Shown here: positions 1 through 52,843 of the stretch, piece by piece | Numbering within the stretch: the first letter of the stretch is position 1 | How the letters are laid out: the number at the start of each line of letters is the position of its first letter | NCBI GenBank assembly: GCA_013140985.1 | Contig: JABFRU010000031.1 | Location: forward strand, 1-52,843 | Reading direction: 5' to 3' | Length of the DNA: 52,843 nt | DNA from: Chitinophagaceae bacterium | Lineage (GTDB): Bacteria > Bacteroidota > Bacteroidia > Chitinophagales > Chitinophagaceae | Program-made: the position numbers and the translations under genes | The notes under the pieces: model-generated | What the model was told of the DNA's origin: nothing | Seen by the model: only the letters and a program-made list of their open reading frames with translations | The model's database searches: none

Positions 1-1
1 A

Positions 2-76
2 AACTACCCCAATAATGATCGAATACATGATTATTCGTCATTTTTTAAAATATCATCGGCAACCAGAGCTTACTAA
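2..76 (+). CDS. Possible 3' end of an upstream gene (partial)
   Basis: A stop-free frame enters from the left edge and ends at a TAA at 74-76, giving a 24-residue tail ending in ATRAY. Its end falls just before the lpxD-like gene, as expected for a preceding co-oriented gene. The frame is short enough to be open by chance, and I do not recognise the product, so this is only a possibility. Confidence 0.28.
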   Translation, partial: NYPNNDRIHDYSSFFKISSATRAY

Positions 77-81
77 CTTTG
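74..81 (+). promoter_or_regulatory. Candidate -7 box (TAnnTTTG) for the lpxD-like gene
   Basis: TAACTTTG matches the Bacteroidota -7 consensus and lies 15 bp upstream of the ATG at 97. It overlaps the alternative TTG at 79, which argues for the ATG. No convincing -33 TTTG is visible 19 bp upstream, so the call is weak. Confidence 0.33.
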
Positions 82-96
82 TCAAAATTTATCATT

Positions 97-1044
97 ATGC
101 GTTTTGAAAAACCTGTTCCGGTTACAACAATTGCGCAGATCATTGGCGCACAATTGATGGGTAATAAAGAAGGGATGGTAACCGGCATCAATGAACTGCA
201 TAAAGTAGAAAAAGGAGATCTCGCATTTGTAGATCACCCCAAATATTATGAGACCTGTATCAATTCAGCTGCTACATTTATCATTATTAATAAGGAAACC
301 AGCTTCCCTGGTGGCAAAGCTTTGTTAGTAGTGGATGAACCATTTGAAGCTTACTTGAAAATTGTGAATCACTATCGTCCATTTGTCCCTTCCATGAAAA
401 TGATCAGTGATTCTTCTTCCGTTGGTGCGGGAACGGTGGTAATGCCCAACGTTTATATTGGCAATCATGTGCAGGTCGGCCGGGATTGTGTGTTCCATCC
501 TCATGTTACGATACTGGACCATTGCATTATCGGCGATAATGTGACCATACAGGCCGGCACTATCATCGGAAGCGATGCTTTTTACTATAATAAAAAGACC
601 AACCGGGATGTTCATTATAAAAAAATGACAAGTTGCGGCCGGGTGATCATTGAAGACTGGGTAGAGATTGGCGCTAATTGCACTATTGACCGGGGCGTTA
701 GCCATGATACGATCATTGGCGCCGGAACCAAAATGGATAACCTCATTCATATTGGCCATGACACCATTGTAGGAAAGAATTGCCTTTTCGCCGGACAAGT
801 TGGTATTGCCGGCGCTACAACCATTGAAGATAATGTAACACTGTGGGGCCAGGTTGGAGTAAGTAAAACATTGACGATTGGAAAGGATGCAGTTATTTAT
901 GCCCAGAGCGGCGTAAAAGATTCCATTGCCGGCGGCAAAGTATATTTCGGCTCACCGGTAGAAGATGCAAGGGAAAAAATGAAAGAATTTGTTTGGATAA
1001 AACGGATCCCTCTTCTTTGGGAAAAAGTAATGGGCAAAAAATGA
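97..1044 (+). CDS. lpxD: LpxD-family UDP-3-O-acyl-glucosamine N-acyltransferase
   Basis: Left-handed beta-helix acyltransferase of 315 residues. The LpxD reaction adds a 3-hydroxyacyl chain to UDP-3-O-acylglucosamine in lipid A synthesis. The N-terminal 100 residues resemble the LpxD uridine-binding domain (GDLAFVDHPKYY). Imperfect hexapeptide repeats follow (IGNHVQVG, IIGDNVTIQAGTIIGSDAF, IGHDTIVGKN), including the HIGHD stretch characteristic of LpxD catalytic regions. I chose the ATG at 97 because the upstream TTG at 79 lies in a probable promoter. The protein is a little shorter than canonical LpxD (about 340). Bacteroidota often carry a second LpxD paralogue of about this size, so it may not be the housekeeping enzyme. 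It converges with the next gene, stops 4 bp apart. Confidence 0.85.
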   Translation: MRFEKPVPVTTIAQIIGAQLMGNKEGMVTGINELHKVEKGDLAFVDHPKYYETCINSAATFIIINKETSFPGGKALLVVDEPFEAYLKIVNHYRPFVPSMKMISDSSSVGAGTVVMPNVYIGNHVQVGRDCVFHPHVTILDHCIIGDNVTIQAGTIIGSDAFYYNKKTNRDVHYKKMTSCGRVIIEDWVEIGANCTIDRGVSHDTIIGAGTKMDNLIHIGHDTIVGKNCLFAGQVGIAGATTIEDNVTLWGQVGVSKTLTIGKDAVIYAQSGVKDSIAGGKVYFGSPVEDAREKMKEFVWIKRIPLLWEKVMGKK

Positions 1045-1048
1045 TCTG

Positions 1049-2227
1049 TCAGTAGCCCGGTGGCAAATAATCATATGGCAACTGATCCGCCAGGTTCTTC
1101 CAGCTCCAATAGCCCTGGTTCACCCAATCCTTTTGCTCATAGTAATAACCATTTTCCATAATGCCGATAGCATATTTGAGGTCAATATAAGAAATAGGAT
1201 AGGGCACATTTTTCGGCAAGTTCATTTTCTTAAGGTATTCAGGCTCCGGTCTTTTTTTAGTATAGGTGATGCTTATTTTCCGGGGGAAAAATACTTCTGC
1301 ATCTACCTGGCCTGTCGGTACCTGGTAATTAACGGGCCGCATAACAATACTATCAACCCGGGTACTATCACCTTTTATAGTATCAGCGATGTAAACAACA
1401 CTATCTCTGAAATAAGGGATTAAATCAAAATAATTTCTGTCATATACATTTTCGATCTTACCAAATTTTCTATCACTTCCTTCCTCAAGCATTTCAATGA
1501 GCCAGCCATCTTCTATTAATGTGCTGTCATAATAACTTCTCATGAATTGCAGTTTGGAACCTGCATAAGCTTTGGCACGGGCAGTTACCCATGCTCTTTT
1601 CAAACTATCTTCCCCTTCCATTTCAGAATATAAACAATAACCCCTGTATAAATTTATATCAGTGGCATAATAATATACAAATGAATCAAGCAGGTACCGC
1701 ATGTTATAACCAAGTGCTTTATTGCTGATCTGTAGTGCATCTGTGGCAAGCACTTTCAGTTTATTGCTGCGTTTATAGAAATAGAATTTCAGTACTTCGG
1801 GATTCAGTAATACACATTGCGCTGCATTGGGGGTGGCGCCAATAAAATTCTTGATAAAGAAATCACCATATTTGGTCCAGCCATCAGCTACTTCATTGCT
1901 GCTTTTGATCACTACTTCATTCATGCTCTTATCTTCTTTGATCATCAATATCTCAAGTTTGGTGGCATCATTTACCCGTATGGTTTGAGTTTGATAACCT
2001 GTATAACTGATGATCAGGTCATAACCGCCGGATTTCAATGATAAAGAGAATTGCCCCTCTTTATTGGTAAAAGAGCCGGAAGTTGTATTCTGGCAAAAAA
2101 CAGAAGCTGAGACAAGCGGTTCCCGGGTTGTTGAATCCAGCACTGAGCCGGTTACAGTAAACTGTGCGCCGGCGGCAAATGAAATACTTATTATTAACAG
2201 GAAGAATCCAATACGAAGTTTTTGCAT
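1049..2227 (-). CDS. Secreted protein with carboxypeptidase-regulatory-like domain
   Basis: A 392-residue protein with a clear signal peptide (hydrophobic FFLLIISISFAAGAQ). A CarboxypepD_reg-like beta-sandwich follows at about residues 22-95 (GSVLDSTTREPLVSASVF, then NKEGQFSLSL). This is the domain that in Bacteroidota commonly precedes TonB receptors and surface proteins. The remaining 290 residues contain no plug or barrel that I recognise, so this is not a truncated SusC-like receptor but a stand-alone periplasmic or surface protein. The C-terminus is rich in Tyr and Pro (DQLPYDYLPPGY). Function unknown. Confidence 0.75.
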   Translation of the reverse strand: MQKLRIGFFLLIISISFAAGAQFTVTGSVLDSTTREPLVSASVFCQNTTSGSFTNKEGQFSLSLKSGGYDLIISYTGYQTQTIRVNDATKLEILMIKEDKSMNEVVIKSSNEVADGWTKYGDFFIKNFIGATPNAAQCVLLNPEVLKFYFYKRSNKLKVLATDALQISNKALGYNMRYLLDSFVYYYATDINLYRGYCLYSEMEGEDSLKRAWVTARAKAYAGSKLQFMRSYYDSTLIEDGWLIEMLEEGSDRKFGKIENVYDRNYFDLIPYFRDSVVYIADTIKGDSTRVDSIVMRPVNYQVPTGQVDAEVFFPRKISITYTKKRPEPEYLKKMNLPKNVPYPISYIDLKYAIGIMENGYYYEQKDWVNQGYWSWKNLADQLPYDYLPPGY

Positions 2228-2263
2228 AGAGAAATGATTAGCCGGTTAAAGATAGTGCTTGTT

Positions 2264-3268
2264 TCATTTCGGTTGCACACTATTGTCTGCTCCGGCGTAT
2301 TTTTCACAGGCTTTTTTAATTGTTTCTTCCAGCGGGGTGAAGGAGAACCCCGGCAAAGTTTGTAGTAGTTTATCATTTTCAAACCAGGTACGGCTAACGG
2401 CTACCCTGGCAGTTTCTTTTGTTAATAATGGCCGGTGATTTGAAAAAAAAGATTTTAATCTCTCCATTCTCCATGCAATAGCTAATAAAAAAGGAGTGGC
2501 TTCTTTCGAGGGTCTTTTTTTACCAAAAGCATCAGCAATAGTTTCCTGCAATCTTTTAAACGTCCATGTATCGCCATTCACAATAAACCGTTGTTCGGTG
2601 ATATTACTTTCCATTAAAAGGAGAGTAACTTTTGCGACATCTTCTACATCCACAAAACCATTGGTGCCGGGAGTGTACCAGTTGAATCCGTTGTATATAT
2701 TTTTAAAAATGGCACAACTGCCGCTGTTCCAGTCGCCATACCCTAAAATAGTGCTTGGATTTAAAATGACCGCTTCCAAACCTTCAGCCATTCCACGCCA
2801 TACCTGCAGCTCTGCTTTGAATTTACTGATAGCATAATGCGTATTAACCTTGCTTTCCTCCCATTTCTTCTCTTCATTCACATGTCCCCCGGTGGTGGTT
2901 CGCCCTAATGCAGCAACGGAACTGATATGAACTAAGCGCCGTACATTTTTTTCCAGCATGATGTCAATTACATTGGCGGTGCCTTCTACATTTACATGGT
3001 ACATTTTTTTGCGATCTTTCTTTACAAAGGCAACAACCGCTGCAGAATGTATGACGGTATCAACATCTTCCATCGCTTCTTCCAATGCGACCACATCGAG
3101 CACATCACCTTCTATCCATTCTACTTTGTCAAAGATTTCTTTGGGGATCCAAAAAGGAAGTTTGTTGCTACGACGAATGGCTCTTACCGGATAACCCTTT
3201 TCCACCAAATGCTTAATGATGTACGAACCGAGGAATCCTGTGCCACCTGTTACAAGTATAGTTGACAA
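2264..3268 (-). CDS. NAD(P)-dependent epimerase/reductase (extended SDR)
   Basis: Extended short-chain dehydrogenase of 334 residues. The N-terminal nucleotide-binding motif TGGTGFLG starts at residue 7. GDVLD lies in the first third, HISSVAALG supplies the catalytic Ser region, and YAISK gives the YxxxK catalytic pair. NPSTILGYGDW resembles dihydroflavonol-4-reductase-like members that act on small carbonyl or sugar-nucleotide substrates. The exact substrate is not readable. The only in-frame start near the Rossmann motif is TTG at 3268, and this TTG lies inside a unit of the upstream inverted repeat. The next gene upstream on the same strand is the hydroxyacyl-CoA dehydrogenase, 67 bp away. 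Confidence 0.85.
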   Translation of the reverse strand: MSTILVTGGTGFLGSYIIKHLVEKGYPVRAIRRSNKLPFWIPKEIFDKVEWIEGDVLDVVALEEAMEDVDTVIHSAAVVAFVKKDRKKMYHVNVEGTANVIDIMLEKNVRRLVHISSVAALGRTTTGGHVNEEKKWEESKVNTHYAISKFKAELQVWRGMAEGLEAVILNPSTILGYGDWNSGSCAIFKNIYNGFNWYTPGTNGFVDVEDVAKVTLLLMESNITEQRFIVNGDTWTFKRLQETIADAFGKKRPSKEATPFLLAIAWRMERLKSFFSNHRPLLTKETARVAVSRTWFENDKLLQTLPGFSFTPLEETIKKACEKYAGADNSVQPK

Positions 3269-3335
3269 GTTGAAAAATTTACAGGTTGACAGGTTAGGAG
3301 CTGACTTGTGAACTTGTCAACTCTTAACTTGTCAA
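3262..3335. repeat. Inverted repeat of 8-nt units (family GTTGACAA)
   Basis: The left arm has units like GTTGACAA/GTTGACAG. The right arm runs CTTGTGAA, CTTGTCAA, CTCTTAA, CTTGTCAA (3305-3335). The right arm ends exactly at the stop codon of the hydroxyacyl-CoA dehydrogenase (CTA at 3336-3338), and the left arm contains the TTG start of the SDR gene. It belongs to the multi-family element set described in the findings. Confidence 0.8.
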
Positions 3336-4181
3336 CTAATATTGATAATACCCTTCGCCTGATTTTTTCCCAAGTTTCCCTTCTTTTACTTTTTGTTCCT
3401 GGATATAAGAAGGTTTCAATCGTTCCGGCTCATGCAGTTGTTCATATACCGAACAACTGACAGCATAATTAATATCATTGCCGATCAGGTCCATCAGTTT
3501 GAATGGCCCCATTTTAAAACCGGTGGCTTCCAATAACCGATCTGTTTCTTCAAAGCCAACAATATTTTCTTCTGCCAGCCGCAGCGATTCAATATAATAA
3601 GGTCTTGCCACCCTGTTGACAATAAATCCGGGAGAATCCTTACAAATGACCGGCACTTTTCCCATTGCTTTTATCAGGTCAACAACAGTTTGCGTGGTTT
3701 CATTATTCGTATAATTCGTGTTGACCACTTCTACCAGTTTCATGATGGTAGCAGGATTAAAAAAATGCATCCCGATCACTCTTGAAGGATTAATTACTTT
3801 TTCTGCTATCCTGGTAATGGATAAGGAAGAAGTGTTGCTGGCAAAAACAACTTCGCTGTGATTTAATTCTGCCAGCTGGTTAAAGAGGCTGATCTTTATT
3901 TCCTCTTTCTCCACGATAGCTTCAATAAAAAGATCGGCAAGACAGGTTTGCACATCATCTGTATAGCTTATCCGTTGCCCTATTTTTTCTTTTTCCCCGG
4001 CTGTTATCTTTTCTTTATCAGTAAGTGTCCGCAGGTTTTTTTCAATAGCGATTTTTGCTTTTTCCAGCGCTGCTATATTGGGATCATACAACAACACATG
4101 ATAACCCGATTGAGCAATGGCCTGGGCAATGCCACTGCCCATGGTGCCGGCTCCACAAACACAAACGCTGTTGATATTCAT
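3336..4181 (-). CDS. 3-hydroxyacyl-CoA (3-hydroxybutyryl-CoA) dehydrogenase
   Basis: 281 residues, the usual size of the single-function FadB/Hbd family, which oxidises (S)-3-hydroxyacyl-CoA with NAD or reduces acetoacetyl-CoA in the reverse direction. The N-terminal Rossmann motif GAGTMGSGIAQ is at residues 10-20. SNTSSL is followed by GMHFFNPA with the catalytic His at residue 139, and KDSPGFIVNRV marks the start of the C-terminal dimerisation domain. The C-terminal GEGYYQY is typical of the family. No thiolase or crotonase lies nearby, so beta-oxidation, butyrate-type or phenylacetate metabolism cannot be separated from context. Confidence 0.93.
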   Translation of the reverse strand: MNINSVCVCGAGTMGSGIAQAIAQSGYHVLLYDPNIAALEKAKIAIEKNLRTLTDKEKITAGEKEKIGQRISYTDDVQTCLADLFIEAIVEKEEIKISLFNQLAELNHSEVVFASNTSSLSITRIAEKVINPSRVIGMHFFNPATIMKLVEVVNTNYTNNETTQTVVDLIKAMGKVPVICKDSPGFIVNRVARPYYIESLRLAEENIVGFEETDRLLEATGFKMGPFKLMDLIGNDINYAVSCSVYEQLHEPERLKPSYIQEQKVKEGKLGKKSGEGYYQY

Positions 4182-4372
4182 ATTGAATAAATTGCACTAT
4201 AAAGATAAGTTGTCCACACTTCATCCCACTATGCATAAGAATGAAATGACGGAATTGTTTTTTATGCGAAGTTTCTCTTACCTTAAAGCAAAATTTATAA
4301 CCTGGCAGAATACCTTCTTTAGAAAATTGGCTTTCCTGTTTTAATATATTCATCAAACCAAAATCAACTACT

Positions 4373-4747
4373 ATGGACAAGAAAATGTTTACCATCATTC
4401 TGGCAGTTGTAGTAACTGCTTCTTTTTTTTTAGATTGGGGCCACGGTGCCAGCGCTTTTGATATTGTAAAAGGTGCGGGCCCATGGGAAAAATATGTTTT
4501 AATATTAATCCCGTTGTCAGGAGTATTACTGTTGATCGGAGCTTTAAATAATGGAAACTATCCTTTAGGAAGAAACACACTCTGCTGGCTGCCTTTATTG
4601 GCAGTATTATTCTGGATCATCGGTATGCCATTGATAGAAGGATTTCCAATTGGAGATGTTTTTAAATCAATTGGTAAAGGATGGGGAATCGGTCATTGGA
4701 TCGCTGTTGTCGGGTCATTGGTATTGGCTCTATACAATCCGAAATAG
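4373..4747 (+). CDS. Small four-helix membrane protein, unknown function
   Basis: 124 residues, almost entirely hydrophobic. Four predicted membrane segments are visible: residues 5-20, 38-58, 67-87 and about 100-121 (GHWIAVVGSLVLALY). No known motif is recognised. The gene stands alone: it has its own strong terminator about 25 bp after the stop and 191 bp of gene-free sequence upstream, where I see no other feature. Probably an inner-membrane protein. Confidence 0.65.
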   Translation: MDKKMFTIILAVVVTASFFLDWGHGASAFDIVKGAGPWEKYVLILIPLSGVLLLIGALNNGNYPLGRNTLCWLPLLAVLFWIIGMPLIEGFPIGDVFKSIGKGWGIGHWIAVVGSLVLALYNPK

Positions 4748-4773
4748 AAAACGATCAAAATCTTTTTCAAACG

Positions 4774-4798
4774 AAAGCTGCCAACCGGCAGCTTTTTT
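4774..4798 (+). terminator. Intrinsic terminator
   Basis: A perfect 9-bp stem, AAAGCTGCC with GGCAGCTTT, around an AACC loop. It runs into TTT(TTT), 26 bp after the stop of the small membrane protein gene. Confidence 0.88.
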
Positions 4799-4840
4799 AT
4801 TGCTGCAGAGAGATGTATTTTTAAGCAATAAATTTTTCAA

Positions 4841-5725
4841 ATGCGGCGCTGGGCTATAATCTTATTTTTTTTTCAATCAATGCAGGGCGAAAGCCAAACC
4901 TTCCAGCAATGGGCACAAACGGTGAATTGGGATGGTGTCAGTCATTGGAAAAGATACATGATCACCCAGCCGGCTTATATGGGCCCCAATGCGTTGCCGG
5001 TACCTCAGCTTTCCAACGGGAGTATTGACAGCAATTTTTTTATCGGCTCAACCATCAACCTGCATTACTCCAACGGTGATAATACACAAAATGCAACACT
5101 GTATGCCAATTATTGTCTTGTAAAGGATCTGATAGCATTTGATCTTTCCTGGGTACCGTATGAACGGTATGTCATGAGCCAGGACATCAAAGAGAAACGG
5201 CATGTGTTCTCTCAATTTTTTTACGACCAGGAAGCTGCCGGAGAAGTAATCCTGAATACCAACCTGCAACTGCTGAATAAATGGAGAAAACATATACACT
5301 TGTCAGCAAGACTTGGGTACAGATTCCCTACTGCATCAGGGTTTGGAGCTGCCCGTTACTCAGACGGGCCGGGATATTATCTTGATCTTTCCTTTGCCAA
5401 ACCCATCAGCCCTCATTTTAAATTAGCAGGGATGCTTGGGTTTTATTCCTGGCAATTGCAATCTGACAGGCACCAGCAGGACGATGCTTTTTTATTTGGC
5501 GCCGGTATAGAATGGAATAAGAACAGGTGGCGGATACAGGCCAATGTTGCCGGCTATCTCGGCTACCTGGAAGATAGCGGTGATAAACCTGTTGTTGCAA
5601 GATTTGGTATTGAGAAAAAGGCAAAAAGACTCGGTTACCTCTTTCGGTTTCAGCAAGGGTTGCATGATTTTGATTACAGCAGTTTTGAAACAGGAATAAA
5701 GTATTTCATAAAGAAAAAACAGTAA
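4841..5725 (+). CDS. Secreted outer-membrane-like protein, unknown
   Basis: A 294-residue protein with a short signal peptide (RRWAIILFFFQSMQGESQ). The body is rich in aromatic residues and alternates polar and hydrophobic positions in strand-length stretches (INLHYSNGDNTQNATLYANY; LDLSFAKPISPHFKLAGMLGFY). It ends GIKYFIKKKQ. The pattern suggests an outer-membrane beta-barrel of about 12 strands, but I recognise no named family. The gene starts 42 bp after the terminator of the preceding gene. It converges with the next gene, leaving only a few bases. Confidence 0.6.
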   Translation: MRRWAIILFFFQSMQGESQTFQQWAQTVNWDGVSHWKRYMITQPAYMGPNALPVPQLSNGSIDSNFFIGSTINLHYSNGDNTQNATLYANYCLVKDLIAFDLSWVPYERYVMSQDIKEKRHVFSQFFYDQEAAGEVILNTNLQLLNKWRKHIHLSARLGYRFPTASGFGAARYSDGPGYYLDLSFAKPISPHFKLAGMLGFYSWQLQSDRHQQDDAFLFGAGIEWNKNRWRIQANVAGYLGYLEDSGDKPVVARFGIEKKAKRLGYLFRFQQGLHDFDYSSFETGIKYFIKKKQ

Positions 5726-5731
5726 GCTGCA

Positions 5732-6727
5732 TTATTCCCCAACATACCTGAAAACGATCACAGCATTTTTTTTCAGATCGGCAAAAGCAGCAAGACGGTA
5801 TTCCTTATCGCCTGAACTGATCAATAGTAATGCAGTGTTCGGGGGAATGGAACCCAGGTTATGTGCTACAAGGATCAGTTCATGCTGCGGATTCTCTTTG
5901 CTCAACTCTAATTTTATAAGGAAGGGTATCCGGGCTACAGGTATTTTATGTGCTATCAGCTTTCTGTTTTGAAGAATGCTGATGGTGTCGCCATCGGTTA
6001 AAGCATTATCAATTACCCTGATCATTAATTCTTTTTCTGTTACTGAAACAACGGATAGAGTATCATTTTTCCTGTTTGTTTGCATTTGCAGAATGACATC
6101 TTCAGGAGAGGCCGCCACTGGCGTATCAACAACAGGCTTTTCAATTATTTTTTGATCAACGGGTTTCTCAATTATTTTTTCTTCGGGTGGTGTAACGACA
6201 ACTGCCGGTGGAGTTGAAACCCGGGGATTCACTTTACAGGGCTTTGATGCCATGATCCGCACATAAGCGGTGCTGTCAATTTTATTGCTTGTTTTTACTA
6301 GCCGGATGTATTCAGGTTGCGGATCTTCTATTAATATAAGGCGTGGTATTCCGTCGATCATTTGGTACAGGCTGTCTGGTTTTTGCGAAACAGTGCCTTC
6401 AAGAATTTCATCATCACCCTCTTTTTTATAAAAAAGAGAATACCGGGTCTGCATATGACCCCGGGTATTCATTATAAAATCAATACTCTCCCCCCAAAAA
6501 TATTGCCGCCTCTTATTATAGGTTCCATAAAAATTTGTTTTGCAATAACCGCTGTCTTTATCCTTGTCGTAAGTATAGCCAATATATTTTCCGCAGATAT
6601 TGGCGATGCAAAGCCGGGTGTAATAAGTAAAGCGGTGGTCATTGTAATCTTCCCAGGTGCCGGATATATCCTGTGCTTTTATCGTGACTGAACACACACA
6701 AAGACATATAGCAACAATATAGCGCAC
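5732..6727 (-). CDS. Secreted two-domain protein, unknown
   Basis: 331 residues with a signal peptide (YIVAICLCVCSVTIKAQ), starting at GTG. The first mature region (residues 20-120) is Tyr/Trp-rich with several Cys residues (LCIANICGKY, GYCKTNFYG) and looks beta-rich. A Pro/Val/Lys linker near residues 180-205 contains the near-repeat KIIEKPV twice. The C-terminal region (about 215-331) is a compact beta-type domain ending VIVFRYVGE. The layout suggests a periplasmic or surface protein. I do not recognise either domain. Confidence 0.6.
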   Translation of the reverse strand: MRYIVAICLCVCSVTIKAQDISGTWEDYNDHRFTYYTRLCIANICGKYIGYTYDKDKDSGYCKTNFYGTYNKRRQYFWGESIDFIMNTRGHMQTRYSLFYKKEGDDEILEGTVSQKPDSLYQMIDGIPRLILIEDPQPEYIRLVKTSNKIDSTAYVRIMASKPCKVNPRVSTPPAVVVTPPEEKIIEKPVDQKIIEKPVVDTPVAASPEDVILQMQTNRKNDTLSVVSVTEKELMIRVIDNALTDGDTISILQNRKLIAHKIPVARIPFLIKLELSKENPQHELILVAHNLGSIPPNTALLLISSGDKEYRLAAFADLKKNAVIVFRYVGE

Positions 6728-6769
6728 AGCAGAGAGTTTGAGTCTTACAAGTTCGGAAAAAGCGTGGAA

Positions 6770-9271
6770 TTATTTTTTGAAATGTTTTTTCAAATATTTC
6801 AACTTTTCTTCTATAATTTTTGTCTTAGGATGATCCTTCCCGAGTGTTCTTATTCGAGAGGAATATGCTTTGTTAAGCAAGGTTTCTGTTTTTTCGTATT
6901 CACCTAGCTGCTGATAAAGAGAGGCTAGGTTTGATTGAACAATGACAACTTCTGGATGATCTTCGTCAAAATTCTTTATATTGTTTTTCAGAGCAAGTTC
7001 AAGTAATTCTTTTGCTTTTTCATATTCTCCAATATCTTGATAAATTAAAGCAAGATTTGATTGGTCAACGGAAACGCTTGGATGATCTTCTCCCAGATTT
7101 TTTATATCATTTTCTAAGGCATGTTCAAGCAGTTCTTTTGCTTTTTTATATTCCTTTAAATCCTTGTAAACTAAAGCTAAATTAGATTGACGTAAAGCAA
7201 CGACGGGGTGGCCCTCACCCAAATTTTTAATTGCATTTCCTAAAGTAAGTTCAAGCAGTTCTTTTGCTTTTTCATAGTCTTTTAAGCTTCTATAAATTAT
7301 GGCCAAATTTGAACGAACTATAACAACAGCCGGATGATCTTCGCCAAAGTTTTTTATATACTTTTTTAAAGCAAGTTCAAGTAATTCTTTTGCTTTTTCA
7401 AATTCTCCAAAATCTTTGTAAAGCATAGCAAGGTTGGATTGCCCTCTGGCAACATCTGGATGATCATCACCTAATGTTTTAATATGATTCTTCAAGCAAG
7501 CTTCAAGCATTTGCCTTGCCTTTTCGTAATTTCCCAGTTTCCTTATTACTTCAGCTAAATTAATTTGAAACCCACCAATAACAGGAAGTTCAATTTCTTC
7601 CTCACGTAGCTTACTCAAAATAAACTCTGCATAGGGGATAAGAAAAAAAAGTTTAGTAATATTAGTATAGACATCGGTTAGCAATAAATTTTTAAATTTT
7701 TCAACAAGTTGCTCAACATCTTTCAAAGATGGCTGTAACTGATAGTCTGTCATTTGTTGTACAATCCTATGAATATTATAGCTCCTTTCATTTAATTGCA
7801 GCCAACCCTTTTTGCTTAGAGCATTAAGAGTTTCATGTAATTCTTTTTCCTTTTCCTCATTTTTAATATTCAAAAAATTCTCAAGTTCATCTATTGTGTA
7901 AGACACCGGCAGCAGGAAACAAAACTGTTTCATCAGCCATTGTTCTTGTTCTGTTAATGGTAAAAGACTAAAAGTTTGAAGAAGATGCAGATATATTTCG
8001 GTTTCTGCTTTACTATGATTCAGCTCTATTTTTCGTTGAAGCTCCGGAGAAGAAAGCTGCCTGCTGCGTATTTTTTGAAACACTTCTTTCACGGGCAGTT
8101 TTTGTCCAGGATAGGCAAGGGTTTTAGCAAGCAATTCTATGGTCAATGTGTGATAACCAATCTCCGTTAATAGATCTTCAACATCCTTTTCATCGGCTGG
8201 ATTTTTATAGTATGCTTTAAATAATTCTTTTGCTTTTCCTTTCGGTAGGGTTTCTATTTCAATGATTTTAAAACCACTAAAATTATTTCGACTTGTTATC
8301 AAAATATTCCATTGAGGCGGTCTTGGTAAAATGTCTTTAATGTTGTTCAGATCGTCTCTTGCATTATCAATTACCAATAAGTTTTTCCCAGGCAGATTTG
8401 ATAGTGCTTGTATAATTAGCTGAAATCTCACATCATTACTCTCATTGGTAAATTCTAGATTTAAGCTTTTTGTCAACACTTCATTATAGGCAAATGCTTC
8501 AGTAATGCTCATGTTCTGCTCATGCCCAGTATCCTGCGTTTTTACTTCTATCCACGCCACATGATCATAATTGTTGAGATTATCCTGCACAAATTTTTTA
8601 GCCAAGGTTGTTTTCCCAATACCGCCAAGACCATTCATCAAAACAATTTTAGAGGAAGCCTCAAGTTCTTTCTCTAAGTTTTTCAGATCTTCTTCTCTTC
8701 CAATGAACTCGTCATCATGTTTTGGAATATTGGTAAGCAAATGAGGAAAGCCTGAGGTGCCAGGTGATTGAGCAGGCGGAGGCGGAGTATAAGGATATAA
8801 CTTATCAAGTTGTTCACTGAATTTAAGTTGTAGGTCTTCGACGCTTTTAAAAGTTGTTTTAAAATGATTCAATTGTTTGAGCCTGTCTTCAAAATCATAA
8901 AGACTAATCACTTCCTCCCTTGTCCGATCACCTTCGTCTATGCGAGGGAATTGAAAATAAGTATATATAAGTGGGCTGCCAGTCTTTAAAAACTGATCGT
9001 ACCCAGTCTCAAACTCTTCTTTCGTATACATTCCCACTTTGGAGAATACGAGGATCAGTAAAATATCGGATTCTCGTATGGCTGCGTTGTAATCATCCTG
9101 CTTCCGGGTTTTGGAAACTGCGTCAACAAAATCTTCCCATATAATAAGTTGAAGAGAAATATCCCTGTTGACCCAGCTATCATTTTTTCGCCGAATGAAT
9201 TTCTCAAATTCATCCCTGCTTACTTTTAATTCTTGTGAGGAACCAAGAAATATTCTGATCTTCTTTGACAT
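6770..9271 (-). CDS. NLR-like protein: TIR/DUF4062-like, NB-ARC NTPase, TPR repeats
   Basis: 833 residues in three parts. Residues 1-160 look like a TIR/DUF4062-type alpha-beta domain: IRIFLGSSQEL at the N-terminus, SDILLILVFSKVGMYT, then EEFETGYD with a possible catalytic Glu. Residues 188-510 form a STAND/NB-ARC NTPase with FIGRE, Walker A GLGGIGKTT at 214-222, a Walker B-like LLVIDNA at 298-304, LITSR at 324-328 and IHRIV at 500-504 in the place of the MHD motif. Residues about 570-820 hold six kinesin-light-chain-like 42-residue TPR units (EKAKELLELAL, GEDHP). In other bacteria this architecture acts as antiphage sensors in which TPRs sense, NB-ARC oligomerises and the N-terminus kills. 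An immune role is inference. The gene is solitary between a secreted protein and pheS, and looks more AT-rich than its flanks. Confidence 0.85.
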   Translation of the reverse strand: MSKKIRIFLGSSQELKVSRDEFEKFIRRKNDSWVNRDISLQLIIWEDFVDAVSKTRKQDDYNAAIRESDILLILVFSKVGMYTKEEFETGYDQFLKTGSPLIYTYFQFPRIDEGDRTREEVISLYDFEDRLKQLNHFKTTFKSVEDLQLKFSEQLDKLYPYTPPPPAQSPGTSGFPHLLTNIPKHDDEFIGREEDLKNLEKELEASSKIVLMNGLGGIGKTTLAKKFVQDNLNNYDHVAWIEVKTQDTGHEQNMSITEAFAYNEVLTKSLNLEFTNESNDVRFQLIIQALSNLPGKNLLVIDNARDDLNNIKDILPRPPQWNILITSRNNFSGFKIIEIETLPKGKAKELFKAYYKNPADEKDVEDLLTEIGYHTLTIELLAKTLAYPGQKLPVKEVFQKIRSRQLSSPELQRKIELNHSKAETEIYLHLLQTFSLLPLTEQEQWLMKQFCFLLPVSYTIDELENFLNIKNEEKEKELHETLNALSKKGWLQLNERSYNIHRIVQQMTDYQLQPSLKDVEQLVEKFKNLLLTDVYTNITKLFFLIPYAEFILSKLREEEIELPVIGGFQINLAEVIRKLGNYEKARQMLEACLKNHIKTLGDDHPDVARGQSNLAMLYKDFGEFEKAKELLELALKKYIKNFGEDHPAVVIVRSNLAIIYRSLKDYEKAKELLELTLGNAIKNLGEGHPVVALRQSNLALVYKDLKEYKKAKELLEHALENDIKNLGEDHPSVSVDQSNLALIYQDIGEYEKAKELLELALKNNIKNFDEDHPEVVIVQSNLASLYQQLGEYEKTETLLNKAYSSRIRTLGKDHPKTKIIEEKLKYLKKHFKK
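6812..7564 (-). repeat. Six in-frame 126-bp repeats coding for TPR units
   Basis: Near-identical 126-bp blocks (42 codons) run through the 3' part of the NLR-like gene. Each has the core EKAKELLE...L, GEDHP and SNLA. Similarity at DNA level is high between the central copies, as expected for recent duplication or gene conversion that could change the number of sensor repeats. Confidence 0.8.
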
Positions 9272-9289
9272 GGATAAGGCAGTTAGCTT

Positions 9290-9309
9290 GTAAGAATGAA
9301 ATTTCTTAC
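9290..9309. promoter_or_regulatory. Inverted repeat upstream of the NLR-like gene
   Basis: GTAAGAA and TTCTTAC, 7 bp each and perfectly complementary, are separated by 6 bp and lie about 20 bp upstream of the NLR start codon. The size and position would suit an operator for a dimeric repressor or a short 5'-leader hairpin. No cognate regulator lies nearby. Confidence 0.35.
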
Positions 9310-9340
9310 ACTAATATAAGCCTTTAAAGAAAAGAAAGCC

Positions 9341-10369
9341 CTATATCGCCGAAGTAAACTGTTTCAGGAAACGAACATCATTCTCGCTGAAGAGGCGGAT
9401 ATCATTGATGCCGTATTTGAGCATAGCAGGCCGTTCGATACCCATACCGAATGCAAAGCCGGTATATCTTTCAGGATCAATATTGCAATTAGATAAAACA
9501 TTGGGGTGAACCATACCACATCCTAAAATTTCGACCCAGCCTGTTTTTTTACAAATATTACAACCGCTGCCGCCGCAGATAAAACAACTTACATCCATCT
9601 CTGCACTTGGTTCGGTAAAAGGAAAATAAGAAGGGCGGAAGCGGACCTTTACATCCTTACCATACATTTCTTTTACGAAAAAGTAAAGTGTTTGTTTCAG
9701 ATCGGCGAAAGAAACATTCTCATCAATATATAACCCTTCTACCTGGTGAAAAAAACAATGGCTTCTTGCACTGACGGTCTCATTGCGATACACTCTTCCC
9801 GGCATTATCAAACGGATAGGCAACTTACCTTTTTCCATTTCCCGTATCTGCACATTGCTGGTATGCGTTCGAAGGACCCAATCCGGATTTTGCTGAATGT
9901 AAAATGTATCCTGCATATCCCTGGCAGGATGATGCTCGGGCAGATTCAATGCACCGAAATTATGCCAGTCATCTTCTATCTCCGGTCCTTCCGCTACCGC
10001 AAAACCTAATCGTTGAAAGATAGAAACGATCCTGTTCCTCATCAATGTAACAGGATGTCTTGAGCCGATCGGTAATTCATCTCCGGGGAGACTGAGATCA
10101 AGGTTTGATGTCTGAGGCTTGATGTTTGAGGTTGATCCCTTTAGTTGATCATATTTTTCCTCAACAAATAATTTGAAATCGTTCAGCAATTGTCCTGCTT
10201 CTTTTTTGTTTTCAGCGGCCACATTCTTCATCTCGCCCATGATTATTTTTACAATGCCCTTGGTGCCAAGATATTTGATGCGGAATTCTTCCACCTGCTT
10301 TTCATCAGCGGCCGTTGCAGCTTCTATTTCTTTTTTGTACGTATTGATCTGTGATAACAATTGCTCCAT
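9341..10369 (-). CDS. pheS: Phenylalanyl-tRNA synthetase alpha subunit
   Basis: Class II aminoacyl-tRNA synthetase subunit that charges tRNA-Phe together with PheT. 342 residues from the ATG at 10369; a GTG one codon earlier is less likely. The N-terminal coiled coil (about 1-85) is followed by the catalytic core with HPARDMQDTF, the motif 2 region GRVYRNETVSARSHCFFHQ, FTEPSAEMD and a Cys cluster (CFICGGSGCNICKK). The end GMGIERPAMLKYGI is motif 3. Between coiled coil and catalytic domain lies SNIKPQTSNL, encoded by a 7-nt repeat array and absent from typical PheS. pheT is not adjacent, as is common in Bacteroidota. Confidence 0.97.
   Translation of the reverse strand: MEQLLSQINTYKKEIEAATAADEKQVEEFRIKYLGTKGIVKIIMGEMKNVAAENKKEAGQLLNDFKLFVEEKYDQLKGSTSNIKPQTSNLDLSLPGDELPIGSRHPVTLMRNRIVSIFQRLGFAVAEGPEIEDDWHNFGALNLPEHHPARDMQDTFYIQQNPDWVLRTHTSNVQIREMEKGKLPIRLIMPGRVYRNETVSARSHCFFHQVEGLYIDENVSFADLKQTLYFFVKEMYGKDVKVRFRPSYFPFTEPSAEMDVSCFICGGSGCNICKKTGWVEILGCGMVHPNVLSNCNIDPERYTGFAFGMGIERPAMLKYGINDIRLFSENDVRFLKQFTSAI
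10101..10135. repeat. 7-nt repeat arm (TCAAACn family) inside pheS
   Basis: Tandem units of about 7 nt (TCAAACA, TCAAACC and variants, read on the minus strand). They are translated in frame as TSNIKPQTSNL at the linker before the catalytic domain. The same peptide occurs in HolB. Confidence 0.85.
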
Positions 10370-10373
10370 CACG

Positions 10374-10381
10374 CAAAAATA
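10374..10381 (-). promoter_or_regulatory. Candidate -7 box for pheS
   Basis: Reading leftward, TATTTTTG followed by C matches TAnnTTTGC. The box ends 4 bp before the pheS ATG (10369), so transcription would begin at or near the start codon and the mRNA would be leaderless. No good -33 TTTG is visible. Confidence 0.4.
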
Positions 10382-10406
10382 CGGAAATAGCGACGAGGCA
10401 TTATTA

Positions 10407-10504
10407 TTTACGAATTACGATTTGGGATTTACGATTTTATTAAAGCACCAAGAGTTTTCGAATAAAAACAAATCGTAAATCATAACCCGTAATTCGTAAA
10501 TCCC
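10407..10504. repeat. Inverted repeat of 7-nt units (family TTTACGA)
   Basis: The left arm is TTTACGA ATTACGA with TTTGGGA TTTACGA. The right arm (10470-10504) has AAATCGT, AAATCAT, AACCCGT, AATTCGT and AAATCCC. All units are exactly 7 nt. The right arm runs into the stop codon of the TonB receptor (CTA at 10504-10506). Confidence 0.88.
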
Positions 10505-12672
10505 TAAAGTCTGATCTTAATGCTCAGGTTCACCACTCTTCCATCAATAGGCGCCCAAAGCTGTTTAAACCGGGGATCGGTAACAGGAGGAATAAGGATA
10601 TCTTCTTCGTTTGTCTGGCGATAGTCAAAAATGTTTTCGCAATTCAGTACAAAAGAAAAATGGCCCACATCATAACGGATCATAGCTGCTGCAAAAGGAT
10701 AGGAAGGGGTTTGAATACCATTATCAAGATATTGCTGGCTGGTGTAAGTGGCCTCAACACTTGTTCTGAATTTTTTGGAAAGCTGGTAAGAGATCATACC
10801 GGTCAATTTGTTCCGGGGACTTAGTGAAACATACAAATGGGCCGGGTCATATAATTTTTTAGCAACCGTGTAAGCATAGCCAAGATAAAGTTCCAGGGCA
10901 TTGTGATGCAATTGAAGAAATGTTTCGGAACCATACGTAACAACGGGCCTTGCTGCATTATGAAAATAGATCCGTCCATTCATGGTTGTGTCATTAATGA
11001 TCGGGTCCTGGATATTGGTTATAAAAAATGACTGGTTGAATGTGATATTCCCTTTGTCGCGGCTGCGATGATAATTGATAGCCAGGTTTAATCCCTGCGA
11101 TCGTTCCGGTCTTATGCTTATTGAATCCAGCGGAAGTAATTTCCGGTAATCTCTTTCATCTATATCACTTGTAAAGATGGAAGGTATCCGGTAGCCAATT
11201 CCCCCGCCGAAACGCAGCGTTAGCCTCCGACTCATTTTATATAGCACAGAAAATCTCGGCAGTAAAAAAGCTTTATAGATATTATGAAAATCCGTACGAA
11301 ACCCTGTTTCAATGGTAAGCTTTGAATTGATCCTCCAATCATCCTGCAAAAAAAGACCAACAGCAAAATGATTATAATCAGTGATGAATGTACTGTCGGG
11401 TAATTTTTTATCCAGGTTCTCGCCGGTAAGGTTCATGCCGGCTATTACATGATGTTTTGTTATTTTTTTAGAATAAGAGGCTTCTGAAAAATAAGAAAGT
11501 TGTTTGGCCTTCATGCCAAAAACAGCCGTGCTGATATTGCGGTTGAAGCTGCTGGTGGTTCCCTTTAAAGTAAATTTATCAGTGCTGTTGATCGTATTCT
11601 CCCAAATGATGTCAACGGTGTTGCGAAAAGTTTGGTTCTGTATAAAGAACTGGTGAAAATTATTATAGTAGCCGGAAAGGATTTCCATATCACCTCCTAT
11701 GCGGTCATCATAGTTGCTGCTGATGCCAAGCGAGATCGTATTTTTTTCATTAGGATAAAAAAAGAAAGTTGGATGAATAAAAATACTTTCTGTTCTGCCA
11801 AGATCGCTGAAGCCATCGTTGTTCACATCTTCCTGCCGCTGGTAACTGGCGCCGGTAAAAAAAGTATATCCCACTTTACCCGCCTTTTCAGATAAATAAA
11901 TATGCAGGTTGCTTTCTCTAAGTGTTGATTGATTGAAAAGCAAAAACCTTTCTCTTTTACCCTGTATCGGTTTTTTAGAAATGATATTGACCAGGCCGGC
12001 AACAGCGCCACCACCATATAAAGCGGAATTAGAACCTTTGACAATTTCTATTTGATGCAGGTCAAGCGGAGGGACCTGTAAAATACTAAAGCTGCCGGCA
12101 TAGCCACCAAATAGTGGCATGCCATCCCGCAACAGTTGAGTATAACGACCGGGCAAACCTTGTATTCGAAGTTCTGTATGATTGGTAACTGCGGATGTTT
12201 GCTGTACATGCACTCCGGTCACATCGTTCATCAGGTTGGCAATATGAGAGGATTTTATACTGCTTTCTTCTGTTACTTTTTCAGCGTCCAGTACTTCTGT
12301 TCTGGTGGGTGTTTTCTCTAATCTTGAATTGGTCCGAAAAGAATAGATGATTACAACATCCGTTTCTTTCTCCATGGTAATAGTAAAAACAGTATCAGGA
12401 TTGGTCAAAGGAAAAACAAGTTCCAGCGTTTGTATTTTGAAGCCGGGAGCAGTAAATAAAATGGAAGCTCTGCCATTTGGCATCAGCATTTTTGCCGTGC
12501 CGTCGTTACGGGTAGCTGTAAAGGGATGTCCGCCGTTGGCTAGTATTGATACATTGGATAAAGGCTGCCCGGTTTCCGCATCTTTTACCACGCAATTAAA
12601 AATTTTTTGCGAAAAGCAATTCAGCGAAAATAGTATTGCTATCAGCAGCAGTACTGGTATTCTCATGACCAT
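10504..12672 (-). CDS. TonB-dependent outer-membrane receptor
   Basis: 722 residues. Signal peptide at about 1-21, then a CarboxypepD_reg-like domain at about 24-100 (VVKDAETGQPLSNVSI). The plug domain lies at about 120-235 (LMNDVTGVHVQQ, RIQGLPGRYTQLLRDGMPL, IEIVKGSNSALYGGGAVAG). The C-terminal barrel includes GYRIPSIF and the VFLNIFDY-like SFVLNCENIFDYRQ, and the last residues NLSIKIRL end in an aromatic-poor strand. This is the heme/siderophore/vitamin or metal receptor class that uses the TonB-ExbBD motor; the ligand cannot be told. No SusD partner is adjacent. Two ATGs (12672 and 12666) are possible starts. It is divergent from the arginase-fold gene. Confidence 0.93.
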   Translation of the reverse strand: MVMRIPVLLLIAILFSLNCFSQKIFNCVVKDAETGQPLSNVSILANGGHPFTATRNDGTAKMLMPNGRASILFTAPGFKIQTLELVFPLTNPDTVFTITMEKETDVVIIYSFRTNSRLEKTPTRTEVLDAEKVTEESSIKSSHIANLMNDVTGVHVQQTSAVTNHTELRIQGLPGRYTQLLRDGMPLFGGYAGSFSILQVPPLDLHQIEIVKGSNSALYGGGAVAGLVNIISKKPIQGKRERFLLFNQSTLRESNLHIYLSEKAGKVGYTFFTGASYQRQEDVNNDGFSDLGRTESIFIHPTFFFYPNEKNTISLGISSNYDDRIGGDMEILSGYYNNFHQFFIQNQTFRNTVDIIWENTINSTDKFTLKGTTSSFNRNISTAVFGMKAKQLSYFSEASYSKKITKHHVIAGMNLTGENLDKKLPDSTFITDYNHFAVGLFLQDDWRINSKLTIETGFRTDFHNIYKAFLLPRFSVLYKMSRRLTLRFGGGIGYRIPSIFTSDIDERDYRKLLPLDSISIRPERSQGLNLAINYHRSRDKGNITFNQSFFITNIQDPIINDTTMNGRIYFHNAARPVVTYGSETFLQLHHNALELYLGYAYTVAKKLYDPAHLYVSLSPRNKLTGMISYQLSKKFRTSVEATYTSQQYLDNGIQTPSYPFAAAMIRYDVGHFSFVLNCENIFDYRQTNEEDILIPPVTDPRFKQLWAPIDGRVVNLSIKIRL

Positions 12673-12690
12673 AGTAACGGTAAGTTACTA
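12672..12690. promoter_or_regulatory. 7-bp inverted repeat in the divergent intergenic region
   Basis: TAGTAAC and GTTACTA flank a 5-bp spacer and overlap the start of the TonB receptor gene. This is a possible operator or leader hairpin in the 87-bp region shared with the divergent gene. Confidence 0.3.
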
Positions 12691-12759
12691 AGCCTTGTTG
12701 CTTTACACCTGACTTTCTTTGACCTTTATCGTGTAGGTTTGTAATAAATTCGGTTCCCG

Positions 12760-13896
12760 ATGTCAGACTATCTTAATATCTCCGATTTCCTGCAGCCGGT
12801 CAACATTCATGAGATCTCACATGATGAAGCATATAAAGAAGGCCAGCTGGGAAGTTCCATTGCTGTATATGACGAACAATTCCCCGACCTTGATGATGCA
12901 CAAATTGTATTGGTGGGTTGTGGCGAACAAAGGGGCAGCGGATTGATCCATGGTCAAAGTGAAGCGCCGGATATTATCCGCCGTCATTTTTATCCACTCT
13001 ATTACTGGCACCAGGATATAAAAATTGCTGATGTTGGCAATATCAGGACCGGTTCTCTCTATACCGATTCATATGCCGCTTTGAAAACAGTAGTACAGGA
13101 ATTGATCAATGATGGAAAAACTGTTATCATTCTCGGCGGTTCGCATGACCTTACCTTGTCGCAGTACAATGCGTATGCAGAAAAGAAAAAACTGATAGAA
13201 GCCAGTTGTGTGGATGCATTGATAGACCTGAACCTCGATTCACCCTTCAAGCATGAGAATTTTTTGATGGACATGCTGACAGGTGAACCCAATTATATCC
13301 GTCATTATAATCATATCGGGTTCCAGAGTTATTATGTGCATCCAAGGATGCTGGAGACCATGGACAAGCTGCATTTCGATTGTTACCGGGTCGGCAGTGT
13401 AAAAGAAAATATTGATGAGATGGAACCGGTGATCCGCAACAGTAATCTTTTTTCTTTTGATATAACGGCAATAGCCAACGCCTATGCACCGGCCAATACC
13501 ATTTCTCCCAATGGATTTAATGGCGAAGAAGCCTGTGTGCTGATGCGCTATGCCGGCATGAGCCCGAATGTAAATACCATCGGCATTTATGGTTACGATG
13601 CACAGCATGATAAAGATGAATTAACGGCCAAGCAGATCGGTCATATGCTCTGGTATGTGCTGGATGGCCGCAGCCGTGGCAGGAGAGAAGCGCAACTGGA
13701 TGAAAGAGATTCCTTCAACGAATACCACATGGCATTTGCTGAAGTAGAAACTACTTTTTTGCAAAGCAAAAAAACAGGAAGATGGTGGATGCAGTTGCCC
13801 GATAAAAAATACATTGCCTGTAGTTATAAGGATTATTTGCTTGCCAGCAGTAATGAGATACCGGAGAGATGGTTGCGGGCACAGGAGAGAGGGTAG
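12760..13896 (+). CDS. Arginase-fold protein, formimidoylglutamase-like
   Basis: 378 residues with the ureohydrolase (arginase/agmatinase/HutG) layout. GGSHDLT corresponds to the GGDHS motif, VDALIDLNLD to DAHxD, and SFDITAI to SFDxDxxDP. Compared with the family, two of six manganese ligands appear replaced: His to Leu in DALID and the second Asp to Thr in SFDIT. Bacteroidota contain a lineage of this type annotated as formimidoylglutamase (histidine degradation, releasing formamide and glutamate). Whether this lineage is catalytic is unclear. No other hut gene is in the window. A TAGGTTTG at 12734-12741 could be its -7 box. Confidence 0.8.
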   Translation: MSDYLNISDFLQPVNIHEISHDEAYKEGQLGSSIAVYDEQFPDLDDAQIVLVGCGEQRGSGLIHGQSEAPDIIRRHFYPLYYWHQDIKIADVGNIRTGSLYTDSYAALKTVVQELINDGKTVIILGGSHDLTLSQYNAYAEKKKLIEASCVDALIDLNLDSPFKHENFLMDMLTGEPNYIRHYNHIGFQSYYVHPRMLETMDKLHFDCYRVGSVKENIDEMEPVIRNSNLFSFDITAIANAYAPANTISPNGFNGEEACVLMRYAGMSPNVNTIGIYGYDAQHDKDELTAKQIGHMLWYVLDGRSRGRREAQLDERDSFNEYHMAFAEVETTFLQSKKTGRWWMQLPDKKYIACSYKDYLLASSNEIPERWLRAQERG

Positions 13897-13997
13897 GGAA
13901 TAAGAAATGAAAAATTAGAAATATACAATAAGAAAGTATGCATTATAAACGACCCACTTTCTCATTCCTCATTTTGCATTTCTTATTTCTTATTTTT
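13897..13997. repeat. Inverted repeat of 7-nt units; right arm codes a signal peptide
   Basis: The left arm (13897-13938) begins right after the TAG of the arginase-fold gene: GGAATAA, GAAATGA, AAAATTA, GAAATAT, ACAATAA, GAAAGTA. The right arm (13956-13997) is ACTTTCT, CATTCCT, CATTTTG, CATTTCT, TATTTCT, TATTTTT. The start codon of the PBP4-type gene is at the edge of the loop, and the right arm is its signal-peptide core. Confidence 0.9.
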
Positions 13998-15263
13998 TTG
14001 TATTCCTGTTCCGTTCAAAAACAAATTTCCAAATCGGCTACAGAAGAAGTTCTAACCAACAAAGCTCTCACCACCGCCCATGTCGGCATCAGCATCTATG
14101 ATCCGGCGGAGAATAAGTACTGGTATAATTATAATGGCGATAAATATTTTGTACCAGCCAGTAATACAAAAATTCCTACCTGTTATGCAGCGATGAAATA
14201 TTTGGGGGATAGTTTGGTGGGGTTGAGGATTTTTAATAGCGACGGCAACTTATATCTTTTTCCAGCCGGCGATCCAAGCTTTCTTCATAAGGATTTTTCA
14301 AATCAGCCCGTCTTTACTTATTTAAAAAATACTAAAGCATCCAATATAACTATTGTTGATACGGTGTGGAGGGACGAGCCTCTGGGGTCGGGCTGGTCAT
14401 GGAATGATTATAATGAAGATTACATGGCTGAAAGGTCATCACTTCCAGTATTTGGAAATATATTTGAATTATCCGGAAGGCAATCGGACTTACATAGCAC
14501 TCCATCATTTAAATTTTCTTATCAATCTGAAGGCAGTTTAGAATTGTCAAGTGTTTTTAGAGAACAGGGGGCCAACAGGTTTTCTTTTGGATTTAAAGGG
14601 GAAAGAAAAAGAACAGTTCGTATCCCTTTTGCAACTATAAAGGGAGAGACAAACAGGCAATTACTTTCTGATACACTTCATAAAAGAATTAATCCACAGG
14701 ACGATTTTATTCCAGTAATCGAAGGAGATCCAAGAGTGATCGCTATTCACTCCCAACCCACCGACTCCCTCCTCAAACCCATGATGCACCGCAGCGATAA
14801 TTTTTTTGCGGAGCAATCCTTGTTAATGGTCAGCAATGAACGATTGGGGTATATGAGTGATGAAAAGATCATCGACACATTATTAAAAACAGACTTTAAA
14901 GACCTGCCGCAAAAACCCAGATGGGCCGATGGCTCGGGACTTAGCCGCTATAATTTATTTACTCCCCAGGATTTTGTTGCCATTCTCAATAAAATGAAGA
15001 ATGAATTTGGAATGGAACGCATCAAAGTCATCCTCCCTACCGGCGGCGAAGGAACGATCAGCAGTTATTACAAGACCGACAGCGGTTATATCTATGGCAA
15101 AACAGGAACACTGTCCGGTGTTGTTGCCTTCAGCGGCTATTTATATACTAAAAAAGGTAAGCTGCTTATTTTTTCTACACTCATCAATAATCACCAGGCT
15201 TCGGCGACTGATGTGAGAAGAGCGGTTGAGAAGTTTCTTCAAGGGCTAAGAAACCGGTATTAA
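13938..15263 (+). CDS. dacB: D-Ala-D-Ala carboxypeptidase/endopeptidase (PBP4, peptidase S13)
   Basis: 441-residue penicillin-binding protein that trims or cleaves peptidoglycan peptides in the periplasm. The serine motif PASNTK gives Ser75 and Lys78. The second motif SDN is in HRSDNFFAEQ, and KTG is in YGKTGTLSG. Length and spacing fit the S13 family with its large insert between the first two motifs. LYSC at residues 21-24 is a lipobox, so it is probably lipid-anchored. The hydrophobic core of the signal peptide (residues 7-21) is translated from a dispersed 7-nt repeat arm, which also fixes the start at 13938. Confidence 0.93.
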   Translation: MHYKRPTFSFLILHFLFLIFLYSCSVQKQISKSATEEVLTNKALTTAHVGISIYDPAENKYWYNYNGDKYFVPASNTKIPTCYAAMKYLGDSLVGLRIFNSDGNLYLFPAGDPSFLHKDFSNQPVFTYLKNTKASNITIVDTVWRDEPLGSGWSWNDYNEDYMAERSSLPVFGNIFELSGRQSDLHSTPSFKFSYQSEGSLELSSVFREQGANRFSFGFKGERKRTVRIPFATIKGETNRQLLSDTLHKRINPQDDFIPVIEGDPRVIAIHSQPTDSLLKPMMHRSDNFFAEQSLLMVSNERLGYMSDEKIIDTLLKTDFKDLPQKPRWADGSGLSRYNLFTPQDFVAILNKMKNEFGMERIKVILPTGGEGTISSYYKTDSGYIYGKTGTLSGVVAFSGYLYTKKGKLLIFSTLINNHQASATDVRRAVEKFLQGLRNRY

Positions 15264-15357
15264 ATAAGAAATAAGGAATAAAGAATAAGAAATGAGGAAG
15301 TTGAAGCTCACTTACTTCCTCATTTCTTATTTCTCATTTTTTATTCCTTATTTTTTC
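15264..15357. repeat. Inverted repeat of 7-nt units (family ATAAGAA)
   Basis: The left arm starts directly after the TAA of the PBP4-type gene: ATAAGAA, ATAAGGA, ATAAAGA, ATAAGAA, ATGAGGA. The right arm (15316-15357) is TTCCTCA, TTTCTTA, TTTCTCA, TTTTTTA, TTCCTTA, TTTTTTC. It is the same family as the elements at 13897 and 26681. The resulting hairpin could serve as a weak terminator. Confidence 0.88.
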
Positions 15358-15412
15358 TTCTTCCCACCCAACCTTTCCCTTCCCCCGGCAGTATATGCCT
15401 GAAATAATTATT

Positions 15413-17167
15413 ATGAAAAGGCTATTTTATCCCGTTTTGCTGATCTGTATCTCCATTTTGAGCTTTAATTGCCAGAAAGAAATAAGTGGCGAAGGTGGTG
15501 GCCCGTCATTACCTGCTCCTTCAGCTCCCATCACTGCTACTATTCAAGGCAAAATAGTGGATGAGAATAACCTGCCTGCTGCCGGTGTATCCATTAAAGT
15601 GGGGACCAAGACAGCTATTACAGATGCTAAAGGATATTTTAGAATAACTAAAGCATCCTTAGATAAAAATGCTTCATTGGTTGTTGCTGAAAAGAGCGGA
15701 TACTTTAAAGCCTACCGTACTTTCCAGGCCACTTCCGGCGCCAATCATGTTTCTATTAAACTCATTAAAAAAGTATTGGCCGGAACTACCAGTTCTGCTA
15801 CCGGCGGTGATGTTATATTACCTAACGGATCTAAGATCAGCTTACCTGCTAATGGAATAGTAAAAGCTTTCGGTGGCAGCTATAGCGGAACGGTCAATGT
15901 GTATTCAGCTTATATTGATCCAACTGCTGCTGATATTTCACAAACAGTTCCCGGTTCTTTTATGGCGGATGATAAAGATGGTAAAAGAGTTACGCTTACT
16001 TCTTATGGTATGCTGGCTGTTGAACTGGAATCTCCTGCCGGGGAAAAATTGCAGATAGCGATTGATAAAAAAGCTACACTCACGGCACCGATTCCATCTT
16101 CTATTTTGGCATCAGCCCCGGCTACTATTCCATTGTGGTATGTGGATGAACAAACCGGTATCTGGAAAGAAGAAGGCACTGCTGTTAAGAATGGTAATAA
16201 TTATGTGGGCGATGTAAAACATTTTTCATTCTGGAATTATGATATATGTGTACCGGCCATAAACCTGTCAATGACACTGAAGAATCCCGATGGCATTCCA
16301 TTGGTGCATGTGCAGGTTCGTTTGAAAAGAAGTAATGGAAGTTCTTCTTATGGTTACACAGATACATTAGGCAGGGTAAGCGGTCTTGTACCGGCTAATG
16401 AAATATTGCAGATGGATGTAATGAACAATTGCAATGCTTCTGTGTACAATCAGAATATCGGGCCTTTCACTCAAAACACTGATCTCGGTGTCATCACCAT
16501 TACCGCCCCTGTCTCTGCCCAGTTAACTATCCAGGGAACGGTGCTGAATTGCAGTGGTAATCCTGTCACCAACGGAACTGTTGTTGTAGATTATGATTAC
16601 CCGAGATATGTGAATACAAATGCTTCAGGACAATTTGCAGTAGTGATTTATGGTTGCGGGGGCGGCGGACCTTCCACCTGCAGCATAACTGCTACAGATA
16701 ATACAGCTCAGCAACAAGGAAACATTGTGGTGGTGCCAATTACAACCCCGGTTACATATGCGGGAAATATTACGGCCTGTGGTACTTCGACAGCGCAGTT
16801 TATTAATTACACCTTAGATGGAACACCATATGCTCTTGCAAGCCCGCAAGACTCGATGATATGTTATACAGTGGGCCAGGCAAATCCCTATTTCACAATA
16901 TTGTCAGGTAATGGTAATCCGTCGAATAACAATATCGATATATGGACACAGCATCCGACAGTAACAGCGGGTACTTATCCTTTATGGATGTTGCAGGTGC
17001 AGAATTATACAAGGATACAATTGCTGACACCGGCTGATATTAGTTTCACAACATTCCCATCGCCGGGGGGATTCTATGAAGGTAATTTCTCAGTGAACTT
17101 TAAAGACTCATCTGATCTTTCTGTTTCACATACATTGAACGGAAATTTCAGGATAAAAAGATATTAA
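15413..17167 (+). CDS. Large lipoprotein with carboxypeptidase-regulatory-like domains
   Basis: 584 residues from the ATG at 15413; an ATG at 15395 would place charged residues before an otherwise perfect signal peptide. LSFNC is a lipobox. A CarboxypepD_reg-like domain lies near residues 42-115 (GKIVDENNLPAAGVSIKVG, DAKGYFRI). A region around 120-280 has SLPANGIV and VELESPAGE-like features. A further Ig-like domain starts near residue 370 (IQGTVLNCSGNPVTNGTVV). Bacteroidota surface lipoproteins with this organisation often bind extracellular ligands; function here is unknown. The ECF sigma gene follows 61 bp downstream on the same strand. Confidence 0.75.
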   Translation: MKRLFYPVLLICISILSFNCQKEISGEGGGPSLPAPSAPITATIQGKIVDENNLPAAGVSIKVGTKTAITDAKGYFRITKASLDKNASLVVAEKSGYFKAYRTFQATSGANHVSIKLIKKVLAGTTSSATGGDVILPNGSKISLPANGIVKAFGGSYSGTVNVYSAYIDPTAADISQTVPGSFMADDKDGKRVTLTSYGMLAVELESPAGEKLQIAIDKKATLTAPIPSSILASAPATIPLWYVDEQTGIWKEEGTAVKNGNNYVGDVKHFSFWNYDICVPAINLSMTLKNPDGIPLVHVQVRLKRSNGSSSYGYTDTLGRVSGLVPANEILQMDVMNNCNASVYNQNIGPFTQNTDLGVITITAPVSAQLTIQGTVLNCSGNPVTNGTVVVDYDYPRYVNTNASGQFAVVIYGCGGGGPSTCSITATDNTAQQQGNIVVVPITTPVTYAGNITACGTSTAQFINYTLDGTPYALASPQDSMICYTVGQANPYFTILSGNGNPSNNNIDIWTQHPTVTAGTYPLWMLQVQNYTRIQLLTPADISFTTFPSPGGFYEGNFSVNFKDSSDLSVSHTLNGNFRIKRY

Positions 17168-17228
17168 AGGAAGAATGGCTTTGCTATCATTGAAGAGAAT
17201 ATTTTAGCAGCCTAACGATAAAATTTTT

Positions 17229-17774
17229 TTGACCGGAGAAGAAAAGGACATACAGCAACTTATCGAAGGTTGTAAGAAAGACGACCGCAAAGCCCAGGAA
17301 CAGTTGTACCGCAGCTATTACAGGGCCATGATGAACCTTTGTCTCCGCTATACAAAAAATGAAACAGATGCGCTGGAAGTGTTGAATACAGGATTTTATA
17401 AAGTGTATAAAAACATCGGACTTTTTGATGCGGCAAGAGCTTCCTTTTACACATGGATCCGTGCCATTGTGATCAACAGTTGCCTGGATTTTATTAAAGC
17501 AAAACAAACCTTATCGGGTACAGGCGAACTGGAGCAGGCGGCCAACATACATGTGCCGCCTGCCGCTATTTCTAATATGTCGGCTACGGCGATATTGAAA
17601 TTGGTAAGAGAATTACCGCCAGCTACACAAGCTGTTTTTAATTTATATGTGATGGAAGGATATAACCACGCAGAGATCGCAAAACTAACAGGCACCAGTG
17701 AGGGAACAAGTAAATGGCATTTAAGCGAAGCAAGAAAAAAATTACAGAAAATGATAAATGAGCAACACAGTTAA
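17229..17774 (+). CDS. ECF-type RNA polymerase sigma factor
   Basis: 181-residue sigma-70 family protein of ECF size. Region 2 is at about residues 18-85 (EQLYRSYYRAMMNLCLRYTKNETDALEVLNTGFYKVYKNI). Region 4 is at about 120-172 (LPPATQAVFNLYVMEGYNHAEIAKLTGTSEGTSKWHLSEAR). There is no region 3. It starts at TTG, since the next ATG lies inside region 2. The stop overlaps the start of the next gene (TAATG), a strong sign of translational coupling to a membrane protein that may be its anti-sigma factor. Target genes unknown; envelope stress or surface signalling is the usual use of such pairs in this phylum. Confidence 0.92.
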   Translation: MTGEEKDIQQLIEGCKKDDRKAQEQLYRSYYRAMMNLCLRYTKNETDALEVLNTGFYKVYKNIGLFDAARASFYTWIRAIVINSCLDFIKAKQTLSGTGELEQAANIHVPPAAISNMSATAILKLVRELPPATQAVFNLYVMEGYNHAEIAKLTGTSEGTSKWHLSEARKKLQKMINEQHS

Positions 17775-19258
17775 TGAATCAACTTCTGCCATATGAGTTA
17801 GAATTGAACCAGCAATGGCCCGATCTTCCTTTGCCGGATGTGAATATGGCATGGGCAGATATGAAACGCAGGCTGGATGAAGAAGATAAAAGAAGAGTTG
17901 TTCCTTTCTGGCTGACAGGTTGTGCCGGTTGGGGATTGTTGGGCATTCTTTTATTGGGATTGGGCTGGTGGATAGTGCGTCCTGAAAAATGGTTTACCCA
18001 TAAGCAAGGAACAGAAAAAACAAATGGGTTACCCGAAGAGAATAGGAGAACGGAAAAGGATACTCTGTATCATCAAGCAGATACAGCAACAACATCAGCA
18101 AATACAACAAGGGACACAATACTGATCAATAATGATACAAGCAGTCTTGCTATAACAACAAAAGATCCTTTGGCAAATAAAAAAACAAAACCTGTTGCTG
18201 CCGGAGATGAAACGGTATCAATGGAGAAAATAAGAGGAAATACAACAAAAAGGAAGAAGCCGGTAGTTGAACAAAAAAAAGATGAAATAATTGGTAAAAA
18301 GAAAGAAGGAAACAATGAGAAGCAGTTGCCGGTTGAAAAAAAGAATGAGACCGGTATTAAAATACCTCCCGGCGATAAAGCCAAACAAAAAGAACTGCCG
18401 GCTGATACAGCAACTATGGTTAAGCGGGTTGAAAAACCAAAACGAGATACAGTTGCCAGTATTGTAAAAACAGAACCTGTCGCTGACACTGTTCAGAAAA
18501 AAGATTCTGTAGTAAAGAAAATAGAAGAGCCGGTTGTTAATGATAAAAAACCAAAGAAAGACAGCAGTAAAAAAAGTCCATTGGTATTCAGTGCAGGCAT
18601 TGGATTGTATCAGCAATTGCCGGTAGCAGGACAAAAATGGACTCCTTACAGTTCATCAGGAAGAAAAACCTCGTTGGCCGATTATATACCTTCTGTTTAT
18701 GTAAGAATTACCAAACCGGGCAAATGGTTCCTGCAATCTGAATTCCGATATGGTGCGCCGCAGCAAACAAAAGAATTTAAATTCCGGCAACTCGTAACGA
18801 CCGATACGAACACCCAGGGAGTGCAGTTCACTAATACAAATGCTTATACACTTAAGAAAACATTTTATCATCAATTACCGCTAAGTTTCAATTACTATAT
18901 TTTACCGAACTGGTCAGTAGGAGCCGGCATGCAATGGAATAATTTCCATGCAGCAGTGGCAGAGAGGGAATTCATCCGAAGAACAAGTTTTACACAACAG
19001 ACAATAGACTCCACCAAATTCATTGAGCCGCTGAAAAAAGATTCAGCCTATGAGTTTAAGAGATCATATTGGCAGGCGATCCTGCAAACACAATATCAAT
19101 GGAGGCGATTCACATTCGGCGCAAGATATAATTTCGGATTGCAGCCTTATATCAGCTTCACTTTACCCGGCGGCAATCCGCAGGAAGAAAAGAACAGCTC
19201 GTTACAACTGTTCATATTGTTTGAACTGTGGAAATCTAAGAAGAAAGATAAAAACTAA
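17774..19258 (+). CDS. Membrane-anchored protein with barrel-like C-terminus (candidate anti-sigma)
   Basis: 494 residues. An acidic N-terminal helix (residues 1-43) precedes one transmembrane segment at about 45-67 (WGLLGILLLGLGWW). A Lys/Glu/Asp/Thr-rich low-complexity linker spans about 75-265. The C-terminus (about 268-494) has alternating strand patterns and aromatic ends (FSAGIGLYQQLP, FTFGARYNFGLQPYISF), like an outer-membrane beta-barrel. It is translationally coupled to the ECF sigma gene, so the cytoplasmic helix could bind sigma. An inner-membrane helix plus barrel-like domain across a long linker is an odd topology; the C-terminus could instead be a soluble periplasmic beta-domain. 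Confidence 0.7.
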   Translation: MNQLLPYELELNQQWPDLPLPDVNMAWADMKRRLDEEDKRRVVPFWLTGCAGWGLLGILLLGLGWWIVRPEKWFTHKQGTEKTNGLPEENRRTEKDTLYHQADTATTSANTTRDTILINNDTSSLAITTKDPLANKKTKPVAAGDETVSMEKIRGNTTKRKKPVVEQKKDEIIGKKKEGNNEKQLPVEKKNETGIKIPPGDKAKQKELPADTATMVKRVEKPKRDTVASIVKTEPVADTVQKKDSVVKKIEEPVVNDKKPKKDSSKKSPLVFSAGIGLYQQLPVAGQKWTPYSSSGRKTSLADYIPSVYVRITKPGKWFLQSEFRYGAPQQTKEFKFRQLVTTDTNTQGVQFTNTNAYTLKKTFYHQLPLSFNYYILPNWSVGAGMQWNNFHAAVAEREFIRRTSFTQQTIDSTKFIEPLKKDSAYEFKRSYWQAILQTQYQWRRFTFGARYNFGLQPYISFTLPGGNPQEEKNSSLQLFILFELWKSKKKDKN

Positions 19259-19359
19259 AAGATAATAGATAAAAGTGCGTTGTGCCTGTAGTGTTTTCTC
19301 TGTTTTGTAATACTCTTTCTTCTGTAAAGACTTTTAGTTATTAGTTTTTATCTTTTATC
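19252..19359. repeat. Stop-to-stop inverted repeat of 7-nt units (family AAGATAA)
   Basis: The left arm is AAACTAA AAGATAA TAGATAA, and the TAA stop of the upstream gene is inside the first unit. The right arm (19332-19359) is TTTTAGT TATTAGT TTTTATC TTTTATC and contains the stop codon of mutL (TTA at 19355-19357). The element therefore links the stops of two convergent genes. Confidence 0.9.
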
Positions 19360-21175
19360 TGCCAAACATTTTTTCCAACTGCTCCTGCTTAAACTCTAAA
19401 TAGGTAGGATTCCCATCCGGGGTTATATTCGGTTGTTCGCAGGCAAAAAGATCATTAACCAATTGCCGCATTTCCCTTTCTGTTAAACGTACTCCTGTTT
19501 TTATAGATTGTTGTCTTGCTAATGAACGGACCAATTTTTCCCTTTTAGAAAATTTTACTTCAGGGCTGAAATGTTTGTATTGTTCCAGTAAAATATCAAT
19601 GATGTGTTTTTCATTGCCTGATTCAACATCGGCAGGAGTTCCCTGTATAACAAAAGTATTTTTCCCAAATGGCTCGATGGTATAACCGAGATATTGGAGA
19701 TCGCTTGTTATTTCCGTCATCACTGCCGTATCAGCCGGTGTTAATTCCAATGTGACAGGAAACATACTTCGTTGCGTGGCTATTGGTTTATCCTTGCCGG
19801 CGGCATTTAATTGTTCATATAAAACTCTTTCATGTGCCGCTTGCTGATGAATAAGAAGAAAACCGTTTGCTGAAGGAAGAGTGATGTATGTATTCAGCAG
19901 TTGAGTTAATTCAATCTCACCAGCGAGTGGCGAGTGGCGGGTGGGGAGTGGGGATGTTTCTGTTTCGTCAACCTTCTCCCCACTAGCCGTCTCATAGAAT
20001 TCCTTCCAATGTTTCAACTCACTCCGTTCGCCCCTCTCAATAAAATGTGCCTGGTTTTTTTGTGTAAACCCTTTGAATATAGAAGTAGATGCGGCAGCTT
20101 CTTGTTTTTTTTCTGTGAAGGGCTGTTGAACAGATGGTAATTGCTGTATGGAAGCATCCAAGTCAAAATCCAAAGTCGGGGTTACGCTGAATTGTGCCAA
20201 TGCATGTTTGATCGCTGCCTGTACAAAGGCATAAATTATTTTTTCATCTTCAAATTTGATCTCTTGCTTCGTTGGATGAACATTCACATCTACTTGTGTG
20301 GGATCAAGATCAATGAACAGAACATACAATGGAAAACTATCACCGGCGATCATTTCCTGGTATGCATTCATCACCGCATGGTTCAGGTATGGACTTTTGA
20401 TAAAACGGTTATTCACAAAAAAATACTGATCGCCCCTTGTCTTCTTGGCTGTCTCTGGTTTGCCTACAAAACCATAGACATTCATGTAATCCATATCCTC
20501 TTTTACTGTTACCAGCTTCGCATTGTAATTATTGCCGAGCAACTGAATAATACGTTGTTTCAAACTCCCGGCTTCCAAATGAAATAATTGCTGGCTATTG
20601 GCAGTCAAAGAAAACTGAATAGTAGGGAATGACATCGCCACTCTTGTGAACTCATCTACGATATGCCGCATCTCAGCTGCATTGCTTTTTAGAAAATTCC
20701 GGCGGGCCGGAACATTGAAGAACAAATTCTTCATCGCAATACTGGTGCCGTTGGGAGCAGCAACCGGCTCCTGTTTTTTTACAACGCTGTTTTCTACTTC
20801 GATATATATTCCTGTTTCTTCGTCCGCTTTTTTTGTTTTCAGTTCAACCTGTGCAACGGCAGCAATGGAAGCCAATGCTTCGCCACGAAAACCCATGGTA
20901 CGGATATGAAAAAGATCTTCGATCGTTTGGATCTTTGAAGTAGCATGACGTTCAAAGCACATTCTTGCATCGGTCTCGCTCATGCCGCTGCCATTATCAA
21001 TTACCTGTATCAGCGATTTGCCCGCATCGTTAATGATAAGTTTAATTTCAGTAGCGCCTGCATCCACGGCATTCTCCAATAGCTCTTTTACAGCGCTGGC
21101 AGGCCGTTGTATGACCTCGCCGGCCGCTATCTGGTTGGCAATATTATCGGGCAGTAATAAAATCCTGTCTGGCAC
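19355..21175 (-). CDS. mutL: DNA mismatch repair protein MutL
   Basis: GHKL ATPase that couples MutS mismatch recognition to strand removal. From the GTG at 21175 the protein is 606 residues and begins VPDRILLLPDNIANQIAAGE, as in other MutLs. The open frame continues to an ATG at 21304, but those 43 codons are repeat sequence with no MutL homology. Motifs: ENAVDAGA (ATP-binding Asn), DNGSGMS, TMGFRGEALASIA, and NVHPTKQEI closing the N-terminal domain. A linker follows, then the C-terminal dimerisation domain (QQAAHERVLYEQL). The endonuclease motif DQHAxxERxxYE is changed to HQQAAHERVLYE, so MutL may lack nicking activity. The linker carries a 7-nt repeat insertion. Confidence 0.95.
   Translation of the reverse strand: MPDRILLLPDNIANQIAAGEVIQRPASAVKELLENAVDAGATEIKLIINDAGKSLIQVIDNGSGMSETDARMCFERHATSKIQTIEDLFHIRTMGFRGEALASIAAVAQVELKTKKADEETGIYIEVENSVVKKQEPVAAPNGTSIAMKNLFFNVPARRNFLKSNAAEMRHIVDEFTRVAMSFPTIQFSLTANSQQLFHLEAGSLKQRIIQLLGNNYNAKLVTVKEDMDYMNVYGFVGKPETAKKTRGDQYFFVNNRFIKSPYLNHAVMNAYQEMIAGDSFPLYVLFIDLDPTQVDVNVHPTKQEIKFEDEKIIYAFVQAAIKHALAQFSVTPTLDFDLDASIQQLPSVQQPFTEKKQEAAASTSIFKGFTQKNQAHFIERGERSELKHWKEFYETASGEKVDETETSPLPTRHSPLAGEIELTQLLNTYITLPSANGFLLIHQQAAHERVLYEQLNAAGKDKPIATQRSMFPVTLELTPADTAVMTEITSDLQYLGYTIEPFGKNTFVIQGTPADVESGNEKHIIDILLEQYKHFSPEVKFSKREKLVRSLARQQSIKTGVRLTEREMRQLVNDLFACEQPNITPDGNPTYLEFKQEQLEKMFGR
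19923..19950. repeat. 7-nt repeat arm (GCGAGTG family) inside mutL
   Basis: GCGAGTG, GCGAGTG, GCGGGTG and GGGAGTG in tandem. On the minus strand they encode PLPTRHSPLA in the flexible linker between the ATPase and dimerisation domains. A related array lies at 26895-26922 between genes. Confidence 0.88.
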
Positions 21176-21212
21176 AAAATCAAGTTTAGCCGTCAAAAAT
21201 AGCAAATTGGGC

Positions 21213-21348
21213 ACACGGATGACACGGAGTAGACGGATGAAAACGGATTTTTTATCCGCCGCGGCGGATAAATCCGTGTTTATCTGATTTTGGCGATGTA
21301 CCACAGATTAGGAACAGTTGAAATCTGTCCAATCCGTGTCATCCGTGT
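21213..21348. repeat. Long inverted repeat (ACACGGATGACACGGA) with internal perfect palindrome
   Basis: The 16-bp arm ACACGGATGACACGGA (21213-21228) is the exact reverse complement of 21333-21348. Inside lies a perfect 20-bp palindrome at 21252-21271 with core ATCCGCCGCGGCGGAT. The element separates the divergent mutL and GH3-fusion genes, and makes both open frames look longer than the true genes. Confidence 0.92.
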
Positions 21349-21410
21349 TCCTGTATTCTTCAAAAGAGTTAATTTTAAGACTCCTTTCGAAATACAATAA
21401 TTGCCATATT

Positions 21411-24317
21411 ATGAAATTATTCAAGGTTGTTTTAATTCTTTTTGTTTCTATTCCTTCAGTCTTGTCTGCACAGTACAAAAGCAAACTGACCAAAGAACAA
21501 TGGGTGGACAGTGTATTCAATTCTTTAGATGATAAAGAAAAGATAGCCCAGTTGATGGTCATCAGGGCGCATTCTAATCTCGGCGCTGATCATATAGCTA
21601 AAGTCACAAAGGATATTGAAAAATATAATGTCGGCGCTTTGTGTTTTTTCCAGGGCGGACCGATCCGGCAGGCTAATCTTACTAATTTTTATCAAAGCAT
21701 TGCCAAAACTCCGTTGATGGTAACAATCGATGGCGAATGGGGATTGGGAATGCGGCTCGATAGCGTAGCTGATTTTCCTTATCAACTGACTTTAGGGGCC
21801 ATGGATGATCAGAACCTCGTTTACAGGATGGGGCTTGCTGTGGGTGAACAATGCAAACGAATTGGTGTGCATGTAAATTATGCACCGGTGGTGGATATCA
21901 ATAACAATCCCAACAATCCTGTTATTGGTTATCGTTCATTTGGAGAGAACAAAGAAAAAGTATCTGCATTTGGGGTGGCTTATATGAAAGGGATGCAGGA
22001 TGCAGGCATCATGGCTTGTGCCAAACATTTTCCCGGTCATGGCGATGTGGCCGTGGATTCACATTATGATCTTCCTGTTATCAATAAGAACAGAACACAA
22101 CTTGATTCGATGGAACTCGTTCCATTCAGAGCAGTATTCGATGCAGGCATCGGCAGTGTGATGATAGCACATTTATATATTCCCTCTATTGATAATACGG
22201 CGAACAAGGCAACATCCATTTCTAAGAACAATGTGACAAAGCTGCTGAAGGAGGATATGGGTTATAACGGTCTTACTTTCACTGATGCATTGGAAATGCA
22301 GGGCGTTGCCAAGTATTTCCCGGGAGGAACCATTGCCGTAGAAGCATTGATCGCCGGTAATGATATGCTTTGCTTGCCAGCCAGTGTTCCTGAAACGATC
22401 GATGCAGTAAAAAAAGCTATTGAAGAGAAAAAACTGACATGGAATGATATCAATGAAAAAGTAAAAAAAGTATTGGCTTCCAAATACTCATTGGGATTGA
22501 ATCAACAGAAAGTTATCGATCTTAATAACCTGCTGGATGATCTGAATGTAAAAACAGATGCGATAAGAAAAGAAGTGGCGGAAAAAACAATTACTGTTCT
22601 TGCCAAAGCATCGCTTACCGCATCCAGAACTGATTACGCAGATATTCCTTTAAAGAAAGGACAGAAGATCGCTTATGTGGGTATCGGTACTTCTAAACTG
22701 AATGATTTTGGCCAACGCTTAAAAGATGATCTTAATGCAGATGTCTTTTTTCTTTCTTATAAAGACGGCGGGGATAAAGCCGCTGAAATTTTAAAAGCTG
22801 TTCCCAAAGATGGTAAATACGATGCGATCATCGTAGGCATTCATGATTTCAGTAACCGCCCTGCGAACAACTATGGTATAAGCGCCACAGCGATCGACCT
22901 GTGGAAGAAATTGAATTTCATTAAAACCGAAACTTTTGTTTTTGGTAATGTATTAGCCACAAAAAATTTCTGCGAAGCATGGACATTGGTGGATTGTTAC
23001 CAGGATGATGACGTCTTCCAGCAGGCGGCGGCCGATCTTTTGCAGGGAAAGGTCAAAGCAGTTGGGACATTGCCTGTTGGTGTTTGCAAATATGAAACAG
23101 GCGATGGTATCGTACAGCAAAAAGAAAAACCGGTTGAATCACTCAGCAAATTAGCGGTTGTTGATTCGATCGTTAATGATGCAATGGCTCAAAAAGCATT
23201 TCCCGGCTGCGTGGTGCTGGCTGTTCACAATGGAGAAATTATTTATCACAAGGCATTCGGCAATTATAAATATGAACCATCTCCGCCGATGACCTACGAA
23301 AGTATTTTTGACCTGGCTTCTGTAACAAAAATTTCTGCAACGACTGTTTCAGTCATGAAATTATATGAACAAGGAAAGATCGATCTAAAAAAAAGATTAG
23401 GCGATTACCTGCCCTGGGTAAAAGGAACGAATAAAGCCAACCTGCAACTGGATGATATTTTATTGCACCAGGCAGGCCTTGTTCCCTTTATTGCGTTTTA
23501 TACTGAGACAATTGATAAGGCAACAGGTGTTCCCAACCCGGCTATTTATTCTGAGAAATCAAAGCCAGGATTTACCATTCGTGTTGCTGAGAATATTTAT
23601 ATGCGTAACGATTGGCAGGATACTATGTTCAGCCGTATTTTAAAAAGTAATCTTGGCCCGCAAAATAAATATGTCTATAGCGATAATGATTTTATTTTCC
23701 TTGGAAAGATCGTTGAAGAGGTCACCGGGATGACATTGCAGGAATATGCTACCCAAACTTTTTACAGGCCCATGGGAATGATGACAACGGGATTTTCTCC
23801 AAGAAAAAGATTTCCGGCTGACAGGATGGTGCCCACCGAAACAGAAAAACATTTTCGCAGGCAAACCACACAAGGGGATGTGCATGATGAAGGCGCTTCG
23901 ATGTTTGGTGGTGTAGCGGGACATGCGGGTTTATTTTCCGATGCATACGATCTGGCGATGCTCTATCAAATGTTATTGGATGGAGGAACATTCAATGGTG
24001 AAAGATATTTGAAGAAAGAAACCATTGATCTCTTTACAGCTTATCACAGCCGCAACAGCCGCCGTGGATATGGCTTTGATAAACCGGAAAAAGATAATAA
24101 GATCCGCAGGGATCCTTATCCTGCTTCATTGGCTTCACCGCAAACATTCGGTCATACCGGTTTTACCGGCACTTGTGTATGGGTTGACCCGAAAGCCGAT
24201 CTTGTTTATGTTTTTTTATCCAACCGGGTATATCCAACAAGAGATGGTAATAAACTGGGACAATTAGGTATTCGTGGAAAGATACAGGATGCGATCTATA
24301 GGGCATTGGGGATATGA
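21411..24317 (+). CDS. GH3 (NagZ-type) / beta-lactamase-fold fusion
   Basis: 968 residues from the ATG at 21411, which begins a signal peptide (KLFKVVLILFVSIPSVLSAQ). Residues about 22-360 are a family 3 glycoside hydrolase of the beta-N-acetylhexosaminidase type: KHFPGHGD at 205-212, then the DSH triad, and TFTDALEM with the likely nucleophile Asp. A C-terminal GH3-like domain follows. From about 590 a serine beta-lactamase/esterase-fold domain begins: SVTK with Ser637 and Lys640, YSDND, and HTG in GHTGFTGT. The pairing of hexosaminidase with a penicillin-recognising fold suggests a periplasmic peptidoglycan-remodelling enzyme. This fusion recurs in Bacteroidota. The upstream in-frame ATG (21318) lies in repeat sequence. 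Confidence 0.92.
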   Translation: MKLFKVVLILFVSIPSVLSAQYKSKLTKEQWVDSVFNSLDDKEKIAQLMVIRAHSNLGADHIAKVTKDIEKYNVGALCFFQGGPIRQANLTNFYQSIAKTPLMVTIDGEWGLGMRLDSVADFPYQLTLGAMDDQNLVYRMGLAVGEQCKRIGVHVNYAPVVDINNNPNNPVIGYRSFGENKEKVSAFGVAYMKGMQDAGIMACAKHFPGHGDVAVDSHYDLPVINKNRTQLDSMELVPFRAVFDAGIGSVMIAHLYIPSIDNTANKATSISKNNVTKLLKEDMGYNGLTFTDALEMQGVAKYFPGGTIAVEALIAGNDMLCLPASVPETIDAVKKAIEEKKLTWNDINEKVKKVLASKYSLGLNQQKVIDLNNLLDDLNVKTDAIRKEVAEKTITVLAKASLTASRTDYADIPLKKGQKIAYVGIGTSKLNDFGQRLKDDLNADVFFLSYKDGGDKAAEILKAVPKDGKYDAIIVGIHDFSNRPANNYGISATAIDLWKKLNFIKTETFVFGNVLATKNFCEAWTLVDCYQDDDVFQQAAADLLQGKVKAVGTLPVGVCKYETGDGIVQQKEKPVESLSKLAVVDSIVNDAMAQKAFPGCVVLAVHNGEIIYHKAFGNYKYEPSPPMTYESIFDLASVTKISATTVSVMKLYEQGKIDLKKRLGDYLPWVKGTNKANLQLDDILLHQAGLVPFIAFYTETIDKATGVPNPAIYSEKSKPGFTIRVAENIYMRNDWQDTMFSRILKSNLGPQNKYVYSDNDFIFLGKIVEEVTGMTLQEYATQTFYRPMGMMTTGFSPRKRFPADRMVPTETEKHFRRQTTQGDVHDEGASMFGGVAGHAGLFSDAYDLAMLYQMLLDGGTFNGERYLKKETIDLFTAYHSRNSRRGYGFDKPEKDNKIRRDPYPASLASPQTFGHTGFTGTCVWVDPKADLVYVFLSNRVYPTRDGNKLGQLGIRGKIQDAIYRALGI

Positions 24318-24333
24318 ATCTAAATAATCATAT

Positions 24334-25290
24334 ATGAGACATCAGCTACTATCATTTATTGGGGTTTTTCAACTTCTATTTTGCGCCACCGCACAAAAAT
24401 ATAGAATGAGAGAAAGCGAAGAAAATCTGAAAGGCAACACCAGGTCATTAACTGTTCAGGAATTTACTTTAGATAAAAAATTTGGAAATATTGAAAAGGG
24501 GGAGTTCATGGCAAATTTTGAATACTTATTCGATGACAATGGCAAAACTGTTACAAGTATTACAAATGACGGCGATATAAATTTCAAATTAGAGAATAAG
24601 TATGATAAATCTGGCCTTTTAGAAGAAGAAGTAAGACTTGGCAGTGATGGGAGCTTACGAACCAAAAGAATTTTTAGTTATGATCAAAGTAGCAAATTAA
24701 CTGAGTTTAAGGAATATAATGGTTCCGGGGATTTTAGATTTAAAGTTGTCAATACATATGATTCTAAAGGGAATTTAATTGAAGAAAATTATTTTGGCAG
24801 GGACGGGCAAAGCGAAAATGAAAATCCTTATGATAAACCGAATGGCTATGCTGCTAGAGTGACCTATATATATGATAAAGCTGGCAATTTGATCGAAGAA
24901 AATAGTTATAAAAAAGACGGCAAGACCGCCGGGAAACTTATTTATAAATATGATGAGAAAGGTAAGTTGTTGGAGCGACAAGGATATCCATCGGGTTCTT
25001 TTAAGGCGACTGATAAATTTGATTCAAACGGTAATATAATAGAGACTGCTCTTTTTGATAATAAAGGGGTGTTCCGAAAAAAAACGATTTACTCGTTTGA
25101 TAATAATGGGAACATTGCCAATGAAAGCAGTTATGGAGAGGATGGTAAATTACTGCTTAAAACAAGTTACAAGTATGAGTACGATGAAAAAGGAAATTGG
25201 GTTAAAAAATATGAAATACCAGATATCGAATACTGGAGCAAGGACGGTAAACATGGCTATTTAACTGAAAGAAATATTGAATATTATTAA
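24334..25290 (+). CDS. Secreted YD-repeat-like protein
   Basis: 318 residues with a signal peptide ending near residue 21 (FQLLFCATAQ). The body consists of about ten irregular repeats of 20-25 residues with the pattern YDxxGxLxEexxyxxDG (for example YDKSGLLEEEVRLGSDG and YDKAGNLIEENSYKKDG). These resemble the YD/Rhs repeat that forms a beta-spiral shell. There is no toxin domain at the C-terminus, so it is not an Rhs toxin but a small surface or periplasmic repeat protein. It starts 16 bp after the GH3 fusion, so it may be co-transcribed. Confidence 0.75.
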   Translation: MRHQLLSFIGVFQLLFCATAQKYRMRESEENLKGNTRSLTVQEFTLDKKFGNIEKGEFMANFEYLFDDNGKTVTSITNDGDINFKLENKYDKSGLLEEEVRLGSDGSLRTKRIFSYDQSSKLTEFKEYNGSGDFRFKVVNTYDSKGNLIEENYFGRDGQSENENPYDKPNGYAARVTYIYDKAGNLIEENSYKKDGKTAGKLIYKYDEKGKLLERQGYPSGSFKATDKFDSNGNIIETALFDNKGVFRKKTIYSFDNNGNIANESSYGEDGKLLLKTSYKYEYDEKGNWVKKYEIPDIEYWSKDGKHGYLTERNIEYY

Positions 25291-25307
25291 CAAGAATTAA
25301 TCCTTGC

Positions 25308-26672
25308 TTATTTATCCTTTCCCTGCTTCGGATTATTCGGTCGCTGCTGATTGCGGTTGGGATCATTAGGATTGTTCGGTCTTTGCTGATTCCTGTTCGG
25401 ATTATTCTGCTGACCTTTTTGTTGCTGGTTGCCTTGTTGTCTTCTTTGTTGATTTCCCTGCTGCCCGCCACCTTGCTGTCTTTGCTGATTAGCTCCCTGC
25501 TGTTGTCCACCCTTGTTCCCTGTTCCTTGTCCCCTGTTCCTTTGTTGCTGCTGCTGTTGTTTCTTTTTCTTCTCCGCTTTCTCCAGTGTACGCAAACTGA
25601 TCTGTCCAACCAGTTCCACCGTTTCCGGTTCTTTCTCTGCCGTTTTTGAAGTAGTTACATCTACCGGCTCCAGTTCTTCAGGAGAAATGCCCTGCTGGTT
25701 CAGTGTTTTTATTTTTTTAACTCTTTCAATAGTTAGTGGATAATGTTTATTGCTGTCGGGCAATGTGTACCACATCAGGTTCTTGAAAATATCTTTCTTG
25801 ATCAGGAATGCATTCCCTTTAGCAACTTGTATCACATCACAGTTCTCGGGAAAATGCTGTAGTGCATCAAGGTAAGTATCGAGTTCATAATTCAAACAGC
25901 ATTTCAAACGGCCACACTGGCCACTGAGTTTTGTTTGATTGATAGAAAGATTCTGATAACGGGCCGCTGCTGTATTCACCGATTTGAAATCGGTAAGCCA
26001 TGTACTGCAACACAATTCTCTGCCACAACTTCCGATGCCGCCCACCTTACCGGCTTCCTGTCTTGCACCGATCTGGCGCATCTCCACTTTCACCCTGAAT
26101 TCAGAAGCATATATTTTGATCAGCTCCCTGAAATCAACCCGTCCATCAGCAATATAAAAGAATGTTGCTTTGCGACCATCGGCCTGCATTTCCACCTGGC
26201 TTATTTTCATATCCAGTTTCAGTTGCCTTGCGATAGCCCGGCTCCGGATCACTGCTTCAGGTTCTCTTGCTTTATTCTGGTCTCTTATATCAACATCACG
26301 GTCGGTAGCCCGGCGCAATACTTTTTTCATTTCAGGATTATCTTCCTTCACATTGCGCTTCTTCATTTGCAGGCGAACAATTTCTCCTGTCAAAGAAACT
26401 TCACCCACATCAAAACCACTCACACCTTCTACGGCAATAAGATCACCTTTTTCAAAAGGCTGCAATGATGTATTCCTGAAAAAATCTTTACGGGTACCCT
26501 GGCTAAAGCTCACTTCGATCACTTTGCAGGCGCTGTCCATATCGGCAATGGGCAGGTTCTTCAACCAGTCATGTGTATTCATGCGGTTACAGCCACCGGT
26601 ACTGCATCCGCCATTGCTTTTGCATCCGTTCGGTTTACCGCCACCAGCTGAACTACATCCTGTGCAACTCAT
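25308..26672 (-). CDS. ricT: PSP1/RicT-type protein with Q/N-rich tail
   Basis: 454 residues. An N-terminal Cys/Gly-rich segment (CTGCSSAGGG...GCKSNGGCSTGGCNR) precedes the PSP1 domain (about 50-330): VGEVSLTGEIVRLQMKKR, KMEKVEMQADGRKATFFY-type motifs, FRVKVEMRQIGARQEA, and the Cys cluster CGRELCCSTWL with QCGRLKCCLNYE. In Bacillus the homologue RicT acts with RicA/RicF as an Fe-S complex that promotes RNA processing by RNase Y. From about residue 345 the tail is almost only Q, N, G, R and P and has no family counterpart in length. A 7-nt repeat array codes part of it. HolB lies upstream on the same strand. Confidence 0.88.
   Translation of the reverse strand: MSCTGCSSAGGGKPNGCKSNGGCSTGGCNRMNTHDWLKNLPIADMDSACKVIEVSFSQGTRKDFFRNTSLQPFEKGDLIAVEGVSGFDVGEVSLTGEIVRLQMKKRNVKEDNPEMKKVLRRATDRDVDIRDQNKAREPEAVIRSRAIARQLKLDMKISQVEMQADGRKATFFYIADGRVDFRELIKIYASEFRVKVEMRQIGARQEAGKVGGIGSCGRELCCSTWLTDFKSVNTAAARYQNLSINQTKLSGQCGRLKCCLNYELDTYLDALQHFPENCDVIQVAKGNAFLIKKDIFKNLMWYTLPDSNKHYPLTIERVKKIKTLNQQGISPEELEPVDVTTSKTAEKEPETVELVGQISLRTLEKAEKKKKQQQQQQRNRGQGTGNKGGQQQGANQQRQQGGGQQGNQQRRQQGNQQQKGQQNNPNRNQQRPNNPNDPNRNQQRPNNPKQGKDK
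25512..25539. repeat. 7-nt repeat arm (CTTGTnC family) inside ricT
   Basis: CTTGTTC, CCTGTTC, CTTGTCC and CCTGTTC in tandem. On the minus strand they encode RGQGTGNK in the low-complexity tail. The same family occurs in gldD and purH. Confidence 0.85.
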
Positions 26673-26680
26673 ACAAACAA

Positions 26681-26922
26681 AGAATAAGAAATTAGAAATG
26701 AGGAATGAGAAAGTGGGAGACCCGACTGGTTCAAGTACTCAATTGTCCCGCTTAGTTTAGCGTAAGCAAAACCAAACGACTCTCATCTATAGATGGTCCG
26801 CTGTTTAGCGAACCGATTTGCTCTTGAAAAGCATTGATATATATAAGAGTTCGTGTAGACATTCAGTTAATTCAACATATCAGGGTCTCATCCTACTCGC
26901 CACTAGCCATTGCCCACTTACT
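26681..26922. repeat. Gene-free region with two 7-nt repeat arms of different families
   Basis: 26681-26715: AGAATAA, GAAATTA, GAAATGA, GGAATGA, GAAAGTG (same family as 13897 and 15264). 26895-26922: ACTCGCC, ACTAGCC, ATTGCCC, ACTTACT (same family as the mutL insertion), ending 3 bp before the holB stop. The 180 bp between contain no open frame, but GC-rich short palindromes near 26750-26830 (CGCTTAGTTTAGCG and similar). Confidence 0.75.
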
Positions 26923-26925
26923 ATC

Positions 26926-28134
26926 CTAGTCCATCAAAAATACAATCTTATCCTGAATAATATGGTATAGTTTGATTGTCAGGGCATGGAATAGCATTTT
27001 TCCGTGGGCATTACGTTCAATATAGTAGCTGGCCCGGTCAAGTTCTTCAATTATAGCCTGTTGCTGTTCAATCCCGGCTATTTTATTCAATCTTTCCGCA
27101 AAATCTTTCTCGGTGCCAAAAGCGCCGGGTGCATGGCCGGTTGCTTTAAGGTGAATAGCCTGTTCCAATAAATGATTAAAGTATCGTAGAAATTGTTTTT
27201 GTTTCTCCCGCCCCAGGCGGCTGATCTCTTCCACCCATTTGGTTTGGGCTACGGGTCCGGTTTTTAAAATTGCATTCAACCACTCTCTTAATAAGGCCTG
27301 CCAGTCTTCTTCCGCATGTTGCACCAACTGAAGGGCTTCATGATAATTACCTTCACTTACACTGGCTACTTGTCTTGCAACAGATGCTTCTGTTTTATTT
27401 CGACTGACCAATGCTTCTTCAATTTCTTTTATTTCCAGGGCCGGCACTTTTATCAACTGGCAGCGGCTGACAATGGTAGGAAGCACCAGTTCTTCATTCT
27501 CTGTTATCAGGATGAACAAAGTATTCGGTGGCGGCTCTTCGATTATTTTCAACAGTTTGTTCCCTTCTTTGTCCAGTTCTTCCGGCATCCACATGATGAG
27601 GATCTTGTATTCGCTTTCAAAACTTTTCAAACTCAGTTTACGGATGATCTCATCACATTCTCTCGCTGTTATTTTTCCCTGGCTATTCTCTTTCTCTTTG
27701 ATCATTTCGATCCAGTCGAACAAATTGCCATAAGGATTGAGCCGGATAAAATCTCTCCATTCAACAATGAAATCTGTTGCAATTGGTTTTTCACCTGCTT
27801 TTTTTGTTACGGTGGGATAGGAGAAATGAATATCAGGATGAACAAGTTGTTGTGCTTTGGTACAAGCAGGGCAAACACCACAGCTATCAATTTGAGGTTT
27901 GATGTTTGAAGTTTGAGGTTCGGGGTCTCCGAAGAGTGAAGGCCCGGATTGAAAACTGTGCTTACCATTTACTTTTTCGCAAACAACATACTGTGCAAAT
28001 GATAATGCAAGGGGTAATGCCCCGCTTCCTTCTTTGCCAATAAATAATAAAGCATGACTAAGGCGGTTATGCTGTATTAGTTCTGCTAATTGCTCTTTTA
28101 CTTCCTTTTGACCTATGATATCCGAGAATTGCAT
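26926..28134 (-). CDS. holB: DNA polymerase III subunit delta' (clamp loader)
   Basis: 402 residues, AAA-type clamp-loader subunit that helps load the sliding clamp during replication. HALLFIGKEGSGALPLALSFA is a degenerate Walker A in which the Lys is replaced, as in the non-ATPase delta' subunit. A zinc module CGVCPACTKA lies near residue 90, and the family motif IMWMPEELDKEGNKLLKIIEEPP follows, with LILITENEELVLPTIVSRCQ as the SRC motif. Just before the zinc module is an extra segment GDPEPQTSNIKPQID, encoded by a 7-nt repeat array shared with pheS. ricT is the next gene on the same strand. Confidence 0.93.
   Translation of the reverse strand: MQFSDIIGQKEVKEQLAELIQHNRLSHALLFIGKEGSGALPLALSFAQYVVCEKVNGKHSFQSGPSLFGDPEPQTSNIKPQIDSCGVCPACTKAQQLVHPDIHFSYPTVTKKAGEKPIATDFIVEWRDFIRLNPYGNLFDWIEMIKEKENSQGKITARECDEIIRKLSLKSFESEYKILIMWMPEELDKEGNKLLKIIEEPPPNTLFILITENEELVLPTIVSRCQLIKVPALEIKEIEEALVSRNKTEASVARQVASVSEGNYHEALQLVQHAEEDWQALLREWLNAILKTGPVAQTKWVEEISRLGREKQKQFLRYFNHLLEQAIHLKATGHAPGAFGTEKDFAERLNKIAGIEQQQAIIEELDRASYYIERNAHGKMLFHALTIKLYHIIQDKIVFLMD
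27888..27924. repeat. 7-nt repeat arm (TCAAACn family) inside holB
   Basis: Tandem TCAAAC-type units on the minus strand, translated as PQTSNIKPQ. The reading frame is the same as in pheS although the two proteins are unrelated. Confidence 0.88.
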
Positions 28135-28185
28135 AGAAGGCGAAAATAATTACTTTCAAAGTGCCGGGCATAAATTTGTAAAACC

Positions 28186-28917
28186 ATGGGATTATTCAGT
28201 TCAATAAAAGAATATGCAGAATTGGCCAAACTGCAGTCAAAGCTGGCAAAACATTTTCCCTCTTTTGCAGAGCAAAAAAAATGGCTGGCAAAATTGAAGC
28301 ATATTGATGCGAATGTAAAGTCGGCGCATAACCAAAGTCATATCCTGAAATTTTTAATTGAGATTCTGGAGATGCCCGATGCCGTTGAAGGATGCATTGT
28401 AGAAGCCGGGGCATTCAAAGGCGCCAGCACCGCCAAGATCAGTTTATTTGCGGCATATAAAAAAAGAAAACTGCATGTCTTCGATTCCTTCGAAGGATTG
28501 CCACCCAATACAGAGATGCATGAAAAAAGTACCGAGGGCCATTCCATCAAAGGCTGGTTTGATAAAGGAAATTTTGCCGGCAGTTTGGATGAAGTGCAAA
28601 AGAACGTCGGGAAATTTGGTGATGCTTCTGTTGTAAGTTATCACAAAGGCTGGTTTGAAAATACAATGCCGCTGTTCAAAGAAAAAATAGCATTAGCTTA
28701 TCTGGATGTTGATCTGGCCTCGAGCACAATGACCTGCCTTAAATATTTATTTCCATTGATAGAACCAGGTGGTGCTATTGTTTCCCAGGACGGAGATTTT
28801 CCTTTGGTGATTGATGTGTTTAAAGATGAAAATTTCTGGAAGAATGAAGTGGGCTGTAAAGAAATACCGGTGATAGAAGGGATGGGAAAGAAGATCACTA
28901 TTATCAGAAAGAAATAA
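28186..28917 (+). CDS. TylF/MycF-type O-methyltransferase
   Basis: 243 residues, SAM-dependent methyltransferase of the macrocin O-methyltransferase (TylF/MycF) family. Motifs: VEAGAFKGASTAKIS near residue 73 binds SAM, HVFDSFEGLP follows, YLDVDLASST carries the metal-binding Asp residues, and GGAIVSQDGDFP is the C-terminal motif. In Bacteroidota these enzymes usually methylate sugars in glycans or natural products, but no glycosyltransferase is adjacent here. A TAAATTTG at 28171-28178 could be the -7 box, which would place transcription start very near the ATG. Confidence 0.87.
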   Translation: MGLFSSIKEYAELAKLQSKLAKHFPSFAEQKKWLAKLKHIDANVKSAHNQSHILKFLIEILEMPDAVEGCIVEAGAFKGASTAKISLFAAYKKRKLHVFDSFEGLPPNTEMHEKSTEGHSIKGWFDKGNFAGSLDEVQKNVGKFGDASVVSYHKGWFENTMPLFKEKIALAYLDVDLASSTMTCLKYLFPLIEPGGAIVSQDGDFPLVIDVFKDENFWKNEVGCKEIPVIEGMGKKITIIRKK

Positions 28918-28942
28918 GCAATTCGCCATGGCGGATCGCTTA
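28915..28942. terminator. Near-perfect 28-bp palindrome, probable bidirectional terminator
   Basis: TAAGC...CGCCATGGCG...GCTTA, 24 of 28 positions symmetric. It starts with the TAA stop of the methyltransferase gene and sits between two convergent genes. On the plus strand it is followed by AC and six A residues rather than T, so termination efficiency is uncertain. The core GCCNNGGC with GGAT flanks recalls the palindrome at 21252. Confidence 0.55.
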
Positions 28943-28961
28943 CAAAAAACAGCAATAATTT

Positions 28962-29534
28962 TTAATTCAGGTATTTCAATACTTCTTCACTTGTTGGACT
29001 AACCTTATGGTGAAATACAGCGGCAAGCTTTCCATTTTCATCCACAAGGAATTTAGTAAAGTTCCAGATGACGGGATCAGACAGGAATTTTTTCCATACG
29101 AGGTCTTTTGAATTATCGGCAGGAACACTCTTGGCCATTTCCTTTGATTGATCAACTAACCATTTATACAATGGGTGAATGTCATCTCCTTTCACAGAGA
29201 TCTTTTCTGCCATAGGAAATGTAACGCCGTAATTTTTGCTGCAAAATGTTTTTATCTGTTCATTGGTGCCCGGTTCCTGTGCACCAAAATTATTGGCAGG
29301 AAATCCAACGATCACCAATTTGTCTTTATATTTTTCATACAGCGTTTGCAGCTCCTTGTATTGTGGCGTGTTTCCGCATTCGGATGCAGTATTAACGATC
29401 ATGATCTTTTTTCCTTTGAAAGAAGAAAAATCAATATCGCTTCCATCCAGCCCGGCTACTTTGAAATCATAAATAGAACCACCTGTCAATATAAGTGTGG
29501 CAGCTAATAGCAGGGAGAAGAATAATGTTTTCAT
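28962..29534 (-). CDS. Glutathione peroxidase-family protein
   Basis: 190 residues from the ATG at 29534, which begins a signal peptide-like segment (KTLFFSLLLAATLILTGGS). The upstream frame lies within the neighbouring gene. The peroxidatic site NTASECGN has Cys53 in place of selenocysteine. FPANNFGAQEPG supplies the Gln, and WNFTKFLVDENG the Trp/Asn of the catalytic tetrad. Cys-type GPx enzymes commonly use thioredoxin rather than glutathione. Secretion to the periplasm is inferred. The upstream gene on the same strand ends 31 bp away. Confidence 0.93.
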   Translation of the reverse strand: MKTLFFSLLLAATLILTGGSIYDFKVAGLDGSDIDFSSFKGKKIMIVNTASECGNTPQYKELQTLYEKYKDKLVIVGFPANNFGAQEPGTNEQIKTFCSKNYGVTFPMAEKISVKGDDIHPLYKWLVDQSKEMAKSVPADNSKDLVWKKFLSDPVIWNFTKFLVDENGKLAAVFHHKVSPTSEEVLKYLN

Positions 29535-29565
29535 GATAAACCTGTTTTGATAAAGGATACCGAAG

Positions 29566-30963
29566 TTACTGCTTTTCAAAACAACCAAGATCGGGTAGCC
29601 CGACAGGTCTTGGCTTTCCATCTAAGTCAGTGATCACACCCGCATTAACACCTTTATTAATAGCAGGTGAACCGGCTTTTAACCGGAAGTCATAATAATT
29701 ATTGCGGGTGTCAATACTGTCAAACAGCGGAGTTTGATTATTGATGACCTGGTTGCTGGTGATATTGGCCGGGGCTGTTTGTACTTTCCAGAGATTAGCA
29801 TCGAAGTTTACATTAAAAATTGTGTTGCCATTTTTAAGAACCATCACTTCATCATCAACCAATCCATTCTCTCCCCAGAAAATACAATTGCGGAAAACGG
29901 CATTCAGGTTAGCGGTAACAGGACTGTTATTAACGTTGATAAAATTGGTAACTACCAATACCGGGTCTTTATGTTCGATAAAACTATTGGCATAGGTGGC
30001 AACCGTGCAATGAGTGAATTGATAATCGCCGCCTTTTACTAAAAAAAGATTTTTGCCGCAATTACTTATTAAACAATTCCTTGCTCTTATGCTTGAATTG
30101 AGAGAAATAATACCGGCATCATAGGCATTATCTATTACACATTCATTAAGTATCAATTTTGGATTAGCATTAGGGGAGGGGTCTTCTAGCGCAATGGCCT
30201 GGTAAGCATTTTTGATCACCGCATAATTCAGCACATTGTCTTTTGATGTCTGTAAAAAGAATATGCCCGGCCAGCTGGCAGGAAAATCTTTGTATGGGTC
30301 ATCAAGCCGATCACCTCTGAAATAAATTCTGTCGGCCGTATCTTTTAACCCATTTGCCAGTAAAGTTCCCTTTACAAGTATCGGTGCATCGGCATGAACA
30401 TAAATGCGGCAACCTTTATCAATAGTAAGGATTTGATTGGCATTGATCGTTAACGAACCCAATATCACATACGGCAGATCATTGATCCATGTTTCGTTAG
30501 CCGAAACTATTTTATCACGGAAGAAATGTGCATTCTGCCCCCAGGCTTCTAATTGCACAAGTTTATTATTACCATTGTAACTTATTTGAATACTATCACG
30601 GAGAACAAAAGGAAGATTGGACGCATTGGGATCTACATTCACCTGCACAAAAACATGAAGGCTGTCTTTCGCATTTATTTCAAGATCGTTGAATTGTGTT
30701 CCGCTTATTCCGTCCACATTCATTTTATAAACAGAAGCGGCGCCTCCCATCAATTTTACAGATGATAAGCGAAGCTTTTGGTTATTCTCATTAATGATCT
30801 TAAATGTCTTGTAAACCGAACCTGCCGTAACAAAGACCGTATCATATTTTAGCGTATCGGCTGTAATAGTGACCCTTGCATCATATGAAGTGATAAAAGA
30901 ATCTTTCCGGCAGGATAGAAAGATCAGCAGCAGGGATATGGCAAATGCTGTGAGTGTCTTCAT
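29566..30963 (-). CDS. Lipoprotein with right-handed beta-helix
   Basis: 465 residues from the ATG at 30963; an ATG three codons earlier is also possible. LIFLSC is a lipobox. An N-terminal sandwich domain (about 20-140) is followed by irregular coils with N/I/V-rich turns (IENCVIDNAYDAGIIS-like, RARNCLISNCGKNLFLVKG, FRNCIFWGENG) that fit a parallel beta-helix. The C-terminal DLDGKPRPVGLPDLGCFE is the end motif of choice-of-anchor Q beta-helix proteins. Likely a surface-exposed carbohydrate-binding or lyase-like protein; no catalytic residues recognised. Confidence 0.8.
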   Translation of the reverse strand: MKTLTAFAISLLLIFLSCRKDSFITSYDARVTITADTLKYDTVFVTAGSVYKTFKIINENNQKLRLSSVKLMGGAASVYKMNVDGISGTQFNDLEINAKDSLHVFVQVNVDPNASNLPFVLRDSIQISYNGNNKLVQLEAWGQNAHFFRDKIVSANETWINDLPYVILGSLTINANQILTIDKGCRIYVHADAPILVKGTLLANGLKDTADRIYFRGDRLDDPYKDFPASWPGIFFLQTSKDNVLNYAVIKNAYQAIALEDPSPNANPKLILNECVIDNAYDAGIISLNSSIRARNCLISNCGKNLFLVKGGDYQFTHCTVATYANSFIEHKDPVLVVTNFINVNNSPVTANLNAVFRNCIFWGENGLVDDEVMVLKNGNTIFNVNFDANLWKVQTAPANITSNQVINNQTPLFDSIDTRNNYYDFRLKAGSPAINKGVNAGVITDLDGKPRPVGLPDLGCFEKQ

Positions 30964-30993
30964 TGGTATCAAAAATAACTGAAGTATTTGAGA

Positions 30994-31692
30994 TTAGCGA
31001 GAGGTAGTGCAAAGTGCGGCCACACTCAGTTTTACATTTTCTGCTTTCAGTAATTCATTTCCGCAGGCTTCTAAAGTTGCACCGGTCGTTACTACATCAT
31101 CTACCAGTAATAAATGTTTATTCCTGATCGCAGCCGGATCGATAAGAACAAATTTCCCTTCCATGTTCTTCCAGCGTTCTATTCGGCCTTTTTTCGTTTG
31201 TGTTTCTGTATGCTGTGGGCGGATCATTACTTTATCAAGCACAGCTATCTTCATGCTTTCGGCCATTCCTTTACAAAGAACTGTTGCCTGGTTATAGCCT
31301 CTTCTTTTTTCTTTTCGCTGAAACAGTGGCAATGGTATCAACGCATCCACATCAAAACGTCCTGATCTTTTGATCTGGTCACCCATTATTCTGCCAAGCT
31401 GCAGTCCAAGATCTTTATTGCCTTTGTATTTAAACTGGTGCATGAGGCGTTGCATCAGCGATTCTTTTGTGAAATAATATTGAGCAGTTCCCCCGGTTAG
31501 CTGTAATCGCCCCCAAAATAGTTTCTCAACGGGATTATTTGGATGCAATTCAAAATTTGTTTCGGGCATTGCATCCATACAACGCATACATAATTCGCTG
31601 GTCTCACTAAGAATATCACTTCCGCATCCTATGCAAACATGCGGAAACAGGAGATGAAGGAATGAATCTTTTATTTCCTTTATTGAGATCAT
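30994..31692 (-). CDS. comF: ComF-family phosphoribosyltransferase-like protein
   Basis: 232 residues. A four-Cys zinc site at C20, C23, C35 and C38 precedes a PRT domain with IPLPLFQRKEKRRGYNQA and the PRPP loop LLLVDDVVTTGAT. ComF proteins support DNA uptake in competent bacteria, and the window also holds the 3' part of comEC. Its ATG overlaps the radA stop (TGATG), so the two are translationally coupled. Confidence 0.92.
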   Translation of the reverse strand: MISIKEIKDSFLHLLFPHVCIGCGSDILSETSELCMRCMDAMPETNFELHPNNPVEKLFWGRLQLTGGTAQYYFTKESLMQRLMHQFKYKGNKDLGLQLGRIMGDQIKRSGRFDVDALIPLPLFQRKEKRRGYNQATVLCKGMAESMKIAVLDKVMIRPQHTETQTKKGRIERWKNMEGKFVLIDPAAIRNKHLLLVDDVVTTGATLEACGNELLKAENVKLSVAALCTTSR

Positions 31693-33065
31693 CAGAATAG
31701 ATATTTATAAACCTCTTCCACCCGGCCCATCATCACCACTTCTATATTGTGTTTCTGTTTTGATAAACCCTTTTGATTATAGCGGGAAACGATGATCTTT
31801 TCAAAACCCAGTTTTTCTGCTTCTGCGATACGCTGATCAATACGATTGACAGCTCTTATTTCACCACTTAAACCCACTTCACCGGCAAAACAAATATGCT
31901 GCGGCAATGGTACATCTTCATAGGAAGAAAGTAAAGCGCAAAGCACAGCCAGGTCAATAGAAGGATCTTCCACTTTTATTCCGCCGGCAATATTTAGAAA
32001 AACATCTTTTACACCAAAATGAAAGCCTCCCCTTTTTTCCAATACGGCTAATAATAATTGTAAACGCCGCAGGTCAAAACCGCTGACAGTCCGTTGCGGG
32101 GTGCCATATACTGATTGAGTGACCAGGGCTTGTACTTCTATCAGCAATGGTCGTATCCCTTCAATCGTAGCTGCAATAGCGATACCGCTTAGTTGATCTT
32201 CCTTTTGGGTAATTAGTATCTCACTGGGATTGACAACACCTCTCATGCCTTCATCCGTCATTTCATAGATGCCCAACTCGGCGGTGCTTCCAAACCGGTT
32301 CTTCAATGTTCTTAAAATGCGGTAGGCATAATGACGATCGCCTTCAAACTGCAGCACTGTATCTACCATGTGTTCGAGTATCTTGGGCCCTGCAATACTG
32401 CCATCTTTTGTAATATGCCCAATGAGAAATACCGGTGTATTTGTTTCTTTGGCGAATCGCTGAAAATCGGCAGCGCATTCTCTTATTTGAGAAACACTAC
32501 CGGGAGAGGAATCTATGAATTGAGTTTGTAATGTTTGAATGGAATCAACAATAACCAGTTGGGGTTTTAATTTTTTTATTTCCTGGAAAATGACCTGGAT
32601 AGAAGTTTCGGTGAGAAGATAAAAGTTATCGTTCTTTAGTCCCATGCGGTCGGCCCGCATTTTTATCTGCTGCTCACTCTCTTCTCCACTCACATAAAGG
32701 ACAGAAACATCTTTTAACCATAATCCATTTTGTAAAAACAAAGTTGATTTACCAATGCCGGGTTCACCGGCAACTAAAACCAGGCTGCCAGGAACAATAC
32801 CTCCTCCTAATACACGGTTCAATTCAACATCAGCAGTCAATAATCTTTTTTCTTCACTGCTTTTTACATCACTTAATGAAACTGTTTTACTGTTTCTTTT
32901 CTCTTCGGTATAATCTTTCCAGCTGTTACTGTTTTTTGGATTGTCTTTTTGAACCAATTCTTCAACTAATGTGTTCCATTGATTGCATGATGGACATTGA
33001 CCCAACCATTTCACACTTTCATAACCGCAATTCTGGCAGAAAAAAGCTGTCTTTACTTTGCTCAT
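31692..33065 (-). CDS. radA: DNA repair protein RadA/Sms
   Basis: 457 residues, a RecA-like branch-migration helicase in recombination and natural transformation. The zinc finger uses C10, C13, C24 and C27. Walker A GEPGIGKST is at 100-108, the RadA-specific KNRFG is near 260, and a Lon-like C-terminal domain carries GGIKVEDPSIDLAVL. The length is standard. comF follows with overlapping stop and start. The 488 bp upstream hold no gene. Confidence 0.96.
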   Translation of the reverse strand: MSKVKTAFFCQNCGYESVKWLGQCPSCNQWNTLVEELVQKDNPKNSNSWKDYTEEKRNSKTVSLSDVKSSEEKRLLTADVELNRVLGGGIVPGSLVLVAGEPGIGKSTLFLQNGLWLKDVSVLYVSGEESEQQIKMRADRMGLKNDNFYLLTETSIQVIFQEIKKLKPQLVIVDSIQTLQTQFIDSSPGSVSQIRECAADFQRFAKETNTPVFLIGHITKDGSIAGPKILEHMVDTVLQFEGDRHYAYRILRTLKNRFGSTAELGIYEMTDEGMRGVVNPSEILITQKEDQLSGIAIAATIEGIRPLLIEVQALVTQSVYGTPQRTVSGFDLRRLQLLLAVLEKRGGFHFGVKDVFLNIAGGIKVEDPSIDLAVLCALLSSYEDVPLPQHICFAGEVGLSGEIRAVNRIDQRIAEAEKLGFEKIIVSRYNQKGLSKQKHNIEVVMMGRVEEVYKYLF

Positions 33066-33213
33066 GTATTAAAGTTAATATGATTGCCGTTGTTGTTGTA
33101 GAATGTTTCAACAACGAATCGTTTCCAAACAAAAAAAATTATTGATTTACTGATCAAACAAAGAAAAAAAGAAAGAAAAAAAAGATGATAGTTTGAAGTG
33201 TTTCTTTAAATGT

Positions 33214-33240
33214 AAAAAGGGCCAATCTTACGATTGACCC
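33214..33240 (-). terminator. Intrinsic terminator-like hairpin with no gene upstream
   Basis: Reading leftward: GGGTCAATC, loop GTAA, GATTGGCCC, then TTTTT. The stem is 9 bp with one mismatch. It ends transcription on the minus strand, but between 33241 and 33553 there is no minus-strand gene of normal size. It may mark a short unannotated transcript. Confidence 0.6.
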
Positions 33241-33553
33241 CCTTACTTACTAACCCATTAAATTCTATTGCTAAGTTACAATTATGCCCCACATTTCAAA
33301 ATAAATTTTTGACGCTGTGCATAACTTAAAAGAACGGAATTTCAAAAAAGAATTCTAAATAAATTTTCTAAAAATTAAATCTAAATAATTGAAAAACAAT
33401 AAATTAAGTTACTTTACATTTAGCTTGGTTAGAAGCAATATTTGGACAAGTATAGTTTTATCTGAGCCTCAAAATGACAAAAAGGCCGGAAAAAACAAGC
33501 TGAACCAAATGGCTGTAAATTTGTACTAAAGGTGTACAAAAACAATAAAAAAT
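33241..33553. other. AT-rich gene-free stretch between radA and yugP
   Basis: Together with 33066-33213 this is the longest gene-free stretch in the window (488 bp). No open frame of credible length and no repeat arrays. A TAAATTTG at 33516-33523 could be the yugP -7 box. The poly-A rich part near 33160-33180 has no obvious function. Confidence 0.5.
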
Positions 33554-34255
33554 ATGATACTTGACAGCGTTGGAATGATCATTTCCCTTGTTTTTTTAGG
33601 GATCAGTTTACTGGTATCTGCCATCTTAAAAGCCAGGTTCAATAAGTACCATAAAATAGGCCTGGCCAATGGACTTTCAGGCCGGGAAATAGCGGAAAAA
33701 ATGCTCCGGGAGAATGGTATTTATGATGTAAAAGTGACTTCTGTAGAGGGATTTTTATCAGACCATTATAACCCGACCAATAAGACCGTCAACCTGAGCC
33801 CGGAAGTGTATAACGGCACCACCGTTTCGGCCGCTGCAGTTGCGGCACATGAATGCGGGCATGCCGTCCAACACCAGGTAGGGTATGCCCCTTTAAAGCT
33901 CAGGAGCAAATTGGTCCCGGCTGTTCAGCTTTCTGCTACCCTCCAGAACCTCATTATAATGGGAGGGTTAATAGTTCTGGCCATGACCAAAAACCCAACC
34001 GTTTTGCTGATCGGGATTATTGTTATGGCTGTTACCGTTATATTTTCCATCATTACTTTACCAGTCGAATTTGATGCAAGTAAAAGAGCCCTGGCATGGT
34101 TGCAGCAAACCAATGTCACCAATGCCCAGGAATATCCTAAAGCTAAAGATGCCCTCAAATGGGCGGCTACAACCTATGTTGTTGCCGCATTAGCTGCCGT
34201 GGTAACATTGATACATTATATTATGATCTATCTTGGAAGCAGGGATAGAAGTTAG
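33554..34255 (+). CDS. YugP-family membrane zinc metallopeptidase
   Basis: 233 residues. Zinc-binding HECGH at residues 99-103 sits in a membrane protein with helices near 7-25, 127-147, 150-170 and 205-228. The family (formerly DUF2265) is predicted to be a membrane-bound protease. The site and the conserved TLPVEFDASKRAL after the third helix match the family. Target proteins unknown. It converges with rng, and the two stops are joined by an inverted repeat. Confidence 0.9.
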   Translation: MILDSVGMIISLVFLGISLLVSAILKARFNKYHKIGLANGLSGREIAEKMLRENGIYDVKVTSVEGFLSDHYNPTNKTVNLSPEVYNGTTVSAAAVAAHECGHAVQHQVGYAPLKLRSKLVPAVQLSATLQNLIIMGGLIVLAMTKNPTVLLIGIIVMAVTVIFSIITLPVEFDASKRALAWLQQTNVTNAQEYPKAKDALKWAATTYVVAALAAVVTLIHYIMIYLGSRDRS

Positions 34256-34341
34256 GTAATAGATAAAAGTGGATAGATAATAGTTGTAAAGAGTCCTGGG
34301 CTTAAGACAACTATTATCTATTAGTTATTAGTTTTTATCTA
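34253..34341. repeat. Stop-to-stop inverted repeat of 7-nt units
   Basis: The left arm begins at the TAG of yugP: TAGGTAA TAGATAA with AAGTGGA TAGATAA TAGTTGT. The right arm (34307-34341) is ACAACTA, TTATCTA, TTAGTTA, TTAGTTT, TTATCTA, whose final CTA is the rng stop codon. Same family as 19252-19359. Confidence 0.92.
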
Positions 34342-35892
34342 AAGCTTGATCTCTTCCTCATCCCTGTCGAAGAAACGATACTCTGTCAGATGATAATTGC
34401 TGTTTGATTCTAATTTCGTTTTTTGCCCGTATTTCTTTTTCCACTGAGCCATTTTTGTTTTCCATGGCCAGCCTTTGGTCAGGTAAGCATATAAAATAGG
34501 ATGCACTACCAGTTTCAGATTGGAATGTTTATGTGTGAGCAGGTAACCAAGATTCTTTTCGATCTCATCTTCCAGTAATAATGTTGAAGATATTTTCCCG
34601 GTGCCATTGCAACTTGGACATGCTTCCTGGGTATTAATATTCATCTCCGGCTTCATCCGCTGCCGTGTGATCTGCATGATACCGAATTTGGAAATAGGCA
34701 GTACGGCATGTTTGGCCCTGTCGGGACTCATGTACTCTTCTACTTTCTCCATCAGCTTCCGTTTGTTCTCCGGAAGTTTCATATCAATGAAATCAACAAC
34801 AATAATTCCTCCAAGATCTCTCAACCGTAATTGACGGGCAATTTCTTCAGCCGCTTCGAGATTTGTCTCAAGTGCATTTTGCTCCTGGTTATTGCTAACA
34901 CTTTTATAGCCACTGTTCACATCAATAACATGCAATGCTTCTGTATGTTCAATGATAACATAAGCGCCGCTGTCGAGATTTACAGTTTTACCAAAAGAAG
35001 ATTTAACCTGTTTGGTAATACCGAATGAATCAAAAATGGTAGAACCATTCTGGTAAAAGGAAACGATGTCTGCCTTTTCCGGAGCAATCCGTTGGATATA
35101 ACTTTTGGTGTCAGCAAAAATGTTCCGGTCGTTTACAACAATCTTGTTGAAATCTTCATTCAAAAGGTCACGGAGGATGCTGGTTGTTTTTGTTTGTTCG
35201 CTTAATACCCTTGTTGGTGCTGCAGCTCCTTTAAGATTTTGCTGAATGGTCTTCCACATTTCTACCAAAGCAGAAAGGTCTTCATGCAATTCTGCTGTAT
35301 TCTTTCCTTCAGCAGCAGTACGAACAATCACTCCGAAATTTTTTGACTTGATCGCTTCAACGATCTTTTGCAGCCTTTTTCTTTCTTCAGAAGAATGAAT
35401 TTTTCTTGATACAGCTACAATATCATTAAACGGAGTTAAAACAACGAAGCGTCCTGGCAATGAGATCTCGCAGCTTAATCTTGGCCCCTTGGCTGCGATA
35501 GGTTCTTTGAGGATCTGTACAAGTATATTCGGCTTGCCGTTCAGTACTTCATTGATCTTACCGGTCTTGATAATCTCCGGCTCAATAGTGAATTTTCCAA
35601 AATCAAGGCCCTGTTCACTTTTATCGTTCATACACATATTGGTGAACTTAAGCAGCGACTTTGCATAGGGACTCAAATCCGTATAGTGAAGAAAGGCATC
35701 TTTCTCAAATCCAACATCCACAAAAGCAGCATTCAGCCCGGGAATTAGTTTTTTGACCTTTCCGAGATACAAATCACCTACGGCAAAACGGGCATCGCTT
35801 TTTTCGCTATGCAGTTCTACCAGCTTTTTGTCCTCAAGAAGTGCTATTTCCACACCCTGGGGCGCTGCATTAATAATAAGTTCTTTGTTCAT
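34339..35892 (-). CDS. rng: Ribonuclease G/E
   Basis: 517 residues, an RNase E/G-family endoribonuclease for rRNA maturation and mRNA decay. The N-terminal S1 domain (GDLYLGKVKKLIPGLNAAFVDVGFEKDAFLHY) begins near residue 43. The catalytic part has IVVDFIDMK with the metal Asp residues. The zinc-link CPSCNGTG is near residue 425. Without the long RNase E scaffold tail it is RNase G-sized. The 5' region has a TTACAGC/GCTGTAA inverted repeat and, further up, the mS38-like gene on the same strand. Confidence 0.94.
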   Translation of the reverse strand: MNKELIINAAPQGVEIALLEDKKLVELHSEKSDARFAVGDLYLGKVKKLIPGLNAAFVDVGFEKDAFLHYTDLSPYAKSLLKFTNMCMNDKSEQGLDFGKFTIEPEIIKTGKINEVLNGKPNILVQILKEPIAAKGPRLSCEISLPGRFVVLTPFNDIVAVSRKIHSSEERKRLQKIVEAIKSKNFGVIVRTAAEGKNTAELHEDLSALVEMWKTIQQNLKGAAAPTRVLSEQTKTTSILRDLLNEDFNKIVVNDRNIFADTKSYIQRIAPEKADIVSFYQNGSTIFDSFGITKQVKSSFGKTVNLDSGAYVIIEHTEALHVIDVNSGYKSVSNNQEQNALETNLEAAEEIARQLRLRDLGGIIVVDFIDMKLPENKRKLMEKVEEYMSPDRAKHAVLPISKFGIMQITRQRMKPEMNINTQEACPSCNGTGKISSTLLLEDEIEKNLGYLLTHKHSNLKLVVHPILYAYLTKGWPWKTKMAQWKKKYGQKTKLESNSNYHLTEYRFFDRDEEEIKL

Positions 35893-35925
35893 TACAGCTT
35901 AACATGAATCACCTTGATGCTGTAA
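35892..35925 (-). promoter_or_regulatory. 7-bp inverted repeat in the rng leader
   Basis: TTACAGC and GCTGTAA with a 20-nt spacer, directly before the rng start codon. In other bacteria the RNase E leader folds into a hairpin that feeds back on its own stability. Whether this does is unknown. Confidence 0.28.
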
Positions 35926-36034
35926 AACACCAGTTGAAAGTATCCGTAAGGAATGCTGGAGAATATCTGCTGAATAGGTAGCTGAAAATTGGCGGGGGTG
36001 CAAACTTATACGGCAAACAACCGGTGGACTGAAA

Positions 36035-36110
36035 GTTTCAGGTTTGAGGTTTGAAGTTTGAGGTTGGTCTTGATCTCTCAAAACATCGAACATCAAACTT
36101 CAAACCTCCA
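36035..36110. repeat. Inverted repeat of TCAAACn / TTTGAGG units
   Basis: The left part contains AGGTTTGAAGTTTGAGGTT. The right part contains AACATCAAACTTCAAACCT, its reverse complement at 18 of 19 positions. This is the two-armed intergenic form of the arrays inserted in pheS and holB, lying between the mS38-like gene and rng. Confidence 0.9.
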
Positions 36111-36114
36111 ACAA

Positions 36115-36210
36115 TTACTTGTTCCTCTTCTTATGACGGTTCTTTCTCAGTCTTTTTTTACGCTTATGCGTCGCAATCTTATGACGCTTTCTTTTTTTAC
36201 CACAAGGCAT
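36115..36210 (-). CDS. 31-residue basic protein, mS38/AURKAIP1-COX24-like ribosomal protein
   Basis: The ATG at 36210 gives MPCGKKRKRHKIATHKR and ends RHKKRNK: 31 residues, more than half Lys, Arg or His. This sequence family is widespread in Bacteroidota and carries the AURKAIP1/COX24 domain name after the mitochondrial ribosomal protein mS38. The window copy has an intact start and stop, and lies upstream of rng on the same strand. The extreme charge and constant length in the family (known, not checked here) suit a ribosomal RNA-binding protein. Confidence 0.88.
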   Translation of the reverse strand: MPCGKKRKRHKIATHKRKKRLRKNRHKKRNK

Positions 36211-36270
36211 ACTCAAATAATTTTTTAGTTCTTGTTTATAATAAGGTTTTCAAATTCTGTTTTGAGAAAA

Positions 36271-37122
36271 CTATTTTGATAGTTCTTCAATTCTTTTGTT
36301 GATCTCTCTTACAATTCCCGGGTCTTTGATGAACTGGAGACTTTTACGGTACCAGGCAATAGCATTTGCTTTATCACCAGTGCGGTCGTACAGATCGGCC
36401 AGCATAAAAATTGCTTCCAAATTGTCAGGCTGCAAACGGTTAACCGTTTGTAAACGGCTAATAGCTTTATCATATTGCCCCGATATCAGCGATCCCTGCA
36501 CCAGCATCATTTGTGCATAGATATTTGTACTGTCTTTTTCTATTACCTCCCTGATCAGCTTTATGCCTTCCATCGGAGTGGTGCTGATACCGCCAAACAT
36601 ATAACAGGCGCCAAGGCCTATTTTGGCTGAATCATTGTCCGGGTTGATCTTCAAAGATCTCTCAAATAAATCTTTGGCCTGCAAAGCCTTCCATTCTCTT
36701 CTTTCATGCACCTGGTCATTTTGCAGGTTATCCAAAAACAAATGGGCAGCAAATGTCAGGCTTTTTTCCGAATCTACCAATCTGGCAGCTTCGGCCTCAT
36801 ACCAGGCATAAGGTTCAAAGGCATTGGCAGAATCCCACCAAAAACGGGCTAACTGATGGTAAACATGGAGTTGCTGCTCCTTTACATTGCCTCTCGAAAT
36901 AGTATTTTCAAGTGTATTTATTTTGATTACCTGTTCAGGAGTAAGCTTTTTTTTACCTAAAACGAGAAAAGTATCAATTGAAACTTCGGCATGATCATGT
37001 TTAGCCGGCATATTAGCTGAAGCAACAACCTTCTTTTTTGCAGGTACTGTTCTCCCAAACTTGTAAATGCCGGCAACAAGCAACAAGGCAATGGCGATGG
37101 TGATCAACTGGGGTTTCTTCAC
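36271..37122 (-). CDS. Membrane-anchored TPR protein
   Basis: 283 residues from a GTG at 37122. One N-terminal transmembrane helix (LITIAIALLLVAGIY) is followed by a periplasmic domain. TPR-like helical repeats span about 140-280 (AKDLFERSLKINPDNDSAKIGLGACYM; AISRLQTVNRLQPDNLEAIFMLADLYDRTGDKANAIAWYRKSL). Probably a scaffold; partner unknown. Between HU and the mS38-like gene on the same strand. A TATCTTTG box lies 18 bp upstream. Confidence 0.8.
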   Translation of the reverse strand: MKKPQLITIAIALLLVAGIYKFGRTVPAKKKVVASANMPAKHDHAEVSIDTFLVLGKKKLTPEQVIKINTLENTISRGNVKEQQLHVYHQLARFWWDSANAFEPYAWYEAEAARLVDSEKSLTFAAHLFLDNLQNDQVHERREWKALQAKDLFERSLKINPDNDSAKIGLGACYMFGGISTTPMEGIKLIREVIEKDSTNIYAQMMLVQGSLISGQYDKAISRLQTVNRLQPDNLEAIFMLADLYDRTGDKANAIAWYRKSLQFIKDPGIVREINKRIEELSK

Positions 37123-37140
37123 TTAAAAAAATTAAGATGG

Positions 37141-37148
37141 CAAAGATA
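37141..37148 (-). promoter_or_regulatory. Candidate -7 box for the TPR gene
   Basis: TATCTTTG followed by CC, reading leftward, matches TAnnTTTG. It lies 18 bp upstream of the GTG start. No -33 match at the expected distance. Confidence 0.4.
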
Positions 37149-37248
37149 ACCACAAATGCCCAGTAGAATTACAGAACGTACAAGAGTGCGACGCAAGGAA
37201 CGTTGATAGTAGTAATACAGTCGGGTAAAAAAATTGTATCGCAAATTT

Positions 37249-37569
37249 TTAATTAGCATCTTCTCCCGGTCCCGCATCAGGTTTTACCTCTTTCAATTTT
37301 TTTACTTCTGCAACAAATTCTTTGGCAGGCTTGAATGCGGGGATATAATGTTCGGGAATATGCACTGCAATATTCTTTTTGATATTGCGACCGATCTTTG
37401 CAGCTCTTTTCTTGGTAATAAAGCTGCCAAAGCCACGGATATAAATATTTTCGCCAGCAGCAAGGGTGTCTTTTACTTCCTTGAACATAGTTTCAAGAGT
37501 AACAAGGACATCAACCTTGGGTATCCCTGTTTTTTCAGAAATCTGATTTACCAGGTCGGCTTTTCTCAT
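37249..37569 (-). CDS. HU/IHF-family DNA-binding protein
   Basis: 106 residues from the ATG at 37569 (MRKADLVNQISEKTGI); the 20-codon extension upstream lacks homology. Core motif GFGSFITKKRAAKIGRN and the beta-arm PAFKPAKEF are typical for HU-family proteins, which bend DNA and compact the nucleoid. The C-terminal KPDAGPGEDAN is an extra tail. The divergent position next to mutY is conserved in many Bacteroidota. Confidence 0.94.
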   Translation of the reverse strand: MRKADLVNQISEKTGIPKVDVLVTLETMFKEVKDTLAAGENIYIRGFGSFITKKRAAKIGRNIKKNIAVHIPEHYIPAFKPAKEFVAEVKKLKEVKPDAGPGEDAN

Positions 37570-37724
37570 GGTTGCAGTTTTTAGTGATTTTATGAATGCC
37601 AATTTATGATAAAATAATATGATAGTCAACTAAATAGGGCTAATTTTTTTAACCCAATATTCACCAATCAACCCAAATTGGCGGATATTTAGTCGCCCGG
37701 ATACCGGAGTTTGTGACATTTTTC

Positions 37725-38816
37725 ATGAAAAAGATCAGTCAACAGGAACTAAAAAACAGCTTTGCTCCTATCCTTATTAAATGGAATAAGGAGCAAAATA
37801 CCCGGCAAATGCCCTGGAAGGGTGAGAAGGACCCATACAAGATCTGGTTGAGTGAGATCATCCTTCAGCAGACAAGAGTGGAGCAGGGGTTGAGTTATTA
37901 TAACAACTTCATTAAAACCTTTCCGGGAGTACATCAGCTGGCCAGGGCACCGGAGGCAAAGATCTTCAAGCTGTGGGAAGGTTTGGGGTATTATACAAGG
38001 TGCCGGAATCTTATCATTTCGGCAAAATATATTTCCAAAGAGCTCAAAGGAAAGTTCCCTGATAGCTATGAAACGATAAAGGCACTAAAAGGAGTGGGGC
38101 CTTATACGGCTGCTGCCATTTCATCTTTTGCATTCAATTTGCCACATGCGGTGGTAGATGGAAATGTATTTCGGGTTCTGGCCCGGGTATTCGGTATTGA
38201 TAAACCTGTTGATTCTAACCAGGGCAAAAAATATTTTACAGCCCTTGCCGAAGAATTACTGGATAAAAAACAACCCGGCATTTATAACCAGGCTATCATG
38301 GATTTTGGAGCGGTGATCTGCAAACCGCAACCCATTTGTTCCGATTGCGTTTTTCAAAAAAAATGCTATGCCTTTCAGCATAATAAAATAAATGAGCTGC
38401 CGGTAAAAGAAAAAAAGATAACGATAAAAAAACGCTGGTTCTATTATTTGATCCTTGAATATAAAAATGAGATCGTTATACAACAACGTACAGCAAAAGA
38501 TATCTGGCATAGCCTTTATGAATTTCCGATGATCGAAGCAGCCGGTGAAATGCCGGTAAAAAAAATATTACAGCAAGCTGAAAAGAAAAGCTGGCTGGAA
38601 AAAGGCGAGTATGAACTGATCACCATTTCTCCTTTGTATAAACAACAACTTTCGCATCAATTGATAGCCGGACAGTTCATAAGAGTACATTTAAATAAAA
38701 AATCGCTGGAAAAGAATTGGATTAGGCTTCCGCAAAACAAACTTCGCAAATATGCTTTTCCGCAATTTATTAACCAGTATTTGAAAAAAGAGCTACAAAA
38801 GCAGGCTTTATTTTAA
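37725..38816 (+). CDS. mutY: A/G-specific adenine glycosylase MutY
   Basis: 363 residues from the ATG at 37725; a GTG at 37713 is possible. It removes adenine mispaired with 8-oxoguanine. The HhH-GPD motif LKGVGPYTAAAISSFAF is followed by AVVDGNVFRVL with the catalytic Asp. The Fe-S loop has C-x6-C-x2-C-x5-C (CKPQPICSDCVFQKKC). The C-terminal NUDIX-like domain (about 230-350) recognises 8-oxoG. ssb, gldE and gldD follow on the same strand, the common Bacteroidota order. Confidence 0.96.
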   Translation: MKKISQQELKNSFAPILIKWNKEQNTRQMPWKGEKDPYKIWLSEIILQQTRVEQGLSYYNNFIKTFPGVHQLARAPEAKIFKLWEGLGYYTRCRNLIISAKYISKELKGKFPDSYETIKALKGVGPYTAAAISSFAFNLPHAVVDGNVFRVLARVFGIDKPVDSNQGKKYFTALAEELLDKKQPGIYNQAIMDFGAVICKPQPICSDCVFQKKCYAFQHNKINELPVKEKKITIKKRWFYYLILEYKNEIVIQQRTAKDIWHSLYEFPMIEAAGEMPVKKILQQAEKKSWLEKGEYELITISPLYKQQLSHQLIAGQFIRVHLNKKSLEKNWIRLPQNKLRKYAFPQFINQYLKKELQKQALF

Positions 38817-38870
38817 ATATCCTTATCGCCGGCCTCCCATTTCAATTTTTCCATTCATTTAAAAATGTTC

Positions 38871-38878
38871 TAACTTTA
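38871..38878 (+). promoter_or_regulatory. Possible -7 box for ssb
   Basis: TAACTTTA is one base from TAnnTTTG and lies about 50 bp upstream of the ssb start. Weak. Confidence 0.25.
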
Positions 38879-38928
38879 AAGAGCAGCCAAAGCCCTTAGA
38901 CGATCTTTTAACCGTAAAGAGTAAATAT

Positions 38929-39357
38929 ATGAGAGGGGTAAACAGAGTAATGCTGATCGGTAACCTGGGCAAAGACCCGGATGTACAGCATCTTGAAGGC
39001 AATATTGCCGTCGCAAAATTTCCACTGGCAACCACCGAAACTTTTAAAGACCGCTCGGGTAAATTAGTATCGCAAACAGAATGGCATACTGTTGTTCTCT
39101 GGAGGGGGTTGGCCGAACTGGCGCAAAAGTATTTGCACAAAAGCAGTCTTGTTTATATCGAAGGCCGCCTTCGTACCCGCAGTTGGGATGATAAGGATGG
39201 CAATAGAAAATTTGCAACAGAAGTAGTAGGCGACAATCTTATTATGCTGGATAAACGAATGGACAGCAACAGTTCATCTTCGGAAGGCGGCGGTATAGAA
39301 GGAATGGGCGGCGGTGATATGCCGATGGGAGATCCTTCTGAAAGTCTTCCTTTTTAA
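38929..39357 (+). CDS. ssb: Single-stranded DNA-binding protein
   Basis: 142 residues. The OB-fold begins VNRVMLIGNLGKDPDVQ, with TEWHTVVLWRGLAELAQKYL and VYIEGRLRTRSWDDKDGN. A Ser/Gly-rich linker leads to the tail SESLPF, the LPF tip that recruits repair and replication proteins, preceded by fewer acids than in E. coli. It covers single-stranded DNA at forks. It lies between mutY and gldE. Confidence 0.97.
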   Translation: MRGVNRVMLIGNLGKDPDVQHLEGNIAVAKFPLATTETFKDRSGKLVSQTEWHTVVLWRGLAELAQKYLHKSSLVYIEGRLRTRSWDDKDGNRKFATEVVGDNLIMLDKRMDSNSSSSEGGGIEGMGGGDMPMGDPSESLPF

Positions 39358-39438
39358 TCCTCAATTCTAAATAATAACTTTGTTTAGTAACAGGGCGGGC
39401 CTTATGACCTGCCTTTATTGTAAACAAAAAATCTTGCT

Positions 39439-40779
39439 TTGGACAGTCATTCGGTACTCGGCTTCATTACTGATAACTTCTCTCATATTTTCCTGGCTGT
39501 AAATACACAGGGTACTACTTTTTTAAGCATAACATTACTTGTATTGTTGCTTCTTACTTTTACTATCTCCGGTGCAGAGGTCGCATTGTTTTCTCTTAGC
39601 AGAAAAGATATTGATGTGTTGAAAACAAAGCATCATGTTTCTGCCAAGCGTATTGTTGGTTTATTGGAGGAGCCGAAAGAAGTTTATGCTTCCCTGCTCA
39701 TCGCCGGCACATTTATTAATATCAGTATTATCGTTCTTTCGAATTTTCTCATCAGCCGGTTTATATCTTTTGAAAAAGCAGGTGGATTGGTTGAGATATT
39801 GGTAAAAGTTTTGATTATTGCATTTGTGCTGATCTTCTTTGGAAAAATATTACCAAAAGTCTGGGCCACACAGAATAATCTTCGCTTTGCTTATAGCTGT
39901 TCTTTTTTGATCGAAGCATTGCACCTCGTATTGCGGCGCATCAGCCGTTGGGTAGTTTCATTGGCAGATGGAATTGGTAAAAGAGCAGGAGCTGCAAAAT
40001 CGGAAGCCATGAATATCCAGGAGCTTGATCAGGCCATTGATACAAAATCCGATGAGGAAGCATCACCGGAAGAAAAAAATATTATGAAGGGCATTGTGAA
40101 GTTTGGAAATATTTCGGTGAAGCAGGTCATGAGGAGTCGGCTGGATATAAGTGGCATTGATTATAATTTGTCTTTCGGTGACCTGGTAAAACGGGTAGAA
40201 GAGCTGCACTACTCACGCCTGCCGGTATATAAAGAAAATTTGGATGAAGTGGTGGGCATTATACATACTAAAGACCTTATTCCGTATTTGAACGGGGTTA
40301 CTGATCATGACTGGCATCCATTGATGCGTCAACCTTATTTTGTACCGGAAACAAAACTGATCGAGGACCTGCTGAAAGATTTTCAGCAAAAGAGAATTCA
40401 TTTTGCAATTGTAGTAGATGAATTTGGCGGCACCAGCGGTATTGTTACTATGGAAGATGTTTTGGAAGAAGTGATCGGTGAGATCAAAGATGAATTTGAT
40501 GAAGAAGAAAGCGGTAACCGAAAAGTGGACGACAACAATTATATTTTTGAAGGCAAGACCATGCTGCATGATGTGTGCAAGACCATGCGCCTGCCGATGA
40601 ATACATTTGATGAAGTGCGGGGCGATAGTGAGTCGCTGGCAGGATTGGTGCTTGAACTTGCAGGAGAATTTCCTGGAGTGAACTCAACAATAAATAGCGG
40701 TGATTTTGAGTTTACCCCTTTGCAGGCTGATAATAACCGTATTCAACTAGTAAAAGTGACGATAAAACCCAAGTCATAA
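39439..40779 (+). CDS. gldE: Gliding motility-associated protein GldE (CNNM/CBS/CorC)
   Basis: 446 residues from TTG at 39439; no ATG occurs before the third membrane helix. An N-terminal DUF21/CNNM membrane domain (about 25-165) is followed by paired CBS domains (about 225-345; HYSRLPVYKENLDEVVGIIHTKDL and HFAIVVDEFGGTSGIVTMEDVLEEVIGEI). A CorC/HlyC C-terminal domain follows (about 360-440). The order next to gldD and ssb identifies it as GldE, needed for gliding/type IX secretion-related motility in Flavobacterium. It stops directly before gldD with no gap. Confidence 0.9.
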   Translation: MDSHSVLGFITDNFSHIFLAVNTQGTTFLSITLLVLLLLTFTISGAEVALFSLSRKDIDVLKTKHHVSAKRIVGLLEEPKEVYASLLIAGTFINISIIVLSNFLISRFISFEKAGGLVEILVKVLIIAFVLIFFGKILPKVWATQNNLRFAYSCSFLIEALHLVLRRISRWVVSLADGIGKRAGAAKSEAMNIQELDQAIDTKSDEEASPEEKNIMKGIVKFGNISVKQVMRSRLDISGIDYNLSFGDLVKRVEELHYSRLPVYKENLDEVVGIIHTKDLIPYLNGVTDHDWHPLMRQPYFVPETKLIEDLLKDFQQKRIHFAIVVDEFGGTSGIVTMEDVLEEVIGEIKDEFDEEESGNRKVDDNNYIFEGKTMLHDVCKTMRLPMNTFDEVRGDSESLAGLVLELAGEFPGVNSTINSGDFEFTPLQADNNRIQLVKVTIKPKS

Positions 40780-41382
40780 ATGAAAAGATCTTCCCGATTT
40801 CACATCTTGTTCCTTGTGCCCTGTGCCTTGTACCTTCTTTCATGCAACAGCGACTATACAGCCGGAAAACGAAAAGGTTATTTTAAAATTGATTTTCCTG
40901 AAAAAGAATACCGGGTATTTGACAGTGCAGGTTATCCATACACGTTTGAATATCCTGTGTATGCCAGTGTGATCAGGGATTCAACTTTTTTTGATGATAA
41001 AGCCGGGGACTGGTGGGTGAATATAGATGTGCCGCAGTTTGCAGGAAGAATTTATGTAAGTTATAAAGCGATCAATAAGCAAAACCTCTTTGATTCATTG
41101 ATACAGGATGCCTTTAAAATGGCATACCGTAAACATGTTGACATTGCCACAGGGATTAATGACAGCCTGATGCAAACTCCCAATGGCGTTGAAGGAATTT
41201 ATTTCTCATTAGGTGGAAATACAGCTACGGCCAATCAATTCTTCCTGACAGACTCCACCAAACATTTTTTAAGAGGTGCATTATATTTCGATGCAGCACC
41301 TAATGCAGATTCGCTGGGTATCGTTAATGATTTTTTGAAAAAAGATTTGCTGCACCTTATCAATACCCTCAAATGGAAATAA
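40780..41382 (+). CDS. gldD: Gliding motility lipoprotein GldD
   Basis: 200 residues, starting at the base after the gldE stop. Signal peptide with lipobox LLSC. The mature part (GYFKIDFPEKEYRVF, ASVIRDSTFFDDKAGDWWVNI, HFLRGALYFDAAPNADSLG) matches the GldD lipoprotein family, required for gliding in F. johnsoniae. The signal-peptide core is encoded by a 7-nt repeat array (40806-40833). Presence of gldD and gldE alone does not show that this organism glides. Confidence 0.92.
   Translation: MKRSSRFHILFLVPCALYLLSCNSDYTAGKRKGYFKIDFPEKEYRVFDSAGYPYTFEYPVYASVIRDSTFFDDKAGDWWVNIDVPQFAGRIYVSYKAINKQNLFDSLIQDAFKMAYRKHVDIATGINDSLMQTPNGVEGIYFSLGGNTATANQFFLTDSTKHFLRGALYFDAAPNADSLGIVNDFLKKDLLHLINTLKWK
40806..40833. 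repeat. 7-nt repeat arm inside the gldD signal peptide
   Basis: CTTGTTC, CTTGTGC, CCTGTGC, CTTGTAC in tandem, read as LFLVPCALY. Same family as the arrays in ricT and purH. Confidence 0.9.
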
Positions 41383-41407
41383 AAAACCCCGACGCTTATG
41401 GTCGGGG
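41381..41407 (-). terminator. Intrinsic terminator for the minus-strand gene at 41434
   Basis: Reading leftward: CCCCGAC, loop CATAAGC, GTCGGGG, then TTTTTT. It overlaps the stop codon of gldD, so it may also end gldD transcription less efficiently from the other side. Confidence 0.88.
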
Positions 41408-41433
41408 TGGAGCAGAAACTGTATGCATTTAAA

Positions 41434-41820
41434 TTACTGCTCTTTATTTTCAGTCTTCACGGCTTCTTTCTTTTCTTTTGCGGGTTCGGGCAATACCTTT
41501 TCTTCTTTGATATAACGCTCATCCAAAGCGCCACGGCTGAAAAGTTTTGTATCCAGTTTTCTTTTCTTTTTCTTAGCCATCTTTTTAGTTTCTTTTTTTG
41601 CAGGAACTGTCGTAACAGTTTTTTCTTCTTTTGCCGTTACCTCTTTTTTGTCAGTGACAACGGCTGTTTTTTCATCAACTGTTACTACGGGCTCCGTAAC
41701 TTCCTTTTCTTTGTACATATCATTGAATTCTTTTTTGTGACTTGTTTTCTGGTAGTCAACAAAACCATAAATGCTGGCGCCGATCATTAAAGTGGCGCCT
41801 ACGTACAGGATCGTTTTCAT
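41434..41820 (-). CDS. Small membrane-anchored Lys/Glu-rich protein
   Basis: 128 residues: one N-terminal transmembrane helix (ILYVGATLMIGASIYGFV) and a highly charged Lys/Glu/Val tail (KKEVTAKEEKTVTTVPAKK). Low complexity; no family recognised. It has its own terminator. It could be a small envelope spacer or simply a fast-evolving protein. Confidence 0.6.
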   Translation of the reverse strand: MKTILYVGATLMIGASIYGFVDYQKTSHKKEFNDMYKEKEVTEPVVTVDEKTAVVTDKKEVTAKEEKTVTTVPAKKETKKMAKKKKRKLDTKLFSRGALDERYIKEEKVLPEPAKEKKEAVKTENKEQ

Positions 41821-41827
41821 GTTGTAT

Positions 41828-41914
41828 AGTTTTAAAGTTTAAAAGTTTAAGGGTTCAAAGGTTCAAGAGGTTCGGGTCCTAACGTTAAACTATTGAACCA
41901 TTAAACCTTTAAAC
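41828..41914. repeat. Inverted repeat of 8-nt units (AGTTTAAA family)
   Basis: Left: AGTTTTAA, AGTTTAAA, AGTTTAAG, GGTTCAAA, GGTTCAAG. Right (41883-41914): CGTTAAAC, TATTGAAC, CATTAAAC, CTTTAAAC, ending exactly at the stop codon of the DUF2306 gene (TCA at 41915-41917). Confidence 0.9.
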
Positions 41915-42607
41915 TCATATAGCGAACGATTTCAAATATTTCTTACTCTGCCGGTAAATGATCAACTCAGCAAACAGCATATTGCCAATAACACTGATCC
42001 AGAGTGACAATTCATAATTCTTTAAATGATCCCATCCCAGTAAATAAAAAACGATATGATAGACCCTGAATGTAACAGCTGTCATGGCCATGGAGTAACT
42101 TCTCATCATCCATATCTTATGCGCCAGCACATTTCTTTTATGGATAGTGGTCAATCCATATAAAGTGGTGACAAACCACCAGCCTGCCATGAACATGAAC
42201 AAAGCTCTCTCACCAAGACTTCCTTTCGCAAAAAATGCCATGTACAGACCGGTGGGTGCACCGAGGAAGAGAACGACGGCCACATAGATCTTGCCAGAAA
42301 AACGATGAATGGCTTTTGATTTCTTCATGATATATCTGGAAAATTGGATAAGGGCGGTTCCAATACAAAGGGCGCCTGCAGCGATATGTATATAAAAGCA
42401 GGCATTATAAAAACTACTTTGAAAAAGAAAACTTCTTTCTTCAATAAAGCTGAAGTCCTTGCTAAAAGAAAAATAAGGAAGTGTATTATAGATAAGCAAT
42501 AAGCTAAACCCGATAACAGGTACCCAGAACAGCATCTGGAATAAAACCCTGGCGGACTTTTGGAAGGTGATGACTCTTGTGTTTTGCATACAGTTGGGTT
42601 GTGACAA
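41915..42607 (-). CDS. DUF2306 membrane protein
   Basis: 230 residues with six or seven transmembrane helices. Family features: HIAAGALCIGTALIQFSR, IHRFSGKIYVAVVL, and HKIWMMRSYSMAMTAVTFRVYH with conserved His/Arg residues. Function of DUF2306 is unknown; the conserved His residues in the membrane suggest a heme or electron-transfer role (inference). It is divergent from the TPR gene at 42724, with the start regions 116 bp apart. Confidence 0.8.
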   Translation of the reverse strand: MSQPNCMQNTRVITFQKSARVLFQMLFWVPVIGFSLLLIYNTLPYFSFSKDFSFIEERSFLFQSSFYNACFYIHIAAGALCIGTALIQFSRYIMKKSKAIHRFSGKIYVAVVLFLGAPTGLYMAFFAKGSLGERALFMFMAGWWFVTTLYGLTTIHKRNVLAHKIWMMRSYSMAMTAVTFRVYHIVFYLLGWDHLKNYELSLWISVIGNMLFAELIIYRQSKKYLKSFAI

Positions 42608-42723
42608 CCCGGAGATGCCATGGCCAAAAGCTCTCCATAGTAAATGCCTGTTACATGTTTGTTAAAGGAATTTTTAAAGGCTATGGAATGTTTCTTAATT
42701 TGAGAGATAATCAAACTAATTGT

Positions 42724-44547
42724 ATGAACCTGCTCAAAAAAGCTTACCTGCTTCTTTGCTTTATTGCGGTTTCTATTATAAGTAACTCGCAACAGGCTGC
42801 TGCTGTTGACTCGATACAGCAAGCATTAGCCGAAGCTAAAACCGTGGAAGAAAAAATTTTCTGGCTGGATAATATTTCCCGTACTATGATGAATGTAAAC
42901 CCTGCCGAAGCGGATAAATACGGGTTACAACTTATCATGATGGCAGAAGAATCAAGAAACAGGAAACTGATGATCAAAGCATACCAGGGTAATGGGATCC
43001 GTTGTGGTTTTTTTAGAGGACAAAAAGAATTTGCTAACCGGGCGATCGGTTATTTTGAAAAAGCATTGGCGATCGCAAAGCAGGAAAGATTGGAAGAGGA
43101 GACCGGTGCCTGCCAGGTATTATTATCTGATATCTGTCTCAGCATACCCGATAAGGATAAAGCTTTCAAATATATTACTGAAGCCTTTTCGAGAATAAGT
43201 ACCACTAACAATGATAGCCTGAAAGTAGAAGCCAATATAGGCTATGGAAAAGTGTATGAAGCGGGCAATGAAAAGATACCGGCACTTCGTCATTATTTCA
43301 CCGCTTTGCGTATCGCTGAAGAAATTAATGGGACCAAAGAAAACAAAAGAAAGAAGGCTGAACTGAAACGGAACAGTTTTCTGCGCCTGTCTTCTTTCTA
43401 CAGCCGCATCAAAGAATATGATAAGGCAATAGACAACTACACTTTTGCTTACCAGGAACTGGACAATATGAATGATAAACGGGTACCTTATCAGCGTTGT
43501 ATTGATATCAATGCAATAGGAAACCTGTTTGCTGCTAAAAAGAGTTATGATATTGCAATCAGTTATTATGAGCGATCCATTGCGATGGCCGATTCATTGA
43601 GTTTTTCCAATTTGAAAGTGCCGGGGTATATCAGTTTGCTGAATCAATTCCTGCGGATGAATGAGCCAAAGAAGGCATTGGACTATGTAAATTCTCCAAG
43701 GGGACAAGCACTGATCAGTTTTCTTAACCAGTTCGGCATGTCTGCTGCAGTTTACCAGACTTATGCCGCTGTTTATTCACAGACGAACCAATTTGATTCT
43801 GCAAGGATATATTTTGAAAAAGCCATTCCTCTTTTTGAGCAAAGGATGACGGAGAATAACAGTGTGGTCGTATATATGCAGGCAGCCGAATTTTATAAAA
43901 AGGCCGGAGAGATCGACAAGTCGCTTGCTTTTTATACTAAATCAAAAGATATCGGGGAACGCAACGGCTTGCTGGAAATAGTGCAGGAAGCTTCCAAGCA
44001 AATGGATACTTTGTATGGAAGGAAAGGTGATTATCGGACAGCCGCAGTATTCAATGCTACTTATTATATTTATAAGGACAGTGTTGATAAGCTGAATAAA
44101 GAGAATGAACTGGATAAGATCGCAGCCGATGCCGAGGAGGAAAGATTGGAAAGAGTTAAGAAAGAAGAGGAAGAAAGAAAGCGACGCCGCAATAATATCC
44201 AGTATATGGCCATTACCATCGGTATTGTTGTATTATTTGTTGCATTAGTAGTACTCGGAATGTTCAAAGTATCAGCCGGGCTGATCAAAGCCATTGGTTT
44301 TTTTGTATTCCTGATGTTGTTTGAGTTTGTCTTCCTGGTATTCAAGAAAAATATTTATTCAATAACCAAAGGAGAACCCTGGCTGGACCTGCTGTTCATG
44401 ATCGGGCTGGCAGCCCTGCTTGTACCTCTTCATCATTGGATGGAGCATAAAGTATTGCATTACCTTACTTCGCATAACAGGCTGACCGCCGCTGGCCACC
44501 ATATTAAAAAACGATTTTTTAAAAAAACAAGAAATGAAGGAGAGTAG
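42724..44547 (+). CDS. TPR protein with C-terminal membrane helices
   Basis: 607 residues from the ATG at 42724, which begins a signal peptide (LLKKAYLLLCFIAVSIISNSQQ). TPR-like helix pairs fill about 60-440 (AIGYFEKALAIAKQE, YDKAIDNYTFAYQELDN, YDIAISYYERSIAMADS). A charged coiled coil at about 470-510 (LDKIAADAEEERLERVKKEEEE) precedes three transmembrane segments. The arrangement is that of Bacteroidota TPR sensor kinases, but the kinase domain is missing and replaced by helices, so it may be a scaffold or a truncated sensor. The open frame upstream of 42724 has no homology and overlaps the divergent gene. Confidence 0.75.
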   Translation: MNLLKKAYLLLCFIAVSIISNSQQAAAVDSIQQALAEAKTVEEKIFWLDNISRTMMNVNPAEADKYGLQLIMMAEESRNRKLMIKAYQGNGIRCGFFRGQKEFANRAIGYFEKALAIAKQERLEEETGACQVLLSDICLSIPDKDKAFKYITEAFSRISTTNNDSLKVEANIGYGKVYEAGNEKIPALRHYFTALRIAEEINGTKENKRKKAELKRNSFLRLSSFYSRIKEYDKAIDNYTFAYQELDNMNDKRVPYQRCIDINAIGNLFAAKKSYDIAISYYERSIAMADSLSFSNLKVPGYISLLNQFLRMNEPKKALDYVNSPRGQALISFLNQFGMSAAVYQTYAAVYSQTNQFDSARIYFEKAIPLFEQRMTENNSVVVYMQAAEFYKKAGEIDKSLAFYTKSKDIGERNGLLEIVQEASKQMDTLYGRKGDYRTAAVFNATYYIYKDSVDKLNKENELDKIAADAEEERLERVKKEEEERKRRRNNIQYMAITIGIVVLFVALVVLGMFKVSAGLIKAIGFFVFLMLFEFVFLVFKKNIYSITKGEPWLDLLFMIGLAALLVPLHHWMEHKVLHYLTSHNRLTAAGHHIKKRFFKKTRNEGE

Positions 44548-44555
44548 GCAGTACC

Positions 44556-44563
44556 TACCTTTG
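44556..44563 (+). promoter_or_regulatory. Candidate -7 box (TACCTTTG) for the DUF3109-lutB pair
   Basis: TACCTTTG followed by C fits TAnnTTTGC, 15 bp upstream of the TTG start. The -33 position holds AATG rather than TTTG. Confidence 0.45.
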
Positions 44564-44578
44564 CAAAAAAAATAAATC

Positions 44579-45166
44579 TTGATAGTAATTGATAATATAT
44601 TGATCAGTGATGATGTAGTGGAGAAACAGTTTGTCTGTGACCTGAGCAAATGCAAAGGCGCCTGTTGCGAGGAAGGCGATGCCGGCGCACCGTTGGATGA
44701 AAAAGAACTGGATATCATCCTTGATGTGTATGAAAGAGTGAAACCATATCTTACTCCTACCGCTCTTGCAGAGATAGAAAGAAAGGGAAAATATGTTTAT
44801 AGTAAAGAGTTTGGTTGGGTAACACCGACACTGGGTAATGACAAAGAGATCTGTGTATATGGCTCAAGAGATGAGAATGGGATCATCAAATGTGCATTTG
44901 AACAGGCTTATTATGATGGAGTGATACCATGGAAAAAACCGGTCAGCTGTCATTTGTTCCCGATCATTATCTCAAAAGGGAAAAGAGGCGATCATGACAG
45001 GGTGAATTATGAACCGAGAGAAAAAGAATGTAATCCTGCCTGTGGATTGGGCAAAAAATTAAAAGTGCCTGTGTATGAATTTTTAAAAGAACCACTGACA
45101 AGAAAATACGGAGAGGATTTTTATAATGCACTGGATGAAGCGGCTAAACTTCATGCAGGAAAATAA
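44579..45166 (+). CDS. DUF3109 family Cys-rich protein
   Basis: 195 residues from TTG at 44579. The N-terminal Cys cluster CDLSKCKGACC is followed by CVYGSRDENG-type and SCHLFPIII segments. The pattern recalls the YkgJ-type metal-binding Cys cluster and the DUF3109 family. Probably a metal or Fe-S binding protein of unknown reaction. The next gene, lutB-like, starts directly after its stop, so they are an operon. Confidence 0.88.
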   Translation: MIVIDNILISDDVVEKQFVCDLSKCKGACCEEGDAGAPLDEKELDIILDVYERVKPYLTPTALAEIERKGKYVYSKEFGWVTPTLGNDKEICVYGSRDENGIIKCAFEQAYYDGVIPWKKPVSCHLFPIIISKGKRGDHDRVNYEPREKECNPACGLGKKLKVPVYEFLKEPLTRKYGEDFYNALDEAAKLHAGK

Positions 45167-46552
45167 TTGATCTTGAAAGAAACATCAGCAGAATTTATTG
45201 CAAAGAGTACTGTGAAAGCGGCCGATAAAGAACATCGTCGCAAGATCAATTTTAATATTGGTAAGTATAATGCTGCGGTGCCCGTTGGCAAAGAACAATT
45301 TTCGGACGTTAACCTTGCCAGGGAAAAAGCAAAGAACATAAAGTGGAAAGCCATTGAAACGCTGGATAAGCAGTTAGAGCATTTCGAATCAATGATCATG
45401 AAGCGGGGTGCTAAAGTGATCTGGGCCGAAGATGCACAACAGGCATTGGATGCCATTCTGAAGATTTGCGAAGAAAAAAAATGCAAAACACTGGTGAAAA
45501 GCAAGAGCATGGTGACGGAAGAAATTCACCTGAATGATTTTTTGGAAAAACAGGGTATCGAAAGCGTCGAAACAGATCTCGGAGAATATATACAGCAGTT
45601 AGACGGCGAGCCGCCTTATCATATCGTCACACCGGCTATGCATAAAAGCAAAGAAGATGTTGCCAAACTCTTTGCAGAAAAATTAGGGACGGATCCCAAA
45701 GCCACACCGGAGCAACTGACATTAACAGCAAGAAAAATATTAAGAGAAAAATATGTGCAGGCTGAAGTGGGAGTAACAGGCGCCAATTTTATTATTGCTG
45801 ATATTGGCGGGATCGCCGTTACAGAAAATGAAGGCAATGCAAGATTGAGTTGTGCATGGCCTAAAACACATATCGTTATTGCCGGCATTGAAAAGATGAT
45901 CCCATCGATGACAGATCTTGGATTATTCTGGCCCTTACTCGCAACGTATGGGACCGGGCAAAGGGTAACTGTTTATAATACCATTATCACAGGACCCAAA
46001 CAGCCGAATGAAAAAGACGGCCCCGAAGAAATGTATGTGATACTGCTCGACAATGGCCGCACCAATATTCTGGCTGATGAAAAACAAAGAGAAAGTTTAT
46101 ACTGCATCCGTTGCGGAGCTTGTTTGAATGCCTGCCCGGTTTATAAAAATATCGGCGGTCATACTTATGCTGCTCCTTACAGCGGGCCAATTGGTTCTGT
46201 GATCACCCCACATTTAAAAAACCTGGGCGAGTGGAAACATCTTAGCTATGCTTCTTCACTTTGCGGTAATTGTACAGAAGTGTGTGCAGTGAAAATTAAT
46301 TTACATGAATTGTTATTGGAAAATCGTCATGAAGCTGTGGAAGAAGGGCATAGTAAATTTGGTGAACGGATGGCCTGGAAAATGTGGAAACAAGGAATGC
46401 TTCGTAGGGGTTGGATGAATATGGCCGGGCAAAAAACAAAGAATTGGGTGGTGAATACATTGGTAAAAGGCTGGTCGGCCCACCGGGGTAAAATGGAATT
46501 CCCGAAAAAATCTTTCAATCAAATGTGGAAGGAGAAAAATAAAAAAAAATAG
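45167..46552 (+). CDS. lutB: LutB-like iron-sulfur protein (lactate utilisation)
   Basis: 461 residues, starting with TTG immediately after the previous stop. The N-terminal LUD-type domain (about 60-290) includes VTGANFIIADIGGIAVTENEGNAR. Two 4Fe-4S motifs follow: CIRCGACLNACPVY and CGNCTEVCAVKI. LutABC oxidises L-lactate in Bacillus. lutA and lutC are not adjacent, so either the subunits are elsewhere or the protein works with DUF3109 in another electron-transfer step. Tail: charged coiled coil. Confidence 0.9.
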   Translation: MILKETSAEFIAKSTVKAADKEHRRKINFNIGKYNAAVPVGKEQFSDVNLAREKAKNIKWKAIETLDKQLEHFESMIMKRGAKVIWAEDAQQALDAILKICEEKKCKTLVKSKSMVTEEIHLNDFLEKQGIESVETDLGEYIQQLDGEPPYHIVTPAMHKSKEDVAKLFAEKLGTDPKATPEQLTLTARKILREKYVQAEVGVTGANFIIADIGGIAVTENEGNARLSCAWPKTHIVIAGIEKMIPSMTDLGLFWPLLATYGTGQRVTVYNTIITGPKQPNEKDGPEEMYVILLDNGRTNILADEKQRESLYCIRCGACLNACPVYKNIGGHTYAAPYSGPIGSVITPHLKNLGEWKHLSYASSLCGNCTEVCAVKINLHELLLENRHEAVEEGHSKFGERMAWKMWKQGMLRRGWMNMAGQKTKNWVVNTLVKGWSAHRGKMEFPKKSFNQMWKEKNKKK

Positions 46553-46553
46553 A

Positions 46554-46617
46554 GGATGTGGAAATGTGAAAATAAAATACACTGTAAATCATTCCCACAT
46601 TTTCACATCCCCACATT
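46554..46617. repeat. Inverted repeat between convergent stops (GGATGTG family)
   Basis: Left GGATGTG GAAATGTG AAAAT, right CATTTTCACATCCCCACATT. It starts one base after the lutB TAG and ends 5 bp before the stop of the next gene. Units are 7-8 nt. Another stop-to-stop element. Confidence 0.8.
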
Positions 46618-46622
46618 ATTGT

Positions 46623-47504
46623 TTATTCTTTTTCTTTTGCTTTGTACAGTATCGTCAAAATATCTTTTATTGCTTTCGGATCTTTATTCAATTCCAGTGA
46701 TCTTTCCAGCAATGTAATAGCTTTTTTAAAATCATTATTCTCATAATATCCTTCGCCCAAACTTGAAGCAATATTGGCTGATTCCGGATATAAAGTATAA
46801 TTCATCCTGAAAATTTGCAGCGCTTCTTTCTTTTTTCCTTGTTTTAATAATAAATAGCCAAGACTGTTGAGCTCATGTTCATCAGCCACCAACGGTCTTA
46901 ATTGTTCTGCTAATCCCCTTACACTGTTATTCCCGTCCGTCAAACTTCCATCATTCAACCATTGCAGGATAGTTTTGAAAGAATGATAATTCGGGGAATA
47001 AGGCGGATCATTCAAAATGTTCAGCAGATCTTTTTCCAATGAGAAAACCGGGAATTCATTGATGCGGTTAACTTCCTTTCCATTCTTATAAATAATAAAA
47101 GTGGGCACACGGAATATTCCCAATCCTGTCTCTTCATGCGTTGGGCTTTGTTTGACCAATGAGTCACCGCCACCCAATGCTATCAGCTGTACTTTTTTAC
47201 CAGGAAAAGAAATATCGGATAATAATTTTAAGAAACGGGGTACTTCTCTTTTGCTATCACCGCACCAGGTGCCGAAAAATATTTTGATACTGATATTGTC
47301 AAGATCTTGTTTTTTAAGAGATGTAGTTATATCAGTGTTTGCGATATAACTATCATAACCTGTCGTAAACCATTTGCCAAAAGGTTCACCCATAAGGCTG
47401 TCTTTTGTGCAAACACCATAAAGGATCTTTGGTTTTTCAGCAGTCGTTTGAGCAAATGATGAAATTGGTATTATTATAAACAATAAGCATATGATCTTAT
47501 TCAT
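46623..47504 (-). CDS. Secreted thioredoxin-fold protein with TPR tail
   Basis: 293 residues with signal peptide (CLLFIIIPISSFAQ). Thioredoxin-fold domain at about 65-165: FFGTWCGDSKREVPRF, with Cys-x-x-Ser instead of CxxC, and the cis-Pro motif RVPTFIIYKNG. A TPR-like tail follows (about 205-290; EALQIFRMNYTLYPESANIASSLGEGYYENNDFKKA). One active-site Cys suggests isomerase, glutaredoxin-like or non-redox binding activity rather than disulphide reduction. Confidence 0.85.
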   Translation of the reverse strand: MNKIICLLFIIIPISSFAQTTAEKPKILYGVCTKDSLMGEPFGKWFTTGYDSYIANTDITTSLKKQDLDNISIKIFFGTWCGDSKREVPRFLKLLSDISFPGKKVQLIALGGGDSLVKQSPTHEETGLGIFRVPTFIIYKNGKEVNRINEFPVFSLEKDLLNILNDPPYSPNYHSFKTILQWLNDGSLTDGNNSVRGLAEQLRPLVADEHELNSLGYLLLKQGKKKEALQIFRMNYTLYPESANIASSLGEGYYENNDFKKAITLLERSLELNKDPKAIKDILTILYKAKEKE

Positions 47505-47560
47505 AAAATAGTTTTACAGTTGAATGATTTAATTGACTATTTGCATAGAATGATTCGACG

Positions 47561-47650
47561 TTGTGTTCTTTGTGATTTTCCATGTTCTTTGTGTTCCTTA
47601 TCAGTTAAAGGAACACAACGGCCATAAAGGATACACAAAGTGCACAAAGG
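47561..47650. repeat. Inverted repeat of TTCTTTGTG / CACAAAG units
   Basis: TTGTGTTCTTTGTG on the left and ACACAAAGTGCACAAAGG on the right. The centre forms a perfect hairpin: TGTGTTCCTT (47590-47599), loop of 8, AAGGAACACA (47608-47617). The right arm ends 20 bp before the stop of the small gene. Confidence 0.82.
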
Positions 47651-47669
47651 GTTACAAGAAATATGTTAT

Positions 47670-48005
47670 TCAACTATTCGGAGGTTGCTCTGGAACTTGA
47701 AGGCTGCCTTTGCATTCTTTTGCTGAATAAAAAGCAAGGGGTATTAGATAAGATGGTTTGAAAAAAGCCGGTAAGCTATTTTGTTTTGGTGCAGAAAAAT
47801 ATTCATCCAAATGAATATGCAAATGTGCTTTCGGAGCAGGATAGGTGGGTTCTTGTTTATCAAGTCCCGCCTGTTCTTCACAGTCGCATTTTAACGCTGT
47901 TGATTTAAAAACATTGGAGAGTTTACACTCTAAGTAATTTAATTGCCGGGCATACTGGGAGAATGCAAAAAGGATTGTTAGTAATATGACGGATAATTTT
48001 CTCAC
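47670..48005 (-). CDS. Small secreted Cys/His-containing protein
   Basis: 111 residues from GTG at 48005, which starts a good signal peptide (RKLSVILLTILFAFSQYARQ). The longer open frame to 48287 is antisense to the polysaccharide deacetylase gene. The mature part has two Cys pairs (LECKLS, KCDCEEQ) and a His-rich stretch (AHLHIHLDEYF). The combination recalls small metal-binding envelope proteins, but no family is recognised. Confidence 0.55.
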   Translation of the reverse strand: MRKLSVILLTILFAFSQYARQLNYLECKLSNVFKSTALKCDCEEQAGLDKQEPTYPAPKAHLHIHLDEYFSAPKQNSLPAFFKPSYLIPLAFYSAKECKGSLQVPEQPPNS

Positions 48006-48101
48006 CCGGCAGTGGTTGGTTTGGTCATAGCATAGTCGGGCCTGCCTCGCAAAAGGATGCATGAAAGAGATGAAGTATATTCGTCCCATTGAATTTCCGG
48101 T

Positions 48102-49409
48102 ATGATCATCTATTCCAAAACCATAACTCCCCGTCTCCGCTACATCACCGGTCTTATCGGTAAAGAAATCATAGGCAGGCCTTTTGAACTTACCGATGCT
48201 ATAGACAAATACAAACAGGAAGGTGGAGCAAAGATGAATTACAGTGACAGGGTGCTGGGAGATGACGAACTCCATTTGTTCCCTCATTCATTGTTGTTTG
48301 AAGATGATGTCAAGGAACAGGAAACCGCTTGTTTTGAAACGAATGGTTATAAGGCTTTTTTTAAAACCGGGGGGGATTATCCATTCGATATTTTTGCCGC
48401 TTCGTTTTATTTATTGAGCCGTTACGAAGAATACCTGCCACATACCAAAGATCTGTATGGCCGCTATGCACATGAAAATTCACTGGCATTTAAAAATGAT
48501 TTTTTAAACATTCCGCTGGTCAATGTTTGGATAAACGAGTTTGTGCAAAAGCTCAAACAAAAATTCCCGGCATTCAGCATTCAGCATCCAGCATTCTGTT
48601 TTTTGCCTACCTATGATATCGATGAAGCCTATTCATATAAACACAAAAGTTGGTGGAGGCGTACCGGTGCTGTTATAAAAGATCTTCTTACAACCGGGAT
48701 GGAAAGAGTGAGGTTAAGAAAAAAGGTGTTGAAGAATGAGACAGATGACCCTTTTGACTCTTATGATTGGATAGATGTTCTTCATCAGGCAAATAAAATA
48801 ACCCCCCGTTATTTTTTCCTTGTGCCGGGTAAAACAGGAAAATATGATCGCAATATTTTGCCAACAGAACCGGCATTGCAATCATTGATAAAGAGACATG
48901 CTGATAAATATGATATCGGTGTTCATCCTTCCTGGCAAAGCGGTGATGAACCATCTTTGTTAAAAACAGAAATAGAAACGATTGAAAATATCACAAAGAA
49001 AAAGATCGTTTCATCCCGCCAGCATTTTATTCGTTTTAATTTACCGGAAACATTTCGCCGGTTAATTGATGCAGGTATCAAAGAAGATTTTTCTATGGGC
49101 TATGGAAGTGTAAATGGTTTTCGGGCATCTGTTGCCTCTCCTTTTTACTGGTACGATCTTGAGAAGGATGAACCCACCTCCTTATTGCTATATCCTTTTT
49201 GTTATATGGAGGCCAACTCTTTTTACGAGCAAAATCTCACTCCCTGGCAGGCCCTGCATGAAATGACACATTATTATAATGAAGTAAAAAAAGTGAACGG
49301 CACCTTCATCACCATCTGGCACAATACATTTCTGGGAACAGATTCAACATTCAAAGGATGGAGAGAAGTGTATGCAGGATTTTTTAAAGAAGTAGCCGGC
49401 AAGACCTAA
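48102..49409 (+). CDS. Polysaccharide deacetylase-like protein
   Basis: 435 residues. An N-terminal domain of about 170 residues (Bacteroidota-specific, RPFELTDA, FDIFAASFYLLSRYEEYLPH) is followed by a NodB-like domain: TYDIDEAY with the first metal Asp, GVHPSWQSGDE with the His motif, RQHFIRFN and IWHNTFLG. It would remove N-acetyl groups from surface polysaccharide. A 7-nt repeat array lies in the linker just before the catalytic strand. It overlaps the convergent EamA gene by 4 bp. Confidence 0.85.
   Translation: MIIYSKTITPRLRYITGLIGKEIIGRPFELTDAIDKYKQEGGAKMNYSDRVLGDDELHLFPHSLLFEDDVKEQETACFETNGYKAFFKTGGDYPFDIFAASFYLLSRYEEYLPHTKDLYGRYAHENSLAFKNDFLNIPLVNVWINEFVQKLKQKFPAFSIQHPAFCFLPTYDIDEAYSYKHKSWWRRTGAVIKDLLTTGMERVRLRKKVLKNETDDPFDSYDWIDVLHQANKITPRYFFLVPGKTGKYDRNILPTEPALQSLIKRHADKYDIGVHPSWQSGDEPSLLKTEIETIENITKKKIVSSRQHFIRFNLPETFRRLIDAGIKEDFSMGYGSVNGFRASVASPFYWYDLEKDEPTSLLLYPFCYMEANSFYEQNLTPWQALHEMTHYYNEVKKVNGTFITIWHNTFLGTDSTFKGWREVYAGFFKEVAGKT
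48570..48597. repeat. 7-nt repeat arm (GCATTCA family) inside the deacetylase gene
   Basis: GCATTCA, GCATTCA, GCATCCA, GCATTCT in tandem, read in frame as AFSIQHPAF before the catalytic TYDID strand. Confidence 0.9.
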
Positions 49410-50422
49410 ACACCTTCCGATTCTGGTTGCTCAGGTGTTGGTATTGAAGATCTGAAAGCCCTGTTGACAAGATAAACTCCCACCAACGTTACCAACCCGC
49501 CGATAATAATAAATTCCGTGATGGCATCCCCAAAATATATTGAACCGCAAATAACAGCCACCATCGGGTTCACATATGCATAGATGGAGGCTTGTTCGGT
49601 TGGAAGGTTTTGTAATGCATATAAATAGCAGATGAATGCGATCAATGATCCGAAGATGATAAGGTAAGCAATGGATGCCCATGATTGCCAGGGAATGCTC
49701 GTCAATGGAATAGCAATGCCATTGATGGAAGTAAACGAATAAAGACAAACTCCCGATATCAGCATTTGTAATCCAAGGCTGAAATAAGGATTAAAACTTG
49801 CAGCTTGCTTTTTGGTATATAAAGTAGCAAAGGCCCATGTCCAGGTAGCGATCACGGAAAACAAAATACCCAATTGAAATCCCGGGTCAAGAAAATCCTG
49901 CAGGTGATCAGAGAAAATAATGCAGACACCGCTAAAACCCAATAACAATCCAATGATCGCCAGCGATGGCATTTTTTCTTTTGAAGCAAACAACCCGATC
50001 ACTACTATCCACAATGGAAAGATGGCGCCGATGATGGAACCGAGTCCCGCAGAGATATTATATTGAAGTGCCAGTGTACTCAGCCCATTACTGATCATGA
50101 AATTCAGAAAACTTAATACAAGTACCGGTATCCATTCCTTTCCTTTCGGGAAAGGAGCTTTTTTATAAATGAAGAATCCTACATATAATATTCCGGCGAT
50201 CAGTTGACGGATACTTGCCATTTGCAAGGCAGGCATCCGCTTCACACCTTCTTTGGATGCGATCCAGGTGGTGCCCCATAAAATACAAACCAACGCCAGG
50301 CAAAAAAGAGCTTTCGCCCTTGTCCCTTTTTTATGAATGGTCAGTGGATTAAATACCGATAATTTTTTTATTGAATCAGCAGAGGATTGAAGAATGGTTT
50401 TATGAAAATCAAAGATGTTCAT
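49406..50422 (-). CDS. EamA-family (DMT) transporter
   Basis: 338 residues, ten transmembrane helices as two EamA repeats: ALVCILWGTTWIASKEGVK in the first and TLYTKKQAASFNPYFSLGLQML with the second half. Drug/metabolite superfamily exporter; substrate unknown. The ATG at 50422 overlaps the purH stop (TGATG), so it is translationally coupled to purH. This might reflect a link to purine or nucleoside export, though operon partners in this phylum are often unrelated. Confidence 0.9.
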   Translation of the reverse strand: MNIFDFHKTILQSSADSIKKLSVFNPLTIHKKGTRAKALFCLALVCILWGTTWIASKEGVKRMPALQMASIRQLIAGILYVGFFIYKKAPFPKGKEWIPVLVLSFLNFMISNGLSTLALQYNISAGLGSIIGAIFPLWIVVIGLFASKEKMPSLAIIGLLLGFSGVCIIFSDHLQDFLDPGFQLGILFSVIATWTWAFATLYTKKQAASFNPYFSLGLQMLISGVCLYSFTSINGIAIPLTSIPWQSWASIAYLIIFGSLIAFICYLYALQNLPTEQASIYAYVNPMVAVICGSIYFGDAITEFIIIGGLVTLVGVYLVNRAFRSSIPTPEQPESEGV

Positions 50423-52089
50423 CAATGTTTAAAATGTCTCATGCCTGTTATCACCATTGCCAAATCATTTTCTTTACAATACCCGATTGAATCATTATCT
50501 CTTATCGAACCACCCGGTTGAATAAAAGCAGTGATACCGGCCTCATGCCCCATCTTCACACAGTCATTAAAAGGAAAGAAGGCATCGCTGGCCATTACAG
50601 CGCCGTTCAGATCAAAATTGAATTGCTTTGCCTTTTCAATGGCTTGACGGAGGGAATCGATACGGCTGGTTTGTCCGCAACCTTTACCGATAAGCTGTTT
50701 GTCTTTTATTAAAGCGATCGCATTAGATTTTAAATGCTTGCAGATAAGATTGGCAAAAATCAAGTCTTCTTTTTCTGCAGCAGTGGTTTCTCTGCCGCCA
50801 GCTTCTTTCCATTCTGTATAATTTCCGTCATCAGCGCCTTGTATCAATACTCCATTTAGTAATGAACGGTACATTTCTTGTTGTCTTGTGCCTTGTCCCT
50901 TGTGCCTTAGTAATATCCTGTTCTTCTTCGACCTCAAAACTGTCAACGCATCTTCATTAAAAGTCGGAGCGATCAATACTTCAAAGAAAATTTCATTAAT
51001 GGCATGAGCTGTGGCATTGTCAATTGTTCCGTTGCAAACCAGCACACCGCCAAAAGCACTTTCAGGATCACCGGCCAGTGCAGCATCCCAGCTTTCTTTT
51101 ATGGTTGAGCGTACAGCAACGCCGCATACATTTGTATGCTTGATGATGGCAAATACAGCCTCCCTGCCCTCCGTCGGAGAAGCCGCCCCAAGCCCCTCCG
51201 AAGGAGGGGTTTTAGAGTCTGCAAATTCAAAAAGTTTTTCTGATTGTACAGACTCCGAGGTTCCCCCTTGCGGGGGATTTAGGGGGGCCATATCTCTTAT
51301 CAACTGTATCGCAGCATCTACATCGACCAAATTATTATAAGAGAGTTCTTTGCCGTTCAATTTTTCAAATAAATTATCCAGGTTGCCATAGAAAACTGCT
51401 GATTGATGTGGATTCTCACCATATCGCAGCGGAACAGGGTTCGTAATGGATTCTAAAAAATATAATGATTCGGAAGGATTGAAATATTTGGCGATGGCTA
51501 CATCATAATGGGCCACCACTTCAAACGCTTTTGCAGCAAAATTCTTTCTTTGTTCGAGTGTTGTTTCTCCTTTTTGTTCTTTCAATAACTGTTCTAATGC
51601 TGCATAATCTTTTTTTGCAGCGATCACAACCACATCGGCAAAATTCTTGGCAGCGCCGCGGATCATAGAAGGCCCGCCGATATCTATTTTTTCGATGATC
51701 GCTTTTTCTTTTTCGTTTTCACCGCCTTGAAAGGCGGAATTATTCACTGTTTGCACAGTTTCTTCGAAAGGATACAGGTCAACGATCACAAGATCTATTT
51801 CAGGAATATTGTATTGTTTCATTTCCTCCACATGGCTGGCATCAGTTCTTTTACCAAGGATGCCGCCAAAAACAGAAGGGTGCAATGTTTTTACCCGGCC
51901 GCCCAGTATGGAAGGATAGGAGGTAAGCTCTTCCACCGGTATTACTTTTACCCCAAGCTTCTCAATAAATATTTGTGTACCGCCGGTAGAATAAATAGTA
52001 ATTCCCAGCTGGTCTAATTGTTTAATGATAGGCTCAAGCCCATCTTTGTAAAAAACAGAGATGAGGGCCGACTGGATTTTTTTGTTCAT
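50422..52089 (-). CDS. purH: Bifunctional AICAR transformylase / IMP cyclohydrolase
   Basis: 555 residues, catalysing the last two steps of IMP synthesis. The N-terminal MGS-like IMP cyclohydrolase (about 1-195; ISVFYKDGLEPII, YSTGGTQ, GGRVKTLHP) precedes the AICAR transformylase (about 200-555; LRYGENPHQSAVFYG, IIKHTNVCGVAV, DAFFPFND). Two extra segments are repeat-derived: about 44 residues between LIRDM and FAIIKHTN, and HKGQGTRQQ before RSLLNGV. A textbook promoter sits 42 bp upstream in the comEC gene. eamA follows, coupled by TGATG. Confidence 0.96.
   Translation of the reverse strand: MNKKIQSALISVFYKDGLEPIIKQLDQLGITIYSTGGTQIFIEKLGVKVIPVEELTSYPSILGGRVKTLHPSVFGGILGKRTDASHVEEMKQYNIPEIDLVIVDLYPFEETVQTVNNSAFQGGENEKEKAIIEKIDIGGPSMIRGAAKNFADVVVIAAKKDYAALEQLLKEQKGETTLEQRKNFAAKAFEVVAHYDVAIAKYFNPSESLYFLESITNPVPLRYGENPHQSAVFYGNLDNLFEKLNGKELSYNNLVDVDAAIQLIRDMAPLNPPQGGTSESVQSEKLFEFADSKTPPSEGLGAASPTEGREAVFAIIKHTNVCGVAVRSTIKESWDAALAGDPESAFGGVLVCNGTIDNATAHAINEIFFEVLIAPTFNEDALTVLRSKKNRILLRHKGQGTRQQEMYRSLLNGVLIQGADDGNYTEWKEAGGRETTAAEKEDLIFANLICKHLKSNAIALIKDKQLIGKGCGQTSRIDSLRQAIEKAKQFNFDLNGAVMASDAFFPFNDCVKMGHEAGITAFIQPGGSIRDNDSIGYCKENDLAMVITGMRHFKH
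50885..50905. repeat. 7-nt repeat arm (CTTGTGC family) inside purH
   Basis: CTTGTGC, CTTGTCC, CTTGTGC: three 7-nt units, 21 nt, read on the minus strand as part of HKGQGTRQQ in a loop of the transformylase domain. Confidence 0.9.
51166..51289. repeat. Repeat-derived insertion in purH (PPQGG/PPSEG type)
   Basis: GC-rich arms with CTCCGAAGGAGGGG and CCCCCTTGCGGGGG plus AGAGTC/GACTC ends. On the minus strand they encode LNPPQGGTSES, SKTPPSEGLGAASP and flanking residues, all absent from ordinary PurH. Such PPxGG-coding repeats occur widely in Bacteroidota. Confidence 0.85.
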
Positions 52090-52130
52090 AGATAAATGAG
52101 AGTTGAAGGCAAGCTGATCGCAGAGAAAGG

Positions 52131-52162
52131 CAAAGATAAGTTACCGAAGGTTCATCACAAAA
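52131..52162 (-). promoter_or_regulatory. purH promoter
   Basis: Reading leftward: TTTTG (52158-52162), exactly 19 bp, then TATCTTTG (52131-52138) followed by CC. It matches the Bacteroidota consensus TTTG-N19-TAnnTTTG in both boxes and spacing, about 42 bp upstream of the purH ATG and inside the 3' end of comEC. Confidence 0.72.
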
Positions 52163-52843
52163 GCGCCTTGTGTCGTCACATCATGCCAGGGGATTTTCAA
52201 CGAATCGCAATCTTTTTTCCAGTAAACAGTTTTCCATGATGACGCTGAGCCATCAAAGACAACCTGTTTGATATGTAGCGCAGCATCAAGCTTTGAAATA
52301 TAGATGCGGGGATTTTTTGAGATCACCAGCAGGTCGATAGCTGGTTTGTCTTCGGTTGGCAAAAAACCGATCGTTGAATCTATCAGCAAAATATTCTTAT
52401 TATTAAATGTAATATAGTTTGCCTGCTGTTGAAAATTGCTCAAAGAATCAACCGGTGTAATACGGAAAAAGATCCTTGTCGGTTTCAAATGAAAATTTCT
52501 GGCAAAATCATCAGCAATAAGATCGCTGTCACCTACAAACACATATTTTCTTTGATCAATAAAATCAATAGCCCTTTTCTGCGGCACATTATATACTATT
52601 ATTTTTTGTTGTCCATTTGCTTCTACAAAAGAATATGAACGTAATGCAGTGAAGCCAAGCAATCCTGACAGACCAACCAGTAACCCGTTTCTTGCTTTCT
52701 CTATCAGCCAATAACTGATACCTGCCGCAAAGACAATAAGTAGTCCTGCCTGCAAAAGACTTATTTGTAATCCATCCAATAAGGAAAAGCGAAGGGATTC
52801 AATTCTTTCTATCCATGTATTCATTACCCAGATCAGCCATTGC
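52141..52843 (-). CDS. comEC: ComEC/Rec2-family competence protein, C-terminal part (partial)
   Basis: The frame runs off the right edge without a start; 234 residues are visible. Upstream codons read QWLIWV then MNTWIERIESLRFSLLDG, a membrane-adjacent segment typical of the end of the ComEC competence domain. The rest has a transmembrane pair and a degenerate metallo-beta-lactamase-like domain (KIIVYNVPQKRAIDFI, YVFVGDSDL). ComEC is the inner-membrane DNA channel of natural transformation. Gene continues beyond 52843. Confidence 0.78.
   Translation of the reverse strand, partial: QWLIWVMNTWIERIESLRFSLLDGLQISLLQAGLLIVFAAGISYWLIEKARNGLLVGLSGLLGFTALRSYSFVEANGQQKIIVYNVPQKRAIDFIDQRKYVFVGDSDLIADDFARNFHLKPTRIFFRITPVDSLSNFQQQANYITFNNKNILLIDSTIGFLPTEDKPAIDLLVISKNPRIYISKLDAALHIKQVVFDGSASSWKTVYWKKDCDSLKIPWHDVTTQGAFVMNLR

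Follow-up and report, generated by a model that had tools for sequence, protein, structure and literature searches.

Results

The window, which is the whole stretch of 52,843 nucleotides (52.8 kb) of Chitinophagaceae bacterium DNA analysed here, carries short tandem arrays between and within its genes, and some of these arrays face an inverted partner and form paired elements (no strand is assigned to any of them). A paired element at 3260..3337, between two minus-strand genes, is built from the 8-nt word AGTTGACA/GTTGACAG, and the same site in the relative G021 has ATTGAAT units. Further paired elements use the words ATTTACG with the variants AATTACG and ATTTGGG (10406..10501), AATAAGA (13899..13998, 3′ of an arginase-like gene and 5′ of an S13 peptidase gene, a site with arrays in many relatives, mostly of other words), and AATAAGA/AATGAGG (15262..15360, beginning at the stop codon of that peptidase gene); the latter units are also found in a single intergenic array at 26683..26712. 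Paired elements lie between convergent genes at 19239..19360 (AAGATAA/AAACTAA, at the mutL 3′ end), 34252..34342 (units such as TAATAGA/TTATTAG; mostly a compact hairpin at this site in larger-genome relatives) and 41821..41915 (8-nt word AGTTTAAA/GGTTCAAA; in G021 the spacer is shorter and no array was found). A conserved heptad hairpin site 3′ of mutL was considered and is unsupported, with 7 of 97 loci, our own genome included, having one. The paired element at 36035..36113 (word GTTTGAG) comes 1–2 nt past the stop of a tiny translated gene on the minus strand (36115..36210), which encodes a basic protein of 31 aa that may be bTHX-like. Upstream of mutL, the inverted pair at 21210..21351 is not a heptad array proper; its 9-nt-like ACACGGATG units make it a related type. 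In G008 and G020, the spacer upstream of mutL is short and lacks this pair.

Other arrays lie inside genes. In pheS, the single array TTGATGT/CTGAGGC (10105..10136; period 14 in Tandem Repeats Finder) sits between the matches to the N-terminal and the catalytic domain, and arrays occupy this place in six relatives, in two cases a single step away from our own word. The mutL array (GCGAGTG with a partial inverted arm, 19923..19984) likewise lies between domains, in the linker delimited by the domain matches, where 17 arrays were found in 15 genomes, including our own. Single arrays were also found in a PSP1-domain gene, in its C-terminal part and off the domain match (CCCTGTT/CCTTGTC, 25511..25542; arrays also in L127 and L124), in a holB-like gene just 5′ of the best Pfam stretch (TTTGAGG, 27891..27926; other words in L139, G021 and L131), and in the first codons of gldD, 5′ of the domain match (CTTGTGC, 40806..40836; GTTGCTG in G021). 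Not all in-gene sites are linkers, as the array GCATTCA (48570..48596) falls within a gene's DUF7033 match, and the purH array CTTGTGC (50882..50908; CTGACTT/CAGACTT in G021) lies within the best AICARFT stretch.

The first-pass annotation had described about twenty tandem elements with 7- or 8-nt units in the window, and Tandem Repeats Finder indeed lists about twenty imperfect period-7/8 arrays with the units that had been named. The last heptad array stops at 50908 and not at 51289, and the two-copy matches at 21991-22006 and 37073-37087 are poor members. The inverted-arm architecture, its polarity, the in-gene sites, and the sharing of sites with relatives go beyond that description.

Periods of seven and eight nucleotides prevail

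Periodicity was measured over 840,747 bp from the same genome, comprising the window and 40 further stretches, by counting lag-matching segments at a score of at least 11, with dinucleotide-preserving block shuffles as control. The period-7 excess that had been proposed as a check was obtained: 81 segments were counted at period 7 (1 after shuffling), followed by 20 at period 8 (0), 14 at period 9 (2) and 10 at period 12 (1), and at most 6 at each of the remaining periods between 4 and 11. With a stricter cut, the first 453 kb gave 32 period-7 segments versus none after shuffling. The relatives show the peak too, and period 7, then period 8, stands far above shuffled sequence across the Chitinophagaceae. 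The same periods came out of a sample blind to periodicity, 42 intergenic inverted repeats with arms of at least 18 nt, in which the arm autocorrelation was 0.574 at lag 7, 0.411 at lag 8 and 0.569 at lag 14, versus 0.21–0.33 at all remaining lags between 3 and 15 and 0.30–0.34 in shuffled arms.

The 840.7 kb contain 98 arrays, 80 of them seven-nt arrays, and 29 of the 98 lie inside ORFs, including the core genes mutL, pheS, holB and purH. The window is array-rich relative to the average (16 of the 98). Density is patchy: no array passed the cut in C1:220-317 kb of the same genome, yet two periodic hairpins are found there. The absolute GC skew of the arrays (0.66 versus 0.26 in random 32-nt windows) was discarded as a sign of strand asymmetry, as a repeated short word lifts skew on its own.

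Inverted pairing has a polarity

An inverted partner (score of at least 12 within 150 nt) was present for 49 of the 98 arrays, versus 3.8% with swapped flanks, and a same-strand partner was found for none of the 98. The arms have a median length of 27 nt with frequent mismatches, and the loops a median of 27.5 nt. Since the loops and flanks of 46 elements have at most 14 nt in common, a copied cassette or MITE was rejected, with weak matches of 10–14 nt remaining.

In heptad hairpins, the G-bearing, C-poor arm leads: in the pooled sets, with each element counted once, the G>C arm came first in 51, the C>G arm in 5, and 2 were ties. Five of the cases belong to the "other genus" group, and four of these represent one orthologous site in four species. 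Long non-periodic hairpins were balanced (26 G>C versus 22 C>G). Compact terminators leaned the opposite way to the heptad hairpins (37 versus 70). Fresh stretches gave 3 versus 0 in our own genome (115.6 kb) and 0 versus 1 in four relatives (400 kb), where the sole periodic hairpin, in G049, is C-first. The four C-first elements of the first set from our own genome apparently form one CACAAAGACAC-like family, three of them being near-identical, and the G049 element resembles this family by its letters; judged by eye, as are these groupings, four or all five C-first exceptions resemble one other repeat family.

Paired elements favour 3′ ends of genes

In co-directional gaps, paired elements start a median of 2.5 nt past the upstream stop in our own genome (n = 24) and 3 nt at the named loci (n = 11), and 15 of the 24 and 8 of the 11, respectively, are closer to the upstream stop than to the next start. 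Their density per kb is lowest in divergent gaps, both in our own genome (0.288 versus 0.567 and 0.664 elsewhere) and at the named loci (0.023 versus 0.133 and 0.378). Single arrays in our own genome do not shun divergent gaps (0.404 per kb versus 0.402 and 0.284). At the RNase G 3′ end, where our own genome has a heptad element, a compact hairpin (loop of at most 7, within 40 nt of the stop) is present in 18 of 19 larger-genome relatives, a count read by eye, as the terminator label of the script was too strict and caught only 4. Stems of at least 18 nt follow the tiny basic gene in 16 of 18 larger-genome relatives, 7 of which are heptad or octad elements by the script rule.

These positions and stems are what would be expected of selected RNA structures, either terminators or 3′-end stabilisers, with selection acting on the stem only and the heptads arising as a by-product of stem lengthening. 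However, the polarity of the heptad hairpins is opposite to that of compact terminators, arm mismatches are common, roughly every second array lacks an inverted partner, and 29 of 98 are in ORFs, so that we regard this explanation as possible but rather unlikely. All-frame stop-codon cassettes (neither unit length is divisible by 3) were rejected: the sense-strand stops in 42 co-directional intergenic arrays (83) are at the level obtained after column permutation (87, sd 9.1).

Sites are conserved while words are rewritten

Array sites are often shared by species of the same genus, with words that are mostly unrelated. Among the in-gene arrays of relatives that could be aligned, 23 of 28 are no more than 75 nt away from one of four in-gene arrays of our own genome, with 0.78 expected. 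Words compared at one site mostly differ by about as much as random 7-mers do, and at one site the word differs wholly between G039 and G049 in a segment that is 83% alike. Such a complete change makes slippage with slow drift a poor fit. Two contigs of G009 had been considered as a strain pair, but are 69–89% alike by segment, and a copying event was nowhere observed.

Within a genome, words are shared. Variant sharing was 0.683 between the two arms (0.402 expected) and 0.385 with other loci of the same genome (0.257 expected), with little sharing with other genomes (0.270 versus 0.222 expected). Relative to a single shuffle of unit order in 233 arrays, units two apart were more often identical (0.199 versus 0.143) and adjacent units less often (0.121 versus 0.149). 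As to species-specific words, four of the six G047 stretches had been picked from the matches of one word, and whole-genome pattern counts provide the evidence free of this bias.

These data bear on the earlier proposal that a shared unit length with unshared sequence reflects a common generating mechanism. It gains from the conservation of array position between species, with most same-site words differing at about random level. The sites within one genome are not independent, however, as its loci have words and variant units in common above expectation. Plain polymerase slippage at each site independently, with neither fold-back nor exchange, could draw on a survey, relayed in the accessible part of PMC4679880, in which heptanucleotides are the top category of long SSRs in most genomes and a polymerase contact length is proposed as the reason. 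But one word in both inverted arms, the fixed polarity, and variants shared between loci weigh against slippage, and we consider it improbable. Within our own genome, families act like degenerate words in which certain positions are fixed (such as GTSAATN, 8 loci, and GTTTGAD, 13 loci), as tandem binding sites for sequence-specific proteins or regulators might. Dozens of words would, however, demand many proteins, the words change at conserved sites, and a clear gene-strand preference was looked for in single arrays and not seen, so that binding sites are a highly improbable explanation.

Distribution and candidate enzymes

Fresh stretches of four relatives contained 0, 1, 1 and 5 arrays per 100 kb. 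Seven small-genome relatives had no arrays in 137.6 kb; genome size alone was rejected as the cause of array loss, as two other small-genome relatives do have arrays, those of G006 and of G013 each being built from a single word. In other families of the order, 15 arrays were found in 232 kb of 13 genomes, all within four of them, and none was seen in 40 kb of G024 (low-complexity unfiltered).

RVT_1 had no match in our own genome and is found in 6 of 42 genus genomes. Ku is absent from our own genome and present in 2 of 42, and Ku-dependent fill-in of staggered breaks was rejected on these grounds. A Y-family polymerase occurs in 42 of 42 and is therefore uninformative. Y1_Tnp has 5 matches in our own genome, 18 of 42 genus genomes have one, and none of the seven small genomes without found arrays does, a pattern in line with mobile palindromic repeats of the REP/REPIN type that are mobilised by a Y1 (RAYT) transposase. 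Nevertheless, G039 and G049 have arrays and no Y1_Tnp match, at most 14 nt are shared outside the arms, and species differ in their word at one site; mobile repeats are very unlikely as an explanation. As RVT_1 and Ku were not found in our own genome, nor Y1 in two array-bearing relatives, none of RVT_1 reverse transcriptase, Ku and Y1 transposase appears to be required for the arrays.

Discussion

A process writing repeats of a set length fits our data better than the copying of one element. The reading that we favour, with a probability of about 0.5, is that stem-loops and arrays at permissive coding sites are grown and rewritten in place by copying in steps of roughly 7 nt, at times 8, and frequently two units (14 nt). 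Tandem units would arise by short slipped or template-switched copying, and the second arm may be made or renewed by fold-back copying of the C-poor strand, which would place the same word in both arms. Occasional copying between loci could spread words within a genome, and arrays would persist where they do little harm, at 3′ ends and in tolerant places of proteins. A hairpin at a 3′ end may also shield the transcript or stop read-through. A bolder reading, which we regard as unlikely, is a putative, hitherto unrecognised bacterial DNA-synthesis activity whose intrinsic step is near 7 nt and which would extend 3′ ends with C-poor heptads, followed by fold-back copying or end joining into head-to-head arrays that resemble miniature telomere fusions; the same sites would be used repeatedly, and each species would overwrite them with its current word.

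Unit length and architecture are separable from sequence, as site, period, pairing and polarity are kept when the word changes. This undercuts word-specific accounts of heptamer repeats elsewhere, such as G-quadruplexes or regulator binding, and the old puzzle of why long bacterial repeats favour 7 nt becomes a comparative question. Since array-rich species and species without found arrays occur within one genus, gene content offers a way to search for the responsible factor. The arrays are also a source of new sequence in proteins and at mRNA 3′ ends.

REP and REPIN elements have one conserved palindrome that is common to the dispersed copies, with a Y1 (RAYT) transposase. The elements described here are unlike them, having no conserved shared palindrome and at most 14 nt in common in the loops and flanks of 46 elements, and also unlike intrinsic terminators, which are compact GC-rich hairpins with a T-run, as the arms (median 27 nt) and loops (27.5 nt) are long and the polarity is opposite. 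Repeats of the retron or DGR type differ in that our own genome has no RVT_1 match. For the heptanucleotide STRRs of cyanobacteria, we know of no inverted pairing, polarity, or site-by-site rewriting. A likeness is the presence of several tandem heptanucleotide kinds in one genome, as reported for Calothrix (PMC4692102, accessible part). Cyanobacteria had been the only precedent named in the first-pass annotation, and this has to be widened: the accessible parts of two reports document heptamers also as TAACTGA in five Bacteroidetes (PMC4679880) and as GGGNATC in Xanthomonas (PMC4692102). Borg tandem repeats are fast-evolving, are said to arise independently, and occur in intergenic and disordered protein regions, with perfect units whose lengths, as given in the accessible part of that article (PMC9879509), are 18–21 nt and, within ORFs, multiples of three; unlike here, hairpin pairing is not among the features described there.

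TAACTGA heptamers are known from Beggiatoaceae, Cyanobacteria and the five Bacteroidetes, where they are intergenic and sometimes in genes, and in the main genome studied they lie mostly just upstream of starts, with 169 direct sets and one indirect repeat (PMC4679880, accessible part). They share with our arrays the short tandem heptamers, intergenic and sometimes genic, in Bacteroidetes; as described there, they are a one-word system, unlike the many words and the inverted pairs by stop codons found here, and TAACTGA, in any rotation or strand, is the consensus of none of our 80 seven-nt arrays. The closest precedent is the GGGAATC repeats of Xanthomonas, also a one-word system. According to the accessible part of PMC4692102, these GGGNATC heptamers prefer 4 units, form convergent inverted pairs (70 and 75 cases in two genomes), and lie downstream of ORFs, near or overlapping the stop codon; in two species they mostly keep their gene context while varying in length and sequence, and the G-rich word is discussed as a quadruplex former. 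Our paired elements resemble them in their heptamer arms in inverted pairs with the G-rich word first, an order that in Xanthomonas is our reading of the word "convergent" in that part of the article, and in their closeness to the stop (median 2.5–3 nt). Unlike the Xanthomonas repeats, ours do not have GGGNATC or quadruplex G-tracts, and use words such as AATAAGA, GTTTGAG and ATTTACG, many with few G; and whereas Xanthomonas has one word, the system described here has many, which replace one another at conserved sites and also occupy conserved places within genes.

Results

Tandem Repeats Finder recovered, in the window (contig C73; the genome it belongs to, here the own genome, totals 3.86 Mb and comprises 83 contigs), the arrays of 7-nt or 8-nt units, or words, that the first-pass annotation had picked out by reading. 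Across 840,747 bp of the own genome, period 7 gave 81 segments versus 1 in shuffles, and period 8 gave 20 versus 0. The 80 named loci around mutL (1,571,670 bp), from relatives retrieved via the window's mutL (Chitinophagaceae, e.g., Terrimonas and Niabella), yielded 117 versus 0 at period 7 and 35 versus 2 at period 8, and 43 of the 80 carry a period-7 array. The highest count among them, eight arrays, is found in L196, a record titled as a chromosome, and draft assembly alone is therefore insufficient to explain the arrays. A check independent of periodicity, for which the other searches select, used the 42 intergenic inverted repeats in the own genome whose arms measure 18 nt or more: arm self-match was 0.574 at lag 7, 0.411 at lag 8, and 0.569 at lag 14, the remaining lags between 3 and 15 did not exceed 0.33, and shuffled arms gave 0.30–0.34. 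Near mutL, the fetched loci L138 and L140 hold long and perfect arrays of 8-nt units (CATCAGCA, ACATTAGC), with lag scores as high as 109, that look freshly expanded. The window also contains a 126-nt tandem repeat of 4.6 copies at 6930-7509, within a large minus-strand ORF (6770-9271).

Many arrays are hairpin arms, as seen in an inverted-repeat search. An inverted partner lies no more than 150 nt away, at a score of at least 12, for 49 of the 98 own-genome arrays (80 of 7 nt and 18 of 8 nt), compared with 3.8% in a flank-swapped control, and no array has a same-strand partner. In 46 paired elements, whose sources include four short loci fetched as word hits (L001, L003, L004, and L007), median arm length is 27 nt, equivalent to about four units, and median loop length is 27.5 nt. 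Unit positions vary unequally (290 of 462 columns are invariant, 251 being expected), and degenerate-word families such as GTSAATN (8 loci) and GTTTGAD (13 loci) occur in the own genome.

Polarity was scored from the outside in, by the G versus C count of the first arm. G exceeds C in 29 of the 33 decided periodic hairpins of the own genome, with two ties, in 14/14 from the named loci, and in 5/5 from other genus stretches, four of which represent one orthologous site in four species. Fresh own stretches added three G-first hairpins out of three, and fresh stretches of four relatives held a single periodic hairpin, which is C-first; pooled and with duplicates removed, the count is 51 G-first, 5 C-first, and 2 ties. 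Long non-periodic hairpins are balanced (26 G-first versus 22 C-first), and compact terminators show the opposite tendency (37 versus 70). As an inverted pair is identical when read from either strand, the polarity is intrinsic to the element. The four own exceptions (L019:16247, L024:4289, L027:12779, and L041:602) are CACAAAGACAC-like or TCCCACAAAGACACAAA-like, three of them being near-identical copies; grouped by eye, they look like one separate hairpin family unlike the heptad elements, and the fifth, also by eye, resembles the same family. Single arrays showed no clear gene-strand preference.

Gene context was taken from ORFs that we called ourselves, with a minimum of 100 aa, and is hence approximate. 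Paired elements of the own genome occur at 0.567 per kb in co-directional gaps, 0.664 in convergent gaps, 0.288 in divergent gaps, and 0.007 in genes, and those of the named loci at 0.133, 0.378, 0.023, and 0.004, respectively. In co-directional gaps they start a median of 2.5 nt (own, n=24) or 3 nt (named loci, n=11) after the upstream stop. Own single arrays do not avoid divergent gaps (0.404 per kb; co-directional 0.402, convergent 0.284, genes 0.033). Within genes, the mutL array (19923..19984) follows the N-terminal domain matches, which reach residue 369, and precedes the C-terminal match, which begins at 466; the pheS array (10105..10136) separates the N-terminal domain (23-78) from the catalytic core (91-339). 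The gldD array is in the first codons ahead of the domain match, and that of the PSP1-domain gene is outside the domain. The purH and DUF7033-gene arrays sit inside the matched stretch, and linkers are thus not the sole in-gene sites.

Array density is uneven, with an index of dispersion of 1.78 over 43 own stretches. A 97-kb region of the own genome (C1:220001-317318, L035-L039) has no period-7/8 array at the cut, where about 11 are expected from the mean density, but nonetheless holds two periodic hairpins below it. Fresh stretches of four genus genomes contained 0 (G047), 1 (G018), 1 (G049), and 5 (G052) arrays per 100 kb. Seven small-genome relatives had none in 137.6 kb, and arrays are present in two others.

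Across 43 relatives, arrays cluster at several sites where the window itself carries one. In an alignment of mutL from 20 genomes, close relatives carry arrays of other units in the same linker and distant ones have none. Between window positions 9341 and 31692, where the own genome has four in-gene arrays, 28 in-gene arrays of relatives were aligned; 23 of them, belonging to 12 genomes, are no more than 75 nt away from an own one (0.78 expected), and two of the remaining five are at the paired element 13899..13998, which our ORF call overlaps. Arrays at one site in several species are non-independent events, and inheritance is part of our reading. The words at one site are nevertheless mostly unrelated between species. 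At mutL, 15% of between-genome word pairs are within one substitution, compared with 2% for different sites, and 66% differ by three or four, compared with 79% for random 7-mers. At pheS the values are 15% and 76%; for the 13899 site, 43% of pairs differ by no more than two substitutions, compared with 19% for random words, and 57% differ by three or four; at the holB-like gene (27891..27926), all six pairs differ by three or four. There is therefore some memory of the word, stronger at some sites. The genus genomes G039 and G049 have wholly different words at one site in a segment that is 83% alike, and kept words at two others. Near-identical patches of about 100 nt cover heptad arrays in G039/G049 and G049/G038 stretches with a background identity of about 85-88%.

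Whole-genome word counts are strongly species-dependent. With one mismatch allowed, GTTTGANGTTTGANGTTTGA has 43 matches in the own genome and at most nine in each of the other 41 genus genomes; GGAGTCNGGAGTCNGGAGTC occurs 176 times in G047, 113 in G003, 60 in G011, and 12 in the own genome, and is absent from 30 of 42. In the own genome, 178 word pairs differ by at most one substitution, versus 88 after letter shuffling (maximum in 200 shuffles, 112). Word variants are common to both arms of an element (0.683 versus 0.402 expected), to different own-genome loci (0.385 versus 0.257), and, far more weakly, to named genomes (0.270 versus 0.222); this sharing suggests limited exchange between loci of the own genome. 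In 233 arrays, compared with one unit-order shuffle, identity is more frequent for units two apart and less frequent for adjacent units, a pattern suggestive of two-unit (14-nt) steps.

The site downstream of the tiny basic gene, occupied in the window by the paired element 36035..36113, was compared in 29 anchored loci: that of the own genome, 18 from larger-genome relatives, and 10 from small-genome relatives, with genomes of at least 2.6 Mb counting as larger. Stems of at least 18 nt are present in 16 of the 18 larger-genome relatives, seven of these being heptad/octad by script, and in none of the 10 small-genome relatives. After RNase G (30 loci), a compact near-stop hairpin is found in 18/19 larger-genome relatives, counted by eye from the table, and the own genome has a heptad element there (34252..34342). 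From these two sites it follows that a heptad element can occupy the place of the relatives' terminator-type hairpin. The site downstream of mutL is not conserved, which counts against generalizing such replacement. Downstream of mutL, the loci L055, L057, and L124 carry palindromic repeats of other kinds (GTCATRCCGRGGAACGAGG-like and CCCTCCGAAGGAGGG).

Discussion

Arrays may grow and be rewritten in place by short copying steps, the second arm would be a fold-back copy of the first, and snapping back of the C-poor strand would give rise to the polarity. Our data are compatible with in-place short-step copying and fold-back, although no copying event was seen. RVT_1 and Ku had no match in the own genome, and the Y1 transposase had none in two array-bearing relatives; a Y-family polymerase is present in 42/42 genus genomes. 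In four genus genomes (G042:C77, G008:C168, G052:C32, and G018:C20), a Y1_Tnp (RAYT-like) match lies within about 0.2-1.3 kb of a Y-family polymerase match.

The literature searched, with most subscription journals outside its coverage, contained no report of such elements in Chitinophagaceae. A survey cited in PMC4679880 describes heptanucleotides as the commonest long simple sequence repeat category in most genomes and offers polymerase contact as the cause; PMC4679880 itself reports TAACTGA repeats from five Bacteroidetes. The GGGAATC repeats of Xanthomonas form convergent pairs, lie near stop codons with the gene context kept, and closely share the architecture of the heptad elements described here (PMC4692102). 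What appears to be new is that the architecture is not tied to the word, that words are replaced although their sites are conserved, that arrays within genes, too, recur at conserved places, and that one polarity is kept across differing words.
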